A stretch of DNA of 64,000 nucleotides, from positions 372,001 to 436,000 of the forward strand of contig NZ_UETC01000001.1 in NCBI RefSeq assembly GCF_900116765.1. The letters run 5' to 3'. This DNA comes from Jannaschia seohaensis. Its GTDB lineage: Bacteria; Pseudomonadota; Alphaproteobacteria; Rhodobacterales; Rhodobacteraceae. The position numbers and the translations under genes are program-made. Below the pieces are notes generated by a model. The model made no database searches and was not told the origin of the DNA. It saw only the letters and a list, made by a program, of their open reading frames with translations. Positions within the stretch are counted from its first letter, which is position 1. The number at the start of each line of letters is the position of its first letter. Of the stretch, positions 1 through 64,000 are shown piece by piece.

Positions 1-1030
1 GCGGGAGAAGGGCTGCACCCGGATCCTGGCGGTGCCCGGGATGCTGTTCGCCGCGATGCACGCGAAGAACGACATCCCGACGGTGCTCAACGCCTATGCG
101 GCGCAACACGGGCTCGACATCCGCTACGGGCGGGAGCTTGGCGTGGACCCGAAGATGCTCGCCGCCGCCGCGGGCCGGATCCGCGAGGCATTGGACGCGG
201 CCCCGGACGACGTGCCGCTGCATGAGACCTGCCTTGTAGTCATCGGACGTGGCGCCTCGGACCCGGACGCGAACGGCAATGTCGCCAAGATCGCCCGGAT
301 GCTGCACGAGGGTCTGGGGACCGGCTGGCTGGAGGTCGGCTTCAGCGGCGTGACCTTCCCGCTGGTCGAGCCCTGCCTGGAGCATGCGGCCAGGCTCGGC
401 TACCGCCGGATCGTCGTCTTCCCCTATTTTCTGTTCAGCGGCATCCTGATCGACCGGATCTACGGCTTCACCGACCGCGTCGCCGCCGCCAACCCGCAGA
501 TCGAGTTCCTCAAGGCCAGCTATCTGGGCGACCACGACCAGGTTCTCGCCACCTTCGCCGAGCGCATCCGCGAACAGGCGGGCGCGAACCCGCCGCCGAA
601 TTGCGGCCTCTGCGCCTACCGGGAGCAGGTGCTGGCGCTGGAGGGCGGGCGCCATGTCCATATTCGCCCCGAGGATCGCCAGCATCCCGCCTTCGCCGAC
701 ACGCCGCCGCCGACCTGCGTGCTCTGCAAATACCGCACCCAGGTGCTCGGCTTCGAGGCGGAGGTCGGCGCGATCCAGGAATCGCATCACCACCATGTCG
801 AAGGGCAGGGCGCCTCGGCCCCTGGCTCCAACGTGGCGGATTGCACGCTCTGCGACACGTTCTGCACCGGGCTCTGCCGGCTGGAAGCGCAGGCGGACCA
901 TCACCATCACCCGCATACTCATCACCATGGCGGCGGCCATACTCATCACCACGATCACCATCACCCGACCTATCCCCATGCCGCCCACCCGCACGGGCCG
1001 GAATCGGCACGCCGGACCGCGAAAGGCTGA
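1..1030 (+). CDS. cbiX: Sirohydrochlorin cobaltochelatase CbiX (5' end missing)
   Basis: Chelatase that inserts cobalt into sirohydrochlorin (or handles the early corrin ring) in cobalamin synthesis; cytoplasmic. The frame is open from base 2, so the true start lies upstream; GTG at 32 is internal. The segment LAVPGMLFAAMHAKNDIP and the later PYFLFSGILIDRI are typical of the CbiX core. The C-terminal third (from about codon 201) has cysteine pairs CGLC, CVLC and a CTLC-x3-C-x3-C cluster, followed by a very His-rich tail (codons about 298-330), as known for long CbiX proteins with an Fe-S centre and metal-binding tail. First gene of the visible cob operon; cobH follows after 63 bases. Confidence 0.93.
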   Translation, partial: REKGCTRILAVPGMLFAAMHAKNDIPTVLNAYAAQHGLDIRYGRELGVDPKMLAAAAGRIREALDAAPDDVPLHETCLVVIGRGASDPDANGNVAKIARMLHEGLGTGWLEVGFSGVTFPLVEPCLEHAARLGYRRIVVFPYFLFSGILIDRIYGFTDRVAAANPQIEFLKASYLGDHDQVLATFAERIREQAGANPPPNCGLCAYREQVLALEGGRHVHIRPEDRQHPAFADTPPPTCVLCKYRTQVLGFEAEVGAIQESHHHHVEGQGASAPGSNVADCTLCDTFCTGLCRLEAQADHHHHPHTHHHGGGHTHHHDHHHPTYPHAAHPHGPESARRTAKG

Positions 1031-1093
1031 CATGACCGCCTGCGCCCTTCCCGCCTATCGGGCAAATGTTGCTAAAAAGTTCACGGTTCGCCT

Positions 1094-1726
1094 ATGAGGC
1101 CCTATGAGCGGGATCCGGCTGCAATCTATGCCGCGTCTTTCGCCACCGTGCGGGCAGAGGCGAATCTGGACCGTTTTCCCCCCGATGTGGCTGAGATCGC
1201 GGTTCGCGTGATCCATGCGTGCGGCATGGTCGAGGTCGCCGACAGGCTGGCCTATACGCCCGATGTGGCGGCCTCCGGCACCGCCGCGCTGCGGGCCGGG
1301 GTGCCGATCTATGCCGATTGCGAGATGGTCGCGGCGGGCCTGACCCGCCGCCTCTTGCCCGAGGCGTGCGAGGTTCGCTGCACGCTGAACGACCCCCGCA
1401 CGCCCGCCCTGGCCGACGCGCAGGCGACCACCCGCTCCGCCGCCGCCGTCGATCTGTGGGAAACCGAGGGCGCCGTGATCGCCATCGGCAACGCCCCCAC
1501 CGCGCTCTTCCGCCTGCTGGAGCGCCTGGACGAGGGCGCGCCCAAGCCGGCGGCCATCCTCGCCTTCCCGGTCGGCTTCGTCGGCGCCGCCGAATCGAAG
1601 GCCGAGCTCGCCGCCAATCCGCGGGCCACGCCCTTTCTGACCCTGCGCGGCCGCCGGGGCGGATCGGCCATGGCCTCCGCGGCGGTGAATGCGCTCGCTA
1701 TCCTCGCTGCGGGAGGGGTCCAATGA
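1094..1726 (+). CDS. cobH: Precorrin-8X methylmutase CobH
   Basis: Moves the C11 methyl to C12 to turn precorrin-8X into hydrogenobyrinate. 210 aa, the usual length. VIHACGMVEVADRL contains the catalytic histidine (His41 here), and the later PVGFVGAAESKAEL stretch is the family signature. The ATG at 1094 directly continues the operon from cbiX. An intergenic repeat (1761-1818) separates it from cobL, which is unusual inside an operon. Confidence 0.96.
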   Translation: MRPYERDPAAIYAASFATVRAEANLDRFPPDVAEIAVRVIHACGMVEVADRLAYTPDVAASGTAALRAGVPIYADCEMVAAGLTRRLLPEACEVRCTLNDPRTPALADAQATTRSAAAVDLWETEGAVIAIGNAPTALFRLLERLDEGAPKPAAILAFPVGFVGAAESKAELAANPRATPFLTLRGRRGGSAMASAAVNALAILAAGGVQ

Positions 1727-1760
1727 ACTATCCCCTGCCGGACGGGCGCACGCCCCGTCC

Positions 1761-1818
1761 TTCTTCTGGCCGAAAATACTCCGGGGGGGCCCGCAGGGCC
1801 GGGGGCAGCGCCCCCCTC
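1761..1818 (+). repeat. Intergenic AAATACTCC repeat, copy 1
   Basis: Core CTTCTGGCCGAAAATACTCC followed by a G-run and a GC hairpin (GGGGGC...GCCCCC). One of ten related copies in the window. It lies between cobH and cobL, both on the plus strand, so it may attenuate or process the cob transcript. Confidence 0.85.
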
Positions 1819-1879
1819 CGCCCCCACCGCGAACACTGTCCCATCCGCGGCGCGCATCCCGAGCATCAAGGACTGACCC

Positions 1880-3085
1880 ATGTCTGACGCGCCCTGGCTC
1901 CATATCGTCGGCATCGGCGAGGACGGGCTGGCGGGCCTCAGCCCCGCCGCGCGCACCGTGGTTGAGACCGCCGAGATCATCGTCGGCGGCGACCGCCATC
2001 ACAGCCTGTCCGACAGCATCCAGGCCGAGCGCCTCGCCTGGCCGCACCCGTTCGATGCGCTGATCTCGACGCTCATGGGGCTCAAGGGCCGCCGCGTCGT
2101 GGTGCTCGCCACCGGCGATCCGCTCTGGTTCTCGGTCGGCGCGCGGATCGGACGTGCGATCCCGCCCCGCGAGATCGCCTACCACCCGCAGCTCTCGGCC
2201 TTCCAACTGGCGTCGGCCCGCATGGGCTGGTCGATGGCCGATCTGGAGACGCTGACCGTCCATGGCCGACCGGTCGAGCAGATGATCGCCTTCATCCAGC
2301 CCGACGCGCGCCTGCTGATCCTGACCACGGGGGCGGAGACCCCGGGCCAGATCGCGCGCTTCCTGACCGAGCGCGGCTTCGGCGCCTCGCCCATGACAGT
2401 GCTCGCCAATATGGGCGGGCCGGAGGAGGTGCGGTTCGACGGCACGGCCGAGACCTGGGACCACATTGTCCCGGCCTTCAACACCCTCGCCGTCGAATGC
2501 GTCGCCGCCCCCGACGCCGCGCTGCTCCCTCGGGTTCCCGGCCTCGACGATGCGCTGTTCCGCTCGGATGGGACCATGACCAAGCGCGAGGTCCGCGCTG
2601 CGACCCTGGCCAAGCTGATGCCGATGCGCGGGGCGCTTCTGTGGGATATTGGCGCGGGCTCGGGCTCGGTCGGGATCGAGTGGATGCGCGCCGCCCGCTC
2701 CGCCCGCGCCATCGGGATCGAGCCCCGCGCCGACCGCCGCGCCATGGCCGCCGAGAATGCTCTGGCGCTGGGCACGCCGCGCCTGGACCTGCGCGAGGGC
2801 GAGGCGCCCGCCGCGCTGGACGGCCTGGAGCCGCCCGACGCGGTCTTCATCGGCGGCGGCCTGTCGGAGGCCGCCTTCGACGCCGCCTGGGCGGCGTTGC
2901 GCCCGCTGGGCCGCCTGGTGGTCAACGCGGTGACGCTCGAATCGGAGGCGCTCCTGCTCGCGCTCCAGGCCAGGCATGGCGGCGACCTCGTCCGCCTCTC
3001 GGTCGATCGGGCGGAGCCGGTGGGCCGCTTCCGTGGCTGGCGCTCCGCGATGCCCGTCACGCAATGGTCCCTGATCAAGCGATGA
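1880..3085 (+). CDS. cobL: Precorrin-6Y C5,15-methyltransferase (decarboxylating) CobL
   Basis: Bifunctional enzyme: methylates C5 and C15 and decarboxylates the C12 acetate of precorrin-6B. 401 aa. The N-terminal half is a CbiE-type tetrapyrrole methylase (VGIGEDGLAGLSP at the start, ATGDPLWFSVG near residue 75); the C-terminal half is a CbiT-type SAM methyltransferase with the glycine motif DIGAGSGSVGIEW from Asp256. Its TGA overlaps the cobI ATG (ATGA), indicating translational coupling. Confidence 0.96.
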   Translation: MSDAPWLHIVGIGEDGLAGLSPAARTVVETAEIIVGGDRHHSLSDSIQAERLAWPHPFDALISTLMGLKGRRVVVLATGDPLWFSVGARIGRAIPPREIAYHPQLSAFQLASARMGWSMADLETLTVHGRPVEQMIAFIQPDARLLILTTGAETPGQIARFLTERGFGASPMTVLANMGGPEEVRFDGTAETWDHIVPAFNTLAVECVAAPDAALLPRVPGLDDALFRSDGTMTKREVRAATLAKLMPMRGALLWDIGAGSGSVGIEWMRAARSARAIGIEPRADRRAMAAENALALGTPRLDLREGEAPAALDGLEPPDAVFIGGGLSEAAFDAAWAALRPLGRLVVNAVTLESEALLLALQARHGGDLVRLSVDRAEPVGRFRGWRSAMPVTQWSLIKR

Positions 3086-3804
3086 GCGCGCGTGAGCGAG
3101 CGAAGAGCGGCCGGCTTTACGGCGTGGGCCTCGGCCCGGGCGACCCGGAACTCATCACCCGCCGCGGGGCCCGTCTGATCGAGACGGCCGAGGTGATCGC
3201 CTATCCGGCCCTGGCCGGGGGCGATAGCCTCGCGCGGTCCATCGCCGCCGAGCTGATCCCCGCGGGCGCGGAAGAGATCGTCATGGACATCCCCATGACA
3301 CCGGCGCGCGCCCCGGCCCAAGCGGCCTATGACGACGGGGCCGCCCGGATCGCGGCGGCGCTCGACACGGGCCGTGACGTGGTTTGCCTCTGTGAGGGAG
3401 ACCCCTTCTTCTACGGCTCCTTCATGTATCTCTTCGCCCGGCTCGCGCCCGCCTACCCGGTCGAGGTCGTGCCCGGCGTCACCTCGCTGACCGCCTGCGC
3501 CGCGCGCGCCGCGATGCCGCTGGCCGCCCGGAACGAGGTGATGACCGTGCTGCCCGGGCCTCTGCCGGACGATGCGCTCCGCGGGCATCTGCGCAGCGCC
3601 GACACCGTGATCTGCATGAAGGTCGGCCGTCACCTGCCGCGCTTGCGCGCCCTGCTCGCGGCCGAGGGCCTGACCGGGCGCGCCACCTATGTCGAGCGCG
3701 CCACCCTGGGGACCGAGCGCGTGCTGCCTCTGGCGGAGGCGCCGGAATCGGCGCCCTACTTTTCCATGATCCTGATCGCCAAGGGGGCCGATCCATGGCT
3801 CTGA
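3082..3804 (+). CDS. cobI: Precorrin-2 C20-methyltransferase CobI
   Basis: SAM-dependent methylation of precorrin-2 at C20. 240 aa. Tetrapyrrole methylase motifs: YGVGLGPGDPELIT near residue 12, CEGDPFFYGSFMYL near 104, and VPGVTSLTACAA near 130. The frame stays open upstream through cobL, but the ATG at 3082 overlapping the cobL stop gives the family N-terminus and is chosen. It overlaps the next gene by 10 bases. Confidence 0.95.
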   Translation: MSARERAKSGRLYGVGLGPGDPELITRRGARLIETAEVIAYPALAGGDSLARSIAAELIPAGAEEIVMDIPMTPARAPAQAAYDDGAARIAAALDTGRDVVCLCEGDPFFYGSFMYLFARLAPAYPVEVVPGVTSLTACAARAAMPLAARNEVMTVLPGPLPDDALRGHLRSADTVICMKVGRHLPRLRALLAAEGLTGRATYVERATLGTERVLPLAEAPESAPYFSMILIAKGADPWL

Positions 3805-5582
3805 GCCCAATCGTCCTCACCCTGAACGCGGCGGGCGAGCCCACCGCGCGCCGCGTCGCCGAGGCTCTGGGTTGTCCGCTCCATGGCCGCGAGGGGCGTA
3901 CGGGGGCCGAGATCACCTTCCCGGATGCGCTGGCCCATGCACGCGATCTCTTCGCCGCGGGACACGCGGTGATCGGCGTCTGCGCGGCGGGTATCCTGAT
4001 CCGGGCCGTCTCCCCCCTGCTCTCGGACAAGACGGCGGAGCCTCCGGTGTTGTCGGTGTCAGATGACGGCGCGGTTGTCGTGCCGCTGCTTGGCGGTCAT
4101 CGCGGCGCCAACCGTCTCGCCCGGCGGATCGCCGAGGCTCTGGGCGCGACGGCTGCCGTGACCACGGCCGGGGAGGTGGCCCTTGGGGTCGCGCTGGACG
4201 AACCCCCGCCGGGCTGGGCCCTGGCGAATCCGCAAGATGCCAAGCCGGTCATGGCGACGCTGCTCTCGGGGAGCGGCGCGCGGACAATCGGCGACGTGCC
4301 GTTCGATCTGCCGCCGGGCGACGGGGTCGAGTTGGTCGGCACGGAGGTGCCCGCGCAAGGCGGCCCTACCCGGCTGGTCTATCACCCGATGCACCATGTC
4401 GTGGGCGTGGGCTGCGCCCGCGACGCGGACCCGGAGGAATTGTGGGAGAACGTCCAGGCGGTTCTGTCGGAGGCAGGTGTCGCCCCCGGGGCGGTCGCGG
4501 CGGTGGCGACGGTGGACCTGAAGCTCGATGAGCCGGCGGTGCATGTCGTGGCGGAACGACTCGGCCGCCCTGTCAGGGCGTTCTCTCCGGAGGCGCTGAC
4601 CGCCATCGACGTGCCCAACCCGTCCGAGGTGGTGCGCGCCGAGATCGGCACGCCCTCGGTGGCCGAGGCCGCGGCTCTCGCGCTGGCCGGAGGCACGCTC
4701 GTCCACACCAAGCGCAAGACGGCCATGACCACCGCTGCGCTGGCCCGGGCCGAGGCGCCGATCACCGAGCTTGCGGGCCAGACCCGAGGGCGTCTCTCGA
4801 TCGTGTCGCTGGGCCCCGGCCAGGCCGCCTGGCGCGCGCCCGAGGCGTCGCGGATGGTGCAGGAGGCCGAGGAACTGGTGGGCTACGGTCTCTATATCGA
4901 CTTGCTGGGCCCCTTGGCCGCGGGCAAGCCGCGCGCGGACTTCCCCCTGGGTGGGGAGGAGGACCGCTGCCGCTACGCCTTGGAGCGCGCTGGGGAGGGG
5001 CGCAACGTGGCGCTGATCTGCTCGGGCGATGCCGGGATCTACGCAATGGGAGCGCTGGTCTACGAATTGCTGGCGCGCGACCCGGCCGACCCTTCGGCCC
5101 TCTCGCCCGCCGCGCGCCGCGTCGAGGTCGTCGCCACCCCCGGCATCAGCGCGCTGCAAGGCGCCGCCGCGCGGATCGGCGCACCGCTCGGGCATGATTT
5201 CTGCGCGATCTCGCTTTCGGACCTGCTGACGCCCCGCGACGACATCCTGCGCCGCCTCCGCGCCGCCGCCGAGGGCGATTTCGTCATCGCTTTCTACAAT
5301 CCCGTCTCCCGCCGTCGCCGGACGCTGCTGGCCGAGGCGCGGGACATCCTGCTAGCCCACCGCCCCGCCGACACGCCCGTGCTGCTGGCGACGTCGCTGG
5401 GGCGACCGCAGGAGTCGCTGCGCCTGCGGCGGCTCGACGCGCTGGAGGTGGACGAGGTCGATATGCTGACCACGGTGTTGGTCGGCTCGTCCCAGACCCG
5501 GACGGTGGCGACGCCGGACGGGATGCGGATGTTCACGCCTCGAGGCTATGCGCGCAAGATGGCCGGGGGGGACCTGGCATGA
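3795..5582 (+). CDS. cobJ: CbiG-CobJ fusion: cobalamin biosynthesis protein CbiG / precorrin-3B C17-methyltransferase
   Basis: 595-aa two-domain protein. Residues 1 to about 320 match CbiG: an AAGILIRAVSPLL-x-DK segment and PLLGGHRGANRLA in the N-terminal part, and VGVGCARDADPEEL in the C-terminal part. Residues about 333-595 are CobJ, with the methylase motif SIVSLGPGQ and CSGDAGIYAMG near 408. CobJ methylates C17 with ring contraction; CbiG of the anaerobic route opens the delta-lactone, so its role beside aerobic-type enzymes is unclear. No stop or frameshift separates the domains. Confidence 0.93.
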   Translation: MALSPIVLTLNAAGEPTARRVAEALGCPLHGREGRTGAEITFPDALAHARDLFAAGHAVIGVCAAGILIRAVSPLLSDKTAEPPVLSVSDDGAVVVPLLGGHRGANRLARRIAEALGATAAVTTAGEVALGVALDEPPPGWALANPQDAKPVMATLLSGSGARTIGDVPFDLPPGDGVELVGTEVPAQGGPTRLVYHPMHHVVGVGCARDADPEELWENVQAVLSEAGVAPGAVAAVATVDLKLDEPAVHVVAERLGRPVRAFSPEALTAIDVPNPSEVVRAEIGTPSVAEAAALALAGGTLVHTKRKTAMTTAALARAEAPITELAGQTRGRLSIVSLGPGQAAWRAPEASRMVQEAEELVGYGLYIDLLGPLAAGKPRADFPLGGEEDRCRYALERAGEGRNVALICSGDAGIYAMGALVYELLARDPADPSALSPAARRVEVVATPGISALQGAAARIGAPLGHDFCAISLSDLLTPRDDILRRLRAAAEGDFVIAFYNPVSRRRRTLLAEARDILLAHRPADTPVLLATSLGRPQESLRLRRLDALEVDEVDMLTTVLVGSSQTRTVATPDGMRMFTPRGYARKMAGGDLA

Positions 5583-5586
5583 GCGG

Positions 5587-5650
5587 GGGAGGGGGGCCAG
5601 CCCCCCGCGCCTGCGGCGCCCCCCCGGAGTATTTCCGGCCAGAAGAAGGA
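5587..5650 (-). repeat. Intergenic AAATACTCC repeat, copy 2
   Basis: On the minus strand it reads TTCTTCTGGCCGGAAATACT followed by a G-run and a GC hairpin. It fills the gap between the convergent cobJ fusion and the SnoaL-like gene, a position suited to a bidirectional terminator. Confidence 0.87.
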
Positions 5651-5653
5651 CGG

Positions 5654-6094
5654 TCAGCGGTAGTCCTGCGGTGTCAGCGTTCCGTTGGTGTTCAGATGCG
5701 TCTCGGCGCCTGGAACGACATCCGTGTTTTGGGCGCTGACGGCCTGCCAGCCCTCGGGCGTGCGGTGCAGCACGAAGCTCAGGATCGTCGTGCGCGCCCC
5801 GGCACGGTTGCCGTCGGGGGCGCGTTGCCCGGTCAGGGCCATGCGCGCGTGGATCACGGCGACGTCCCCCAAGTCGCGGATCTTGACGCGGCCCGGAACG
5901 AGGCGTGTCTCGGCGAAGAAGCTGCCCAGCGCGTAGGAATGGGCGCGGGCGATGGCGGGCCGGTCCTCCCACCAGATGCCGGTGACGTTCACGAAATCGG
6001 CGTCGGGCGCGAAGAGGGCGGCCAGCGCATCGCCGTCCCGGGCCATCCAGGCGGCTGTGAAGGCGGGCACGAAATCCTGCGGGGCGGGAACCAT
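5654..6094 (-). CDS. SgcJ/EcaC-family (SnoaL-like, NTF2 fold) protein
   Basis: 146 aa. The pattern AAWMARDGDALAALFAPDAD, then a central FAETRLV and a final FVLHRTPEGWQAVSAQNTD, is that of the SgcJ/EcaC (DUF4440-like) NTF2-fold group. These are small cone-shaped domains with varied or unknown substrates; no catalytic residue can be assigned here. It is on the opposite strand and splits cobM from the rest of the cob operon, with only 17 bases between its start and the cobM start. Confidence 0.82.
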   Translation of the reverse strand: MVPAPQDFVPAFTAAWMARDGDALAALFAPDADFVNVTGIWWEDRPAIARAHSYALGSFFAETRLVPGRVKIRDLGDVAVIHARMALTGQRAPDGNRAGARTTILSFVLHRTPEGWQAVSAQNTDVVPGAETHLNTNGTLTPQDYR

Positions 6095-6111
6095 GGACGG
6101 AGGATAGCGGC

Positions 6112-6879
6112 ATGACGGTTCACTTCATAGGCGCTGGGCCGGGCGACCCGGAACTCCTGACGCTCAAGGCCCAGCGGTTGATTCGGAGCTGCCCCGTTTG
6201 CCTCTATGCCGGCTCGCTGGTGCCCGAGGCGGTGGTGGCAGAGGCCCCCGAGGGCGCGCGCGTCCTGGACACCGCGCCGATGACGCTGGACGAGACCCAT
6301 GCCGAGATCGTCGCGGCCCATGCCCTGGGCCAGGACGTGGCCCGCGTCCATTCCGGCGATCCCAGCCTCTATGGCGCCATCGCCGAGCAGATCCGCCTGC
6401 TCAAGCGCGACGGTATCCCCTATGACATCTGCCCCGGCGTGCCTGCCTATGCCGCCGCCGCCGCCGCCCTGGGGCAGGAACTGACGGTGCCGGAGGTGGC
6501 GCAGTCGATCGTGCTGACCCGGGTGAGCATGAAGTCCACCTCGATGCCGCCGCGCGAGACGCTGGAGAATTTCGCCGCAACCGGCGCCACGCTGGCGATC
6601 CATCTCGGCATCCGCGCCCTGCGCGAGATCGAGCGCGTCCTGGTGCCCCATTACGGGCCCGACTGTCCCGTCGTCGTGGCCTACCGCGTGGGCTGGCCGG
6701 ACGAGGCCTTTCTGCGCGGCACGCTGACCGACATTCGGGAGAAGGTGCGGGCGGCCAAGATCACGCGCACCGCGCTGATTCTGGTGGGGCCGGCCTTGGG
6801 GGAGGTCGAGGATTTCCGCGACAGCGCGCTCTACGACCCCGACATGCCCCATGTCTTGCGTCCCCGCGTCCGCGCCTGA
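6112..6879 (+). CDS. cobM: Precorrin-4 C11-methyltransferase CobM
   Basis: SAM-dependent C11 methylation of precorrin-4. 255 aa, normal length. Motifs: FIGAGPGDPELLTLKAQRLI at the N-terminus, SGDPSLYGAIAEQI near residue 82, and CPGVPAYAAAAAALGQELT near 105. The ATG at 6112 has GGAGGA upstream at 6099-6104. Last recognisable cob gene here; cobK, cobG/cobZ, cobF and cobN are not in the window. Confidence 0.96.
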   Translation: MTVHFIGAGPGDPELLTLKAQRLIRSCPVCLYAGSLVPEAVVAEAPEGARVLDTAPMTLDETHAEIVAAHALGQDVARVHSGDPSLYGAIAEQIRLLKRDGIPYDICPGVPAYAAAAAALGQELTVPEVAQSIVLTRVSMKSTSMPPRETLENFAATGATLAIHLGIRALREIERVLVPHYGPDCPVVVAYRVGWPDEAFLRGTLTDIREKVRAAKITRTALILVGPALGEVEDFRDSALYDPDMPHVLRPRVRA

Positions 6880-6992
6880 CCGGTGTCACAAGGGGATCAC
6901 GAACCTTTCATTGACTCTTAACTATCCTGCGCCAGAGTCCTGGAGGTAAGCGGTTGCGTTTGCCGCGGTGTTACACGTGTGGGGAGAGTGGC

Positions 6993-7352
6993 ATGGAACA
7001 GACCGAGTCGGACATCCTTCCGCAAGAGGTGCGCGACGGTCTTGCCGCCCGCCCCGTGCGGGAGCCGCGCCGTCCCGTCCGGGGAATGCGCCTTCGGGTC
7101 GGGGACGTATGGTATCCGATTCGCTCCCTCGATGAGACGGGGTTCGATCTGGATCTGGAATTCGCGCCCAAGCTGCGTGGGTTGGTCGAGATCCATGACG
7201 GCGCCACCTTGCTGCGCACCGGGCTGGTCGTGGCCGCGGAGCCGTCGCGCGACGTGATGCATTACGACTTTAAGATGACCACCGAGGCGCGCCGGACGCC
7301 GCCCCGCGATTATGTCCGGGCCGAACCCTGGGACGCCGCCGAGACGCGCTGA
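6993..7352 (+). CDS. Conserved hypothetical protein, small beta-rich (PilZ-like?)
   Basis: 119 aa using the ATG at 6993, preceded by GGGGAGAG; an in-frame TTG start at 6954 would add 13 residues. Sequence such as MRLRVGDVWYPIRSLDETGFDLDLE suggests a short beta-barrel of the kind seen in PilZ-like proteins, but the c-di-GMP signature RxxxR is not convincing. No signal peptide or membrane segment. Function unknown. Confidence 0.7.
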   Translation: MEQTESDILPQEVRDGLAARPVREPRRPVRGMRLRVGDVWYPIRSLDETGFDLDLEFAPKLRGLVEIHDGATLLRTGLVVAAEPSRDVMHYDFKMTTEARRTPPRDYVRAEPWDAAETR

Positions 7353-7411
7353 CGCTTGACCCTGCCGCGCGCGGCCCCCAAGACGGGGCGACCCGGAGGA
7401 GGAGGCCCGCG

Positions 7412-8266
7412 ATGCGCACCGTCTATGTCAACGGAGAATACCTGCCCGAGGACCAGGCGAAGGTCTCGGTCTTCGACCGGGGCTTCCTGTTCGCCGATGG
7501 CGTCTACGAGGTCACGAGCGTCCTGGGCGGCAAGCTGATCGACTTCGCGGGCCATGCGGCGCGGCTCGCCCGCTCTCTGTCGGAGCTGGGCATGAAGGCG
7601 CCCGTCGATACGGACACCCTGCTGGAGATCCACCGCGAACTGATCGCCCGCAATGGGATCGAGGACGGGCTGGTCTATCTTCAGGTGACGCGCGGGGCCG
7701 CCGATCGCGATTTTCTCTACCCCGACGCCGAGACGCCGCCGACGCTGGTCCTGTTCACTCAGGCCAAGCCGGGCCTCGCGGAACCCGACCGCGCCGCCAA
7801 GGGCTGGTCCGTCATCTCCATCCCCGACCGGCGCTGGGGCCGGCGGGACATCAAGACAGTGCAGCTGCTCTATCCCTCGATGGGCAAGATGATGGCCAAG
7901 GCGGCGGGCGCGGACGACGCCTGGATGGTCGAGGACGGCGCGGTGACCGAGGGGACCTCGAACAACGCCTATATCGTCAAGGGCGACACCATCATCACGC
8001 GGCATCTGGGCGAGGAGATCCTGCATGGGATCACCCGCGCCGCCGTCCTGCGGCTGGCGGCCGAGGCGCAGATGAAGGTCGAGGAGCGGTCCTTCACCAT
8101 CGAGGAAGCGCAAGGCGCTGACGAGGCCTTCATCACCTCGGCCTCGTCCTTCGTGATGCCGGTGGTGGAGATCGACGGCACGCCGATCGGCGACGGCACG
8201 CCCGGCCCCATGGCCGCGCGCCTGCGGGAGATCTATCTCGACGAGGCCCGGCGCAAGGCGGTCTGA
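7412..8266 (+). CDS. dat: D-amino-acid transaminase (class IV, PLP)
   Basis: 284 aa fold-type IV aminotransferase. VFDRGFLFADGVYEV at residues 20-34 and GRRDIKTVQLLYP with the PLP lysine Lys148 match D-alanine aminotransferase; VTEGTSNNAYIV holds the cofactor-phosphate loop. It exchanges amino groups between D-amino acids and 2-oxo acids, e.g. to supply D-glutamate or D-alanine. A branched-chain aminotransferase is possible but the sequence fits Dat better. A GGAGGAGG stretch lies just before the ATG. Confidence 0.9.
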   Translation: MRTVYVNGEYLPEDQAKVSVFDRGFLFADGVYEVTSVLGGKLIDFAGHAARLARSLSELGMKAPVDTDTLLEIHRELIARNGIEDGLVYLQVTRGAADRDFLYPDAETPPTLVLFTQAKPGLAEPDRAAKGWSVISIPDRRWGRRDIKTVQLLYPSMGKMMAKAAGADDAWMVEDGAVTEGTSNNAYIVKGDTIITRHLGEEILHGITRAAVLRLAAEAQMKVEERSFTIEEAQGADEAFITSASSFVMPVVEIDGTPIGDGTPGPMAARLREIYLDEARRKAV

Positions 8267-8338
8267 GTCAGGGGGGGCGCAGGCCCCGCCCGGGCACCGG
8301 CGCGGAAGATGCAGGCGACGGCCCGGGCGGCCTGCGCG

Positions 8339-8605
8339 TCAGTCCCGGCGCGGCGGGTCGAGACGCAGGATCGCCTTCACCTTCTGGCGCGTGCGGATCC
8401 AGTCCGGACCGAAGGCCAGCGCGTCGCCCTGAAGCTGGGTGTGCAGCGCGGCGATCTGGCGGGTCGAGAGCAGCGCGGCATCGACATCGGAAAAGCCGAG
8501 CTGGTCGAGCCGGACCTGGACAGAGGCCACCAGTTGCGCATTCGGTGCCGCCATCACGGGCAAGGGCGCGGTCAGCGAAATGGCGAGCAGCAGGGGGCGG
8601 ATCAT
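8339..8605 (-). CDS. Small secreted protein, paralogue A
   Basis: 88 aa with an N-terminal signal peptide (cleavage probably after PVMAA, residue 20). The mature part carries GF-x-DVD-x4-LS-x2-Q-x-AALH at residues 37-55, which also appears in the adjacent upstream gene; both then have a basic segment ending in ILR. Function unknown; predicted periplasmic. 17 bases separate it from its paralogue, so the two are probably co-transcribed. Confidence 0.75.
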   Translation of the reverse strand: MIRPLLLAISLTAPLPVMAAPNAQLVASVQVRLDQLGFSDVDAALLSTRQIAALHTQLQGDALAFGPDWIRTRQKVKAILRLDPPRRD

Positions 8606-8622
8606 CGGTGTCTCCTTCGGGG

Positions 8623-8943
8623 TCAGCGCGAGACGCGGTCTAGCAGGGACTGTAACGGCCCGCCCCGCAGGATCGTCCCGATTCGGAGGCGGATCGTGCT
8701 TTCGGGCCGGTCGGAATACACGAGATGGTGGATCGCGGCGCGCTGCGCCGGGCTGAGATCCCGCACATCCACATCGCCGAACCCATAGCGCCGCAAGCTA
8801 TAGGCCAGGCTGGCTTCCAGGGGCGTCAGCGGGGCGGTGGCCTGCGCGGCGGCCGGGGGCGGCGCAACAAAGGTATCCTGGGCCGCCGCCGCGAGGGGCG
8901 ACAGCGCCAGCAAGACGCCGGCCAGGGGCAGTCGTCGGATCAT
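8623..8943 (-). CDS. Small secreted protein, paralogue B
   Basis: 106 aa; signal peptide with likely cleavage after AAAA (residue 21), then a Pro/Ala-rich linker (residues 24-40) and a conserved core GFGDVDVRDLSPAQRAAIHHL at residues 55-74. The core and the following I-x-ILR match paralogue A directly downstream. Function unknown; predicted periplasmic. Confidence 0.77.
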   Translation of the reverse strand: MIRRLPLAGVLLALSPLAAAAQDTFVAPPPAAAQATAPLTPLEASLAYSLRRYGFGDVDVRDLSPAQRAAIHHLVYSDRPESTIRLRIGTILRGGPLQSLLDRVSR

Positions 8944-9026
8944 GGCGCGGCCCTCCTTCAGGGGAGTTTAGGCGGTCCGGGCGCGTCGCTCCAGCACCGG
9001 CGCCCGCACATTTCCGAGAGCGCCGC

Positions 9027-9338
9027 TCAGCCCTTGCCGACGTTCTCCGCGAAGCTCTTCTCGAACGCGGCCTGCTGTTCGGGGGTCGCTTCGGTCTGGT
9101 GGCGGGCTTTCCACTCGGACATGGGCATGCCGTAATAGGCTTCGCGCGCCTCGTCCTTGGTCATCTCGATGCCATGCTCCGCCGCCGCCTCGGCATACCA
9201 GCGCGACAGGCAGTTGCGGCAGAAGCCCGCGAGGTTCATCAGGTCGATGTTCTGCGCGTCCGGGCGGTCCTCAATCAGGTGCTGGCGGAGGCGGCGGAAG
9301 GCGGCGGCCTCCACTTCGATGCGGGTGCGGTCATCCAT
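9027..9338 (-). CDS. DUF1244 domain protein
   Basis: 103 aa from the ATG at 9338 (MDDRTRIEVEAAAFRRL), the family's normal N-terminus; an in-frame ATG at 9356 would add six residues. DLMNLAGFCRNCLSRWY with its Cys pair and EAYYGMPMSEWKA are the DUF1244 signature. Function unknown, soluble, widespread in alphaproteobacteria. It overlaps the end of the N-formylglutamate amidohydrolase gene by 8 bases. Confidence 0.9.
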   Translation of the reverse strand: MDDRTRIEVEAAAFRRLRQHLIEDRPDAQNIDLMNLAGFCRNCLSRWYAEAAAEHGIEMTKDEAREAYYGMPMSEWKARHQTEATPEQQAAFEKSFAENVGKG

Positions 9339-10080
9339 TTCGTGCAATTTCGGCATCCTCCAGGGCGGCGGTCAGAAGCGGGGCGAGGCGGGCGGCCCAG
9401 CGGCTTTGCGCCTCTTCTGTCGAGATGAGGTCGTTCCTCAGCTCGATCAAGGCGTGCAGGCGGCCGGGGCCGAGCGCGTGCCGGTCCATCGTGTCGCCGG
9501 GCAGGTGCCCGCTATAGGGTTCGTTGACGCCGACGAAGATGTCGCCCTCCTTCTTGAGCCACGCGATCAGCGGGTCGGACAGGCGGCGGTCGTGGGAAAA
9601 GAGAACACCGACCTCCCAGGGGCGCGGCTCCCGCCCGCGCAGCTGCGGCGTGAAGCTGTGAATTGAGACCAGGACGGGGGCCGTCCGCCGTGACAGGAGG
9701 TCCGTGACGGCGGCGTGGTAGGGGCGATGAAACAGCGCGAGCCGCCGCGCCCGTTCGGCCGCGTCCGCGTGGCGGTTCCCCGGAATGATCGTGCCGTCAT
9801 AGAGTTTCATCAGTAGGGTCGGATCGTCCTCCCCGCGGTTCGGGTCGATGACCAGGCGCGAGAAATTCGACAGCACGGCGGGCGCGTCCATCAGCCGCGA
9901 CAGCTCCCGGGTGACGCCGGCCGTGCCGGGATCCCAGGCGATGTGGCGGGCCATGTCGGCTTGGGACAGGCCGAGCGTTCCGCCCACCTCCTCGGGAACC
10001 CGGTTGGAGGCGTGGTCGCAAAGCAGCACCCAGCGCGCGGTGCCTTCCGGGTTGACGATATGATAGGGCGCGAGGGACAT
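9331..10080 (-). CDS. N-formylglutamate amidohydrolase family protein
   Basis: 249 aa. Hydrolyses N-formyl-L-glutamate or a related N-acyl amino acid; zinc-dependent family. LLCDHASNRVPEE near residue 19, WDPGTAGVTRELS near 49 and VSIHSFTPQLRG near 146 are the conserved blocks. It is not in a hut (histidine) cluster here, so the true substrate is open. Overlaps DUF1244 downstream, forming a two-gene operon. Confidence 0.9.
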   Translation of the reverse strand: MSLAPYHIVNPEGTARWVLLCDHASNRVPEEVGGTLGLSQADMARHIAWDPGTAGVTRELSRLMDAPAVLSNFSRLVIDPNRGEDDPTLLMKLYDGTIIPGNRHADAAERARRLALFHRPYHAAVTDLLSRRTAPVLVSIHSFTPQLRGREPRPWEVGVLFSHDRRLSDPLIAWLKKEGDIFVGVNEPYSGHLPGDTMDRHALGPGRLHALIELRNDLISTEEAQSRWAARLAPLLTAALEDAEIARNG

Positions 10081-10129
10081 GAGCCCCGCTTACCCTGCCC
10101 GCCGAACGATGCCCATACCCGCCGGGCGG

Positions 10130-10158
10130 TTGCCAAGTGCCCCCGGCGCACGGCATAG
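10130..10158 (+). promoter_or_regulatory. Candidate sigma-70 promoter of pyk
   Basis: TTGCCA at 10130-10135, 17-base spacer, GCATAG at 10153-10158. A matching TTGCCAAGT box precedes rpmI. The minus-10 element is weak. Confidence 0.4.
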
Positions 10159-10203
10159 GCGTGAGCGCTAACACCTGTTTCCTCCCGGAAGGAAGACGCC
10201 CGC

Positions 10204-11652
<1,449 letters not shown>

Positions 11653-11653
11653 G

Positions 11654-11965
11654 TTGGAGGCCCTGGCGGCGCTCTGGGCCCGGGTCACCGAAGGGTGGGC
11701 GGGCCTGCCGAGCCTGCCGCCCCTGGGGCTGCCCGCGCCGCCCGATCCCGATCTGCTGATTGTGATCGCCACCTCGCTGATGGCGCTGGGCCTGACCGCG
11801 GCGCTCTCGGCCCGGATCGACGGGCGGCGCAGCTGGGCCGGGCGGTTTGCCGTGATCCTCTCGGCCGGGATGTTCTTCTGGGTCTGGGAGGCCGCCCGGT
11901 CGGGATTCGGCTGGACCACGATCCCCGCGGCCTTCGTCGAGGTCGCCGCACGCATTCTGCGCTGA
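11654..11965 (+). CDS. Small membrane protein downstream of pyk
   Basis: 103 aa from a TTG start at 11654, right after the pyk stop (TGAGTTGGAG), so translation is probably coupled to pyk. Two hydrophobic segments (about residues 35-52 and 65-80), a Pro-rich stretch before the first, and a final amphipathic segment. No recognised domain; function unknown. Confidence 0.72.
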   Translation: MEALAALWARVTEGWAGLPSLPPLGLPAPPDPDLLIVIATSLMALGLTAALSARIDGRRSWAGRFAVILSAGMFFWVWEAARSGFGWTTIPAAFVEVAARILR

Positions 11966-11997
11966 CCGCCAACCGCCCACCCGCGTGACGGTGCCCC

Positions 11998-12026
11998 TTG
12001 CCAAGTCAGGGCGCGGCCGTTAGGGG
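11998..12026 (+). promoter_or_regulatory. Candidate promoter of rpmI-rplT
   Basis: TTGCCA at 11998-12003, 17-base spacer, TAGGGG at 12021-12026; the TTGCCAAGT context is shared with the pyk promoter candidate. The minus-10 is GC-rich, which is common in this group. Confidence 0.4.
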
Positions 12027-12089
12027 ACGCGCTCTACCGCCCGCCCGGCGATTGGGATGCCGAGGCGCGCGACGAAAAAGGAGCCCGAA

Positions 12090-12290
12090 ATGCCCAAGAT
12101 GAAGACGAAGTCGAGCGCCAAGAAGCGCTTCAAGGTGACCGCGCGCGGCAAGGTTCTGTCCGCCCAGGCCGGCAAGCGCCACGGCATGATCAAGCGCACC
12201 AACAAGTTCATCCGCGACGCCCGTGGCACGTCCACGCTCAGCGCTCCGGACACCAAGATCGTCAAGGGCTTCATGCCCTACGACCGCTGA
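12090..12290 (+). CDS. rpmI: 50S ribosomal protein L35
   Basis: 66 aa, [17 protein letters not shown] start and [18 protein letters not shown] in the middle: complete bL35. The ATG at 12090 is chosen over the ATG at 12057 because it gives the family N-terminus and has AAAAAGGAG upstream. It precedes rplT by 15 bases; infC is not adjacent. Confidence 0.98.
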
Positions 12291-12305
12291 TAGGAGGAAC
12301 TACCG

Positions 12306-12665
12306 ATGTCCCGAGTCACCTCCGGCAAGGTCACCCACGCCCGCCACAAGAAGGTCCTGACGGCCGCGAAGGGCTACTATTCGCGCCGCTCGACCAACTT
12401 CAAGACTGCGCGCCAGGCCGTCGACAAGGCGAACCAGTACGCCACCCGCGACCGCAAGAATCGCAAGCGCACGTTCCGTGCGCTGTGGATCCAGCGGATC
12501 AACGCCGCCGTGCGCGCCCATGACGCCGACATGACTTATTCGCGCTTCATCGCCGCGCTCGGCAAGGCCGGGATCGAGGTCGACCGCAAGGTCCTCGCCG
12601 ACCTCGCCGTCCACGAGCCCGAGGCCTTCGCCGCCATCGTGGCTCAGGCCAAAGCCGCCGCGTAA
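12306..12665 (+). CDS. rplT: 50S ribosomal protein L20
   Basis: 119 aa; complete bL20 with [19 protein letters not shown] and [17 protein letters not shown]. It binds 23S rRNA early in 50S assembly. AGGAGG lies just upstream of the ATG. A strong intrinsic terminator follows the gene. Confidence 0.98.
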
Positions 12666-12688
12666 GCGCCGCGCCAGACCGCATCCGG

Positions 12689-12716
12689 ACGGGGCCCCTT
12701 CGTGGGCCCCGTTTTT
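12689..12716 (+). terminator. Intrinsic terminator of rpmI-rplT
   Basis: Perfect 9-bp stem ACGGGGCCC / GGGCCCCGT with a 6-base loop, followed by TTTT. Confidence 0.9.
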
Positions 12717-12750
12717 CGTTTCCTCCACTGGAACCGGGGCGACCCGCGTC

Positions 12751-12862
12751 CTCTTCTTCTGGCCCCAAATACTCATGGCCCGACCCCATCCGCATTCCGA
12801 CCGCTCCGGTGTCTCGCCGAGCGTCGCGGACGGGGGGCCGGGGGGCGTCCCCCGGCCCCCTC
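12751..12862 (+). repeat. Intergenic AAATACTC repeat, copy 3 (degenerate)
   Basis: CTCTTCTTCTGGCCCCAAAT plus ACTCATGG (12751-12778) matches the repeat core; the GC hairpin (GGGGGCC...GGCCCCC) is displaced to about 12831-12862. Lies between convergent rplT and the glycosyltransferase gene. Confidence 0.7.
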
Positions 12863-12875
12863 CGCCAGCGGGTCG

Positions 12876-13880
12876 TCAGCGCCAGAGCATCAGCCCCGCC
12901 GCCTTCAACTGGTCGGGATGGACGTAGCGCTCGGACCGTTCCGTCAGGAAGGACGCGTCCTCCGCCCGCATGGCCTGCACCAGCGCCGCGAAGCGCTTGT
13001 AAGACGCGCCGCCGTGATTGTGCCCGCCATGGGCGAGCACTTTGTCGATCTTGGCGGGCAGGGCCGAGGTAAAGACGAAATGCGCGACCGTCAGCAGCCG
13101 GTCCGTCGGCGGCGGCCAGTTCGCCTTGTGCGACCCATAGCGCCAGACCAGCCGGGACCGTCGCACGATCGGCGTCTTCAGCGTGGAGTGGCGTGAGAGC
13201 GGCGGGCGGTCGGCTTCGGGGATCTTCTCACGGACATACCGGTCCCAGAGGACGCTCGACTTGGCCAGGGCGATCTGTTGCGGTTGGCGGAAGGGGCGGA
13301 GGCGCAGCAGGGGGTGCGCCTCGAAATAGGGGCACTCCGCGAGAAGGGCATCGAAATCGCCGGGGGGCGCGGCAGGGGTGCCGGGCGGGGGCAGGCGCTC
13401 GGGAAAGAATTCGACCAGGGAGGCGGCCACGGTGGGTCGCCGCTCGGCTCGGAGCACGTCGAGAATCGCGGGCAGGTCCGGCGCCTCGGCAGGGGGCAGC
13501 AGGAATTCGTCCGCATCGACATAGAGCGCGTGCCGGCCCCAGAGGAATTTCTGCGCGATGGCGTCCTTCATCACCACGCCCGCCCGCGCGGCCCGCTTGA
13601 ACCCGAGCGGCCCGCGCCCATCCGCCGGATCGCCATAGCCGTAGCGGGAACGGAGCATGACAACGTCCGGCTGCGCCGCCAACAGCTCCGCCGTGCCGTC
13701 GCCCGAGCCGTCATCCAGCACGACGAACTGCGCGACCCCGATCCGGCGGTGATGGTCCAGCCAGGCGGGCAGGAAGTGCATCTCGTCGCGCATCATCGAC
13801 AGGATCGAGGGCGCGCCGGAACGGAGCGTGCCGGAGGCGATCTCAAGGCTGTCGAGGACATCGGAATGGGTCGGGCGCAT
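12876..13880 (-). CDS. Glycosyltransferase family 2 protein
   Basis: 334 aa from the ATG at 13880 (GGGAG upstream); an in-frame TTG at 13892 is possible. MRDEMHFLPAWLDHHRRIGV, the LDDGSGDGTAELL motif and a D-x-D-like YVDADEFLLP fit a GT-A fold transferase of the Glyco_tranf_2_4 kind, often found in cell-surface polysaccharide genes. No membrane segment. Acceptor and donor cannot be told from sequence, and the neighbours give no pathway. Confidence 0.85.
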   Translation of the reverse strand: MRPTHSDVLDSLEIASGTLRSGAPSILSMMRDEMHFLPAWLDHHRRIGVAQFVVLDDGSGDGTAELLAAQPDVVMLRSRYGYGDPADGRGPLGFKRAARAGVVMKDAIAQKFLWGRHALYVDADEFLLPPAEAPDLPAILDVLRAERRPTVAASLVEFFPERLPPPGTPAAPPGDFDALLAECPYFEAHPLLRLRPFRQPQQIALAKSSVLWDRYVREKIPEADRPPLSRHSTLKTPIVRRSRLVWRYGSHKANWPPPTDRLLTVAHFVFTSALPAKIDKVLAHGGHNHGGASYKRFAALVQAMRAEDASFLTERSERYVHPDQLKAAGLMLWR

Positions 13881-13977
13881 GGTGTCTCCCAAGGGGGCGG
13901 CGCGCGGTCTCTCTAGGAGAGGCGCGCGCCGCTCTCAAGCCGTCGACGCGCGCCGCTCCGGCGCTAGCTGCCGCCTC

Positions 13978-14640
13978 ATGCGCGCCCTGATCCTCCTCCT
14001 TGCCCTCGCAGCCTGCACCCCCGCCGTCCCGCCGGAGCGGGCGATCCTTGCCATCGGCGACAGCGTCATGGCCTGGAACGGCGACCGGGGCATCCCCGAG
14101 GTCACGGCGGCGGCGCTGGGCCGGCCGGTGGTCGATGCCTCGCAATCCTTGGCGCATGTGACCCATCCGAACGCGCTGGCGCGGGTCACGGGTTTCGATA
14201 TCTCGCGCCAGGCGCCTTCAGGGGCCTGGGACTGGATCATCCTCACCGGGGGCGGCAACGACATCCGCTCCGATTGCGCCACGCCCCGGGCGGCCGCGAC
14301 CCGAGACGGGCTGATCGGCCCGGATCTGAGCGGGGACATCCCCGAACTGATCGCGCGGCTGCGGGCGCGGGGCGCGCGCGTGGCGGTCGTGGGCTATTAC
14401 GACGGGGCCGAGGCCTCGCCCACCGGGTTCACGCCGTGCCAGCCCGAGTTCGACGTCATGAACCGCCGCTTCGACGCGCTGGCGGGCCGCGATCCGGGCG
14501 TGGTGTTCCTGGACGCGGGCGACGTGATCGACCCGCGGGAGACCGTGCTCTACGCGCCCGACCTGATCCATCCGAGCCCGCGCGGCGCCGCATTGATCGG
14601 CGCCGCCCTGGCCCAAAGGATCCGCGCGGCCGAGCGGTGA
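13978..14640 (+). CDS. SGNH/GDSL-family lipoprotein hydrolase
   Basis: 220 aa from the ATG at 13978 (the frame is open further upstream, but this start gives a signal peptide). Lipobox LALAAC at residues 8-13 predicts a lipid-anchored periplasmic protein. SGNH blocks: GDSVMAWNG (nucleophile Ser), GGGNDI, and a final DLIHPS with the catalytic Asp/His. Ester or acyl substrate unknown. Ends 7 bases from the convergent serine hydrolase gene. Confidence 0.85.
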   Translation: MRALILLLALAACTPAVPPERAILAIGDSVMAWNGDRGIPEVTAAALGRPVVDASQSLAHVTHPNALARVTGFDISRQAPSGAWDWIILTGGGNDIRSDCATPRAAATRDGLIGPDLSGDIPELIARLRARGARVAVVGYYDGAEASPTGFTPCQPEFDVMNRRFDALAGRDPGVVFLDAGDVIDPRETVLYAPDLIHPSPRGAALIGAALAQRIRAAER

Positions 14641-14647
14641 GCGCCGC

Positions 14648-15784
14648 TCAGGCGGCGTAGGCCGCGCGCTCCGCCTCCGCGTAGACGCGCAGATAGCCCG
14701 GCTCCACGAAGGGCAGGGTCTGTGTCATGACCACGCCGCATTTATCCGCGCTGCGATCGGCCCACCAATGGGTGTTCAGCACCCCTGCCCAGGTCAGCGT
14801 CCCCGCCCGGCGGCCTCCGTCCACATCCTCAATGTTGATCAGTCCGCCGAAGCCATGGGTGGCCGCCCCCGGGAACGGATCGACATCGGCGCTCACGGCG
14901 GGCACGGTTGCGACCATCCGCTCGAACCGCTTCCCCTCCATCTGATCGGCGAAGACCTGATCCACCGCGCCCTCGGACAGGATTCGCGTCCCGTCCAACT
15001 CCCCGCCTCGGAGCAGCATCCGCAGCAGGCGCATATAGTCCGGCGCGGTCGAATAGAGGCAATGCCCCATCCCGTAGACCTCGGGCTTGGGCGGGGGCGA
15101 GAGGTCGAAGGGGACAAAACCGCCGTCCTCGCCGCGGGCCTTCACCTGCGCCAGCCGATCCTCCATGCCGTCGGGCTCGAAGGCGGTGCGAGACATGCCG
15201 AGCGGCTCCAGGATCTCCGAGGTCACGAACTCGGTGATCGACTGGCCCGACACGGCCTCCACCACGAGGCCCAGAAAGTCGGTCGAGAGGCCATAGCCCC
15301 AGCGCTCCCCGGGGTCGAACATCAGCGGGTAGTTCAGCGCCGCTCGCGTGCCCGACAGCGAAGGCGGCGCGCCCGTCGCCTGGAGGTAGCGCATCATGTC
15401 CGCGTTCCAGAACTCGTATTCCAGCCCCGAGCGGTGGGTCGCCAGATGGCGCACCGTCGCCGCCGTGCGGGGCGCGCGCAGCCGGGGCGTGTCCCCGTCC
15501 CAGCCGTCGAGCACCTGCATCGCGTCCCAGTCCGGCAGGACCGAGGCCACCTCGGTCTCCATCGACAGCTTGCCCCGGTCGATCAGGATCATCGCCGCGA
15601 GCGAGCCGACGAGCTTCGTCATCGAGAAGATGCGGAACGCGGTGTCCTCCGAGGCGGGGCGGCCCTCGGCCGCGTCCCCGGCGCTGGCGCTGTCGGTGAT
15701 GCCTCCGGCGTTGCCCAGCATGGTGACGACGAAGGGAACGTCCTGGCGTGCGACGGCGTCTTCCGCGAGGGTCTGTAAGGTCAT
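14648..15784 (-). CDS. Serine hydrolase, beta-lactamase class C fold (EstB-like)
   Basis: 378 aa. Catalytic S-x-x-K is S54-M-T-K57; a Tyr motif YGLS follows at residue 164; the C-terminal part has [10 protein letters not shown], resembling the W-x-G block of EstB-type esterases. No signal peptide, so it is probably a cytoplasmic esterase rather than a beta-lactamase. GGGAGGAAA precedes the ATG at 15784. The frame stays open upstream on this strand but is only a shadow of pheS. Confidence 0.88.
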
Positions 15785-15907
15785 TGTGGTTTCCTCCCGC
15801 TCGGAAGCGTCCGCGCGATGGCCGGTTGGGTCAAGCTGCATCGCAGGGGCGGTTGCAGCAGCGCGCCCCACGGGATACGCAGCGCCGACTTGAGACGAGG
15901 CCCGACC

Positions 15908-16972
15908 ATGGACGACCTGCGCGAGAAATATATCGGTCAGATCCGCGACGCCGCCGACGAAGCCGCCCTGGAAGCAGTGCGCCTCGCCGCCGTCGGCAAG
16001 AAGGGCGAGGTCGCCCTGAAGATGCGCGAACTCGGCAAGATGACCCCGGAGGAGCGGCAGGTCGCGGGGCCGAAGCTGAATGCGCTGAAGGATGAGATCA
16101 ATTCCGCCATCGCCGCCCGCAAGGCCGCGCTGGAGGATGCCGCGCTGGAGGCGCGCCTGCGCGACGAGTGGCTCGACGTGACCCTGCCCACCCGCACGCG
16201 GCGCGTGGGCAGCATCCACCCGATCAGCCAGGTCACCGAAGAGGTGACCGCGATCTTCGCGGATATGGGCTTCAGCGTCGCGGAAGGCCCCCAGATCGAG
16301 ACCGACTGGTACAATTTCGACGCGCTCAACATCCCCGGCCACCATCCGGCCCGCGCCGAGATGGACACGTTTTACATGCACCGCGCCGAGGGCGACGACC
16401 GTCCGCCGCACGTGTTGCGCACCCATACCTCGCCGGTCCAGATCAAGGCGATGGAGGCCACTGGCGCGCCGCTGCGGGCGATCTGCCCGGGCCGGGTCTA
16501 CCGCGCCGATTACGACCAGACCCACACGCCGATGTTCAATCAGGTCGAGGGCATCGCCATCGACCGCGACATCTCCATGGCGAACCTGAAATGGTGCCTG
16601 GAGGAATTCTGCCGCGCCTTCTTCGAGGTGGACGAGATCGAGCTGCGCTTCCGCGCCTCGCATTTCCCCTTCACCGAGCCCTCGGCCGAGGTCGATATCC
16701 GCTGTTCGTGGGAGGGCGGGACGCTCAAGCTGGGTGAGGGCGATGACTGGCTGGAGATCCTGGGCTCGGGCATGATCCACCCCAAGGTGTTGCAGGCAGG
16801 CGGGATCGACCCGGATCAATGGCAGGGCTTCGCCTTCGGCATGGGGATCGACCGGATCGCGATGCTGAAATACGGCATCCCGGACCTGCGGGCCTTCTTC
16901 GACAGCGACCTGCGCTGGCTGCGGCATTACGGCTTCGGCGCGCTCCAGGCGCCGGCGCGCCACGCGGGTTAA
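15908..16972 (+). CDS. pheS: Phenylalanine--tRNA ligase alpha subunit
   Basis: 354 aa. Charges tRNA-Phe as an alpha2-beta2 enzyme. N-terminal coiled coil (residues about 1-90), then class II motifs: [10 protein letters not shown], and the final block [18 protein letters not shown] at 15908 ([12 protein letters not shown]) gives the usual N-terminus; the upstream in-frame extension lacks it. pheT does not follow, unlike in many bacteria; the next gene is unrelated. Confidence 0.97.
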
Positions 16973-17027
16973 TCACACCTTAGGACATGCGCGCTATCGC
17001 TGGGGGACGCCCCCCTCGGAGCAGATC

Positions 17028-17714
17028 ATGACCGCGCAGCCCCGCATCCTGGCGTCCCATTCGCCGCCGGAAGAGATCGATTTGGACGTTGTCGGCCGCG
17101 TGGTCGAGCTGTTGACCCAGTGCCGGATGCTGTCGCTGACATCGGCCCTGCTGGCGGTCCAATGGGCCTCCGCCCGGGGCGCCCGGGAGCGTGCCGCCTT
17201 TGCCAGCGCCTTCCACGCCGATCGCCGCGCCTATATCGACGCGATCTCGGAGAAGATGCGGATCGCGCCCTTCATGGCGCGTTTGCCGGAAATCGCCAGA
17301 CCACGGGCGGCGGTGCATGGCTTTCTCGATACGCTGCAACAGCTGGAGACGGACGGCACCGAGATGGATCACGCCTCGGCCGCCAAGCTGGCCGAGCGGG
17401 CGCGGCTGCATGTCCATCCCGCCCTGCGTGAGATCATTCTCTACCTGGAAGGCAAGATTCGAGAGGGGCAGGAGCGTGAGCGCGCCGGGGTGGCGGCGCG
17501 GGCCGATCTGGTCGATCGCACGCTCCACGACATGGGACGAATCGGCCGGATGATCGGCTCCATCTCGATCAACGCCTCGGTCGAAGCGGCCCGGGCCGGG
17601 GGCGAATCGGGGCGTGCCTTTCAGGTGATCGCGGCAGAGGTGCGCGATCTCGCGCGGCAATCCGCGACCCTGTTGGAGGAGATGAAGCAGCGGCTGGCCG
17701 AACGCCTGCGGTGA
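17028..17714 (+). CDS. Soluble chemoreceptor-like (MCP signalling fragment) protein
   Basis: 228 aa, no membrane segment. The C-terminal part holds a short stretch typical of methyl-accepting chemotaxis signalling hairpins: SISINASVEAARAGGESGRA and FQVIAAEVRDLARQSA (about residues 178-215). The N-terminal 170 residues are helical and not recognised. Much shorter than a normal receptor, lacking sensor, HAMP and adaptation regions. It may be a stand-alone partner of CheA/CheW or a non-chemotaxis scaffold. Confidence 0.78.
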   Translation: MTAQPRILASHSPPEEIDLDVVGRVVELLTQCRMLSLTSALLAVQWASARGARERAAFASAFHADRRAYIDAISEKMRIAPFMARLPEIARPRAAVHGFLDTLQQLETDGTEMDHASAAKLAERARLHVHPALREIILYLEGKIREGQERERAGVAARADLVDRTLHDMGRIGRMIGSISINASVEAARAGGESGRAFQVIAAEVRDLARQSATLLEEMKQRLAERLR

Positions 17715-17736
17715 TCGCCCCCTTACCGGCCTGCCC

Positions 17737-18951
17737 TCAGCCCTCGCGGCGCAAGCGCGCCAGGAGTTGCGGGCTCATATAGCCGTCGGGAACCAGACCG
17801 CGCGCGGCCTGCCATCGGCGGATCGCCTCCAGGGTCAGCGGGCCGACCAAGCCGTCGAATTTCTGCGGGTCGAACCCGGCCGCGGCCAGACGGCGCTGCA
17901 TCTCCACGCGCTCGTCGAAGGTCAGCGCCCGGTCCCCGCGCGGCCAGCTGTCGATCAGCGGCAGGCCGCCCGCGATCCGGTCGGCCAGATGCCCGACGCC
18001 GATCACATAGGCGTCGGCGGTGTTGTAGCTCTCCAGCGCGCGGAAATTGGGCGTGGTGGCAAAGGCGGTGCCCTGATGCCCGCCCGGCACGCGGATCGAG
18101 ATGCCCGGCCCCTCCGGCAGCGCGCCGCTCCGCGCCCGCACCCCCAACGCCGCCCATTCGGCGCCGGTCTTGGTGGTCCGCTCCCCGGTCAGCAGGTAGT
18201 CGAAGCCTTCGGGCACCACGACTTCGGTGCCCCAGGGCCGCCCGGTCTGCCAGCCATTTGCCTTGAGATAGGTCGCCGTCGAGGCCAGCGCATCGACCGG
18301 CGTGCCCCAGATGTCGCGTCGCCCGTCGCCATCCCAGTCCTGAGCGTGCGCCAGAAAGCTCGACGGCAGGAACTGCGTATGCCCCATCGCCCCAGCCCAG
18401 GAGCCCCGGAGCGTGGCGGGCACGGCCTCCCCCCGCTCGACGATCTGCAACGCGGCCAGGAACTCCCGCTCCCACAGAGCGGCGCGGCGGGCGTCGAAGG
18501 CCAGGGTTGCGATGGCCTCCAAGGTCGGTGTGTCGCCCTTGAAGGCGCCGTAACTGCTCTCCAGCCCCCAGATCGCGACCAGGATCTCGGCGGGAACGCC
18601 ATGGGTGGCTTCGATACGGTCGAGATCTGCCCGGTGGTACGCCAGGGCCGCGCGCCCGTTCCGGATGCGCGCGTCCGAGACGGCGGTATCGAGATAGTCC
18701 CAAACGGTCTTGGTGAATTCCGACTGGGTGCGGTCGCGGCGGACGATGTCGGCGCGGTAGGCGAGCCCGCGCGTCGCGCGCGTCCAGGTGGCGTCGGAGA
18801 TGCCCGCCGCCTGCGCCGTCTCGCGGAACCCGGCAAGCCAGGCGTCCAGGCTCGGCGACGCCGCGCCGCGCATGGCCGGGCGCGGCGAGGTGACCGGCTG
18901 CGCGCAGGCCGTGGTGGACAGAACCAGCGTCAGCAGCAGGGCGCGGATCAT
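17737..18951 (-). CDS. Lytic murein transglycosylase (MltB family) with peptidoglycan-binding domain
   Basis: 404 aa. Cleaves the MurNAc-GlcNAc bond in peptidoglycan. Signal peptide, with Cys16 as a possible lipidation site (LSTTAC, not a perfect lipobox). Catalytic Glu131 lies in WGLESSYGAFKGD; GAMGHTQFLPSSF is the second family motif. The last about 65 residues form a PG_binding_1 domain (QRRLAAAGFDPQKFDGLVG). Overlaps rnr by 4 bases (ATGA). Confidence 0.93.
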   Translation of the reverse strand: MIRALLLTLVLSTTACAQPVTSPRPAMRGAASPSLDAWLAGFRETAQAAGISDATWTRATRGLAYRADIVRRDRTQSEFTKTVWDYLDTAVSDARIRNGRAALAYHRADLDRIEATHGVPAEILVAIWGLESSYGAFKGDTPTLEAIATLAFDARRAALWEREFLAALQIVERGEAVPATLRGSWAGAMGHTQFLPSSFLAHAQDWDGDGRRDIWGTPVDALASTATYLKANGWQTGRPWGTEVVVPEGFDYLLTGERTTKTGAEWAALGVRARSGALPEGPGISIRVPGGHQGTAFATTPNFRALESYNTADAYVIGVGHLADRIAGGLPLIDSWPRGDRALTFDERVEMQRRLAAAGFDPQKFDGLVGPLTLEAIRRWQAARGLVPDGYMSPQLLARLRREG

Positions 18952-21152
18952 CGCCGCCTCTTCTTCGGGCCCTTGCGGAGCTTGCGCTTGCGCGTGGGGG
19001 GCGCGGCCGGGCGCCGGCGTTCGCCCTCGATCTCCAAAAGCTCCACGATCAGGCCGCCGGTCACCGGCGCGGCTTCGGCCAGGCGGACGGTGACGCGCTG
19101 GCCCAGGCTGATCTCGGTGCGGGTCTCGGTCCCGGTCAGGGTCTGCTCGTCGCGATCATAGCGGAAATATTCCGCCCCGAGCGAGCGCACCGGGATCAGC
19201 GCATCCGCCCCCGTCTCGTCCAGCCGCACGAAGGCGCCGAAACTCTGCACGCCCGAGATACGGCCGGTGAACTGCGCCCCGATCTGATCGGCGAGGAAGG
19301 CGGCGAGGTAGCGGTCGTTCGTGTCGCGCTCCGCCACCATCGACCGCCGCTCCGCTTCGGAGATGAGCGTCGCGGTGGCCTCCAGATGCTCCAGATCCCA
19401 TTCCGACAGGCCATCGGCGTCGGGATTGGGGCCCCAGCCATGGGCCGTGATCAGCGCGCGATGCACGATCAGGTCGGAATAGCGCCGGATCGGCGAGGTG
19501 AAATGCGCGTAGCTTCGCAGGGCGAGGCCGAAATGGCCCAGATTGACAGGGGAATAATAGGCCTGCGCCATCGCCCGCAGGGTCGACATGGAGATCAGCT
19601 CCGCCAGATCCGTCCCCTCGGCCGCATGCAGCAGGCGGTTCAGCATCGCCGGCCGCGTCACCTGTCCCTTGGGCAGTGAAAATCCCGAGGCCTTCGCCGT
19701 CTCGCGCAGCGCGTCCAGCTTGTCCTCCGCCGGCTCTTCGTGGACGCGGTAGATCAGGGGGGTGCGCCGCTTCTCCAATTCCTCGGCGGCGGCGACATTC
19801 GCGGCGATCATGAACTCTTCGATCAGGCGATGCGCATTGAGCCGGTCGCGGAAGGCGACGGAGGTGACTTGGCCCTCCTCCGACAATTCGATCCTCCGCT
19901 CCGGCAGGTCCAGGTCCAGCGGCGCGCGGCGGGCCCGGGCGCGCTTCAGCGCGTCATAGGCGGCATAGAGCGCCCTCAGCACGTCCAGATGCGGCGCCGT
20001 GCGGTCGTTGGGCGTGCCGTCTACCGCCGCCTGCACCTCCTGGTAGTGGAACGACGCCGCGGAGTGCATCAGTCCCCGGTAAAACGTCTGCCCGGTCCGG
20101 TTCCCCTCCGCGTCGAAGGTCATCCGCACCGCGATACAGGCCCGGTCCACCCCCTCATGCAGCGAACACAGATCGCCCGAGAGCGCATCGGGCAGCATCG
20201 GGACGACCCGATCGGGGAAATAGGTCGAGTTGCCCCGCTCCCGCGCCTCCCGGTCGAGCGCGGAGCCGGGGGAGACATAGGCGGCGACGTCGGCGATGGC
20301 GACCCAGATGGCGTGGCCGTCGCCCTCGGGCTCTGCGAAGACCGCATCGTCCCGGTCGCGGGCATCCGACGGGTCGATCGTGATCAGCGGCAGGTGGCGC
20401 AGATCGGTGCGGTCGCCCAGTTCGGGCGGCGCCGCGGCCTCTGCTTCGGCGATGACCTCTTCGGGGAAGTGGTCGCGCAGGCCGTGCTGGTGGATCGCGA
20501 TAAGCGACACCGCCTTGGCCGCACCCGGATCTCCCAGGCGCGTCACCACCTTGGCCCGAGGCAGACCCATCCGCGTCCGCCCCTTGCCGATCTCCGCCTC
20601 GACAAGCTCCCCATCGCGCGCCCCGCCGGTGTCGCCCGCGCCGATGATCCATTCCCGGTCGGCCCCCTTGTCCACCGGCATCAGACGGCCGCCCTCGGCG
20701 GAGGCGCGGAACACGCCGATTGCGCGGCGCGGGCCGGTGCCGATGCGGCGGATCAGCCGGGCCTGGTGGCTGTGATCCTCACCCGTGACCTCGGTCAGCC
20801 GCATCAGCAGCCGATCCTCGGGTCCGAAGGCCGGGTCGTCCTCTTGCGGGATATAGAGAATCCTTGGCTCCGGCTCGTCGCCGCGCCAGTCGGCGGGCCG
20901 CAGGAACAGATCCCCATCGGCATCGGTGCCGGCGAGTTTCAGGATCGAGACCGGCGGCAGGCGGTTCGGGTCGTCATAGGACCTCTTGCGCTTGGTCAGA
21001 TACCCCTCGTCCTGCATCTCGCGCAGCAGGCGCTTCAGGTCGATCCGCGCCTGGCCCTTGACCCCGAAGGCCTTGGCGATGTCGCGCTTTGAGGTCTGGG
21101 CGGGGTTGTCGGCGATCCATTGCAGGATCGCCTCCTTGGTGGGGATGCTCAT
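18948..21152 (-). CDS. rnr: Ribonuclease R
   Basis: 734 aa 3'-5' exoribonuclease of the RNase II family that degrades structured RNA. N-terminal winged helix (residues about 1-65), cold-shock domains, catalytic RNB domain with DPSDARDRDDAVF near residue 255, an S1 domain (FTGRISGVQSFGAFVRL near 635), and a strongly basic tail ending KGPKKRRR. The tail is typical of RNase R. Upstream lie repeat copy 4 and rmuC. Confidence 0.96.
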   Translation of the reverse strand: MSIPTKEAILQWIADNPAQTSKRDIAKAFGVKGQARIDLKRLLREMQDEGYLTKRKRSYDDPNRLPPVSILKLAGTDADGDLFLRPADWRGDEPEPRILYIPQEDDPAFGPEDRLLMRLTEVTGEDHSHQARLIRRIGTGPRRAIGVFRASAEGGRLMPVDKGADREWIIGAGDTGGARDGELVEAEIGKGRTRMGLPRAKVVTRLGDPGAAKAVSLIAIHQHGLRDHFPEEVIAEAEAAAPPELGDRTDLRHLPLITIDPSDARDRDDAVFAEPEGDGHAIWVAIADVAAYVSPGSALDREARERGNSTYFPDRVVPMLPDALSGDLCSLHEGVDRACIAVRMTFDAEGNRTGQTFYRGLMHSAASFHYQEVQAAVDGTPNDRTAPHLDVLRALYAAYDALKRARARRAPLDLDLPERRIELSEEGQVTSVAFRDRLNAHRLIEEFMIAANVAAAEELEKRRTPLIYRVHEEPAEDKLDALRETAKASGFSLPKGQVTRPAMLNRLLHAAEGTDLAELISMSTLRAMAQAYYSPVNLGHFGLALRSYAHFTSPIRRYSDLIVHRALITAHGWGPNPDADGLSEWDLEHLEATATLISEAERRSMVAERDTNDRYLAAFLADQIGAQFTGRISGVQSFGAFVRLDETGADALIPVRSLGAEYFRYDRDEQTLTGTETRTEISLGQRVTVRLAEAAPVTGGLIVELLEIEGERRRPAAPPTRKRKLRKGPKKRRR

Positions 21153-21238
21153 GGGGTCGCAGGTAGCACGGCGGTGGGGCGGCGTCGAATGCCCACAGGC
21201 TCAGTCATTCTTCATTAAGGTTAACGCGTCCCTTCCTG

Positions 21239-21283
21239 CCTCATCTTGCCGGAAATACCTTGGGGTCCGGGGCAAAGCCCCGG
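21239..21283 (+). repeat. Intergenic AAATACCT repeat, copy 4
   Basis: TCATCTTGCCGGAAATACCT followed by the hairpin CCGGGGC-AAA-GCCCCGG. Lies between rmuC and rnr (both minus strand). Confidence 0.88.
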
Positions 21284-21303
21284 CTTTTGGCGATCCGACG
21301 GAC

Positions 21304-22332
21304 TCATCCCCGCCGGATGACCGGCGCGAGCCGCGGCTTGGCCGCCGCCTCCTCCCCGAAGTCGAACGCGTCCAGCCGCTCGGCCCGCCTGCCCGCGCGT
21401 TCGGCGGCGGTGGCGATCCCTTCGACATCCCGCCGCGCCTGGTCGAAATGGCTCTCCAGCTTGGCCGCGCGCTCCACGATCAACTCCACGTCCCGGCCTA
21501 AAGCGGCGAGCGCACGGCGGATGTCCCCTGCTTGCTCGCGCATTCGGTGGTCCTTGAGCACGGCGCGCAGCGTGTTGAGCGTCGCCATCATCGTGGTCGG
21601 CGAGACGATCCAGACGCGGGCGACGAAGCCCTCGCGGACGATCTCCGGGTGGTTGGCATGCAGCTCCGCATAGATCGCTTCCGAGGGGAGAAACAGGCAG
21701 GCGCCATCCGCCGTCTCTCCGGGCAGGACGTATTTGTCGGCGATGGCGCGGATATGGGTGCGCAGCGCGGCGCGGAAGGCGGTCTTCGTCGTCTGAGACG
21801 GCTCCGCGAGCAGCGCCTCGTAGCTCTCCAGCGGGAACTTGGCGTCGATGACCAGCGGCCCCGGCGGGTCGGGCATGTGGATGAGGCAATCGGCGCGGCG
21901 CCCGTTCGTCAGCGTCGCCTGCCAGGTGAAGGCGTCGGGCGGCAGCGCCTTGGCCACCAGGTCGTGAAGCTGGATCTCGCCGAAAGCGCCACGCGTCTGC
22001 TTATTGGACAGAATGTCTTGGAGGCCGAGAACGTTCGACGACAGGTCCTCGATCCGGGACTGGGCGGCGTCGATGGCGGCGAGCCGCTGTTGCAGCGCGC
22101 CCAAAGAGGCCGCCGTGCGGGCCGCGCCGTCGGTCAGCGCCGCTGCCGTCCCGGCCTCGGCCCGCGCCTGCGCATCGGCCAGCCCGGCCAGCGTCCCGGT
22201 CAGCTGCGCCTGGGCGCGGGACAGGTCCCGCAGCCGGGCGGACATGGCGAGCACGACGACCAGTAGCAGCAGCGCGAGCGCCCCCGCGCCCAGCGCGCCC
22301 AGCGTGGCCGGGTCCGACAGGTCCAGGATCAT
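21304..22332 (-). CDS. rmuC: DNA recombination protein RmuC
   Basis: 342 aa. Predicted nuclease-like protein implicated in limiting recombination at inverted repeats. N-terminal membrane anchor (residues about 12-31), a long coiled coil, then [16 protein letters not shown] and the PD-D/ExK-like [15 protein letters not shown]. The ATG at 22332 overlaps the mutL stop (ATGA) and is preferred to an earlier in-frame start at 22401. Coupling to mutL fits a shared DNA-maintenance role. Confidence 0.92.
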
Positions 22333-24131
22333 GTCCGGCCGAACAGGCGCTCGATGTCCTTGAGGTCCAGCGAGACATAGGTGGGGCGGCCGTGGTTGCA
22401 TTGGCCCGACATCGGCGTCGCCTCCATCTCCCGCAGGAGCGCGTTCATCTCGGGCGCCGACATGCGGCGGCCCGCGCGGATCGAGCCGTGGCAGGACATG
22501 CGGCTGAGGATCGCGTCCAGGCGGCGGCGGAGGGTGAGGGGCGTGGCGTCCTCGTCCTCCTCCAATTCCTCGATGATGTCGCGGATCAGGGCCTCCGCCG
22601 AGACGGGCCCGAGGAGCGCGGGCGTCTCGCGCACGGCAACGCAGCCGGGGCCGAACGGGTCGAGGCCGAGGCCCAGGGCGCTCAGGTCCAGCGCCAGCAG
22701 CCGCTCCGCCCAGGGGCCGACCTCCACCACTTCGGGGATCAGCAGCGCCTGCGCGGCGATGCCGCCCGCTTCGGCCTGGGCCTTGAGGCGCTCGTAGACG
22801 AGACGCTCATGGGCGGCGTGCTGGTCGACCAGGACGAAGCCGGTCTCGGTCTGGGACAGGATGTAGGTTTCGTGCAATTGCGCGCGGGCGGCGCCGAGAT
22901 AGCCGGGGGCTGCGTCGGGCGTGGGCTCGGGCGCGGGCTCGACCCGGGCGGAGGCGTCGGCGAAGCCCGGCATCTGCATCGTATAGGCCGTGTCCCGGGC
23001 GCGGGGCGAGGGGCGGTCCATCTGATAGACCGGCGCGGCGGGACGCGGCGGCTCGGCCCGGGCGGCGCCGAGGGTGGCGGTGGCGACGGTCGTGGCGCTG
23101 CGGTGGCCCGCTTCGGCCAGGGCATGCTTCAGGCCCGAAACGATGAGCCCCCGCACCAGCCCGGCATCGCGGAAGCGGACCTCCGTCTTGGCCGGATGGA
23201 CGTTGCAATCGACCAAGGTCGGCGGGCAGGTGATGAAGAGAGCGGCGACCGCGTGGCGGTCCTTGGCCAGCACGTCCGCATAGGCTCCGCGCAGGGCGCC
23301 GGTCAGCATCCGGTCGCGGACAGGGCGGCCGTTGACGAAGAGATATTGGTGCACCGCGTTGCCGCGCGAATAGGTCGGCAGGCCCGCATGGCCGGTCAGG
23401 CGGTGGCCCTCCCGCTCGGCATCGAGCGTCATGCAGTTCTCGGCGAAGGCGCGGCCTAGAATGGTGGCGAGCCGGTCGGCGAGGCTGGCGGCGGGGTCGG
23501 CGCGGAACAGCACCTTGTCCTCGCCATCCGAGACGTCGCGCAGATCGAAGGCGACCCCCGGCTCGGCCATGGCGAGGCGGCGCACGGCGTCGGTGACGGC
23601 CATGCTCTCGGAGCGTTCGGATTTCAGGAACTTCAGCCGCGCCGGAGTGGCGTGGAACAGGTCGCGCAGTTCGACGACCGTCCCGGCGCGCAGCGCGGCG
23701 GGGCGGGGCGCGTCGATCCGGCCGCCCGAGACATGCAGGCTCATCGCCCCGTCCGACCCAGTGGCGCGGGTGGTGATCGTCAGGCGGCCGACGGCGCCGA
23801 GCGAGGGCAGCGCCTCGCCCCGGAAGCCGAAGGAATGGATCTGGAGCAGATCCGTCCCGTCGATCTTGGAGGTGGCATGGCGCGAGAGCGCCAGCGGCAG
23901 GTCCTCGGCGGCGATGCCATGGCCGTCATCGGTGACGCGAATCAGCGTGCGTCCGCCATCGGCGATCTCGATCCGGATGCGGCTGGCGCGGGCGTCGAGC
24001 GCGTTCTCCACCAGTTCCTTGACGGCCGAGGCGGGGCGCTCGACCACCTCGCCCGCGGCGATGCGATTGATCGCGGCCTCGTCCAGCTGACGAATGCGGG
24101 GAGGGGATATGTTGCGGTCCTGGGCGCCCAT
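22329..24131 (-). CDS. mutL: DNA mismatch repair protein MutL
   Basis: 600 aa. N-terminal GHKL ATPase: [14 protein letters not shown] and [24 protein letters not shown] follows. A Pro/Ala-rich linker spans about residues 345-415. The C-terminal domain keeps the endonuclease metal motif [12 protein letters not shown] near residue 434, as in MutH-less bacteria, and ends with the CNHGRPT block. Nicks the new strand during mismatch repair. Confidence 0.97.
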
Positions 24132-24222
24132 GGCGCTACAGCTAGCGCGACCGGCCCGGCAGGGGAACCCGGATCATGCGCTGTTCGGGCCGGGCGCGGT
24201 CCTCATTTCGCCCGACAGTCCT

Positions 24223-24244
24223 GGCCGCGGGGTGCCCCGCGGCC
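24223..24244 (-). terminator. GC hairpin after the M16 peptidase pair
   Basis: Perfect 10-bp arms GGCCGCGGGG / CCCCGCGGCC with a 2-base centre, 9 bases past the M16 stop on the minus strand. No U-run, so termination is plausible but not certain. Confidence 0.5.
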
Positions 24245-24252
24245 GACCGGGT

Positions 24253-25593
24253 TCAGCCGTCGCTCGCGGGGGCGGGCAGGGGGCCGGTCTCCAATCCGTC
24301 CGGCTGGCCCACCACGACGAAATGCAGGTTCTCCGGTTGGAGGATGCGCCGCGCGACGCGGGCGATGTCCTCGGGCGTGACCGCCATGATGTTGTCGTTG
24401 CGCGTCGCGATATACTCGATGGGCAGATGCTGTGCCTGCATCGAAACCAGGATCCCCGCGATATTGGCGTTGCCGTCGAATCGCAGCGGATAGGCGCCGG
24501 TCAGATAGGTCTTGGCGGCGTCCAGCTTGTCAGTGGCGATACCGTTCGCGGCCACGTCCGCCCAGATGTCGCGGACGATCTGCACCGCCTCGGCGGTCTT
24601 GTCGTTGGACGACGAAAACTGGCCCATATATTGCGCCGCCAGATCCCGCGGCACCAGGAAGCTGCCGATGCCATAGGTCAGCCCGCGCTCCTCGCGGACC
24701 TCGGTCATCAGCTTGGAGGCGAAGCCAGAGCCGCCGAGGATGTGGTTCATGACATAGGCGGGGAAGAAATCCTCGTCGTCGCGCATGATGCCCTCGTGGC
24801 TCCAGAGCACCAGGGATTGCGGCGTAGGGAAATCGACGACCGTGATGCCGCCAGCGAGCGCATACTCGGCCTCGGGCACCTCGGGCGCGCTGCTTTCGGG
24901 CAGGGCGCCGAGCAGCTCGTCGAGCAGCGGCCCGAGTTCCTCGGCGGTAATGTCGCCGGTGACGCCGACATGTACACGGTCGCGGGTCAGTGCCGCCCCA
25001 TGCGCCGCGACGAGGTCGTCGCGGGTCAGCGCCGACACCGTCTCCCGTGTGCCCTCCAGCTGGGTGCCGTAGGGATGGTCGGGAAAGGCCAGGCGAGCCA
25101 TCGTGGCCGACGCGATCTCCTGCGGGTCGGTCTCGTCCTGGGCGATGCCGGCCAGCACCTGGTCGCGGACGCGGTCGATATCGTCCTGCTCGAATTGAGG
25201 CGAGACCAGCGCATCGCGGAGCAGCGCGAGCGCGTCGGCCCGGTTCTCGGTCAGTACCTGGGCCGAGACCGACACGCTGTCGTTGAACGCCTCGAAGCCG
25301 AAGCTGGCGGCCAGGCCTTCGGTCGCCTCGGCGAAGGCGCGGGCGTCGCGGTCGCCGGCACCCTCTTCGAGCAGGGCCATCATCAGATTGGTGGCGCCGC
25401 GCTTGCCCGGCGCGTCCAGGTTGGCGCCGCCTTCGAAGTGCAGCTCGATGGCGACGAAGGGGATCGACGGCTCTTCCACCAGCCAGGCGGTGATGCCGCC
25501 CTCCGACGTGACCTCCTGGATCTCGACGGCGGCGAGCGCGGGCAGGGGCAGAATGGCCGCGGCGGCGACGGTCAGGGCGCGCAGGAAGGTCAT
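24253..25593 (-). CDS. M16-family peptidase homologue lacking the zinc motif
   Basis: 446 aa with a signal peptide (cleavage after PALA, about residue 22). It has the M16 double-domain fold, but the position of the HxxEH zinc motif reads NLMMALLEEG, so it is probably the non-catalytic partner. It overlaps the stop of the active homologue upstream by 4 bases (ATGA), matching the two-subunit arrangement of periplasmic M16B peptidases. Confidence 0.9.
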   Translation of the reverse strand: MTFLRALTVAAAAILPLPALAAVEIQEVTSEGGITAWLVEEPSIPFVAIELHFEGGANLDAPGKRGATNLMMALLEEGAGDRDARAFAEATEGLAASFGFEAFNDSVSVSAQVLTENRADALALLRDALVSPQFEQDDIDRVRDQVLAGIAQDETDPQEIASATMARLAFPDHPYGTQLEGTRETVSALTRDDLVAAHGAALTRDRVHVGVTGDITAEELGPLLDELLGALPESSAPEVPEAEYALAGGITVVDFPTPQSLVLWSHEGIMRDDEDFFPAYVMNHILGGSGFASKLMTEVREERGLTYGIGSFLVPRDLAAQYMGQFSSSNDKTAEAVQIVRDIWADVAANGIATDKLDAAKTYLTGAYPLRFDGNANIAGILVSMQAQHLPIEYIATRNDNIMAVTPEDIARVARRILQPENLHFVVVGQPDGLETGPLPAPASDG

Positions 25594-26942
25594 TGGCTCA
25601 CCTCCTCGGTCGGGGCTTCGGGACGGGTGAGATAGCCCGTGACGGACCTGTTCATGTCGAAAACGCGTTCGGCGGCGGCCAGGATGTCCTCCTCGGTCAC
25701 GGCCTCCAGGATGCGCGGCCATTCCTGCACATCCTCGACCGTCAGGCCCGAGGTGATGGCGACGCCGTAATTCCGCGCGCGGCCCTGCAGGCTGTCGCGG
25801 CCATAGATCTCGGAGGCGCGGATCTGCGCCTTGATCCGCTCAAGCTGGGCGTCCTCGATCCCCTCCTCCAGGAGTTGCGCGATCATCCGGTCCATGTCGG
25901 CCTCTGCCTCTTCCAGCGAGCGGCCGGGCACGGGCATGACGACCAGACCGAAGGTCGTGTCGTCCAGCGAGGTGCCGCTGTAGAAGGCCGAGGTATAGAG
26001 CGCGGTGCCCTCTTCCTGCTCCAGAGTGCGGCCCATGATCGAGGTCTGAGAGGACCCGCCGAGCACCTGCGCCAGGATCGTCAGCGCGGCGGCTTCCTCC
26101 TGTGCGCCGGCATCGCGCTCGGGGGCGAGATAGGTGCGGATCACGTAGGGGTTCGAGACCCGGTCATCTTCCATCGTGGCGCGGCGTGGCACCAGTTGCG
26201 GCGGCTCGGAAGGGCGGACCCGCGGGGCGAGGTCGGGATTGGCGGCGATGGGGCCGTAATGCTCCAGCGCGAGGCGCTCGACCTCGGCGGGGTCGACATC
26301 GCCCGCGACGATCAGGGTCGCGTTGTTGGGGGCGTAATGCTCCCTGTAGAAGTCGATGGCATCCTGGAGCGTCAACTCCCGGATCTCCTGCGGCCAGCCG
26401 ATGATCGGAATGGCGTAAGGGTGGTTGAGATACTGGATCGCGCGCCGCTGCTCGGCGAAGATCGCGCCGGGATTGCTGTCGGTGCGCTGTGCCCGCTCCT
26501 CTTGGACGACATCCCGCTCCGTCAGGAAGTCGTCGCTGTCGAGCCGGAGGTCGCGCATCCGGTCGGCCTCCATCTCCATCATCAGGCCCAGACGGTCCGA
26601 GGCCACCCGCTGGAAATAGCCGGTATAGTCGTAGCTGGTGAAGGCGTTGTCGGAGCCCCCCTGCGCCTCGACGATGCGGGAGAACTCGCCCGGACCCAGA
26701 TCGTCGGTGCCCTTGAACATCAGGTGTTCCAGGTAGTGGGCGATGCCCGACTTGCCCGGCGGCTCGTCGGCGGCGCCCACATCGTACCAGACCATGTGGA
26801 CGACGACGGGCGCGCGGTTGTCCTCGATGACGATGGCGTCCATGCCGTTGGGCAGGGTGAAGGTGGTGACCGTGTCGTCGCCGGTCTGCGCCGCGGCGGG
26901 CAGCGCGAGGGCGAGGGCGGCGGCGAATATGGGCAGTCGCAA
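25590..26942 (-). CDS. M16-family zinc peptidase (catalytic subunit)
   Basis: 450 aa from a TTG start at 26942, chosen because it gives a clean signal peptide (cleavage after PAAAQ, residue 19); a GTG at 27035 is an alternative. The inverted zinc motif HYLEH is at residues 69-73 (GIAHYLEHLMF). Probably a periplasmic peptidase acting on peptides as a heterodimer with the next gene. Substrate unknown. Confidence 0.92.
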   Translation of the reverse strand: MRLPIFAAALALALPAAAQTGDDTVTTFTLPNGMDAIVIEDNRAPVVVHMVWYDVGAADEPPGKSGIAHYLEHLMFKGTDDLGPGEFSRIVEAQGGSDNAFTSYDYTGYFQRVASDRLGLMMEMEADRMRDLRLDSDDFLTERDVVQEERAQRTDSNPGAIFAEQRRAIQYLNHPYAIPIIGWPQEIRELTLQDAIDFYREHYAPNNATLIVAGDVDPAEVERLALEHYGPIAANPDLAPRVRPSEPPQLVPRRATMEDDRVSNPYVIRTYLAPERDAGAQEEAAALTILAQVLGGSSQTSIMGRTLEQEEGTALYTSAFYSGTSLDDTTFGLVVMPVPGRSLEEAEADMDRMIAQLLEEGIEDAQLERIKAQIRASEIYGRDSLQGRARNYGVAITSGLTVEDVQEWPRILEAVTEEDILAAAERVFDMNRSVTGYLTRPEAPTEEVSQ

Positions 26943-27080
26943 GGGCAGGCTCCGATGCTGGGGGTCCGCAATATTCCTGTCCGACAGATAGGAACGCAAC
27001 GCGCGATTGCGAACGGGATGGGTCTGCGGCTTCACGGAGATGTCAGCGCGGCGGCGGGTCGCATCGGGGGCCTCTCCGGC

Positions 27081-27590
27081 TCAGTCCAACAGCTCCGGGT
27101 CCGGCGGGGCGGCGACCGTGCGGATCCCCAGGCGGCGCAGGCGCTCCAATTCCCCATGCTGGTCGAGGGACTGGGGCTCGTAGGCGTCGAAATAGACGTT
27201 CACGCTGAACAGCCGCTCCAGAAGGCGGCCGTCATTGGCCCGGCGGAAGGCGAGATCCTCGGCCGCGAGACGGTCGCGGATGTTGCCCTCCACGCCGTAG
27301 CGCGTCACGGCGGCCACCAGCGCGCCGTCCGCGCCGACGCCCCGGTCGATATTGCCGCCCAGCGCGGCGATGGCCTCGGCCTGGGGCTGCGGGTCGGTGC
27401 GGTTGACCCCGCCGGGCGTGGGCGGCGGCAGGGCGTCGAAGCTCTCGGGCGTCTCGAGCGGGCGGGTCGGCAGAATGCCGAACTCGTCGGGCGTGCGGTC
27501 CTGGGCGCGCACGTTGAACAGCGTCGGGTTCTCGCGCTCGCAGGCGGAGAGCGTGATGGCGGCCAGGACGGCCAGGGCGACACGGATCAT
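27081..27590 (-). CDS. DUF3035 lipoprotein
   Basis: 169 aa. Lipobox LSAC with Cys17 predicts a lipid-anchored protein. The NVRAQDRTPDEFGILPTRPL segment is the DUF3035 signature, and the C-terminus is charged with ARG-rich helices. Function unknown; the family is mainly alphaproteobacterial and often sits beside lspA and M16 peptidases, as here. Confidence 0.88.
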   Translation of the reverse strand: MIRVALAVLAAITLSACERENPTLFNVRAQDRTPDEFGILPTRPLETPESFDALPPPTPGGVNRTDPQPQAEAIAALGGNIDRGVGADGALVAAVTRYGVEGNIRDRLAAEDLAFRRANDGRLLERLFSVNVYFDAYEPQSLDQHGELERLRRLGIRTVAAPPDPELLD

Positions 27591-27643
27591 CGCAGGTCCC
27601 TCGATCTCTGTGCCGCAAGGTCTAACGCGGGCGGGCCGCGGGG

Positions 27644-28111
27644 TCACGGGGTCTTCTTTTTTTCGGTTTCGCCCCAGATCACCAGGCCCGCCGCCCCGGC
27701 GAAGATGAAGACATCCGCCAGGTTGAAGGCAAAGGGATTCCGGATGCCGCAGCAGGACATGTTGAGGAAATCCGCCACCGCCCCATAGAGCACCCGGTCC
27801 AGCGCATTGGCCAGCGCCCCGCCGATCACCAGCCCGGCGGCGACGCGCGCCACGGGCCGGTCGAAGCCCCGCGCCCAGCGCCACAGCAAGATCGAGATTC
27901 CCACGGCCAAGGCAACGAGGCCCCAGCGCGCTCCCGCGCCCGAGAAGAGCCCGAAATTGATCCCCTCGTTCCAGCCCATGCGGAACACGAGGAACGGAGG
28001 CAGCACCGGCAGGATCAGCACTTCCTTGAGGTTCAGCCCGAAGACCACGATCAGCTTGGAGAGCTGATCAACCCCGAAGGCCGCGACGGCCGCGATCCAG
28101 AGTCCTCTCAT
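27644..28111 (-). CDS. lspA: Signal peptidase II (lipoprotein)
   Basis: 155 aa, four membrane segments. Removes signal peptides from prolipoproteins after lipid modification. The aspartyl catalytic pair is present: NALDRVLYGAVADFL and AFNLADVFIF. The ATG at 28111 (MRGLWIAAVAAFGVDQLSKL) is chosen; the frame runs further upstream into repeat copy 5. Sits directly before the DUF3035 lipoprotein gene. Confidence 0.95.
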   Translation of the reverse strand: MRGLWIAAVAAFGVDQLSKLIVVFGLNLKEVLILPVLPPFLVFRMGWNEGINFGLFSGAGARWGLVALAVGISILLWRWARGFDRPVARVAAGLVIGGALANALDRVLYGAVADFLNMSCCGIRNPFAFNLADVFIFAGAAGLVIWGETEKKKTP

Positions 28112-28189
28112 CCCAGGCGTTCCCCTCTCCCGTCCGGTCCGATGCGCCTCCACCCCGGTCGCGCGGCACCGCTCGTAAAGGACAGGGCT

Positions 28190-28233
28190 CTCATCTTGCC
28201 GAAAATACCTCGGGGTCCGGGGCAGAGCCCCGG
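28190..28233 (+). repeat. Intergenic AAATACCT repeat, copy 5
   Basis: TCATCTTGCCGAAAATACCT followed by the hairpin CCGGGGC-AGA-GCCCCGG. Lies between purH and lspA (both minus strand). Confidence 0.88.
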
Positions 28234-28294
28234 TCCGCCGGTTCCGCACGCGCTTGCGGTGCTAAACAATAGTGCCCTCCTCGCGGCACCCACC

Positions 28295-29863
28295 TCAGTG
28301 CCGGAAATGCCGCATGCCGGTGAAGACCATCGCCAGCCCGGCCGCGTCGGCCGCCGCGATGACCTCTTCGTCGCGCATCGACCCGCCGGGCTGGATCACC
28401 GCCTCGGCCCCCGCCTCGGCGGCGGCCAGCAGCCCGTCCGCGAAGGGGAAGAACGCGTCCGAGGCGACGACCGAGCCCTTGGCCATCGTCTCGGGCAGGC
28501 CCAGCACCTCCGCCATGTCCTGCGCCTTGCGGGCGGCGATGCGCGACGAGTCGACCCGGCTCATCTGCCCCGCGCCGATCCCCACCGTCGCGCCGTCCTT
28601 GGCATAGACGATGGCGTTCGATTTGACGTGCTTGGCGACGGTCCAGGCCAAAGCCATGTCGTCCATCTGCGCCTTGGTCGGCTGGCGCTTGGTGACGACG
28701 CGCAGGTCGCTCTCGGTCACGTGGCCCGCGTCGTGATCCTGCACCAGCCAGCCGCCGGCGACCTGTTTCATCATTCTCCGCGCGGCCGCCGGGTCGGGCA
28801 GGGTGCCGGTGGTCAGCAGGCGCAGGTTCTTCTTGGCGGCGAAGACGGCCTTCGCTTCGTCGGTCGCGTCGGGAGCGATGACGACCTCAGTGAAGATCCC
28901 GGCCATCAGCTCCGCCGTCTCGGCGTCCAGCGTGCCGTTCAGCGCGACGATGCCGCCGAAGGCCGAGGTCCGGTCGCAGTCGAAGGCTCTCTGGTAGGCC
29001 TCCGCCAGGGTCTCGCCGGTGGCCACGCCGCAGGGGTTGGCGTGCTTGATGATCGCGACGGCGGGGCGTTCGGTGAACTCGGCCACCAACTCCACCGCCG
29101 CATCGGTGTCGTTGATATTGTTGTAGCTCAGCGCCTTGCCCTGATGTTGCGTGGCCGTCGCCACGCCGGGGCGCGCCGAGCCGTCGGTGTAGAAGGCCGC
29201 GCTCTGATGCGGGTTCTCGCCATAGCGCAGGGGCTGGGCCAGCCGGGCCGAAGCGGCGACGCGGCGCGGGGTGTCCTCGAACCGGGCCATCCAGGTCGAG
29301 ACGGCGGCGTCATAGGCGGCGGTGCGGCCATAGGCGATGGCCGATTGGCGCTGGCGGAAGGCGAGGGTCGTGGCGCCGTCATTGGCCTCCAGCTCGGCCA
29401 GCAGCGCGCCGTAATCCTCGGGGTCTGTCACTACGCAGCACCAGCCCTGGTTCTTCGCCGCCGCGCGGATCATCGCCGGGCCGCCGATGTCGATATTCTC
29501 GATGCAGCTCGCCTCGTCCGCGCCCGAGGCCACGGTCGCCTCGAACGGGTAGAGGTTGACGACCAGCAGGTCGATCGCCTCGATCCCATGGGCCTCCATG
29601 TCACCCGCATGGGCGTCGCGCAGCGCCAGCAGGCCGCCATGCACCTTGGGATGCAGCGTCTTGACGCGCCCGTCCATCATCTCGGGCGAGCCGGTCAGAT
29701 CGGCCACGTCCCGCACGTCCAGCCCCGCCTCACGCAGGGCTTTGGCCGAGCCGCCGGTGGACAGAAGCTCCACGCCGCGCGCGGCAAGGGCCTGGCCTAG
29801 CTCGATCAGCCCCTCCTTGTCGGAGACGGAGAGAAGGGCACGTTTCAGTGGCACGGTGGTCAT
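28295..29863 (-). CDS. purH: Bifunctional AICAR formyltransferase / IMP cyclohydrolase
   Basis: 522 aa. Last two steps of purine synthesis: AICAR to FAICAR to IMP. N-terminal MGS-like cyclohydrolase domain ([41 protein letters not shown]) and C-terminal formyltransferase domain ([33 protein letters not shown]). The ATG at 29863 is chosen over a TTG at 29869. Directly downstream of the heparinase-like gene (15 bases). Confidence 0.97.
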
Positions 29864-29878
29864 AGGCAATCCCAGATT

Positions 29879-31603
29879 TCATACGCCTTCGGCGGGCGAG
29901 GGCGGCAGGTCCACCGCCTCCTGCGCCCGCGTCAGGGTCCAGTCGATGGTGGCCGCGTACTTCACCACGCGGTCGGATAAAACCACCTGGGTGGCGGCGC
30001 GCGGCTTCAGCCGCCCCGGCTCCAGGTGGACGGAGGGGTCGACCGACATCTCGATATCGCGCCCGGGGCGAAAGACCCAGACCTCGCCCGATGCCAGCGT
30101 GATCGAGACGGCCCGCCCGCCCAGGTCCAGCTCCGCCTGGGCGTCGGGGTGCAGATGGAAGCGCACCTTGTAGGGGAAGCCCTGCAGCTTCGCCTCGGTC
30201 ATCGCGTCGTCGAACCGCTCCTTGTCGGAGGCCTTGATCGCGCGCAGCCCGTCCTCCCCCTCCAAAAGCCGCCCATCGGTCGACAGGATCAGGCGGCGCA
30301 GATGGGTCAGCCCATGGGAGGGGACATAGCCGTCATGGCTGAACATCGCCGTGGACGAGCGGCGGGAATTGCTACGCTGCCATTGCACGTGTTTGGGCGT
30401 CTGGATCAGCGGCGCGATGCGGCGGCCGCCCTCCTCGATCAGGGGGCCGATGCGGGACGAGGACCAGCCATCCAGGATCAGCGTCGAGTGCGAGGCCGTG
30501 GCCCGGCCCGCGCGATGCCATTCCGGTCCGAACGGCCCGCCGGGGCCGCAATTGACGATCACCGGGCTGCCGCCCGAGGTCATCTCGAAGGCCAGGGTGG
30601 AGGCGGCGGCCGAGCCCGAGACGCGGCCCGTGGGCGGTGCCTCCGCATCGACGATGAGTGTGGTGCGCCCATGGGCGATCGGCACGAAGCCCATGGCCAG
30701 CCCGCTGTCGTTCCGCGCCCGGATGCCGGAGGTCGCCAGCACCCGGTCCAGCCGCCCCTCGCGGCCCCGCCCGCCGCCATGGAACCGCGCGAGGCCCCCA
30801 TCGGCATGGCGCAGCGCCCGCAGGGTGGGGATGATCCGGGCCTGGGCCTCGGACAGCCCCTGAGGCACCGCGTGGTCAGAGGCGGTCAGGGCCTCGATGC
30901 TCCAGCCGAGCAGCGTCGCGACCTCCAGGAGCGCCTCGGGATTGCGCGCCGCGATGCCGCCATCCGGCCCCACATCTTCGCCCATGGCACGCGTCAGCGC
31001 GGCCGCGGCGTCGTCGCAGAGCCCGGCCATCCCGTCCAGCGTCAGCCCGGCATAGAGCAGCCCCGTCAGCGCCTCCATCCGGGGCAGGCCCGCGGGCGCG
31101 TCCTTCCAATGGGCGCGCAACAGGCCCGCCTGGGCATAGGCGCTCTCGAAGAAGGCGGCCTGGTCGGCGGGGCGCAGCGATTGCAGCAGATCCGGCGCAT
31201 GGCTGATCCAGCGCAGCAGCCTCCGCCCGGTCAGCGGCATCGTCCAGCCCGGTCCCGTCCCGCGCCCATAGCGCTGCACCCACTCCACCACCCAGCCGCG
31301 CACCCGCGCGATCGCGGCTCGGTCGCCGGTGGCCATCACGTCGTCCAGCCAGCCCATGCCGTGCAGCTGCATCTCGAAGGGGATCGAGGGCGCCTCGATC
31401 TCCCAGGGGGAGGTTTCCTGCGCCTCGACCAATTGACCCGCGAAATGCCAGATCCCGCCGGCGATCTGACGCCCGCGCCGGGGCGCGCCGCTGCCGCGGG
31501 GCGGGGGCTGCCAGGCCACGCCGCGCGGGCCTTTGGCGGGCATGGCGCGGCGCACGCGCCAGCGCGTGGCCAAACTTTCGCGGAACCCCGCCCCCGTCGC
31601 CAT
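29879..31603 (-). CDS. Heparinase II/III family protein
   Basis: 574 aa. An alpha-helical toroid N-terminal half (IWHFAGQLVEAQETSPWEIE, ERLRWISHAPDLL-like segments) and a beta-sandwich C-terminal half (ASHSTLILDGWSSSRI, MFSHDGYVPSHGLTHLRRL) fit the Hepar_II_III fold. Family members lyse uronic acid-containing polysaccharides; the substrate here is unknown. No signal peptide. The order rsmB - heparinase - purH recurs in Rhodobacterales, to my knowledge, so the gene is ancestral here. Confidence 0.9.
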   Translation of the reverse strand: MATGAGFRESLATRWRVRRAMPAKGPRGVAWQPPPRGSGAPRRGRQIAGGIWHFAGQLVEAQETSPWEIEAPSIPFEMQLHGMGWLDDVMATGDRAAIARVRGWVVEWVQRYGRGTGPGWTMPLTGRRLLRWISHAPDLLQSLRPADQAAFFESAYAQAGLLRAHWKDAPAGLPRMEALTGLLYAGLTLDGMAGLCDDAAAALTRAMGEDVGPDGGIAARNPEALLEVATLLGWSIEALTASDHAVPQGLSEAQARIIPTLRALRHADGGLARFHGGGRGREGRLDRVLATSGIRARNDSGLAMGFVPIAHGRTTLIVDAEAPPTGRVSGSAAASTLAFEMTSGGSPVIVNCGPGGPFGPEWHRAGRATASHSTLILDGWSSSRIGPLIEEGGRRIAPLIQTPKHVQWQRSNSRRSSTAMFSHDGYVPSHGLTHLRRLILSTDGRLLEGEDGLRAIKASDKERFDDAMTEAKLQGFPYKVRFHLHPDAQAELDLGGRAVSITLASGEVWVFRPGRDIEMSVDPSVHLEPGRLKPRAATQVVLSDRVVKYAATIDWTLTRAQEAVDLPPSPAEGV

Positions 31604-31653
31604 TCAGCCCCCTTTCAGCCGATGGCGGACGTTACGGTCTGGCCGCGCCGGTG

Positions 31654-32904
31654 TCACGCTCGTGTCCGCAGCACGGCCATGTAGAACCCGTCCATATGCC
31701 CCCGTTCAGGCCAGAGATCGGGCAGCAGGCGTAAGCCATGGGCGGAGCCGGTCTCGGGCGGCAGGCCCAGCGCCGCGGGGTCGGGCGGCTCGGCAACGAG
31801 CCCGGGATGCCGGCCTAGCGCGGCCGTCACCTGATGCTCCCCCTCGACCGGCAGCAGAGAGCAGGTGCAGAAGACCAGTCTGCCGCCCGGCACGACGAAG
31901 CCGAGCGCCCGGTCGATGAGCTTGTATTGCAACTCCGTCAGCGCCTCGACATCCCGCGCCTCCCGCAGATGGGGCAGGTCGGGGTGGCGCCGGATCGTGC
32001 CGGTGGCGGTGCAGGGCGCATCCAGCAGCACCGCATCGAAGGGGGCCTCGGGCGTCCAGTCCAGCGCGTCCGCGGTCACGAGATCGGCGGTGAGCCGCGT
32101 GCGCTCCAGGTTCTCCGCCAGCCGCCGCATCCGCGCCTCCGACAGGTCGAGCGCTGTGACCCGCGCCCCCGCCGCCGCCAGCTGCATCGTCTTGCCGCCG
32201 GGCGCCGCGCAGAGATCCAGCACGCGGAGCCCCGCCACGTCCCCGAGCAGCCGCGCGGGGATCGCGGCCGCCGCGTCCTGCACCCACCAGTCGCCGGTCT
32301 CGTAGCCCGGCAGGGCGCTGACCTGCCCGCGCGGCAGCCGCAGCGAGCCGGTGGGCAGCAACTCGGCCCCCGGAACGGTCACGCCGGGCTTGGGCGTCAG
32401 ATCCAAGGGGGCCGGGACCAGATGCGCGGCCTCGATCGCCTCCAGCCGGTCGCGGCCCCAGGCCTTCGCCAGGGGCTTGCGCAGCCAGGGGGGCAGGGCG
32501 GGGGGCGGCAGCGCGTCCCACTCGGCGCGTGCGTCCGCCAGCCCGCGCAGCACCGCGTTGACCAGCCCCGCCTGCTTGGCGGTCTTCGGACTGCTCCGCG
32601 TCAGCGCCACCGCGTCGTGGACGACGCCATGGGGCGCGGCGTCCAGCACCATGAGTTCGACCGTCGCAAGCCGCAGGATGTCGCGGGTCCGGGCGGCGGG
32701 CTGCCGCGCCATCCGCTGCTTCAGCAGGGCGTCGGCCCGACCCATATGGCGCAGAACGGTCCCGGCGAGGCGCAGCGCCCGCGCCGCCTCCGCGCCTTCC
32801 AGGCCGGAGGCGCCGTCATCCAGCATCCGCCCGTCGCGCAGCACATGGGCCATCAGGCGCAGCGCGCCGCGGCGGGCGGTGAGGCCGTCTCGGGGGTCGG
32901 ACAT
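31654..32904 (-). CDS. rsmB: 16S rRNA (cytosine-967-C5)-methyltransferase RsmB
   Basis: 416 aa. N-terminal NusB-like RNA-binding domain (DILRLATVELMVLDAAPHGVV, residues about 1-130) and C-terminal SAM methyltransferase: LDLCAAPGGKTMQLA, then LLDAPCTATGTIRRHPD and FCTCSLLPVEGE with the two motif cysteines. The ATG at 32904 gives MSDPRDGLTARRGAL; GAGAGG lies upstream. Divergent from the DUF1674 gene with a 72-base gap. Confidence 0.94.
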   Translation of the reverse strand: MSDPRDGLTARRGALRLMAHVLRDGRMLDDGASGLEGAEAARALRLAGTVLRHMGRADALLKQRMARQPAARTRDILRLATVELMVLDAAPHGVVHDAVALTRSSPKTAKQAGLVNAVLRGLADARAEWDALPPPALPPWLRKPLAKAWGRDRLEAIEAAHLVPAPLDLTPKPGVTVPGAELLPTGSLRLPRGQVSALPGYETGDWWVQDAAAAIPARLLGDVAGLRVLDLCAAPGGKTMQLAAAGARVTALDLSEARMRRLAENLERTRLTADLVTADALDWTPEAPFDAVLLDAPCTATGTIRRHPDLPHLREARDVEALTELQYKLIDRALGFVVPGGRLVFCTCSLLPVEGEHQVTAALGRHPGLVAEPPDPAALGLPPETGSAHGLRLLPDLWPERGHMDGFYMAVLRTRA

Positions 32905-32918
32905 CGGGTCGCCTCTCC

Positions 32919-32947
32919 TTGGCAGCGGCGCGGGCGGGACGTATATC
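32919..32947 (+). promoter_or_regulatory. Promoter of the DUF1674 gene
   Basis: TTGGCA at 32919-32924, 17-base spacer, TATATC at 32942-32947; an AAGGAGG ribosome site follows at 32965-32971 before the ATG at 32977. The minus-35 box lies in the short leader of divergent rsmB. Confidence 0.6.
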
Positions 32948-32976
32948 AGACGGGCCGGACCGACAAGGAGGCACCC

Positions 32977-33273
32977 ATGGCCGAGCGCATGAATGTCGAC
33001 CCCACCGACCTGCCGCAGGCGCGCGCCGATGCGCCCGCCTGTCCGACCGACGCCCGCCGTCCCGAGCCTGAGATCCGCCCCCTCACCCCCGAGGAAGAGG
33101 CCGCCCGCCGGGCCGCCCTCCCCGCGGTCGCCCGCCGCGCCCTGGAGGAGGCCGATGCCCGCCGCGCCGCCGCCACCCCTGTCGACCGTCCGCTGGAGCT
33201 TGGCGGCCGCAAGGGGCCGGAGCCCGTGCGCTATGGCGATTGGGAGGCGAAGGGCATCGCCATCGACTTCTGA
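32977..33273 (+). CDS. DUF1674 protein (succinate dehydrogenase assembly factor 4-like)
   Basis: 98 aa. The C-terminus LGGRKGPEPVRYGDWEAKG ends in the family signature that defines DUF1674/SdhAF4. Homologues help assemble the flavoprotein subunit of succinate dehydrogenase; by inference the same here. The N-terminal 80 residues are Pro/Glu/Arg-rich and likely disordered. Confidence 0.88.
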   Translation: MAERMNVDPTDLPQARADAPACPTDARRPEPEIRPLTPEEEAARRAALPAVARRALEEADARRAAATPVDRPLELGGRKGPEPVRYGDWEAKGIAIDF

Positions 33274-33352
33274 CCGGCCCCGGATGACATAACCCGGCGT
33301 GCCCGGCCCGCGCCCGACCAAGTCACCCGCCCCGAGCGGGTCGCCTCCCCCT

Positions 33353-33401
33353 CCATCACGGGTTCAAAAATACTCACATCGCACCGCGCCCCCCAGGCGC
33401 G
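33353..33401 (+). repeat. Intergenic AAATACTCAC repeat, variant class, copy 6
   Basis: ACGGGTTCAAAAATACTCAC followed by ATCGC and a CCCCAGGCGC tail. It shares AAATACTC with the main repeat but has a different left side. A second copy of this class is at 35970. Lies between the convergent DUF1674 and secreted-protein genes. Confidence 0.8.
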
Positions 33402-33418
33402 GCGCCTCGGAGCCCGCG

Positions 33419-33760
33419 CTACCGAAGCCGCAGATCCGCCTGGTCGCCCGCCCCGCGATCCGCTGTGAACCGCAGAACGTCGCCCAAGACCTGCACCACT
33501 TGGCAATTCCGCGGGAAGTCCCGCAGCAGCGTGTCCAGCGTCCGGCAGAAGAACCCACCCTCCCAGGTCCAGCCGCCCGTGACCCGCAGCCCGAATCCCC
33601 GCCCCGAGATCGAGCCGTCGACGCCAACGCGCAACGAAACGCCATCCCCGCTCAGCGTCCGCCCCTGGACAAGCGAGAGGAACGCGTCGCGGCTCTCCAC
33701 CCGCTCGAAGGCGAGGGCGGGGGCCGGAAGGAGAAAGAGGAGGACGATAAACGCGCGCAT
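33419..33760 (-). CDS. Small secreted protein, unknown function
   Basis: 113 aa with a signal peptide (cleavage after PALA, residue 17). The mature part [18 protein letters not shown], a [10 protein letters not shown] segment and [22 protein letters not shown] predict a compact beta protein with two cysteines (about residues 72 and 85), possibly a disulfide. Some related proteins carry the name dihydrodipicolinate reductase in databases, I believe by carry-over from adjacent dapB; nothing in the sequence supports that activity. Confidence 0.8.
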
Positions 33761-33796
33761 GATCCGAATACGGCCAGCGGCTCCGGCTGGATCAGT

Positions 33797-33858
33797 CCTT
33801 CTTCTGGCCGGAAATACTCCGGGGGGGCGCCGCAGGCGCGGGGGGCTGGCCCCCCTCC
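33797..33858 (+). repeat. Intergenic AAATACTCC repeat, copy 7
   Basis: CCTTCTTCTGGCCGGAAATA followed by CTCC, a G-run and the hairpin GGGGGGC-TGG-CCCCCC. Nearly identical to copy 2 in reverse. It ends six bases before the dapB stop codon. Confidence 0.9.
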
Positions 33859-33863
33859 GCCCT

Positions 33864-34673
33864 CTATTTCAGGCCCAGCACGTCCAGCATGTCGAAGGCG
33901 CCCGGCCCCTTCCCCTGGCCCCAGAGCGCGGCCTTCAGCGCCCCGCGGGCAAAGACCGACCGGTCCGTCGCCTGATGGCGCAGGGTGATCCGCTCGCCAT
34001 CTGCGGCGAAGATCACGTCATGCTCGCCGATCACGTCCCCGCCCCGGATCGCGTGGAAGCCGATGGCGCCGCGCGTCCGCGCCCCCGTCATCCCGTCCCG
34101 TCCCCGGTCGGCCACGGCGTCGAGCTCGACCCCCCGGCCCTGCGCCGCCGCCTCGCCCAGCATCAGCGCCGTGCCCGAGGGCGCGTCGACCTTATGGCGG
34201 TGATGGGCCTCGACGATCTCGATATCGTAATCGGCGTCCAGCGCGCCGGCGACCTGGGCCACGATCTGCGTCAGCAGGTTCACGCCCAGCGACATGTTCC
34301 CCGCCCGCACCACCGTGGCGTGGAAGGCCGCGCGGTCGATCACCGCGATATCCTCGGGCGTGAGCCCCGTGGTCCCGATCACATGCACCGCGCGGGCCTG
34401 GGCGGTCAGCTCGGTCATGGCGACGGTGGCGGCGGGGGTGGTGAAGTCGATCACCGCCTGGGCGCGGGACACGACCTCGATCGGATCGTCGGTCACGGGC
34501 ACGCCATTGGCCGCACCGCCCGTCACCTCGCCCAGATCGCGGCCCGCCCAGGGGTGGCCCGGCGCTTCGGTGACACCGACGAGATGCGTGGCGTCGTTCT
34601 CCTGGATGAGTTGGCAGAGCATGCGCCCCATCCGTCCCGATCCGCCCATGACCACGATGCCGGTGCTGCTCAT
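33864..34673 (-). CDS. dapB: 4-hydroxy-tetrahydrodipicolinate reductase
   Basis: 269 aa. NAD(P)H reduction step in lysine and diaminopimelate synthesis. Nucleotide loop [12 protein letters not shown] at residues 8-19, [10 protein letters not shown] near 100, and the substrate/catalytic motif [15 protein letters not shown] near 155. The ATG at 34673 is chosen; the open frame further upstream is antisense to rbfA. Divergent from rbfA. Confidence 0.97.
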
Positions 34674-34787
34674 CTCATGCCCTCCTGTCGGCCCGGCCCC
34701 CGTGATGGCCCGCCCCGCGCCCCGTGGCAACGGCTTGCGCGCGCGGGCGCCGCGGCCTATCTGACGCCCCTTCCCAGGGAGGCGCCC

Positions 34788-35222
34788 ATGGCACGATCCA
34801 GATCCGAAGACCGCGGCCCGTCGCAGCGCCAGCTGCGCGTGGGCGAGCTGATCCGCCGCACCCTCTCGGAGGTGCTGATGCGCGGCGAGGTGCACGATCC
34901 CGAACTCAACGCGATGTCGATCACCGTGGGCGAGGTGACGATCACCCGTGACCTCAAGATCGCCACCGCCTGGATCATGCCGCTGGGCGGCGAGAGGGCC
35001 GAGGAAGCGATCGCCGCGCTCAACCGCAATCGCGGGGCGCTGCGCCATCTGGTGATGAACGGTCTGACCTTGCGCCACGCGCCGGAGCTGCGCTTCCGCA
35101 TTGACGAGACCTTCGACCGGATGGACGCGACCCGCCGGATGCTGGCCGACCCCCGCGTGCGCCGCGACGTCGAAGCGGGTGGGGAAGCGGGTGGGGAGGC
35201 GGACGGGGAGGACACCGAGTGA
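34788..35222 (+). CDS. rbfA: Ribosome-binding factor A
   Basis: 144 aa. Late 30S maturation factor binding near 16S helix 1. Single KH-like domain: [19 protein letters not shown] at the start and [19 protein letters not shown] near the end, followed by a Gly/Glu-rich acidic tail (residues about 128-144). The ATG at 34788 has GGGAGG upstream. Overlaps the next gene by 4 bases (GTGA). Confidence 0.95.
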
Positions 35223-35941
35223 TCCGGCTTGCCGCGTTGCTCTGGCTCGCGCTGGCTACGACGGCGGCGGCCTGCGAAGCGGTGTCCCACCGGGACCGCG
35301 CCTTCACCGTCTGCACCGCCGATCTGGCGATCCACGACATCGCGCTGCGTCTCAACGGCGCGGATGGCCGCGCGCTGGGGACCTTCGTCGCGCTGGAGAC
35401 CGTCACCGACGCGCCCATCGCCTTCGCGATGAACGGTGGCATGTATCACCAGGATCGGCGGCCCGTGGGCCTCTATGTCGAGGATGGCCGCGAGGCGAAG
35501 CGGATCGTGACCTCGGCCGGCCCGGGGAATTTCGGGATGCTCCCGAACGGCGTCTTCTGCGTCGAACGAGGCCGCGCCCGTGTGGTCGAGAGCCGCGCCT
35601 TCGCGGCCCGTCCTCCCGCCTGCCGTCAAGCTACGCAATCCGGCCCGATGCTGGTGATCGACGGCGCGCTGCATCCGCGTTTCCTGCCCGGCAGCCCCTA
35701 TCTGAACCTGCGCAACGGCGTGGGCGCGTCCGCCGATGGGCGCCGTGTTCACTTCGTCATCTCCGACGAGCCGGTCACTTTCCACGAGATGGCGACCCTG
35801 TTCCGCGACGTCCTCGGCCTGCGTGACGCGCTCTATCTCGACGGCCGCGTCTCCCGCCTCTATGCGCCCGCCCTGGGCCGGGCCGATCCCGGCCGCCGCA
35901 TGGGTCCGATCCTGGTGGTGACGGAGAAAACCGATGGCTAG
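35219..35941 (+). CDS. Phosphodiester glycosidase (NAGPA-domain) family protein
   Basis: 240 aa from a GTG start that overlaps the rbfA stop. Signal peptide (cleavage near ATTAAA, residue 18) predicts a periplasmic enzyme. [19 protein letters not shown] near residue 70 and [19 protein letters not shown] plus [11 protein letters not shown] are the NAGPA (DUF2233) blocks. Family members remove GlcNAc from phosphodiester-linked sugars; the bacterial substrate is not known. Confidence 0.88.
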
Positions 35942-35969
35942 TGCCGCCCCCAAAGCGCTCTGACCCCTC

Positions 35970-36016
35970 AGCACGGGTTCACAAATACTCACGTCGCGCC
36001 GCCCGCCCCAGGCGCA
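35970..36016 (+). repeat. Intergenic AAATACTCAC repeat, variant class, copy 8
   Basis: GCACGGGTTCACAAATACTC followed by ACGTCGC and a CCCCAGGCGC tail; sister of the copy at 33353. Lies between the NAGPA-family gene and truB (both plus strand). Confidence 0.8.
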
Positions 36017-36037
36017 CCGTCTCAGAAAGGAGTACCC

Positions 36038-36940
36038 ATGGCACGCCGCAAGAAGGGCCGCCCCATCCACGGATGGGTCATCGTCGATAAGCCCGCTGGA
36101 ATCGGCTCGACCCAGGTCGTGGGCAAGGTGCGCTGGGCGTTCGACGCGCAGAAGGCGGGCCATGCGGGCACTCTGGACCCGGACGCGACCGGCGTGTTGG
36201 CCGTGGCGCTGGGCGAGGCGACCAAGACGGTGCCTTTCGTGACCGACGCGCTCAAGGCCTACCGCTTTCGCGTGGCCTGGGGGGCGGAGACGTCGACCGA
36301 CGACGCCTCGGGCGAGACCGTCGCCACCTCGGAGGTCCGGCCCGACGCGGCCGCCGTCGAGGCGGCGCTGCCCGCCTTCCGGGGCCAGATCGAGCAGATT
36401 CCGCCCCAGGTCAGCGCCGTGCGGGTCGAGGGCGAGAGGGCCTATGACCTCGCTCGCGAGGGCGTCGAGATGGACCTCGCGCCGCGCCCGCTCTGGGTCG
36501 AGCGGCTGGAGATCATCGCGGCCGACGCGGACGGGGTTGAGCTGGAGATGGTCTGCGGCAAGGGCGGCTACGTTCGCAGCATTGCGCGCGATCTGGGCCG
36601 GGCGCTGGGCACCTATGGCCATGTCGCCTGGCTCCGGCGCCTCTGGTCCGGGCCGTTCGAGGCCGAAGCGGGGATCTCGCTGGAGGAATTGGAGCGCCTG
36701 GCCCGCACGCCCGAGCTGGAAGCGCATTTGCGGCCGTTGGAAATGGGTCTGGCCGACCTGCCCGCGCTGCCCGTGACCGAAGCGGCGGCGACGCGGCTGC
36801 GCCATGGCAATCCGGCTGAAGTCCTGTCGGGGGCGGAGTTCGGCGAGACCTGCTGGGCCGTGCGGGATGGGCAGGCGGTGGCGGTGGGCACCTACAAGGC
36901 CGGGATGCTTCATCCCTCCAAGGTGTTCCAGACCGGCTGA
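36038..36940 (+). CDS. truB: tRNA pseudouridine-55 synthase TruB
   Basis: 300 aa. Converts U55 of tRNA to pseudouridine. [19 protein letters not shown] at residues 8-26 and [19 protein letters not shown] with the catalytic aspartate near residue 48. [17 protein letters not shown] near 172 is the RNA-binding block. GAAAGGAG precedes the ATG. Part of the rbfA-truB-rpsO-pnp group, here spread by insertions. Confidence 0.96.
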
Positions 36941-36950
36941 GGGCGGCGTT

Positions 36951-36998
36951 TGAAGCACTCGGAGCCGATCGCTCCGACCGATCGCCGCGAGTGTTTCA
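36951..36998 (+). terminator. Large imperfect hairpin after truB
   Basis: Outer arms TGAAGCACTCG (36951-36961) and CGAGTGTTTCA (36988-36998) pair with one G-U; inner arms CGATCG / CGATCG (36966-36971, 36979-36984) pair around a 7-base loop. No U-run follows, so it may be a terminator or a 3'-end stabiliser. Confidence 0.5.
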
Positions 36999-37107
36999 GG
37001 GGCTCACTAGATTGGGCCATCATCTCTCCGCTCCGGTGCCCCCTGGTGAGGGGGCTGCCGGGGGCTCCGGCTATACGTCTCTCCAGCACCGCAGCCGGAG
37101 ATGCCGC

Positions 37108-37516
37108 ATGACCGACAGCGTCGCCTCCACCACCCGGGCGCTTTTCGCCGCCGGTGCCCTCGCGACGTGGACGTCAAGGCGGTCTTCGCCGTCACGCCAA
37201 AGGGGATCGGGGAGATCGTTCTCACCCTGAGCGGGCTGATCGCCTTTCCGCTGGTTTATGTCCTGCTCGCCCGCGCGCTGCCGCCTCTGGCGCTGGACCC
37301 TGGTTCTTCGGCCTGCATTTTGACGCCCATCTTATCGCGGGCAACGCGCCGTTCCTGGGCGTCTCGGGTCTCACCGGGGATCCTCTGGGGACCCTCTTCG
37401 CGCGGGTCGCCGCGACAGGGATCGAGGCGCGTCCGCCGCGCTCTGGCCCGACATGCCGAAATGACCTGTTTCCGTGGACGCGGGGCCGGGCCTTTGGCAT
37501 GTCGGCGCCATGCTGA
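37108..37516 (+). pseudogene. Decayed gene with two apparent frameshifts (membrane protein remnant)
   Basis: Protein-like segments lie in three consecutive frames: MTDSVASTTRALFAAGALAT from 37108; then VKAVFAVTPKGIGEIVLTLS and LIAFPLVYVLLARALPPLAL from about 37170; then WFFGLHFDAHLIAGNAPFLG from about 37302 to the stop at 37516. The joins need one-base losses near 37165 and 37300. The middle part is a hydrophobic helix. Family not recognised. Overlaps the next gene's start by 7 bases. Sequencing errors are an alternative explanation. Confidence 0.55.
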
Positions 37517-38028
37517 TCCGCACCCATCAAAAGGGCGATGCGTCCTCGACCGCCACCTATAGCGACGACGAGGTCTATCGCTACGACCTCACCCGCATCT
37601 GGGACCCCGAGGGCACGCGCGTGACCTTTGCCATGCTCAACCCCTCGACCGCCACCGAGCTCGCCAACGACCCCACCGTCGAGCGCTGCGAGCGCCGCGC
37701 CCGCGCCCTGGGGCACGGAGCCTTTCGCGTGGTGAACATCTTCGCTTACCGCGCCACCGATCCGCGGGACATGAGGGCCCATCCCGAGCCGGTCGGCGGC
37801 CCCGCCAACGACGCCGCCATCCGGGACGCCGCGCTCTGGGCGGATGAGACGGTCTGTGCCTGGGGCACCCATGGGACGCATCTGGAGCGGGGGCCGGCGG
37901 TAGAGCGGCTGCTGCGAGCGACCGGGCGGCCCTTGTTTCACCTCGGATTGTCCAAGGCGGGGCATCCGAAGCACCCGCTCTATATCGGGTATGCCGTGCG
38001 CCCCGTGCCCTGGGTCGTGCCCGGCTGA
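37510..38028 (+). CDS. DUF1643 domain protein
   Basis: 172 aa. FAMLNPSTATELANDPTVER followed by CERRA, FRVVNIFAYRATDP, and WGTHGTHLERG are the DUF1643 pattern. Function unknown; the family is scattered in bacteria and phages, often in accessory DNA. The ATG at 37510 is chosen over an in-frame ATG at 37474. It lies between truB and rpsO, next to a decayed gene, in what looks like an insertion. Confidence 0.85.
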   Translation: MLIRTHQKGDASSTATYSDDEVYRYDLTRIWDPEGTRVTFAMLNPSTATELANDPTVERCERRARALGHGAFRVVNIFAYRATDPRDMRAHPEPVGGPANDAAIRDAALWADETVCAWGTHGTHLERGPAVERLLRATGRPLFHLGLSKAGHPKHPLYIGYAVRPVPWVVPG

Positions 38029-38411
38029 GATCGGGGAGGGGGGCTCTGCCCCCCGTCGCCAGGGGCGACTCCCCCCGAGGTATTTCTGGCAAGATGAGGT
38101 GGGGCTCGCGGCGAGGCGGACGAGGACGGCGCCATTGCCTCGCAACTTCGTCCGGCCCGGCGCGCAGGCCATTCCGACGGCGTCCAGCGCTGGGTCGAAC
38201 GCCGCGAACCAGAGCGGAGGGAGCGGGAGGCGTCGCCGAGGATGGGGCCGGGCATGGGTGCCTTGTCGCAGGCGGCGTTGAGGACGGGTGAAGATCGCGC
38301 GAACGGGGCTTTCCAATCGGGGATTCGATGTGTATGCGACGCGCTCACTCCATGGGCCCGACCTGGACGACATCCCGGGCGGCGCCATCACCTCAAACCC
38401 AGGAGACCCCG
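38029..38411. other. Gap between DUF1643 gene and rpsO
   Basis: 383 bases. Holds repeat copy 9 (38033-38099) and the rpsO leader. I see no credible gene, RNA or clear promoter in the rest. Confidence 0.6.
38033..38099 (-). repeat. Intergenic AAATACCT repeat, copy 9
   Basis: On the minus strand CCTCATCTTGCCAGAAATAC, then CTCGGGGGGAGTC and the hairpin GGGGGGC-AGA-GCCCCCC. Directly after the DUF1643 stop. Confidence 0.9.
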
Positions 38412-38681
38412 ATGTCGATTACCGTCGAAGAGAAGAACCGCCTGATCAAGGAATTCGCAACCAAGGAGGGCGACACTGGCTCTCCGGAAGTTCAGGTCGC
38501 GATTCTGACCTCGCGCATCAGCACGCTGACCGAGCACTTCAAGACCCACAAGAAGGACAACCACTCCCGCCGTGGCCTTCTGAAGCTGGTCGCGCAGCGT
38601 CGTAAGCTACTCGACTATACGCGCGCCAAGGACGAAGCCCGCTATCAGGACCTGATCAAGCGGCTGGGCATCCGCCGCTAA
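38412..38681 (+). CDS. rpsO: 30S ribosomal protein S15
   Basis: 89 aa, complete uS15: [20 protein letters not shown] at the start, [20 protein letters not shown] and [20 protein letters not shown]. Binds 16S rRNA at the helix 20-22 junction. The ATG at 38412 has CAGGAG upstream; the earlier in-frame ATG at 38328 is rejected on family length. Followed by a terminator, so it is not directly joined to pnp. Confidence 0.98.
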
Positions 38682-38707
38682 TCACCGTTCCAAGACGAGT
38701 TGCGGCG

Positions 38708-38734
38708 CGCCCGTTCCGATGGAGCGGGCGTTTT
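38708..38734 (+). terminator. Intrinsic terminator of rpsO
   Basis: Stem CGCCCGTTCC / GGAGCGGGCG (one G-U pair) with a GAT loop, then TTTT. Confidence 0.85.
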
Positions 38735-38783
38735 CGTTGGTGCCGGGGGTGTCAGGTCCCGACGACTGGGGCAGCGCGCCCGA

Positions 38784-39299
38784 TCAGTCGAAATCATATT
38801 GCATGAAGATGAAATACGGCTGCGCTTCGACCGGGTCCGAGCATTCGGGATAGGCGTCGATGTAGCGGAATCCCAGCTTCTCGTAGATCCGGATCATGTC
38901 CATGTTGCCCCGGATCGCGTTGACCAGAAGGGTCTTCCACCCGATCTCCCGCGCGGCCGCCATCCGCATGTCGACGATCGCCCGCCCAAGCCCGTGGCCC
39001 GCCGCCTTCGGCTTGACGTAGAGGCGTTTCAACTCGCCCGCGTCGGGCCGCGCCTGTTGCAGCGTTCCACAGCCGACGAGGTCGCCGTTGCCGTCATGGA
39101 CAAGGATCAGCCGGCCGGTGGGTGGCAGAAACTTGTGCAGGTTGGGCCAGAAGGAGGATTTCAGATCTTCCGCCGTGTAGATCGTGGGGCCGCCGGCCGC
39201 TTCGAACTTGCGCAGGATGACGCCGTAATATTCCAGCAGCAGGGCATCGAGCGCCGCCTTGTCGGGAACCGTGTCGAAGGACGAAACGTCGTAGGTCAT
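38784..39299 (-). CDS. GNAT-family N-acetyltransferase
   Basis: 171 aa. Acetyl-CoA binding motif A: LKRLYVKPKAAGHGLGRAIV near residues 90-110; KTLLVNAIRGNMDMIRIYEK and LGFRYIDAY complete the fold. Acceptor unknown. Starts two bases after the stop of the VPLPA-CTERM gene upstream on the same strand, so the two form an operon inserted between rpsO and pnp. Confidence 0.9.
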   Translation of the reverse strand: MTYDVSSFDTVPDKAALDALLLEYYGVILRKFEAAGGPTIYTAEDLKSSFWPNLHKFLPPTGRLILVHDGNGDLVGCGTLQQARPDAGELKRLYVKPKAAGHGLGRAIVDMRMAAAREIGWKTLLVNAIRGNMDMIRIYEKLGFRYIDAYPECSDPVEAQPYFIFMQYDFD

Positions 39300-39301
39300 G
39301 G

Positions 39302-40729
39302 TCAAGCCCGGTCCTCCTCGATCCCGCGGCAACCGGATCGTCCCCTGCTCCCCATTGCCATGCCCGCAAGGAGAAGGGCGAAGGCCCAGCCCATGGCCGG
39401 CAGCGGTACCGCCGTTCTCACCTCGGTCAGGCGGAACGCGCGCCCCGCCCCCTCCAGGAGCACGCCCGCGCCGCCGTCGGCGAAGTTGAAGAAGCGCGGA
39501 TCGACCCGGCCGTTGCGCGCGCCCAGTTCGAACAACGAAGTCGGGGCGCCGGATTCGTCCTGGAGATTGACCCGGAACACGTCCACCTGGCCCACGACCC
39601 AAAACGGGTCGGCCAGGGTCGCATAGACCCGGCCGGACACGAGGTCGCCGAACAGCGCGGCGATCCCGTCGAAGGAGCTTGCCGAAAAGACCGGTCCCGA
39701 GACCGCTGCGAATGTCAGATCCTCGCGCCCGAACTGGGCGTAGGGCTGAAGGAAGCCCGCCTCGCCCGGCGGCGCCTCTCCGACGGCGTCGGGCGCGCCT
39801 GTCACCCCAGGGGCGCCGGGGGCGATGTAGAATGTCCCCTCCCGCGCGAGGCCGTCGGCATTGCGGCCCCAGCCGAAATTCTCGATCACGGTCGTGTCGA
39901 GCAGGTCGGCGAGCGGGACGACGTTGATCTCCTCGGCGGTGGCCGCGCCGATATCGGACATCGCCACGGCGGTCTTGCTGGCGTCGGTCCAGGTCAGGCG
40001 CTGGGTATTGCGCAGGCCCTTGGCGACGACCTGGGCCGCGCCCGTCGTGGCGTCGATGCGGAGGATCTTCGACAGGTGCGAGCTGTCATCCTGCGGGGCG
40101 GCGCGTCCGTCCGTGCCGAAGAGCAGGCCGTCGCCGATCGCGAAGAGCACGTCGCCCCCGTCCAGGCCGAGCAGGCCGCCTCCGAGATGGCCGCTATCGC
40201 CGATGCCGAAACTCGCCAGTGCGACCGGGTCGGTGAGGGTTCCGTCGGAGGCGCGCCGATACCGGTAGACCACCTGGTAGAGCGGGGTCGAGGAATACTC
40301 GCCGACCGTGGGCGGCCGCCGGGCCGGGGGCGCGTCTGTCGGCAAGCTCTCCGAGAGGGTCGCGACGAAGACGGCGTCCCCCGCGCCGTCGGCGATATCG
40401 AGAATGGCGGCGCGGCTTGACGGGCTGAACCCGGCAGGGGCCGCGTTGGCGAGGTCGAGCACCGTCTGAAACCCGCTGGCGGTTTCCCGAAGGATGCGGC
40501 CGGCTTGGTCCACATAGTGCAACGCGCCGTCGATCGCCTTGGGCGCGGCGAAATTGTTGGGGCCGGGGGAGAAAGGGGTGGCGACCTCCACCGCGCGCAC
40601 GATCACGCCGCTGGGACGGATCGGATCGGGGGCGAAGGTCGCCGCCCGCGCGTCGCCGGCGGACGACAGGAGGGACAAGATGAGGCCGACCAGCGCGACC
40701 AGACCCGTGCGTGCAACGTGCTGCGACAT
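39302..40729 (-). CDS. Secreted beta-propeller protein with VPLPA-CTERM sorting signal
   Basis: 475 aa. Signal peptide (residues 1-29), then propeller blades. GLRNTQRLTWTDASKTAVAM followed by SDIGAATAEEINVV and the ENFGWGRNADG block resemble sorbosone/glucose dehydrogenase-like propellers. From residue 441: VPLPA, a hydrophobic helix (WAFALLLAGMAMG) and a basic tail, the tripartite VPLPA-CTERM signal that Rhodobacterales exosortase-type transpeptidases process. Predicted surface protein; substrate or enzymatic role unknown. No exosortase gene lies in the window. Confidence 0.85.
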   Translation of the reverse strand: MSQHVARTGLVALVGLILSLLSSAGDARAATFAPDPIRPSGVIVRAVEVATPFSPGPNNFAAPKAIDGALHYVDQAGRILRETASGFQTVLDLANAAPAGFSPSSRAAILDIADGAGDAVFVATLSESLPTDAPPARRPPTVGEYSSTPLYQVVYRYRRASDGTLTDPVALASFGIGDSGHLGGGLLGLDGGDVLFAIGDGLLFGTDGRAAPQDDSSHLSKILRIDATTGAAQVVAKGLRNTQRLTWTDASKTAVAMSDIGAATAEEINVVPLADLLDTTVIENFGWGRNADGLAREGTFYIAPGAPGVTGAPDAVGEAPPGEAGFLQPYAQFGREDLTFAAVSGPVFSASSFDGIAALFGDLVSGRVYATLADPFWVVGQVDVFRVNLQDESGAPTSLFELGARNGRVDPRFFNFADGGAGVLLEGAGRAFRLTEVRTAVPLPAMGWAFALLLAGMAMGSRGRSGCRGIEEDRA

Positions 40730-41015
40730 GACTGCTCCCGGTAGACGCGCCCCGCCCGTCGGACGGGCGGGCCTGTCCGAGCCTGCGGCCTGATCTGACC
40801 TTGCGTCAAGCGGAACCGCCGAATTGACTTGCCGCATCCGCCGAGGGGCGCGCAGTCTCTTTCCATCTGCGCAGAAAGCGCCTAAGGAGAGGCCGTCTGA
40901 GACGCGGCGCCCCGACCCCGGCGCCCGCACCATAGGATCAGGGGTCGGCGGCAATGGGGCCGCCATATGCCAGGGGACTCGGGAAGGGCCCGAGACCGCC
41001 CCAGACAGGATAGAT

Positions 41016-43145
<2,130 letters not shown>

Positions 43146-43169
43146 TCCCGCTCTCCTTCTAGGATCGAA

Positions 43170-43200
43170 GGGCCCCGGCAGCGATGCCGGGGCCCTTTTT
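43170..43200 (+). terminator. Intrinsic terminator of pnp
   Basis: Perfect 11-bp stem GGGCCCCGGCA / TGCCGGGGCCC, GCGA tetraloop, then TTTTT. One of the strongest terminators in the window. Confidence 0.95.
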
Positions 43201-43456
43201 CTTGGGATCGCGCTGCCTCGGAGAACAATCAGTCTCATCCGGGCAGATGGGACCGATTTCGGGATCAAAAGCCGCATTCGGCGATTCACCGTTTCCCGAA
43301 TGACAGCTTCGGACGGCCCATTTCGTGATATCTGTTAAGAATGCCGAAACGTCTTCGGTTCAAAGTTGAGTTATGTTGGTACGAGTAGAAATCGCGGCGA
43401 TGTCTGCCGCTCTGTGCTTCCTGCTGATCTTGCTAGGGGCTTTTGCCGCGGGGGGA
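43201..43456. other. AT-richer spacer after pnp
   Basis: About 255 bases of noticeably lower GC than the neighbours between the pnp terminator and the 3' end of the convergent GST gene. A 62-codon frame starting at 43373 has a signal-peptide-like N-terminus but no ribosome site, and its second half is antisense to the GST gene; I do not call it. Confidence 0.5.
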
Positions 43457-44158
43457 TCAGCCTTCCCGCGGCGGGACATTCAATCCGCGCATGACGGCGT
43501 CGCGCGCCATGAAACGGTTGAGATAGGCCTGCAGGGCGGGGTGATCCTCCCAGCCGACTAGCTCTTTGGTGCCGTAGTAATTCAGGGCATTGAGCCAAGG
43601 CGCGATGGCAATGTCGGCGGCCGAAAACTCCCCCGCGATCCAGTCGCGCTGCGACAGCTCTCCCGACAGCACGGCCAGCAGGCGCTTGGCCTCGGAGGCA
43701 TATCGGTCGCGCGGGCGCTTGTCCTCCCATTGCGCGCCCGCGAATTTCGCGAAAAAGCCCACCTGCCCCAGCATCGGCCCCAGCCCCCCCATCTGGAACA
43801 TCAGCCATTGCGTCACGCGGGCCTTGTCGGCGGCGGTCTCGCCCAGAAGCTTGCCGGTCTTCTCGCCCAGATAGAGCAGGATCGCCCCGCTCTCGAACAG
43901 GCCCAGCGGCTGGCCGTCCGGCCCGTCCGGGTCGATGATGGCGGGGATCTTGTTGTTGGGGTTGAGCGAGAGGAATTCGGGCGACTTCACGTCCGCATCC
44001 GAGAGCGTGACGCGATGGGCCTCGTAGGGCAGGCCGGTTTCCTCCAGCATGATCGCGACCTTGACGCCGTTTGGGGTCGGAAAGCTGAAGAGTTGCAGGA
44101 CCGACGGGTCCTTCGGGGTCCATTTCCGGGTGATGGGGAAAGCGCTGAGATCGGCCAT
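43457..44158 (-). CDS. Glutathione S-transferase family protein (YfcG/YghU-like)
   Basis: 233 aa. N-terminal thioredoxin fold: [20 protein letters not shown] near residue 20, with [14 protein letters not shown] and [16 protein letters not shown] holding the glutathione-binding Pro and Glu-Ser. C-terminal helical domain: [20 protein letters not shown]. The TPNG start of the first helix is characteristic of nu-class enzymes acting as disulfide-bond reductases. Cytoplasmic. Confidence 0.92.
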
Positions 44159-44299
44159 CGGGGCCTCCTGGGTGAGAGCAATGGCGCTTCACCTATGGCG
44201 GCCGGGCGATTACGAAACCGGCTAGAAGCGTGCGCAGGACCGGAACGCCCTGTGCGGAGCGCGCGCGCCCCAAGTCGCACGCGAAGAGTGGTGGTAAAA

Positions 44300-44746
44300 A
44301 TGCTAAAAGAATTCAAAGCCTTCATTGCCAAAGGCAATGTCATGGACCTGGCGGTGGGGATTATCATCGGCGCGGCGTTCACGGCGATTGTGAACTCGCT
44401 GGTGCGGGACCTGATCAACCCGGTGATCGGTTTGATCCTCGGCGGGATCGACTTCACCTCGATGTATTGGGTGCTGTCGGGCGAGGTGCCGGCGGGGGTC
44501 GGGCTAGAGGCCGCGCGCGAGGCGGGAGCCGCGATCTTCGCCTATGGTGCTTTCGTCACGGCGGTGATCGAATTCCTGATCGTCGCCTGGGTCGTCTTTT
44601 TGCTGGTGAAGGTCGTCAACCGGATCAAGGCGGCAGCCGAAAAACCTGCCCCCGCTGCCCCCGAGGCAAAGCCGGGTCCGTCCGAGTTGGAGGTGCTGCT
44701 TCAAATCCGCGACGAGATCCGCGCGGGCCGCAGCCCGGCGGAGTGA
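44300..44746 (+). CDS. mscL: Large-conductance mechanosensitive channel
   Basis: 148 aa. Pentameric inner-membrane channel that opens on hypo-osmotic shock. [40 protein letters not shown] and the second helix [20 protein letters not shown] match MscL; the tail is Pro/Ala-rich and ends in a short amphipathic helix. The ATG at 44300 is chosen; GTG codons just upstream are in frame but unlikely. Confidence 0.96.
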
Positions 44747-44753
44747 GGTCGGC

Positions 44754-44779
44754 GTAGGGCGGGGATATCCCCGCCCTAC
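44754..44779. repeat. 26-bp perfect palindrome, copy 1
   Basis: GTAGGGCGGGGAT followed at once by its exact reverse complement ATCCCCGCCCTAC. Placed between convergent mscL and ald; likely a bidirectional terminator. A two-mismatch copy is at 51507. Confidence 0.9.
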
Positions 44780-44786
44780 CGAAGGC

Positions 44787-45908
44787 TCAGGCGGCGTCGA
44801 GCACCGTCAGCGGATCGACCGCGTCGAGGCCGAGCGCCTCGCCGACGGCGCCGTAGGTCAGCTTGCCGGCATGGACATTCAGCCCCGCCCGCAGATGCGG
44901 GTCGGCCAGGCAGGCCGCGCGCCAGCCTTTGTCGGCCAGCGCCAGCAGGAAGGGCAGCGTCGCGTTGCCTAGCGCGATGGTCGAGGTCCGCGCCACGGCG
45001 CCCGGCATGTTGGCCACGCAGTAATGCATGATGCCGTCGACCTCGTAGATCGGGTCCTCATGGGTGGTCGCGCGCGAGGTCTCGAAGCAACCGCCCTGGT
45101 CGATGGCGACATCGACGATCGCGGCGCCGGTCTTCATCTGAGACAGCTGCTCGCGGCGGACCAGCTTGGGCGCGGCGGCGCCGGGGATCAGCACGGCGCC
45201 GATCACCATATCGGCCCGCAGCACCAACTCCGCCGTGTTGCCCGCGCTGGCATAGCGCGTCCGGAAGACCGAGCCGAAGGCGTCGTCCAAGTAGCGCAGC
45301 CGCGGCAGCGAGCGGTCCAGCACCGTCACCTGCGCGCCCATCCCCGCGGCGACCCGCGCCGCATGGGTGCCGACGACGCCGCCGCCGATGACGACCACCT
45401 CGGCCGGGCCCACGCCGGGGACGCCGCCCATCAGGACGCCACGGCCGCCATTGGCCTTTTGCAGCGTCCAGGCGCCGACCTGCGGCGCGAGCTTGCCCGC
45501 GACTTCGGACATCGGCGCGAGCAGGGGCAGGCCGCCATTGCGGTCGGTCACGGTCTCATAGGCGATGCAGGTCGCGCCCGACGCCAGCAGGTCCTTGGTC
45601 TGGTCCGGATCCGGCGCGAGATGCAGGTAGGTGAACAGAAGCTGGCCCTCGCGCAGCATCTTGCGCTCGACGGCCTGGGGCTCCTTCACCTTCACGATCA
45701 TGTCGGCGCGGGCGAAGACTTCCTCGGCGGTATCGGCGATCTCGGCGCCGACAGCGGCGTATTCCGCGTCCTCGAAGCCCGCGCCGATGCCGGCGCCGGT
45801 CTGCACCAGAACCTTATGGCCATGGGCGATGGCCTCCATCGCCGCGGCGGGCGTGACGCCCACGCGGAATTCTTGCGGTTTGATCTCTTTCGGGCAGCCG
45901 ATGAGCAT
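44787..45908 (-). CDS. ald: Alanine dehydrogenase
   Basis: 373 aa. NAD-dependent reversible deamination of L-alanine to pyruvate and ammonium. [18 protein letters not shown] at the start, the substrate-binding [13 protein letters not shown] with catalytic His near residue 95, and the nucleotide loop [20 protein letters not shown] near 170. Divergent from an Lrp/AsnC regulator with a palindrome between them, a classic arrangement for amino-acid-induced ald. Confidence 0.97.
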
Positions 45909-45997
45909 GGCGAAGTCTCCCTTGTTCGCGTTTGTCGCCTCTATAGGGGTGACGTAGTGGGAAGTGTTCGCCATTATCGGCGTAAAAGCGGAGGAAT

Positions 45998-46014
45998 ACG
46001 CGAAGATTTCGCGT
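45998..46014. promoter_or_regulatory. Perfect palindromic operator between ald and its Lrp/AsnC regulator
   Basis: ACGCGAA-GAT-TTCGCGT, 7-bp perfect arms, 29 bases before the regulator ATG and 89 bases before the ald ATG. Good candidate for the binding site of the divergent Lrp-type protein. Confidence 0.7.
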
Positions 46015-46043
46015 CTCTGACTTTCTCTGGTGGAGAAATTCGC

Positions 46044-46508
46044 ATGGACCATCAAATCGACGAGATCGACGCCCGCCTTCTTCGGATCGTGCAGCGCGAT
46101 GCGGATCTCTCGGCGGCGGAGTTGGCGGAGCGGGTGCACCTGTCGCCCTCGGCCTGCCATCGGCGGTTGCAGCGGCTGCGGCAGGCGGGCGTCGTGCAGG
46201 GCCATGTGGCGCTTCTGGATGCGCGGCGGGTGGGGCGGCCGACGACGGTCTTCGTGGAGATCAGCCTTTCGACCCAGGCCGACGAGGTGCTGGATGCGTT
46301 CGAGGCGGCGGTGGCCCGCATCCCCGACGTGCTGGAATGCCACCTGATGACCGGGGCCTACGACTACCTGCTCAAGGTCGTCGCCCGCGACAGCGAGGAT
46401 TTCGCCACCATCCACCGCCGCCATCTGGCGCGCCTGCCGGGGGTGGCCAAGCTGCAATCGTCCTTCGCGCTCAAGACCGTGTTCAAGACGACGGCGCTGC
46501 CGGTCTGA
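46044..46508 (+). CDS. Lrp/AsnC-family transcriptional regulator (likely of ald)
   Basis: 154 aa. N-terminal winged helix-turn-helix: [20 protein letters not shown] and [21 protein letters not shown]-terminal RAM ligand-binding domain: [20 protein letters not shown] and [18 protein letters not shown]. The ATG at 46044 has GGTGGAGA upstream. Divergent position suggests it activates ald in response to alanine (the AldR/AlaR role) and regulates itself. Confidence 0.93.
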
Positions 46509-46529
46509 GCGGCCCGGGCCGTCCCGGCC

Positions 46530-46853
46530 TCACGCCAAAAGCCAGCTGCCCAGCCCCATCACCAGGGCTCCGGCCACCGCCGCCACGACCACGTCCTTGC
46601 GCCAGACCCCGACGCCCAGCGCCACCGCCGCCGCGAGCAGGCGCAGCGGATCCAGCTCGCCCCCCGTCGCCTCGGGCCAGACCAGGAGCGGCGCCACCAG
46701 CCCGGGCAGCACGGCGACGCCCGTATAGCGCAGATGGCGCAACAGCCAGGGGGGCAGCGGCCGGTCGCCGATCAGTCCCAGGAAGGCGAAGCGCGACAGA
46801 TAGGTGCCCAGGCCCAACGCGGCGATGATGGTCCAGACGGTGGCGTCGGTCAT
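46530..46853 (-). CDS. azlD: AzlD-family branched-chain amino acid exporter subunit
   Basis: 107 aa small membrane protein with about four helices. TYLSRFAFLGLIGDRPLPPW near residue 18 and the GVAVLPGLVAPLLV stretch fit AzlD. Pairs with AzlC to export branched-chain amino acids or analogues. Overlaps the azlC stop by 4 bases (ATGA). Confidence 0.9.
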   Translation of the reverse strand: MTDATVWTIIAALGLGTYLSRFAFLGLIGDRPLPPWLLRHLRYTGVAVLPGLVAPLLVWPEATGGELDPLRLLAAAVALGVGVWRKDVVVAAVAGALVMGLGSWLLA

Positions 46854-47533
46854 GCGCGCCGCTCCATTTCGGCGCCCGCCGCCATGGCGGCCAGCGCGGC
46901 CAGGATCAGGCCGAGGTTCCAAGGGATCCAAGCAAAGGCCAGCGCGACGGTCACCGACACGAAGGCCGCCACCACATGCGCGCGCGTCCTGAGCATTGGA
47001 CCCACCAGCGCGATGAAGGCCAGCGGCACGGCGAAATCCAGAGACCAGCTCTCGGGGATGCGGGCGCCGAGCGCTGCCCCCAGATAGGTCGCGCCGACCC
47101 AGCCCGGAAAGACCGGCAGCGCTACGCCGAACAGGTAGGCGACCTTGTCCGCCACGGCCCAGTCGGTTTGCGTGTCATAGGCCGACTGGGCCAGCGCATA
47201 GACTTGGTCGACCAACAGATAGGCCATCAGCGCTCGCTGCCAGGCGGGGGCCGGCCCCAGATGCGGTGCCAGCGCCGCCGAATACATCACCATCCGCAGG
47301 TTCACCGCCAGCGCCGAGAGCACGACGATGGCCGTGGGCACCCCATCGACCATCAATTGCACGGCGGCGAATTGCGACGCGCCGGCGATCACGATCGACG
47401 AGAAGACCATCACCTGGGTCAGCGACAGCCCCGCCTCGGTGGCGACGACGCCGAACAGCGCGCCGAAGGGCATCATGATCAGCAGGAAGGGCAGGCCCTG
47501 CGCCACACCGCGTCCGAATGGCGTCCGGCCCAT
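46850..47533 (-). CDS. azlC: AzlC-family branched-chain amino acid exporter subunit
   Basis: 227 aa inner-membrane protein with six to seven helices. LPFLLIMMPFGALFGVVATE, GASQFAAVQLMVDG and the NLRMVMYSAALAPHL block are the AzlC signature. The ATG at 47533 is chosen; a GTG at 47554 would add seven residues. Divergent from fdhD with a 63-base gap. Confidence 0.93.
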   Translation of the reverse strand: MGRTPFGRGVAQGLPFLLIMMPFGALFGVVATEAGLSLTQVMVFSSIVIAGASQFAAVQLMVDGVPTAIVVLSALAVNLRMVMYSAALAPHLGPAPAWQRALMAYLLVDQVYALAQSAYDTQTDWAVADKVAYLFGVALPVFPGWVGATYLGAALGARIPESWSLDFAVPLAFIALVGPMLRTRAHVVAAFVSVTVALAFAWIPWNLGLILAALAAMAAGAEMERRA

Positions 47534-47596
47534 CGCCTTGCATCCCCTTGCCACCGCATCCAGACTGGCCCTATCGCCGTCGCTTGCAGGTCACAA

Positions 47597-48418
47597 GTGT
47601 CCCTCCAGATCCCGCCCTCGCTTCTGGTCCGACCGGACCCGACAGACCCCCGGCTCACCCGAGCGGTCGAGGGGATCGACCAGTCCGGCGCGCCGGTCGA
47701 GCTGCGGGTCGTCGAAGAGCGGCCGCTTGCGATCTACCTCAATTCCCGCGAGATCCTGACGGCGATGACCGTGGGCGCCCATCCCGAATGGCTGGCGCTG
47801 GGCTTCCTGACGAACCAGGGGATGCTGGACGGGGCCGAGGTGACGGCGGTCCAGTTCGACGAAGAGGCGGAGGCGGTCATCGTCCGCACGGCAGAGGAGA
47901 CTAACCACGAGGCGAAGCTCGCCCGCGCCACCCGCACCTCGGGCTGTGCGGTGGGCACGGTCTTCGGCGACATGATGGAAGGGCTGGAGGGGCTGACCCT
48001 GCCCGACGCGACGCTGCGGGTCTCGGACCTGCGTGTGCTCTCGGCCGCGATCGCCCGCACCCCGTCGCTTTACCTGGAGGCGGGGGCGATCCATGGCTGC
48101 TGCCTCTGCCGGGGCCCCGACCCGCTGGCCTATTTCGAGGATGTCGGCCGCCACAATGCCATCGACACGCTGGCGGGCTGGATGCGTGTGACCGGGACCG
48201 GAGCGGCGGACAAGACGCTGTATACGACCGGGCGGCTCACCTCGGAGATGGTGATCAAATGCGCGCTGATGGGGGTGCCGTCCCTGGTCTCGCGCTCGGG
48301 CTTCACCGCCTGGGGGGTGGAGATCGCCCGGCGGGTGGGTCTGACGGTGATTGGGCGCATGAAGGGCGCGCGCTTCGTCTGCCTGTCGGGCGCGGAGCGG
48401 GTGGTGTGGGACGAATGA
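47597..48418 (+). CDS. fdhD: Formate dehydrogenase accessory sulfurtransferase FdhD
   Basis: 273 aa from a GTG at 47597 that gives MSLQIPPSLL. Passes sulfur from IscS to the molybdenum cofactor of formate dehydrogenase. ERPLAIYLNSREILTAMTVG and the TRTSGCAVG loop with conserved Cys117 match FdhD; FEDVGRHNAIDTLAGWM and TTGRLTSEMVIKCALMG follow. First gene of a molybdenum-cofactor operon; overlaps mobA (ATGA). The formate dehydrogenase genes themselves are elsewhere. Confidence 0.94.
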   Translation: MSLQIPPSLLVRPDPTDPRLTRAVEGIDQSGAPVELRVVEERPLAIYLNSREILTAMTVGAHPEWLALGFLTNQGMLDGAEVTAVQFDEEAEAVIVRTAEETNHEAKLARATRTSGCAVGTVFGDMMEGLEGLTLPDATLRVSDLRVLSAAIARTPSLYLEAGAIHGCCLCRGPDPLAYFEDVGRHNAIDTLAGWMRVTGTGAADKTLYTTGRLTSEMVIKCALMGVPSLVSRSGFTAWGVEIARRVGLTVIGRMKGARFVCLSGAERVVWDE

Positions 48419-49008
48419 TCCCCGGCGTGATCCTGGCGGGCGGCCGCGCGACCCGGATGGGCGGCGGCGACAAGGGGCGGCTGGAGGTCGGCGGGTGCGC
48501 CCTGATCGAGCATGTGATCGCGCGGCTGGGGCCGCAGGTCGACGCGCTGGCGCTCAATGCCAACGGAGATCCGGCACGCTGGGCCGATCTGGGACTGCCG
48601 GTGATCGCCGATGCCGACGACGCGCGGGCCGGCCCGCTGGCGGGGGTGCTCGCCGGTCTCGACTGGGCGGCGGGCGCGGGGGCGGAGGCGATCGTCACTG
48701 CCGCCGCCGACACGCCCTTCCTGCCGCGCGACCTGGTGGAGCGGCTGGTGGCGGCCGCGGGCCCCTCGGGGTTGGCCCTGGCCGCCACCCGCGAGGAGGG
48801 GCGCTTCTGGCCCCAGCCGACCTTCGGCCTCTGGCCCGTGGCTTTGCGCGACGACCTGCGGGCGGCCTTGGCCGATGGTACGCGCAAGGTTCTGCATTGG
48901 ACCGACCGGCACGAGGCGGGCTTGGCCGTCTGGGGCGACCCCGCCCCCTTTTTCAACGTCAACACGCCCGAGGACCTCGCCCGGGCCGAGGCGCTGGCAT
49001 GCGCCTGA
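48415..49008 (+). CDS. mobA: Molybdenum cofactor guanylyltransferase MobA
   Basis: 197 aa. Joins GMP to Mo-molybdopterin to form the bis-MGD precursor. GVILAGGRATRMGGGDKGRL at residues 4-23 is the nucleotide-binding signature; ADTPFLPRDLVERL and FFNVNTPEDLARAEAL follow. The start overlaps the fdhD stop and the end overlaps mobB by 10 bases, so the four genes are co-translated. Confidence 0.95.
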   Translation: MIPGVILAGGRATRMGGGDKGRLEVGGCALIEHVIARLGPQVDALALNANGDPARWADLGLPVIADADDARAGPLAGVLAGLDWAAGAGAEAIVTAAADTPFLPRDLVERLVAAAGPSGLALAATREEGRFWPQPTFGLWPVALRDDLRAALADGTRKVLHWTDRHEAGLAVWGDPAPFFNVNTPEDLARAEALACA

Positions 49009-49469
49009 TCGGCATTATTGGCCGCAAGGATTGCGGCAAGACCACCCTGACGGAGCGTCTGGTGGCCCATTACGTGGCGCAGGGCCTGACCGTCTCGACG
49101 CTGAAGCGGAGCCATCACAGTCTGGACCTCGACACGCCCGGCACGGACAGCCACCGGCACCGGATGGCGGGGGCGCGGCAGGTGGTGCTGGCCTCGGATG
49201 CGCGGCTGCATTGCTTTGAGGAGTTGGACGCGCCGATGCCGCTCGAAACGCTCATGACCCGGCTCGCGCCCTGCGACATCGTTCTCGCCGAGGGCTGGAA
49301 GTCCGGCACCCATTTCCGCATCGAGGCGTGGCGCGCGGCCTGCGGCGCGCCGCCTTTGATCGAGGCAGATCCCACCATCGCCGCGCTGGCCGCCGATACG
49401 CCCCATCCGCGCGCCCACTTCGCCCTGGACGACATCGCCGCTATCGCGGAGTTCGCATGTTCGACCTGA
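48999..49469 (+). CDS. mobB: Molybdopterin-guanine dinucleotide biosynthesis protein MobB
   Basis: 156 aa GTP-binding adaptor that works with MobA. Walker A motif GRKDCGKTT at residues 8-16; STLKRSHHSLDLDTPGTDSH then RHRMAGA, and the Walker B-like CDIVLAEGWK are family blocks. Overlaps mobA by 10 and the next gene by 13 bases. Confidence 0.94.
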   Translation: MRLIGIIGRKDCGKTTLTERLVAHYVAQGLTVSTLKRSHHSLDLDTPGTDSHRHRMAGARQVVLASDARLHCFEELDAPMPLETLMTRLAPCDIVLAEGWKSGTHFRIEAWRAACGAPPLIEADPTIAALAADTPHPRAHFALDDIAAIAEFACST

Positions 49470-51493
49470 TCCTCGCCGCCGACTGGTCCGCCGCGGCCAA
49501 GCCCACCGGACCCAGGCCGAAGAAGGATGCGATCTGGGTCTGCGCCGATCTCGATGGCGTTCAGGAGACGCGGTACTTCCCCACCCGGGCCGCGGCGCTG
49601 GACTGGATCGATGGCTGGCTCGCGCTTGGGCACCGCACGCTGTTGGGCTTCGATTTCGCTATGGGCTATCCGCCCGGCTTCGCCGAGGCGCTGACCGGAC
49701 GGGCCGAGGCGCTGGCCGTCTGGGACTGGCTGGGCGCGCAGCTCACCGACGGGCCGGACAATTCAAACGATCGCTTTGCCGTGGCGCAGGAGATCAACCG
49801 CCGCTTCCCCGGCATCGGCCCCTTTTGGGGGAGGCCCGCCGCGTTGGACCTGCTCGACCTTCCGCCCAAGGATCGGACCCGCGAGGAGCATGGCCTGCCG
49901 GAGCGGCGGGCGGTCGAGGCTGTCGTGCCGGGGGCCAAGCCCGTCTGGCAACTCGCCTATGCGGGGGCCGTCGGGTCGCAGTCGCTGGTCGGGCTTGCCG
50001 CCCTCTCCAAGCTGCGCGCCCGCTGGGGCGACGAGATGGAGGTCTGGCCGCAGCAGACCGGCTGGCGCGTCCCGGCCGCCCGCATCGCCCTGGCCGAGAT
50101 CTATCCCAGCCTCTGGCCCCCCGCCGCCGCGCCGATCAAGGATCAGGGGCAGGTGATCGCCACCGCCCGCGCCCTGCGCGCGGCCGATGCCGGGTGGTTC
50201 ACGGGACCTGCGGCGCAGCCCGACGCGGGCCGTATCGCGCGGGAGGAAGGCTGGATCCTGGGGGTCCACCTCGCCGCCTCCTGTCAGGCGATGCCGGCCG
50301 GGGTGCATTGGACGCCGATGGGCGAGGCGTTGGAGACCTTGCGAGCCACCCATCCCTGCTGCGTCGGGGTCGAGACGGTGCCCCTCTCGCGCGCCGCGCG
50401 CCGCGTCTTGGCGGAGGACGTTACGGCCCGCCGGGCCCACCCGCCACGTGCCAATGCCGCGGTGGATGGCTGGGGCTTCGCCCATGCCAGCCTCCCCCCT
50501 GGCCCGATCCCGGTCGCACCCGGCCGCGCCGCGGCCGCCACGACCCGCGCGGCGGCCGTTCCGCCGGGCCATGCGATCCGAATCCTGACCGGCGCGGCCT
50601 TGCCGTCCGGTGTCGACACCGTCGCCTTGCAGGAGGAGGCGGAACTGCGGGACGGCGCGCTCCATTTGCGCGCGGTCCCAAGGCCCGGCGCCAATGCCCG
50701 TGAGGCGGGCGAGGACGTGACCGAGGGCGCGACCGTCCTCTCCGCCGGCCGGGTCCTGACCCCCGGCGATCTGGCGCTGGCCGCCGCGGCGGGGCTGGGC
50801 GACCTGCCGGTCCGCGCGCCGCTCCGCGTGGGGGTGCTCTCGACCGGAGACGAGCTGATCCCTCCCGGCGCGCCGGGCGAGGGTACGCCTGACGCGAATC
50901 GCCCGATGCTGATGGCTATGCTCGCGGGCTGGGGCCTGGCGCCGGTCGATCTGGGGCACGTGGCCGACGACCCGGACGCGTTGCGCGCCGTGCTGTCCGC
51001 CGCGCCATGCGACGCGATCCTCACGTCGGGCGGCGCCAGCGCGGGCGACGAGGACCATCTCTCGCGCCTTTTGTCGCGGGAAGGCTGCGTGCATCACTGG
51101 CGGATCGCGATCAAGCCGGGCCGGCCGCTGATGCTGGGCGAGTGGCAGGGCCGCGCGCTGTTCGGCCTGCCGGGGAACCCGGTCGCCGCCTTCACCTGCG
51201 CGGCGTTGTTCGCGCGTCCGGCGCTGCTCCAGATGGCCGGGTCGGGATGGTCCGTGCCGTCGCCCCAGCCGGTCCCGGCGGCGTTTGCCAAGCGAAAGAA
51301 GCCGGGCCGGACCGAAATCTATCGGGCCCGTCTGCGGGACGGGCGGGCGGAGGTGTTCGCCTCCGAGGGCTCGGGGCGGACCTCGGGCCTGTCCTGGGCC
51401 GAAGGCTTCGTCATCCTGCCCGACGCGGCGTCGGAGATCGCGGAGGGGGACCCGGTGCCCTACCTGTCCTTCGCGGCGCTCGGACTCGGCTAG
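49457..51493 (+). CDS. moeA: Two-domain protein: DUF429-like N-terminal domain fused to molybdopterin molybdotransferase MoeA
   Basis: 678 aa, about 270 longer than normal MoeA. Residues about 290-678 are MoeA: VPLSRAARRVLAEDVTA, AAVDGWGF (SxxDGYA motif altered), GVLSTGDELIPPG near 460, ILTSGGASAGDEDHL near 522 and LFGLPGNPVAAFTCAALFAR near 568. MoeA inserts molybdate into adenylylated molybdopterin. Residues 1 to about 270 start ILAADWSAAAKPTGP and contain LLGFDFAMGYPPGFAEAL, reminiscent of RNase H-fold DUF429 proteins; role unknown. Last gene of the fdhD-mobA-mobB operon. Confidence 0.9.
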   Translation: MFDLILAADWSAAAKPTGPRPKKDAIWVCADLDGVQETRYFPTRAAALDWIDGWLALGHRTLLGFDFAMGYPPGFAEALTGRAEALAVWDWLGAQLTDGPDNSNDRFAVAQEINRRFPGIGPFWGRPAALDLLDLPPKDRTREEHGLPERRAVEAVVPGAKPVWQLAYAGAVGSQSLVGLAALSKLRARWGDEMEVWPQQTGWRVPAARIALAEIYPSLWPPAAAPIKDQGQVIATARALRAADAGWFTGPAAQPDAGRIAREEGWILGVHLAASCQAMPAGVHWTPMGEALETLRATHPCCVGVETVPLSRAARRVLAEDVTARRAHPPRANAAVDGWGFAHASLPPGPIPVAPGRAAAATTRAAAVPPGHAIRILTGAALPSGVDTVALQEEAELRDGALHLRAVPRPGANAREAGEDVTEGATVLSAGRVLTPGDLALAAAAGLGDLPVRAPLRVGVLSTGDELIPPGAPGEGTPDANRPMLMAMLAGWGLAPVDLGHVADDPDALRAVLSAAPCDAILTSGGASAGDEDHLSRLLSREGCVHHWRIAIKPGRPLMLGEWQGRALFGLPGNPVAAFTCAALFARPALLQMAGSGWSVPSPQPVPAAFAKRKKPGRTEIYRARLRDGRAEVFASEGSGRTSGLSWAEGFVILPDAASEIAEGDPVPYLSFAALGLG

Positions 51494-51506
51494 GCGCCTG
51501 CGTCGT

Positions 51507-51532
51507 GTAAGGCGGGGACATCCCCGCCCTAC
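51507..51532. repeat. 26-bp palindrome, copy 2
   Basis: GTAAGGCGGGGAC then ATCCCCGCCCTAC: the same as the element at 44754 apart from two bases. Again between convergent genes (moeA and the dehydrogenase). Confidence 0.88.
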
Positions 51533-51544
51533 GGGAAACAGCAG

Positions 51545-52429
51545 CTATCGCGTGATGCCGTTGGCCTTGGCCACGAAATCCACCAGATGCGGCACGTAGT
51601 CGTCCCCGCCGTCGCCGCCGGTATTCACAGCCAGCATGTAGGAGTTGCGGACCGCGGCGCCCATCGGGTTGGCGACGCCCGCGCCGCCCGCCATCGCGGA
51701 GAGATAGGTCATGTCCTTCAGCGCGTTGGTGAGCGTGAACTTATGCGCCTCGCGATTGCCCTCTACCGCATAGCCCATGAAGGTCTGGTAGAAGCCGCAA
51801 TCCATGCGGCTGCCACGGATCACCCGGTCGAAGGTCTCGGTTCCCAGCCCGGTCTTCTCAGCGAGGGCCAGCGCCTCGGCGTAGAGCGCCCCGTACCCCA
51901 TTGCCAGGAAGTTGTTCAGCAGCTTCATCCGGTGCCCGGCGGCGGGCCCGCCGATATGGGCGATGGTCCCTGCCCAGCTGGCGATCACCGGCTCAACTCG
52001 CGCGAAGATCTCGGGTGTGGCGCCGACCATCGCGGCCAGTTCGCCGGCTTCGGCCTGCACCGGGGTCCCGCCCAGGGGCGCGTCCGCCCAGCCGATTCCC
52101 TTGGCGTCGAGCTTGGCCGCCAAGGCCTCCGACGAGACCGGGTTGGAGGTAGAGCAATCGATGACCACGCCGCCCGCGGCCATTTCGGCGGCCAGAACGT
52201 CCACGATGGCCTCCACCTGCGGCGAGCCCGGCGCGCAGATATGGACGATATCCGAGTCGCGGGCGAGCGCGGCGAGATCGGCCGCTTCCTTGGCGCCCTG
52301 CGCCACGAGATCCTCGACGGGCGCGCGGTTGCGATGCGCGATGACCGTGACCGGGTAGCCCGCCTTCAACAGGTTGGCGGCCATCCCATGGCCCATCAGG
52401 CCGACCCCGACGAAACCGATTCTCTCCAT
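51545..52429 (-). CDS. NAD(P)-dependent beta-hydroxyacid dehydrogenase (GarR/GlxR or 3-hydroxyisobutyrate type)
   Basis: 294 aa. Rossmann motif FVGVGLMGHGMAANLLKAGY at residues 6-25; DAPLGGTPVQAEAGELAAMV near 116; catalytic lysine in GPAAGHRMKLLNNFLAM near 170. The family oxidises 3-hydroxyisobutyrate or reduces tartronate semialdehyde; the sequence alone does not decide, and no pathway genes are adjacent. Confidence 0.92.
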   Translation of the reverse strand: MERIGFVGVGLMGHGMAANLLKAGYPVTVIAHRNRAPVEDLVAQGAKEAADLAALARDSDIVHICAPGSPQVEAIVDVLAAEMAAGGVVIDCSTSNPVSSEALAAKLDAKGIGWADAPLGGTPVQAEAGELAAMVGATPEIFARVEPVIASWAGTIAHIGGPAAGHRMKLLNNFLAMGYGALYAEALALAEKTGLGTETFDRVIRGSRMDCGFYQTFMGYAVEGNREAHKFTLTNALKDMTYLSAMAGGAGVANPMGAAVRNSYMLAVNTGGDGGDDYVPHLVDFVAKANGITR

Positions 52430-52543
52430 GCTTTCCTCCCTCTGGCCCCCAGTCGAAGAGGGCGCGTCAGCAACCTATGCGCCGGTCAGGTCCGGCAACA
52501 CTGGCCCATGCTGCCTGACCGCGCGGGTGGGGGGAAGTCCGGA

Positions 52544-52972
52544 TCAGGATTTGGGGCGCAGCCGGATGACGACGTCGACCTTGGCGATTTCCATCCCTTC
52601 GGGCGCGTCGGGCAGATTCGTGATCTCCAGCGCCTCGGCGCCGGCATCGGTAAGACTGCCGTCGTCTTCCCAATAGAAATGCGGGTGGTCGTCCAGACGG
52701 GTGTCGAAATAGGAGCCGGTGCCGTCCACCGTGATTTCCTGGACGAGACCGGCCTCGGTGAAGGCGCGCAACGTATTGTAAACAGTCGCAAGCGACACCT
52801 TGTCGCCGGTGCGCCGCACCGCGTCGTGCAACCATTCGGCCGTCACATGCCGATCCCGGCCGTCGCCGACGAGCAGCGCGGCCAACGTCACGCGCTGGCG
52901 CGTGGGCCGCAGGTGGGCGCGGGCAAGCCACGTTTCACCGCGAGCGCGGGCGATTTCGGAACAGCTTTCCAT
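52544..52972 (-). CDS. irr: Fur-family regulator, Irr type
   Basis: 142 aa from the ATG at 52972 (MESCSEIARARGETW). LRPTRQRVTLAALLVGDGRD then the winged helix DKVSLATVYNTLRAFTEAGL are Fur-family; the HPHFYWEDDG segment replaces the His-rich metal motif in the way seen in Irr proteins. Irr controls iron and heme genes in alphaproteobacteria. No N-terminal heme regulatory motif is visible. Usually adjacent to fabA in Rhodobacterales; here 1.7 kb intervenes. Confidence 0.82.
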   Translation of the reverse strand: MESCSEIARARGETWLARAHLRPTRQRVTLAALLVGDGRDRHVTAEWLHDAVRRTGDKVSLATVYNTLRAFTEAGLVQEITVDGTGSYFDTRLDDHPHFYWEDDGSLTDAGAEALEITNLPDAPEGMEIAKVDVVIRLRPKS

Positions 52973-53375
52973 CACGTCCCTATATAGGGTGCGACCCCAT
53001 GGGGTTTCAAACCCTTTCGCCGCTCCGGGCTCGGGCGGGGGTGACTTTCGGGCGCATGGCAGCCGGTATTCCCCTTGGAACGGCGGAGCCTGGGCCATTG
53101 CCGGTCCGCGTCTGCCGGCGTCGTCCCTTTCGCGCCGTCCGAGGCAGCCGGATGCGCCGGCGTGCGGTCGTCGGGGGACTCAAGGGCCGAAATTCCGGCG
53201 TCATCGCGAGGCCTCCGGGGGAGGCGTCCCGTCCGGTGTGACGGCGCCAGACCGCAGGGCGCGGTCTCCGGGGGCGACGTCCCGCCACGACGGCCGGGAT
53301 GCTGGCCTCTGCCTGTCGCTGGCCTGTTGCGGTCCGGCGACAGGCGACAGGCGAAAGGCCGCAGCGGGACCGCTC
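52973..53375. other. Gap between irr and the RTX-protein gene
   Basis: 403 bases. Contains the irr promoter region with a perfect 12-bp palindrome CCCTATATAGGG at 52978-52989. Overlapping short frames in both directions show no family resemblance; I see no gene in the rest. Confidence 0.5.
52978..52989. promoter_or_regulatory. 12-bp palindrome at the irr start
   Basis: CCCTATATAGGG, perfect, ending six bases from the irr ATG on its upstream side. TATAGG on the minus strand could be a minus-10 box with a very short leader, or an operator. Confidence 0.45.
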
Positions 53376-54401
53376 TCAGAAGAGCAGGACGTCCTCGAAG
53401 CCGAATCCGGGGCCGTCTTCGAGTACGGCGACCAGCGTCGGGGCCTCGGCGCCCTCCCGGCCATCCGCGTCTATCATGAGTTCACCTGTCCCGCGATCAT
53501 ACTCGACCCGGCCGGCGCGCAGGGCAGCCTGTGCTTGAGCCTGCGTCACGTCGCGCGGGTCGACGTCGCTGTCCCCCAGCCCGAAGAACCTGTCATCGAG
53601 CGCCAGCCGGTCCCCCTCGCCGGGGTCGAAATCCCGCACGGTGACCGGGCCCTCGCCCGGACGGAAGGCGAAGACGTCGCTTTGGGCGCCGCCCTCCATC
53701 GTGTCTGTGCCGCCTCCCGCGATCAGCACGTCGTCGCCCTCGCCCCCGAGAAGCAGATCGTCGCCGCGGCCTCCGGTGAGCCGGTCGGAGCCGCCCCGGC
53801 CCTCGATCGTATCGTCTCCGGCCCTGCCATCCAGCCGGTCGTTTTCCGGGCCGCCGAACAGCCGATCGGGTCCGTCCGTCGGCGGAATGGGCCAGTCCGG
53901 AAAGGCGAAGAAGGCGAGGTCGATCCCGTCTCCGAGGTCGTCCTCGGACAGGCTGACCCAAGTCTCCGTCGGTGCGTCGGCGACGAGGAGTGCGAGGGTT
54001 CCTTCGCGGTCGAGACTGCCCATGAAGGTTCCATCGAGCTCGATATCGATGCTGTCCCTCGGGGTGAGCCCGAAATCGTATCCGTCCCCGGTGGCGTTGT
54101 CGTTTGCCGTGGCCACCAGCAGGGCCTGCACCGGCTCATCGAAGGTGAGCGTGAAATTCGATGCGGTGTGGATCGCCTCATAGGCGCGGGGCAGGTCGTT
54201 GAAGACCTGGGTGGGGTCCGGATCCGAAAACGGGAGGAAGACGAGGTCCCCCTCCTGCGGGACCAGCCGGTAAGGGATGCCGTTGGACGTCCCTTCGGCG
54301 CTGTCCACGAAATTGTTCTCCACCTCCTCGCCGAAGGCGTCGAGCGTGAAGGTCAGGGGAAATGACACGAGGTCGGCAAGTGTCGGGGTTGAAAACGTCA
54401 T
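53376..54401 (-). CDS. RTX-type calcium-binding protein
   Basis: 341 aa. Residues about 177-245 hold seven to eight glycine/aspartate nonapeptide repeats (for example GRAGDDTIE, GGRGDDLLL, GGEGDDVLI), which form a calcium beta-roll. A C-terminal DFDPGEGDRLALDD segment and about 80 more residues fit a type I secretion signal region; there is no N-terminal signal peptide. The N-terminal 170 residues are beta-rich and not recognised. Secreted by inference. No type I exporter is adjacent. It sits inside the irr-fab locus as an apparent insertion. Confidence 0.85.
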   Translation of the reverse strand: MTFSTPTLADLVSFPLTFTLDAFGEEVENNFVDSAEGTSNGIPYRLVPQEGDLVFLPFSDPDPTQVFNDLPRAYEAIHTASNFTLTFDEPVQALLVATANDNATGDGYDFGLTPRDSIDIELDGTFMGSLDREGTLALLVADAPTETWVSLSEDDLGDGIDLAFFAFPDWPIPPTDGPDRLFGGPENDRLDGRAGDDTIEGRGGSDRLTGGRGDDLLLGGEGDDVLIAGGGTDTMEGGAQSDVFAFRPGEGPVTVRDFDPGEGDRLALDDRFFGLGDSDVDPRDVTQAQAQAALRAGRVEYDRGTGELMIDADGREGAEAPTLVAVLEDGPGFGFEDVLLF

Positions 54402-54601
54402 ATGCAGCCAATCCTTTCGGGATTTGAGGTGCGGCGGGGGCATCATGCCGTTGGTGCCGCAACGTCTCAACCGTCTCGGATCCGCCGAGATGGGACCTGC
54501 CCCCGCTTTTCGTTGCGACACCCTGTCGCCCCGGCCCGGTTTTCAGCGTCCTGAGACCGGATCGGCCCGGGACGGGGCGAGTTCACGACGGGTTGCAGGC
54601 G

Positions 54602-54638
54602 TGTAGCCCGGCCGCTACAGGAAGTCGGACCATCCGAC
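54602..54638. promoter_or_regulatory. Two inverted repeats upstream of fabA
   Basis: TGTAGC-N6-GCTACA at 54602-54619 and GTCGGA-CCA-TCCGAC at 54624-54638, directly before the fabA ribosome site. Possible operators for a fatty-acid-synthesis regulator. Confidence 0.45.
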
Positions 54639-54648
54639 CGGGGGACAG

Positions 54649-55158
54649 ATGAGCCAATATCCGACCAGTTTCGACCGCGACGACCTGCTGAAATGCGCCC
54701 GCGGAGAGCTCTTCGGCCCCGGCAATGCGCAGTTGCCGGAGCCGCCGATGCTGATGGTCGACCGCGTGCTGGACATCTCCGCCGATGGCGGCGCGCACGG
54801 CAAGGGGCATGTCCTGGCCGAGTTCGATATCTCGCCGGACCTGTGGTTCTTCGCGTGCCACTTCCCCGGCAACCCGATCATGCCGGGCTGTCTCGGGCTG
54901 GACGGGCTGTGGCAGCTGACCGGCTTCAACCTGGGCTGGCGCGGCTGGACCGGCCGGGGCTATGCGCTGGGCGTGGGGGAGGTGAAGCTCACCGGCATGG
55001 TGCGTCCGGACCGGAAGAAGCTGACCTACAAGATCGACTTCACCAAGGCGTTGCAGACCCGCCGCCTGACCATGGGCGTGGCCGACGGCATCGTCGAGGC
55101 GGATGGCGACGTGATCTATCAGGTCAAGGACATGAAGGTCGCGTTGAGCGAGAGCTAG
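54649..55158 (+). CDS. fabA: 3-hydroxydecanoyl-ACP dehydratase/isomerase FabA
   Basis: 169 aa. Dehydrates 3-hydroxydecanoyl-ACP and isomerises the trans-2 to the cis-3 product, opening the unsaturated fatty acid branch. Hot-dog fold with catalytic His in FACHFPGNPIMPGCLGLDGL (near residue 71) and Asp in the same block. GGGGGACAG precedes the ATG. Normally joined to fabB; here 693 bases separate them. Confidence 0.97.
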   Translation: MSQYPTSFDRDDLLKCARGELFGPGNAQLPEPPMLMVDRVLDISADGGAHGKGHVLAEFDISPDLWFFACHFPGNPIMPGCLGLDGLWQLTGFNLGWRGWTGRGYALGVGEVKLTGMVRPDRKKLTYKIDFTKALQTRRLTMGVADGIVEADGDVIYQVKDMKVALSES

Positions 55159-55851
55159 GCCGCGACCCGCCGCCGCTCGCCGAGGGCGCGCGCCGGTCGA
55201 GGTGGCTCCGGGAGCGGCACGCGGATCAGGTGTTGGCCCGGGGTCGAGGCAGTGCCCCCAAAATCCAGAACGCATGCCCGAAGAGGCCTTTCATGGCAGC
55301 GTGGTGGTCGGGCTGGGCCGCGCCATCGTCTGACAATTAGGGTTGGCCTGCGACGGACGCCGCCAAGCCGGTACGCTTATCGGTTCGCCATCGTCGCGGG
55401 CAGCCATGCGGCCCGGCGCGTCATCCATGTGTTATCGAAGCGGAGCATCCAGTGGCGCGGCGAGAGGCGCTAACATTGTGGCCGCACCGCCTGCCCCCGC
55501 CCAAGTGCAGCGCGGTCCTCGCTCTCTCGGCGCAGGACGGCTCCATCGCGCCTCGGGCCGCCCTCGGGAGCGGACTGATCCTGATCCGTCTCTGCGGCGC
55601 TATTCGGAAGGCCGTGCCGGTGCGGAGCTTCGGGTCCATCGCTCCCATCGGCTGGCGCACGCGGCCATTCGGGCCGCCCGCCGGGACGGGAGCGCGCGAT
55701 CCCGATCCGCGCGGAGGGGGCGAAAGTCCGGTCAGCCGGGCCGATCTTCCCGCTCTGTGGGAGGCGGGGTTGCTCTAACGCGCCATCTATTGCCTTGCCC
55801 CTCCCGGCCCCCACGTCCTAGTTGCGCAGGAAAGCGAAGGGAGGATCGGCC
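55159..55851. other. 693-base gap between fabA and fabB
   Basis: No frame looks like a known family on either strand. A 108-codon frame at 55452-55778 (plus) and antisense frames over it show no ribosome site or conserved pattern. A slightly AT-richer patch lies at about 55320-55480. It looks like inserted or decayed sequence between two genes that are usually contiguous. Confidence 0.55.
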
Positions 55852-57081
<1,230 letters not shown>

Positions 57082-57085
57082 CGCC

Positions 57086-57865
57086 ATGGACATGACCGGA
57101 AAGCGCGGCCTCGTGATGGGCGTCGCCAACGAGCGCTCAATCGCCTGGGGCATCGCCGAGGCGCTGGCGGGTGCGGGCGCGGAGCTTGCGTTCAGCTATC
57201 AGGGCGAGGCCTTCGGCAAACGGGTTGAGCCGCTCGCGGCGCGGGTCGGCTCGGATCTGCTACTGGACGTGGACGTGACCGACGATGCCTCGCTGGAGGC
57301 CGCCTTCGCCCAGCTGGCCGACTGGGGTCGGCTGGACTTCGTCGTCCACGCCATCGCGTTCTCGGACAAGGCGGAGCTGACCGGCCGATTCGTCGATACC
57401 AGCCGCGCCAACTTCAAGCATTCGCTCGATATTTCCTGCTACTCCCTGGTCGAGGTCGCGCGCCGCGCGCGCCCGCTGATGACCGAGGGCGGCACGATCC
57501 TGACCCTGACCTTCGACGGCTCCCGCCGGGTCATGCCGTTCTACAACGTCATGGGCGTGGCCAAGGCCGCGCTGGAGGCGTCGGTGCGCTATCTCGCCTC
57601 GGATCTCGGCCCCGAGGGAATCCGCGTCAATGCCATTTCGCCCGGACCGATGAAGACCCTGGCCGGGGCTGCCATCGGGGGCGCGCGCAAGACCTTCCGC
57701 CATACCGAACAGAATGCCCCGCTGCGCGCCAACGCCACGTTGCAGGCGGTGGGCGGCACGGCGCTTTGGCTCTGCTCCGATGCGGGGGCCTGCACGACCG
57801 GCGAGGTCGTGCATGTCGATGGCGGCTTCCATGTCATGGGAATGCCACATTCGGATAATCTCTGA
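57086..57865 (+). CDS. fabI: Enoyl-ACP reductase FabI
   Basis: 259 aa short-chain-dehydrogenase-like reductase that completes each elongation cycle. GLVMGVANERSIAWGIAEAL at the N-terminus and the Y-x6-K active site YNVMGVAK near residue 152 are FabI-specific. VRVNAISPGPMKTLAG-like and VVHVDGGFHVMGM segments complete it. Co-transcribed with fabB. Confidence 0.97.
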   Translation: MDMTGKRGLVMGVANERSIAWGIAEALAGAGAELAFSYQGEAFGKRVEPLAARVGSDLLLDVDVTDDASLEAAFAQLADWGRLDFVVHAIAFSDKAELTGRFVDTSRANFKHSLDISCYSLVEVARRARPLMTEGGTILTLTFDGSRRVMPFYNVMGVAKAALEASVRYLASDLGPEGIRVNAISPGPMKTLAGAAIGGARKTFRHTEQNAPLRANATLQAVGGTALWLCSDAGACTTGEVVHVDGGFHVMGMPHSDNL

Positions 57866-57875
57866 ATGCGCATCG

Positions 57876-57898
57876 GCCGTTTCCCGCAGAGGAACGGC
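57876..57898 (+). terminator. Possible terminator after fabI
   Basis: Stem GCCGTTTCC / GGAACGGC with one bulged T and a 6-base loop, 10 bases past the fabI stop. No clear U-run. Confidence 0.35.
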
Positions 57899-58003
57899 TC
57901 AAATTAGGCGGAAATTGACAAGATACGGGTTCCAAAGACGAACTGTGTGGGTTTGATACACGATCCTTGGTTTATTCGCCTTAACTAGGACGTTCGAGAC
58001 TGG

Positions 58004-58018
58004 CACGATGAGATCGTG
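58004..58018. promoter_or_regulatory. Inverted repeat upstream of the Flp-like gene
   Basis: CACGAT-GAG-ATCGTG, perfect 6-bp arms, 32 bases before the ATG at 58051, within an AT-richer promoter region. Confidence 0.4.
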
Positions 58019-58050
58019 TGTAGTCAGTATCAATAAACTTGAGTTCGAAA

Positions 58051-58500
58051 ATGCGGTACTCCTTGAGACGCTTCTGGGCAGACGAGACGGGAAATGTTTC
58101 CCTGGACTGGGTCGTGTTGACCTCGGTGCTGGTTGCGACCGGCATCGCCGTCATCGGAACGATGCAGAGTGGAATCGAGACGGCTTCGGTCGATGTGGCG
58201 GAACAGATGCGGGGCCAGGTGGTGCGCTCCTCCTTCGAATCGGAGCTTTGCCCAGGCGGCATTCCCGCGCTCCAGGCCCGCGAAGACCTGCGCGCGGCCT
58301 TCGCCCAAGAAGAGCCGCTGAACGTCGCCACGTGGATGGCCGAGTCGTTCGGCGACCTCTCCGACCAGGAAGTCAGCTTGCGCTATCTGCGCGATCTCGC
58401 CGACGCGGCGCCGGTGGTCTCCGATGATGCCCCCTGGACGCGCGCGCGGGTCGAACTTGCGGCGCTGGCCTGTGAAGTGGTGGCGCGCGGTCTGGACTGA
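58051..58500 (+). CDS. Flp/TadE-like pilin-type membrane protein
   Basis: 149 aa from the ATG at 58051; a TTG at 58039 would add four residues. RFWADETGNVSLDWVVLTSV then LVATGIAVIGTMQSG is a class III prepilin-like N-terminus: short basic leader, Gly, then a hydrophobic helix (residues about 18-37). The C-terminal 110 residues are acidic and contain one cysteine pair candidate. Possibly a minor pilin or pseudopilin; no tad/cpa genes nearby, so function unproven. Confidence 0.72.
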   Translation: MRYSLRRFWADETGNVSLDWVVLTSVLVATGIAVIGTMQSGIETASVDVAEQMRGQVVRSSFESELCPGGIPALQAREDLRAAFAQEEPLNVATWMAESFGDLSDQEVSLRYLRDLADAAPVVSDDAPWTRARVELAALACEVVARGLD

Positions 58501-58550
58501 CCCGCGCCGCGCGTGCGACTGTCCGGGCGATCCGACCGGAAGGGCACCGA

Positions 58551-59237
58551 ATGGCCATCGACACCTGCATCTTCGACGCCTACGGCACGCTGTTCGACGT
58601 GACCGCTGCGGCCCGGGAGGCCGCCGCGGAAAAGCCGTTCGAGAGCTTGGCCGAGACTTGGCCCGCCATCGCCCGCGACTGGCGCGACAAGCAGCTGCAA
58701 TATAGCTGGCTGCGGGCGATCACCGGCGAACATGCGGATTTCTGGCAGGTCACGGGCGAGGCGCTCGATTGGGCGCTGGAGGCCAACGGGGCGGCGGACC
58801 CGGCCCTGCGGGACCGTCTGATGCAGCTCTACAGGGAATTGTCGGCCTATCCCGAGGTGCCCGCCATGCTGGGCGCCTTGCGGGATGCCGGGACCGCGGC
58901 CGGAATCCTGTCCAACGGATCGCCCGAGATGCTGCAATCCGCCGTCTCCTCGGCCGGGATCGGCCGGCTCCTGGATCACATCCTGTCGGTCGAGAGCGTG
59001 GGCATCTTCAAGCCCGCCTCCCAGGTCTACGACCTCGTCGGCCGCGCCTTCGGCTGCGAGGCGGGCAATGTGCTGTTCGTGTCGTCGAATGGCTGGGACG
59101 CGGCGGCGGCGGCGGGCTATGGCTTCACCAGCGTCTGGGTGAACCGCGCGGGCGCGCCGGTGGACCGGTTGCCGCACAGGCCGCATCACGTGCTGGAGGA
59201 TCTGACCGGCATCCCCGATCTGGCGAAGTCCCTCTGA
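58551..59237 (+). CDS. Haloacid dehalogenase, type II
   Basis: 228 aa HAD-family enzyme. Nucleophile Asp9 in IFDAYGTLFDV; ILSNGSPEML near residue 118; KPASQVYDL near 148; and FVSSNGWDAAAAAGYGF near 175, all typical of L-2-haloacid dehalogenases, which replace halogen by hydroxyl with inversion. Starts a three-gene operon: its stop shares one base with the next start (TGATG). Confidence 0.92.
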   Translation: MAIDTCIFDAYGTLFDVTAAAREAAAEKPFESLAETWPAIARDWRDKQLQYSWLRAITGEHADFWQVTGEALDWALEANGAADPALRDRLMQLYRELSAYPEVPAMLGALRDAGTAAGILSNGSPEMLQSAVSSAGIGRLLDHILSVESVGIFKPASQVYDLVGRAFGCEAGNVLFVSSNGWDAAAAAGYGFTSVWVNRAGAPVDRLPHRPHHVLEDLTGIPDLAKSL

Positions 59238-60082
59238 TGCCCGAGTTCCGTTCCTCCGACAATCTGCGCCTCTGGTACGAGGATACGCTCGAACAAGGGG
59301 GTGGAGAGGGCGATGGCCCGCCCATCCTCTGCCTGTCGGGCCTGACCCGGAATTCGACCGATTTCGACTATGTCCTGCCCTATCTCGCGGGCGAGAACCG
59401 GGTGATCCGGCTCGACTATCGCGGCCGCGGCAAGTCGCAACGCGCGCCCGACTGGAAGACATACACCATCCCCACCGAGGCCCGCGACGTGCTGGAACTC
59501 CTGGCCCATCTCGGGCTGGAGCAGGTCGGCGTTCTGGGCACCTCCCGTGGCGGGTTGATCGCCATGTCCCTCGCCCTGATGGCAAAGAGCAAGCTCGCTG
59601 GGGTCTGCCTGGTCGATATCGGGCCGGAGCTTGCGCCGGACGGGCTGGAGGCCATCGCCTCCTATCTCGGCAAGCCCCCGGCGGCGTCCACCTATGACGA
59701 AGCGGTCGCGATGCGCGCCACGCTCATGGCCGGCTTCGAGCGGGTGCCCGAAAGCCGCTGGCGCGAGGAGGTCGAAAAGCACTACCGCGAGACGCCCGAC
59801 GGCCTCGCGATCAACTATGACGCAAAGCTGCGGGACGCCGTGCTGGAAGCGGGCGCGCAGCCGATGCCCGATCTCTGGCCGCTCTTCGACGCGATGCAGG
59901 GGCTGCCCCTGGCTTTGATCCGGGGCGCCAATTCCGATCTTCTCAGCCCCGAGACCGCGGTCGAGATGCGCCGCCGCCGCCCCGACATGATTTTCGCCGA
60001 TGTGCCCGGGCGGGGCCATGTCCCCTTCCTGGACGAACCCGAGGCGCTGGAGGCGCTGAACGAATGGACGATGCTTCTCTGA
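59237..60082 (+). CDS. Alpha/beta hydrolase
   Basis: 281 aa. Nucleophile Ser103 in GTSRGGLIA; acid in RGANSDLLSPET near residue 235; His in VPGRGHVPFLDEPE near 260. LCLSGLTRNSTDFDYVLPYL holds the oxyanion region. Substrate unknown. The operon with a dehalogenase and a dehydratase suggests breakdown of a small organic acid, but that is inference. Overlaps the next gene by 19 bases. Confidence 0.9.
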   Translation: MPEFRSSDNLRLWYEDTLEQGGGEGDGPPILCLSGLTRNSTDFDYVLPYLAGENRVIRLDYRGRGKSQRAPDWKTYTIPTEARDVLELLAHLGLEQVGVLGTSRGGLIAMSLALMAKSKLAGVCLVDIGPELAPDGLEAIASYLGKPPAASTYDEAVAMRATLMAGFERVPESRWREEVEKHYRETPDGLAINYDAKLRDAVLEAGAQPMPDLWPLFDAMQGLPLALIRGANSDLLSPETAVEMRRRRPDMIFADVPGRGHVPFLDEPEALEALNEWTMLL

Positions 60083-61026
60083 TCCCTTCCGTCACCCGGG
60101 CCGATATCGAGGCCGCGGCCGACCGAATCCGCGGCCATGCCCTGCGCACGCCGCTGCTCAACGCGCCGTTGCTCGACGCCTTCGCCGGACGCCGGATCTG
60201 GGTCAAGGCGGAGTGCTTGCAGAAAACCGGCAGCTTCAAGTTCCGCGGCGCCTATAACGCCGTCAGCCAGGCCCCGGGCGATGTGGTCGCCTTCTCCTCG
60301 GGCAATCACGCGCAGGGCGTGGCCTTGGCCGCGCGGATGCTCGGAAAGCAGGCAGTCATCATCATGCCGTCGGACGCCCCGGCCGTGAAGATCGCCAATA
60401 CCCGCTTCTATGGCGCCGAAGTGGTGCTCTACGACCGCGCCACCGAGGATCGCGACGCCTTGGGCGAGGCATTGCAGGCGGAACGGGGCCTGACCCTGGT
60501 GCGCCCCTTCGACGAGCCCATGGTCATCGCGGGGCAAGGCACGTGCGGGCTCGAGATCGCCGAGGATCTGCCCGACTCCGTCACTCAGGTGCTGGTCTGC
60601 TGCGGCGGCGGGGGCCTCACCTCCGGCGTGGCGCTGGCGCTGGAAGGCCGCGCCACCGTCCATCCGGTGGAACCCGAGGGCTTCGACGACGTCGCCCGCT
60701 CCCTCGCCTCCGGCCGGATCGAGCGCAATGAACGCCTGACCGGCTCGCTCTGCGATGCGATCATCACGCCCTCGCCGGGCCGGATCACCTTTCCGATCAT
60801 GCACCGCCTCTGCGGCCCCGGCCTGACCGTGACCGAGACCCAGGCCCTCCAGGCCATGGCTCTCGCCTGGCAGCATCTGCGCATCGTATTGGAACCCGGC
60901 GGCGCGGTGGCCCTCGCCGCCGCCCTGTTCCACGCCGAGGGCGATGTCTGCGCCGTCGCCTCGGGCGGAAATGTCGACCGTGACGTGTTCATCCGGGCGC
61001 TGACGGAAACCAAAGAAATCGAATAA
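60064..61026 (+). CDS. Threonine/serine dehydratase-like PLP enzyme
   Basis: 320 aa, catalytic domain only (no ACT domain), so not the allosteric biosynthetic IlvA. PLP lysine Lys59 in GSFKFRGAYNAV; SSGNHAQGVALAARML near residue 79; and the phosphate loop CCGGGGLTSG near 180. Could deaminate threonine or serine or hydrolyse threo-3-hydroxyaspartate. The ATG at 60064 overlaps the hydrolase gene. Confidence 0.9.
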   Translation: MDDASLIPSVTRADIEAAADRIRGHALRTPLLNAPLLDAFAGRRIWVKAECLQKTGSFKFRGAYNAVSQAPGDVVAFSSGNHAQGVALAARMLGKQAVIIMPSDAPAVKIANTRFYGAEVVLYDRATEDRDALGEALQAERGLTLVRPFDEPMVIAGQGTCGLEIAEDLPDSVTQVLVCCGGGGLTSGVALALEGRATVHPVEPEGFDDVARSLASGRIERNERLTGSLCDAIITPSPGRITFPIMHRLCGPGLTVTETQALQAMALAWQHLRIVLEPGGAVALAAALFHAEGDVCAVASGGNVDRDVFIRALTETKEIE

Positions 61027-61039
61027 AATTCTCCGCGCT

Positions 61040-61104
61040 CTCATCTTGCCGGAAATACCTCGGGGGGAGTCCGGCTTGCCGGACGGGGGGCAGAGCCCCC
61101 CTCC
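61040..61104 (+). repeat. Intergenic AAATACCT repeat, copy 10
   Basis: CTCATCTTGCCGGAAATACC followed by TCGGGGGGAGTCC, a CCGGCTTGCCGG stem and the hairpin GGGGGGC-AGA-GCCCCCC. Fills the gap between convergent dehydratase and MFS genes; the last base touches the MFS stop codon. Confidence 0.92.
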
Positions 61105-62342
61105 TACGGTCCCGAGGCGACCGCCCGTGGCAGCGGTGCGTCTCGGGCATAAAGCGCCCCGCTCACGACCATCAGCACGAAGGACAGCAGGAAGGGCGCG
61201 CCCGGCATGTCTGCCTCCCCTGCCGTGGCCCAGCCGAAGATCTGCGTCATCACCAAGGGCGAAATGATCGAGGCCACGGCCGTGATCGAGGCCAGGACGC
61301 CCTGCAACTCGCCCTGCTGGTCGTCATCGGCGATCCGGCTGGCCAGTCCCTGGAGCGCCGGGGCCACCACCGCTCCCAAGGCCGAGAACGGCGTCAGCGC
61401 CAGCATCATCCACCCCGCGGGCACGAAAGCCGCGCAGAGAAGAATAACGGCGTTATAGGGCAGGAACCACGCCAGGGTCCGCCGCTCCCCCAGGCGCGGC
61501 ACGATCACCCGGATCAGCCCGCCCTGCACGGCCACCATCGAGATCCCGTAGACCGCGAGCGACACGCCCACCATGCGCGCGTCCCAGCCGAACGCCGCCT
61601 GGGTGAAATAGGCCCAGATCGCCGGGTAGACGTAGTTGGCCACCTGGTAGAAGAACCAGACCAGCAGAAGGACGCTCAGCCCCGGCAAGGCGCGGATGGC
61701 GAGCAGCCCGCCCAGAGGGTTCGCCCGGCGCCAGTTGAAGGGGCGGCTGCGGCGCAGGGTCTCGGGCAGCACCAGGAGACCGAAGGTCAGGTTCGCCCCA
61801 GCCAGCAGGGCCGCCGCCCAGAAGGGCGCACGAGGGCCGAACTCCGCCAGCAGGCCGCCGATGGCCGGGCCCAGCACGAACCCCAACCCGAACCCCGCCG
61901 AGATCAGCCCGAAATTCTGCGCCTTCTTCTCGGGCGGCGAGATGTCGGCCATGAACGCCATCGCCACCGACATGGTCGCCGCGGCGATTCCGGCCACGAC
62001 CCGGCCCAGGAGCAGCAGCCAGAAGGTCTGCGCCAGTGCCATGACGATGTAATCTACGAAGATCACCGCCAGCGACAGCAGCAGCACCGGCCGTCGCCCG
62101 AACCGGTCCGAGAGGCTGCCCAGGGTCGGCGAGAACAGGAACTGCATCAGCGCATAGGCCGAGGCCAGCACTCCGCCCCAGAGCGCCGCCCCGCTGAGCC
62201 CCACGCCCTGCACCTCGGACAGGAGCGCCGGCATCACGGGCAGGATCAGGCCGATGCCCATGGCCTCGACCGTGATCGTGATCAGAACAAACAGGATCGG
62301 CAGCCGCGCGTCCCGCGGCGCCTCGGCGGCGGGAAGGGTCAT
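61104..62342 (-). CDS. TetA-like MFS transporter (TCR/Tet family)
   Basis: 412 aa, twelve predicted membrane helices. Motif A GSLSDRFGRRPVLLLSLA between helices 2 and 3, and AGFGLGFVLGPAIGGLLAEF (motif C region) near helix 5, place it in the drug:H+ antiporter family 1 with TetA. Family proteins export tetracyclines or other drugs; specificity is not predictable. Single gene facing the convergent dehydratase. Confidence 0.9.
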   Translation of the reverse strand: MTLPAAEAPRDARLPILFVLITITVEAMGIGLILPVMPALLSEVQGVGLSGAALWGGVLASAYALMQFLFSPTLGSLSDRFGRRPVLLLSLAVIFVDYIVMALAQTFWLLLLGRVVAGIAAATMSVAMAFMADISPPEKKAQNFGLISAGFGLGFVLGPAIGGLLAEFGPRAPFWAAALLAGANLTFGLLVLPETLRRSRPFNWRRANPLGGLLAIRALPGLSVLLLVWFFYQVANYVYPAIWAYFTQAAFGWDARMVGVSLAVYGISMVAVQGGLIRVIVPRLGERRTLAWFLPYNAVILLCAAFVPAGWMMLALTPFSALGAVVAPALQGLASRIADDDQQGELQGVLASITAVASIISPLVMTQIFGWATAGEADMPGAPFLLSFVLMVVSGALYARDAPLPRAVASGP

Positions 62343-62470
62343 GGCGTGGCCGTAGCCTGTCCCGGCTTATCTGACCAGAGGCCGCTTCAAGGCCGGACCG
62401 CTGAGGGGAAGGCGGCGACCGCTCCGGCCGATCCCGGCCGTTCGGGCGATGCACGCCGCCGGGCTGTCGG

Positions 62471-63769
62471 TCAGATCCCGTCCCGGACCCGCGCCGCGAA
62501 GGCGCGGGCCTGGGCCGGCGCGTCGCCCCAATGGCGCTCGGGCGCGTACTCCGCCGGATCGGCGCCCGCCCTGTCGAGCAGCGAGCCACCCCCGTCCCGG
62601 ATCTCGGCCACCCAGCCCTTGATGCGCGCCTGCGCCTCGGGCCGGGGCATGTCGCGCGCCATCGCGAAGGAGAGCGCCTCGGCATGGATCAGCCCGCTCG
62701 GGTCGTCGAGCCGCGCGCGCAGCCGGGCGGGGTCGGGCCGCACCTCCAGGTCGCGCAGCAGCGCCGTGGCCTTGGCTGCGGCCACGATCAGCGGCGGGAG
62801 GGACAGCCATTCGGTCAGCCAGGCCGCGCCGTCCCGAGCGTCGCGGGTAGGCTGAGCATGGATCGCCGCGGCGAGGCCGCCCCCATGGGCCGCGAGCGCG
62901 CAGATCGTGGAGGGCGCGACGGGGTTCGCCTTCTGCGGCATTGTCGAGGAGGCGCCGCCGCCCGCCAGCACCACCGACCCGTCCCGCGTCATCAGGAGAA
63001 GGTCCGCGGCGGGCTTGGCGCAGGCCTGGAGCAGGCGGTTGGCCCAGCCTGCCAAGCGCAGCACCCCCGACCGCTCCGCATGGGGCGGGCCGGGGGGCAG
63101 GCGCAGGCCCAGGGCCTTCGCGACCGCCACGCGGAGGGCGGGGCCCTCGGGGCCTAGAGCCGACAGGGTGCCGGAGGCGCCGTGCAGCGTCAGGATCAGG
63201 ACCGCGTCTCGCACCGCCTCCAACTCCGCGCGCAGGGCCAGCAGCCCCTCGCCCCAGACCGCGACCGCCGCGCCGAAGCTGGTCGGCGTGGCGACCTGAC
63301 CCCAGGTCCGCGCGGCCATCGGCGTCTCGGCATGGGCCTCGGCCAGATCGGCCAGCCGCTCCAATGCCCCGTCCAGCCGCGCCTCGATCAGCGTCAGCGC
63401 CTGGCGCAGCCGCAGGGCGAGTCCGCTGTCGAGCGCGTCCTGGCTGGTCAGGCCCCAATGCAGGTATTGCGCGTATTCCGGCGCTTGCGCCGCCTTGCGC
63501 GTCTCCGCCACGAGGCCGGGGATCATGATCCCGTTCTGCGCCGTCCGCTCCGCCAGAGCCGAGGGGTCGACCTGGAGCTCCATCGTCGCGCGGTGGAGGA
63601 AGGCCCCCGCCGTCTCGGGGATGATCCCCGCTTCGCCCTGCGCGCGGGCTACGGCCCCCCAGAAGATCAGGATGGCGCGCACCGTCGCCGTGTCCGAGAA
63701 GAGCAGCGCCACCTCCCGGTCGGAGAACAGCTCGCGGGTGATCGCGCTGTCGAAAGGGGAGACGGTCAC
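62471..63769 (-). CDS. pcaB: 3-carboxy-cis,cis-muconate cycloisomerase PcaB
   Basis: 432 aa member of the fumarase/aspartase superfamily. Signature loop GASSTMPQKANPVAPSTI near residue 275; LHWGLTSQDALDSGLALRLR near 99; ARTWGQVATPTSFG near 155. Acts in protocatechuate catabolism, cycloisomerising 3-carboxymuconate to the muconolactone. Its GTG start overlaps the stop of the pcaD-like gene upstream (GTGA). Confidence 0.92.
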   Translation of the reverse strand: MTVSPFDSAITRELFSDREVALLFSDTATVRAILIFWGAVARAQGEAGIIPETAGAFLHRATMELQVDPSALAERTAQNGIMIPGLVAETRKAAQAPEYAQYLHWGLTSQDALDSGLALRLRQALTLIEARLDGALERLADLAEAHAETPMAARTWGQVATPTSFGAAVAVWGEGLLALRAELEAVRDAVLILTLHGASGTLSALGPEGPALRVAVAKALGLRLPPGPPHAERSGVLRLAGWANRLLQACAKPAADLLLMTRDGSVVLAGGGASSTMPQKANPVAPSTICALAAHGGGLAAAIHAQPTRDARDGAAWLTEWLSLPPLIVAAAKATALLRDLEVRPDPARLRARLDDPSGLIHAEALSFAMARDMPRPEAQARIKGWVAEIRDGGGSLLDRAGADPAEYAPERHWGDAPAQARAFAARVRDGI

Positions 63770-64000
63770 GGGCGGCCGAGCCGGGCGAGGAAGTCGGTAA
63801 GCAGGCGGGCGTATTCCTCCGGCGCTTCGACGCAGGGCAGGTGGCCCGCCCGGCGGATCAGGGCGAACTCGGAGCCGGGGATCAGGTCGGCCGTCTCGCG
63901 CACGAGGTCGGGCGGGGTGGCCCCGTCCTCGGAGCCCGCGATGGCAAGCGTGGGCAGGCGCAACCCGCTGGTCGGCGTGTAGAAATCCGTCCCCTTGATC
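63766..64000 (-). CDS. pcaD: 3-oxoadipate enol-lactonase PcaD (C-terminal end; gene runs off the window)
   Basis: Only the last about 78 codons are visible. LPTLAIAGSEDGATPPDLVR carries the acid residue of the alpha/beta hydrolase triad and LIRRAGHLPCVEAPEEYARL the histidine, both as in PcaD. It hydrolyses 3-oxoadipate enol-lactone. The 4-base overlap with pcaB supports a pca operon continuing beyond the window. Confidence 0.85.
   Translation of the reverse strand, partial: IKGTDFYTPTSGLRLPTLAIAGSEDGATPPDLVRETADLIPGSEFALIRRAGHLPCVEAPEEYARLLTDFLARLGRP

What the first reader, a model, noticed from the sequence alone, without database searches (positions are those of the whole stretch)
1761..61104. 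Ten-copy dispersed intergenic repeat with an AAATACYC core
Copies at 1761, 5587 (reverse), 12751 (degenerate), 21239, 28190, 33353, 33797, 35970, 38033 (reverse) and 61040. Most read CATCTTGCCGGAAATACCTC or CTTCTGGCCGGAAATACTCC, then a G-run and a GC hairpin whose arms vary in sequence but keep pairing. Every copy lies outside genes and on the 3' side of at least one gene; four fill convergent gaps. That density (about one per 6.4 kb), the constant position and the covarying hairpin suggest a selected RNA or terminator/processing element, or a mobilised REP-like unit. I cannot say whether it has been formally named.
Basis: seen in the sequence. Interest (0 to 1): 0.72.

Follow-up and report, generated by a model that had tools for sequence, protein, structure and literature searches.

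The report
Dialect-tagged hairpin repeat of Rhodobacteraceae
Short hairpin-forming DNA tags, spelled differently in different lineages but nearly identical within one genome, are scattered just behind genes across one family of bacteria; what reads or spreads them is unknown.

Summary
The repeat is real. Of ten claimed copies, seven are complete: a ~12-nt tag, two bases, AAATAYYYC, then G(n)-X-G(n)-loop-C(n). One is tag plus core only; two carry another tag and no G-run.

The genome holds 96 copies of AAATACYYCGGGG, one per 50 kb; the window is locally enriched (6 by this pattern). Outside the family the pattern is near chance. Copies lie 3' of genes (78 of 80) and avoid divergent gaps, without orientation bias (26 sense, 23 antisense). 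No RAYT family (PF01797) is present.

Tags are near-invariant within this genome (T1: 4 deviations in 550 positions), differ in several other genera, and assort freely with hairpin types (p=0.66). Some sites are old: at an AAA-CoxE junction 18 of 30 loci read carry the element, all sense, with covarying arms. Others are new: purH-lspA lie within 3 nt in 19 of 19 relatives but are split by 183 nt with a copy here. Both G-runs and the C-run are equal in 58 of 60 single-hairpin copies.

Best reading: a REP-like palindrome without RAYT, recognised as DNA by an unknown factor, its hairpin serving as an mRNA 3'/intercistronic stem. I found no published name.

The parts
1760..1819 (+). complete copy, tag T1 (CTTCTTCTGGCC), core AAATACTCC, insert-type hairpin; tandem genes, sense
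5588..5648 (-). complete copy, tag T1, insert-type hairpin; convergent gap
12753..12774 (+). tag T1 plus core AAATACTC without the G-run hairpin; convergent gap
21240..21283 (+). complete copy, tag T2 (CTCATCTTGCC), core AAATACCTT, single hairpin with 4-nt runs; antisense to flanking genes
28190..28233 (+). complete copy, tag T2; lies in the 183 nt between purH and lspA, which are -1 to +3 nt apart in 19 of 19 same-genus relatives
33354..33375 (+). tag T3 (CACGGGTTC) plus core; no G-run, a different hairpin follows
33798..33858 (+). complete copy, tag T1, identical from tag to C-run with the copy at 5588-5648; antisense to flanking genes
35969..35990 (+). tag T3 plus core without G-run hairpin; sense, core 41 nt after a stop
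38035..38099 (-). complete copy, tag T2, insert-type hairpin; antisense to the preceding gene
61039..61104 (+). complete copy, tag T2, insert-type hairpin; convergent gap; no AAATAC/GTATTT in the 330 nt behind the orthologous gene in 15 of 15 same-genus relatives that have it

Best explanation
It is a modular extragenic palindromic element of one family (taken to be Rhodobacteraceae), REP-like in placement and dispersal but not REP/RAYT. Shown: (1) a unit of tag + AAATAYYYC core + G(n)-X-G(n)-loop-C(n) hairpin, nearly restricted to 3' flanks; (2) tag homogeneity within this genome and different tags in several other genera; (3) tag and hairpin type assort independently here; (4) old sites with covarying arms, and at least one derived gain. 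Inferred: the tag is read as DNA by an unknown factor that copies or homogenises the element, because tags are about equally intact in sense-only and antisense-only copies, so a single-stranded RNA reading of the tag is unlikely. Also inferred: once in a 3' flank, the hairpin, which can form in the transcript of either orientation, acts as an mRNA 3'-end or intercistronic decay barrier; in the antisense orientation it precedes UAUUU and may also terminate weakly.
For: 78 of 80 own copies lie 3' of a gene: 29 convergent, 26 tandem sense, 23 tandem antisense, 2 divergent (3 of the 80 overlap a called gene end). In the 580 kb set 19 convergent/33 tandem/0 divergent junctions hold a copy against 7.8/31.1/13.1 expected, p=4e-7. 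T1 tag deviations 4 in 550 positions; any tag mismatch in 1 of 26 sense and 2 of 22 antisense copies. Other tags in G024, G029, G028, G030, G018. Tag against hairpin type p=0.66. Orthologous AAA-CoxE junction: 18 of 30 loci read carry it, all sense; 29 of 30 flanking pairs Watson-Crick against 13.7 shuffled, reached by 0 of 10000 shuffles. Gain at purH-lspA. Dispersed copies 98% alike over 52-56 nt in G024.
Against: No trans-acting factor was identified. No RNA 3'-end or decay data were available. Of 660 stem pairs 604 are Watson-Crick, 8 G.U, 15 A.C, 33 other: too little wobble of either kind to point to RNA-level selection. Folding z-scores of the four complete copies folded, both strands, lie between -2.3 and +0.9. 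Tags are not strictly species-specific: T1 is shared by several named genera (found by that tag) and T2 by G000 and G029. In G024 the tag at the CoxE site is not that genome's majority tag. Several tags coexist in one genome. Two sites examined in the genus are not conserved.
Confidence: 0.43

Rival explanations
1. A family-specific transcription terminator: hairpin followed by UAUUU in the antisense orientation, with an unexplained bidirectional action.
For: 3' position, avoidance of divergent gaps and tight packing between convergent stop codons; one module (CTCCCGCCGGAG next to the core) puts the hairpin directly before UAUUU on the other strand.
Against: No orientation bias in tandem gaps (26 vs 23); no U-tract after the hairpin in the sense orientation; copies between co-directional genes conserved across genera and between bchX and bchY; a terminator does not need an invariant 12-nt tag; the generic scan of 20500-39500 flagged the hairpin of one of the four complete copies there, on the + strand (33838-33860), among 8 sites against 5.4 in shuffles.
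Confidence: 0.2
2. A double-stranded protein-binding site (roadblock, insulator or nucleoid site) whose tag coevolves with its binding protein.
For: Bipartite near-invariant tag+core, orientation-neutral, different tags in different genera at shared gene junctions.
Against: Several tags per genome would need several proteins or a flexible one; it does not explain the hairpin or the matched run lengths.
Confidence: 0.2
3. A purely selfish repeat mobilised by an unknown enzyme that is not a Y1 transposase; hairpin kept by template switching, no host function.
For: Two unlinked window copies identical from tag to C-run, near-identical dispersed copies in G024, gain at purH-lspA, copy number 0 to 96 within one genus, orientation-neutral.
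Against: Presence at the CoxE junction in 18 genera in one orientation; tags and hairpins do not travel as a linked unit.
Confidence: 0.13
4. A DNA-uptake-type sequence with species dialects kept by biased uptake.
For: Dialects nearly invariant within a genome, as described for Neisseriaceae (PMC3630211, abstract).
Against: About a hundred copies rather than thousands; 68 of 69 tag+core hits in 580 kb are outside called genes; the hairpin is unexplained.
Confidence: 0.04

Closest known systems
REP/REPIN elements with RAYT (TnpA-REP)
   Same: Short extragenic palindromes, about 100 per genome, next to a constant motif, dispersed, 3' of genes, patchy among relatives. The opposite strand of the AGTC-type insert hairpin carries CGTC in 18 of 21 such copies, and PMC3733652 (section on CGTC families read) reports CGTC REPs in all alphaproteobacterial orders.
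   Different: No Y1 transposase (PF01797) in this genome nor in 18 of 21 other family genomes tested. No CGTC or GTAG in any of the 56 copies with the other hairpin types bar one GTAG; lineage-specific 12-nt tag; matched double G-run.
Intrinsic terminators
   Same: GC hairpin near stop codons; on one strand it precedes UAUUU.
   Different: Orientation-neutral, inside co-directional gene pairs, near-invariant tag, no U-tract in the sense orientation.
DNA uptake sequence dialects of Neisseriaceae (PMC3630211, abstract and outline read)
   Same: Near-invariant within a genome, different between relatives.
   Different: Far fewer copies, extragenic, attached hairpin; uptake not tested.
Intercistronic stability hairpins such as that of the Rhodobacter puf operon (recalled)
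   Same: Hairpin between co-directional genes in the same bacterial group.
   Different: A dispersed tagged family rather than a single locus; no decay data here.

Membership tests
REP/RAYT | RAYT/Y1 transposase in the genome | tested here: not met
   PF01797: 0 matches in G000, 18 of 21 other family genomes have none, among them G008, G013 and G002 with 65, 31 and 27 cores; G006, G011 and G018 have a weak or partial match. G024, G025 and G035 were not in that search
REP/RAYT | terminal GTAG or CGTC tetranucleotide of the palindrome | tested here: not met
   tag and core hold one of them in 1 of 80 copies; in the whole unit CGTC (either strand) occurs in 18 of 21 AGTC-type copies and 1 of 3 unparsed, in 0 of 56 others; GTAG in 1 of 80. 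The A/T pairs that the paper gives for CGTC stems are not those of the GTCGGCC-type stem
REP/RAYT | many dispersed extragenic copies | tested here: met
   96 cores; 78 of 80 copies 3' of genes
REP/RAYT | inverted pairs (BIME/REPIN, head-to-head dimers) | tested here: inconclusive
   a few close inverted pairs, otherwise single copies in the lists seen
Intrinsic terminator | hairpin followed at once by a U-tract in the direction of the gene it ends | tested here: not met
   only possible for antisense copies; 26 tandem copies are sense
Intrinsic terminator | RNA 3' ends at the element | not testable with these tools
   no transcript data held for these genomes
DNA uptake sequence | dialects nearly invariant within a genome | tested here: met
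DNA uptake sequence | thousands of copies (PMC3630211 abstract), also inside genes (recalled) | tested here: not met
   96 cores; 1 of 69 tag+core hits in 580 kb inside a called gene
Known Rfam family | match above gathering score | tested here: not met
   no match in the whole window; one copy (60900-61200) searched to E=5 gave one hit of 13.8 bits against a gathering score of 60
IS91-type HUH unit | Y2 transposase in carriers | tested here: not met
   PF04986 in 2 of 16 chosen genomes, G018 (44 cores) and G017 (0 cores), not in G000; the tool's 14 control genomes gave no positive either

The most novel reading that the evidence does not exclude
A genome-wide dialect system: an undiscovered DNA-recognising factor reads a lineage-specific tag next to a hairpin whose two G-runs and C-run are held at equal length (a fold-back triple-strand or alternative-pairing structure), and tags at inherited sites are rewritten when the factor's specificity changes. 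It would be neither REP/RAYT nor DUS/ComP.
Probability: 0.25. Interest if true: 0.85.

Novelty: new variant of a known kind. Interest (0 to 1): 0.6.

Why it matters
Such elements occupy 3' flanks in many genomes of one large bacterial family and could affect operon expression, annotation of terminators and genome evolution. Different tags at shared gene junctions, with hairpins assorting freely, make it possible to search for the factor that reads them. The equal-length double G-run rule is a sharp constraint that no named repeat I know of explains.

Tried and rejected
RAYT mobilisation: rejected as a general cause by absence of PF01797 here and in 18 of 21 other family genomes tested. IS91-type mobilisation: PF04986 in only 2 of 16 genomes. 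Rfam membership: none. Chance: rejected. Wobble asymmetry as a test of the functional RNA strand: too few wobbles to decide. Alignment A1 misplaced one sequence by a column because of a shorter loop, so the pairs were counted in a script instead. The first extraction of gene ends did not turn minus-strand loci and was redone. Literature: nine searches listed no named Rhodobacterales repeat with this consensus; the library lacks most subscription papers, and (sequence strings) was filled with unrelated papers. Papers: PMC7866481, passages: no motif found at PNPase-dependent 3' ends in R. sphaeroides. PMC2267715, passages: the word Rhodobacter does not occur. PMC3733652, passages and section 6: none of Rhodobacter, Paracoccus, Roseobacter, Ruegeria occurs, but CGTC REPs are said to occur in all alphaproteobacterial orders. 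PMC3630211, outline and abstract. All other papers: search listing only.
Full report
Observation. The core is over-represented in the window and all ten coordinates hold it. Seven are complete elements; 12767 has tag and core only; 33368 and 35983 belong to another tag class without the G-run. The window lies in contig C16 of a 4.84 Mb, 37-contig genome. The pattern GNNRRAAATACYYCGGGG has 75 matches there and 0 for the reversed control; AAATACYYCGGGG has 96. By the latter pattern the window has 6 where about 1.3 are expected.

Anatomy. From 80 de-duplicated own copies the unit reads tag, two bases, AAATAC, TCC or CTC, then G(n), an insert, G(n), a short loop and C(n). Tag T1 is YTTCTTCTGGCC with TCC; T2 is YCTCATCTTGCC with CTC. 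T3 (CATCACGGGTTC) and T4 (CTTCTTCCCTG with AAATATCCC, 7 copies in 580 kb) are rarer. T1 shows 4 deviations in 550 tag positions; the fetch pattern had fixed one G of the tag and, for most copies, the two purines. The insert is three bases (TNN), or a variable hairpin, or AGCGCGA. In single-hairpin copies pooled over nine genomes the two G-runs and the C-run are equal in 58 of 60, and G1 equals G2 in 58 against 25.7 when shuffled. Of the 77 own copies that parse (of 80), 70 obey the rule once a G belonging to the insert stem is allowed for, and 7 do not. I have no proven cause. Possible ones are alternative pairing of the C-run with either G-run, a fold-back G.G.C triple strand, or copy-correction within a palindrome.

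Placement. By a codon-usage gene caller of my own (rough), 29 of 80 own copies are convergent, 26 tandem sense, 23 tandem antisense and 2 divergent; 3 of the 80 overlap a called gene, probably through a wrong gene end. In 38 stretches (580 kb) junctions holding a copy are 19 convergent, 33 tandem and 0 divergent against 7.8, 31.1 and 13.1 expected from gaps of 80 nt or more. In G024, 27 of 29 copies lie 3' of a gene, with 8 sense and 9 antisense in tandem gaps (genes called with the own-genome codon model). Orientation is thus neutral while the 3' position is nearly strict.

Conservation against decay. Within 580 kb T1 matches fall at 0 (26), 1 (10), 2 (2), 3 (1) and 4 (2) mismatches, with none up to 7 in Markov controls; the 5-mismatch class is mostly T2. 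These stretches, the window excepted, were chosen because they hold an intact copy, so the lack of decayed copies is only suggestive. Some copies keep tag and core where the hairpin is wholly different. Tag mismatches are about as rare in sense-only (1 of 26) as in antisense-only (2 of 22) copies, and tag class and hairpin class are unlinked (chi-square p=0.66); 5 of 56 distinct right-hand modules occur with both T1 and T2. This argues for DNA-level reading of the tag and for modules that assort.

Distribution. Exact cores range from 0 to 96 within the genus and up to 103 in the family. In 289 genomes sampled over the class, genomes outside the family hold at most 3, the reversed control at most 2. 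Named carriers of T1 tag plus core include Limimaricola, Psychromarinibacter, Shimia and Planktomarina; blastn finds copies on plasmids of Ruegeria, Phaeobacter, Paracoccus, Salipiger and others, 7 and 5 records for two queries. That the family is Rhodobacteraceae in GTDB's sense is recalled; NCBI places the named plasmid carriers in Roseobacteraceae and Paracoccaceae. Other genera use other tags before the same core: TTTCATCTCTT in G024, CTTCTTCGTTG and others in G029, CTTCATTTGGC in G028, TCTTTGCTT in G030. Tags are lineage-specific rather than strictly species-specific: T2 also occurs in G029, and T1 in several named genera (those loci were fetched by T1 and are no evidence on dialects).

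Site history. Among 194 candidate elements of 16 genomes, five pairs at three gene junctions share both flanking orthologues and orientation while the tag differs: AAA ATPase-CoxE-like VWA (G000, G028, G029), ABC permease-ATPase (G000, G029) and malate synthase G-HbpS-like (G024 and the JAUIAS MAG); families are. For the first junction I read the 30 best loci of 62 genomes with a match, of 80 sampled: 18 carry the element, all sense (17 with hairpin, one tag and core only), 5 have the CoxE-like gene without it, and 7 have another neighbour (the neighbour was judged by eye from its start). Seven of the 18 have AAATAT and one AGATAC instead of AAATAC. In 15 of the 17 hairpins (two of irregular type left out) the two pairs flanking the stem are Watson-Crick in 29 of 30 cases, against 13.7 shuffled and never reached in 10000 shuffles. 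A family-wide pattern matches 26 of these 30 genomes, with 0 in every reversed control; the four without a match (G345, G363, G034, G347) also lack the element at this junction, while G331 (10) and G020 (2) have matches elsewhere but lack it here. Behind malate synthase G, 5 of 30 loci read show GTATTT within 190 nt of the stop: G338, G348 and G030 close to the gene, G327 and G021 further off; the copies in G024 and JAUIAS are. Against vertical inheritance everywhere: no AAATAC/GTATTT lies in the 330 nt behind the orthologue of the gene at 61104-62342 in 15 of 15 other genomes that have it, and purH-lspA lie -1 to +3 nt apart in 19 of 19 relatives but 183 nt apart here with a copy between. In G024 the tag at the CoxE junction is not that genome's majority tag. 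In G024 some dispersed copies are 98% alike over 52-56 nt, and two window copies are identical from tag to C-run, so copies do spread.

Mechanism. RAYT is excluded as a general cause (G024, G025 and G035 not tested) and an IS91-type transposase is absent from 14 of 16 genomes chosen. CGTC, a REP hallmark, appears on one strand of the AGTC-type insert hairpin (18 of 21 copies) but in none of the 56 copies with other hairpins; whether that insert descends from a CGTC REP is open. A terminator role alone is disfavoured by neutral orientation and by positions between co-directional genes, including bchX-bchY in Roseinatronobacter and trmB-aroA in R. pomeroyi. I favour a REP-like element with DNA-level spreading or homogenisation by an unknown factor, plus an RNA hairpin role in 3' flanks. 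The first part is inferred from tag behaviour; the second from placement and covariation, not from transcripts. Of 660 stem pairs 604 are Watson-Crick, 8 G.U, 15 A.C (many beyond a stem end) and 33 other (insert hairpins counted only if they had four Watson-Crick pairs); this neither shows nor excludes RNA-level selection.

Novelty. Nine text searches listed no published name (see Tried and rejected), but subscription papers are mostly missing. I rate it a new variant of the extragenic palindromic repeats, with features (dialect tags, matched double G-run, no RAYT) that I did not find described.

Noticed in passing
L152:475, L197, L205, L210, L086: Some insert hairpins in other genomes hold sequences of the GGTTCAAGCC type or close to it, resembling the seven-base loop of a tRNA T-arm.
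   Followed up: no
L247 (G334), downstream of malate synthase G: About three tandem repeats of roughly 50 nt, with a GGAGCGAGGGGG-type hairpin.
   Followed up: no
L061 near 8737-, L094 5144-/5284+, G000:C16:500213/500430: Occasional close pairs of copies in inverted orientation.
   Followed up: no
window 1-64000: Copies are about five times denser here than over the genome (6 against 1.3 by the exact pattern), and contigs differ: 31 of 75 hits in C16 (987 kb), 2 in C21 (475 kb), 1 in C22 (335 kb).
   Followed up: partly
window 28112-28294: purH and lspA, within 3 nt of each other in 19 of 19 same-genus relatives, are split by 183 nt here.
   Followed up: yes
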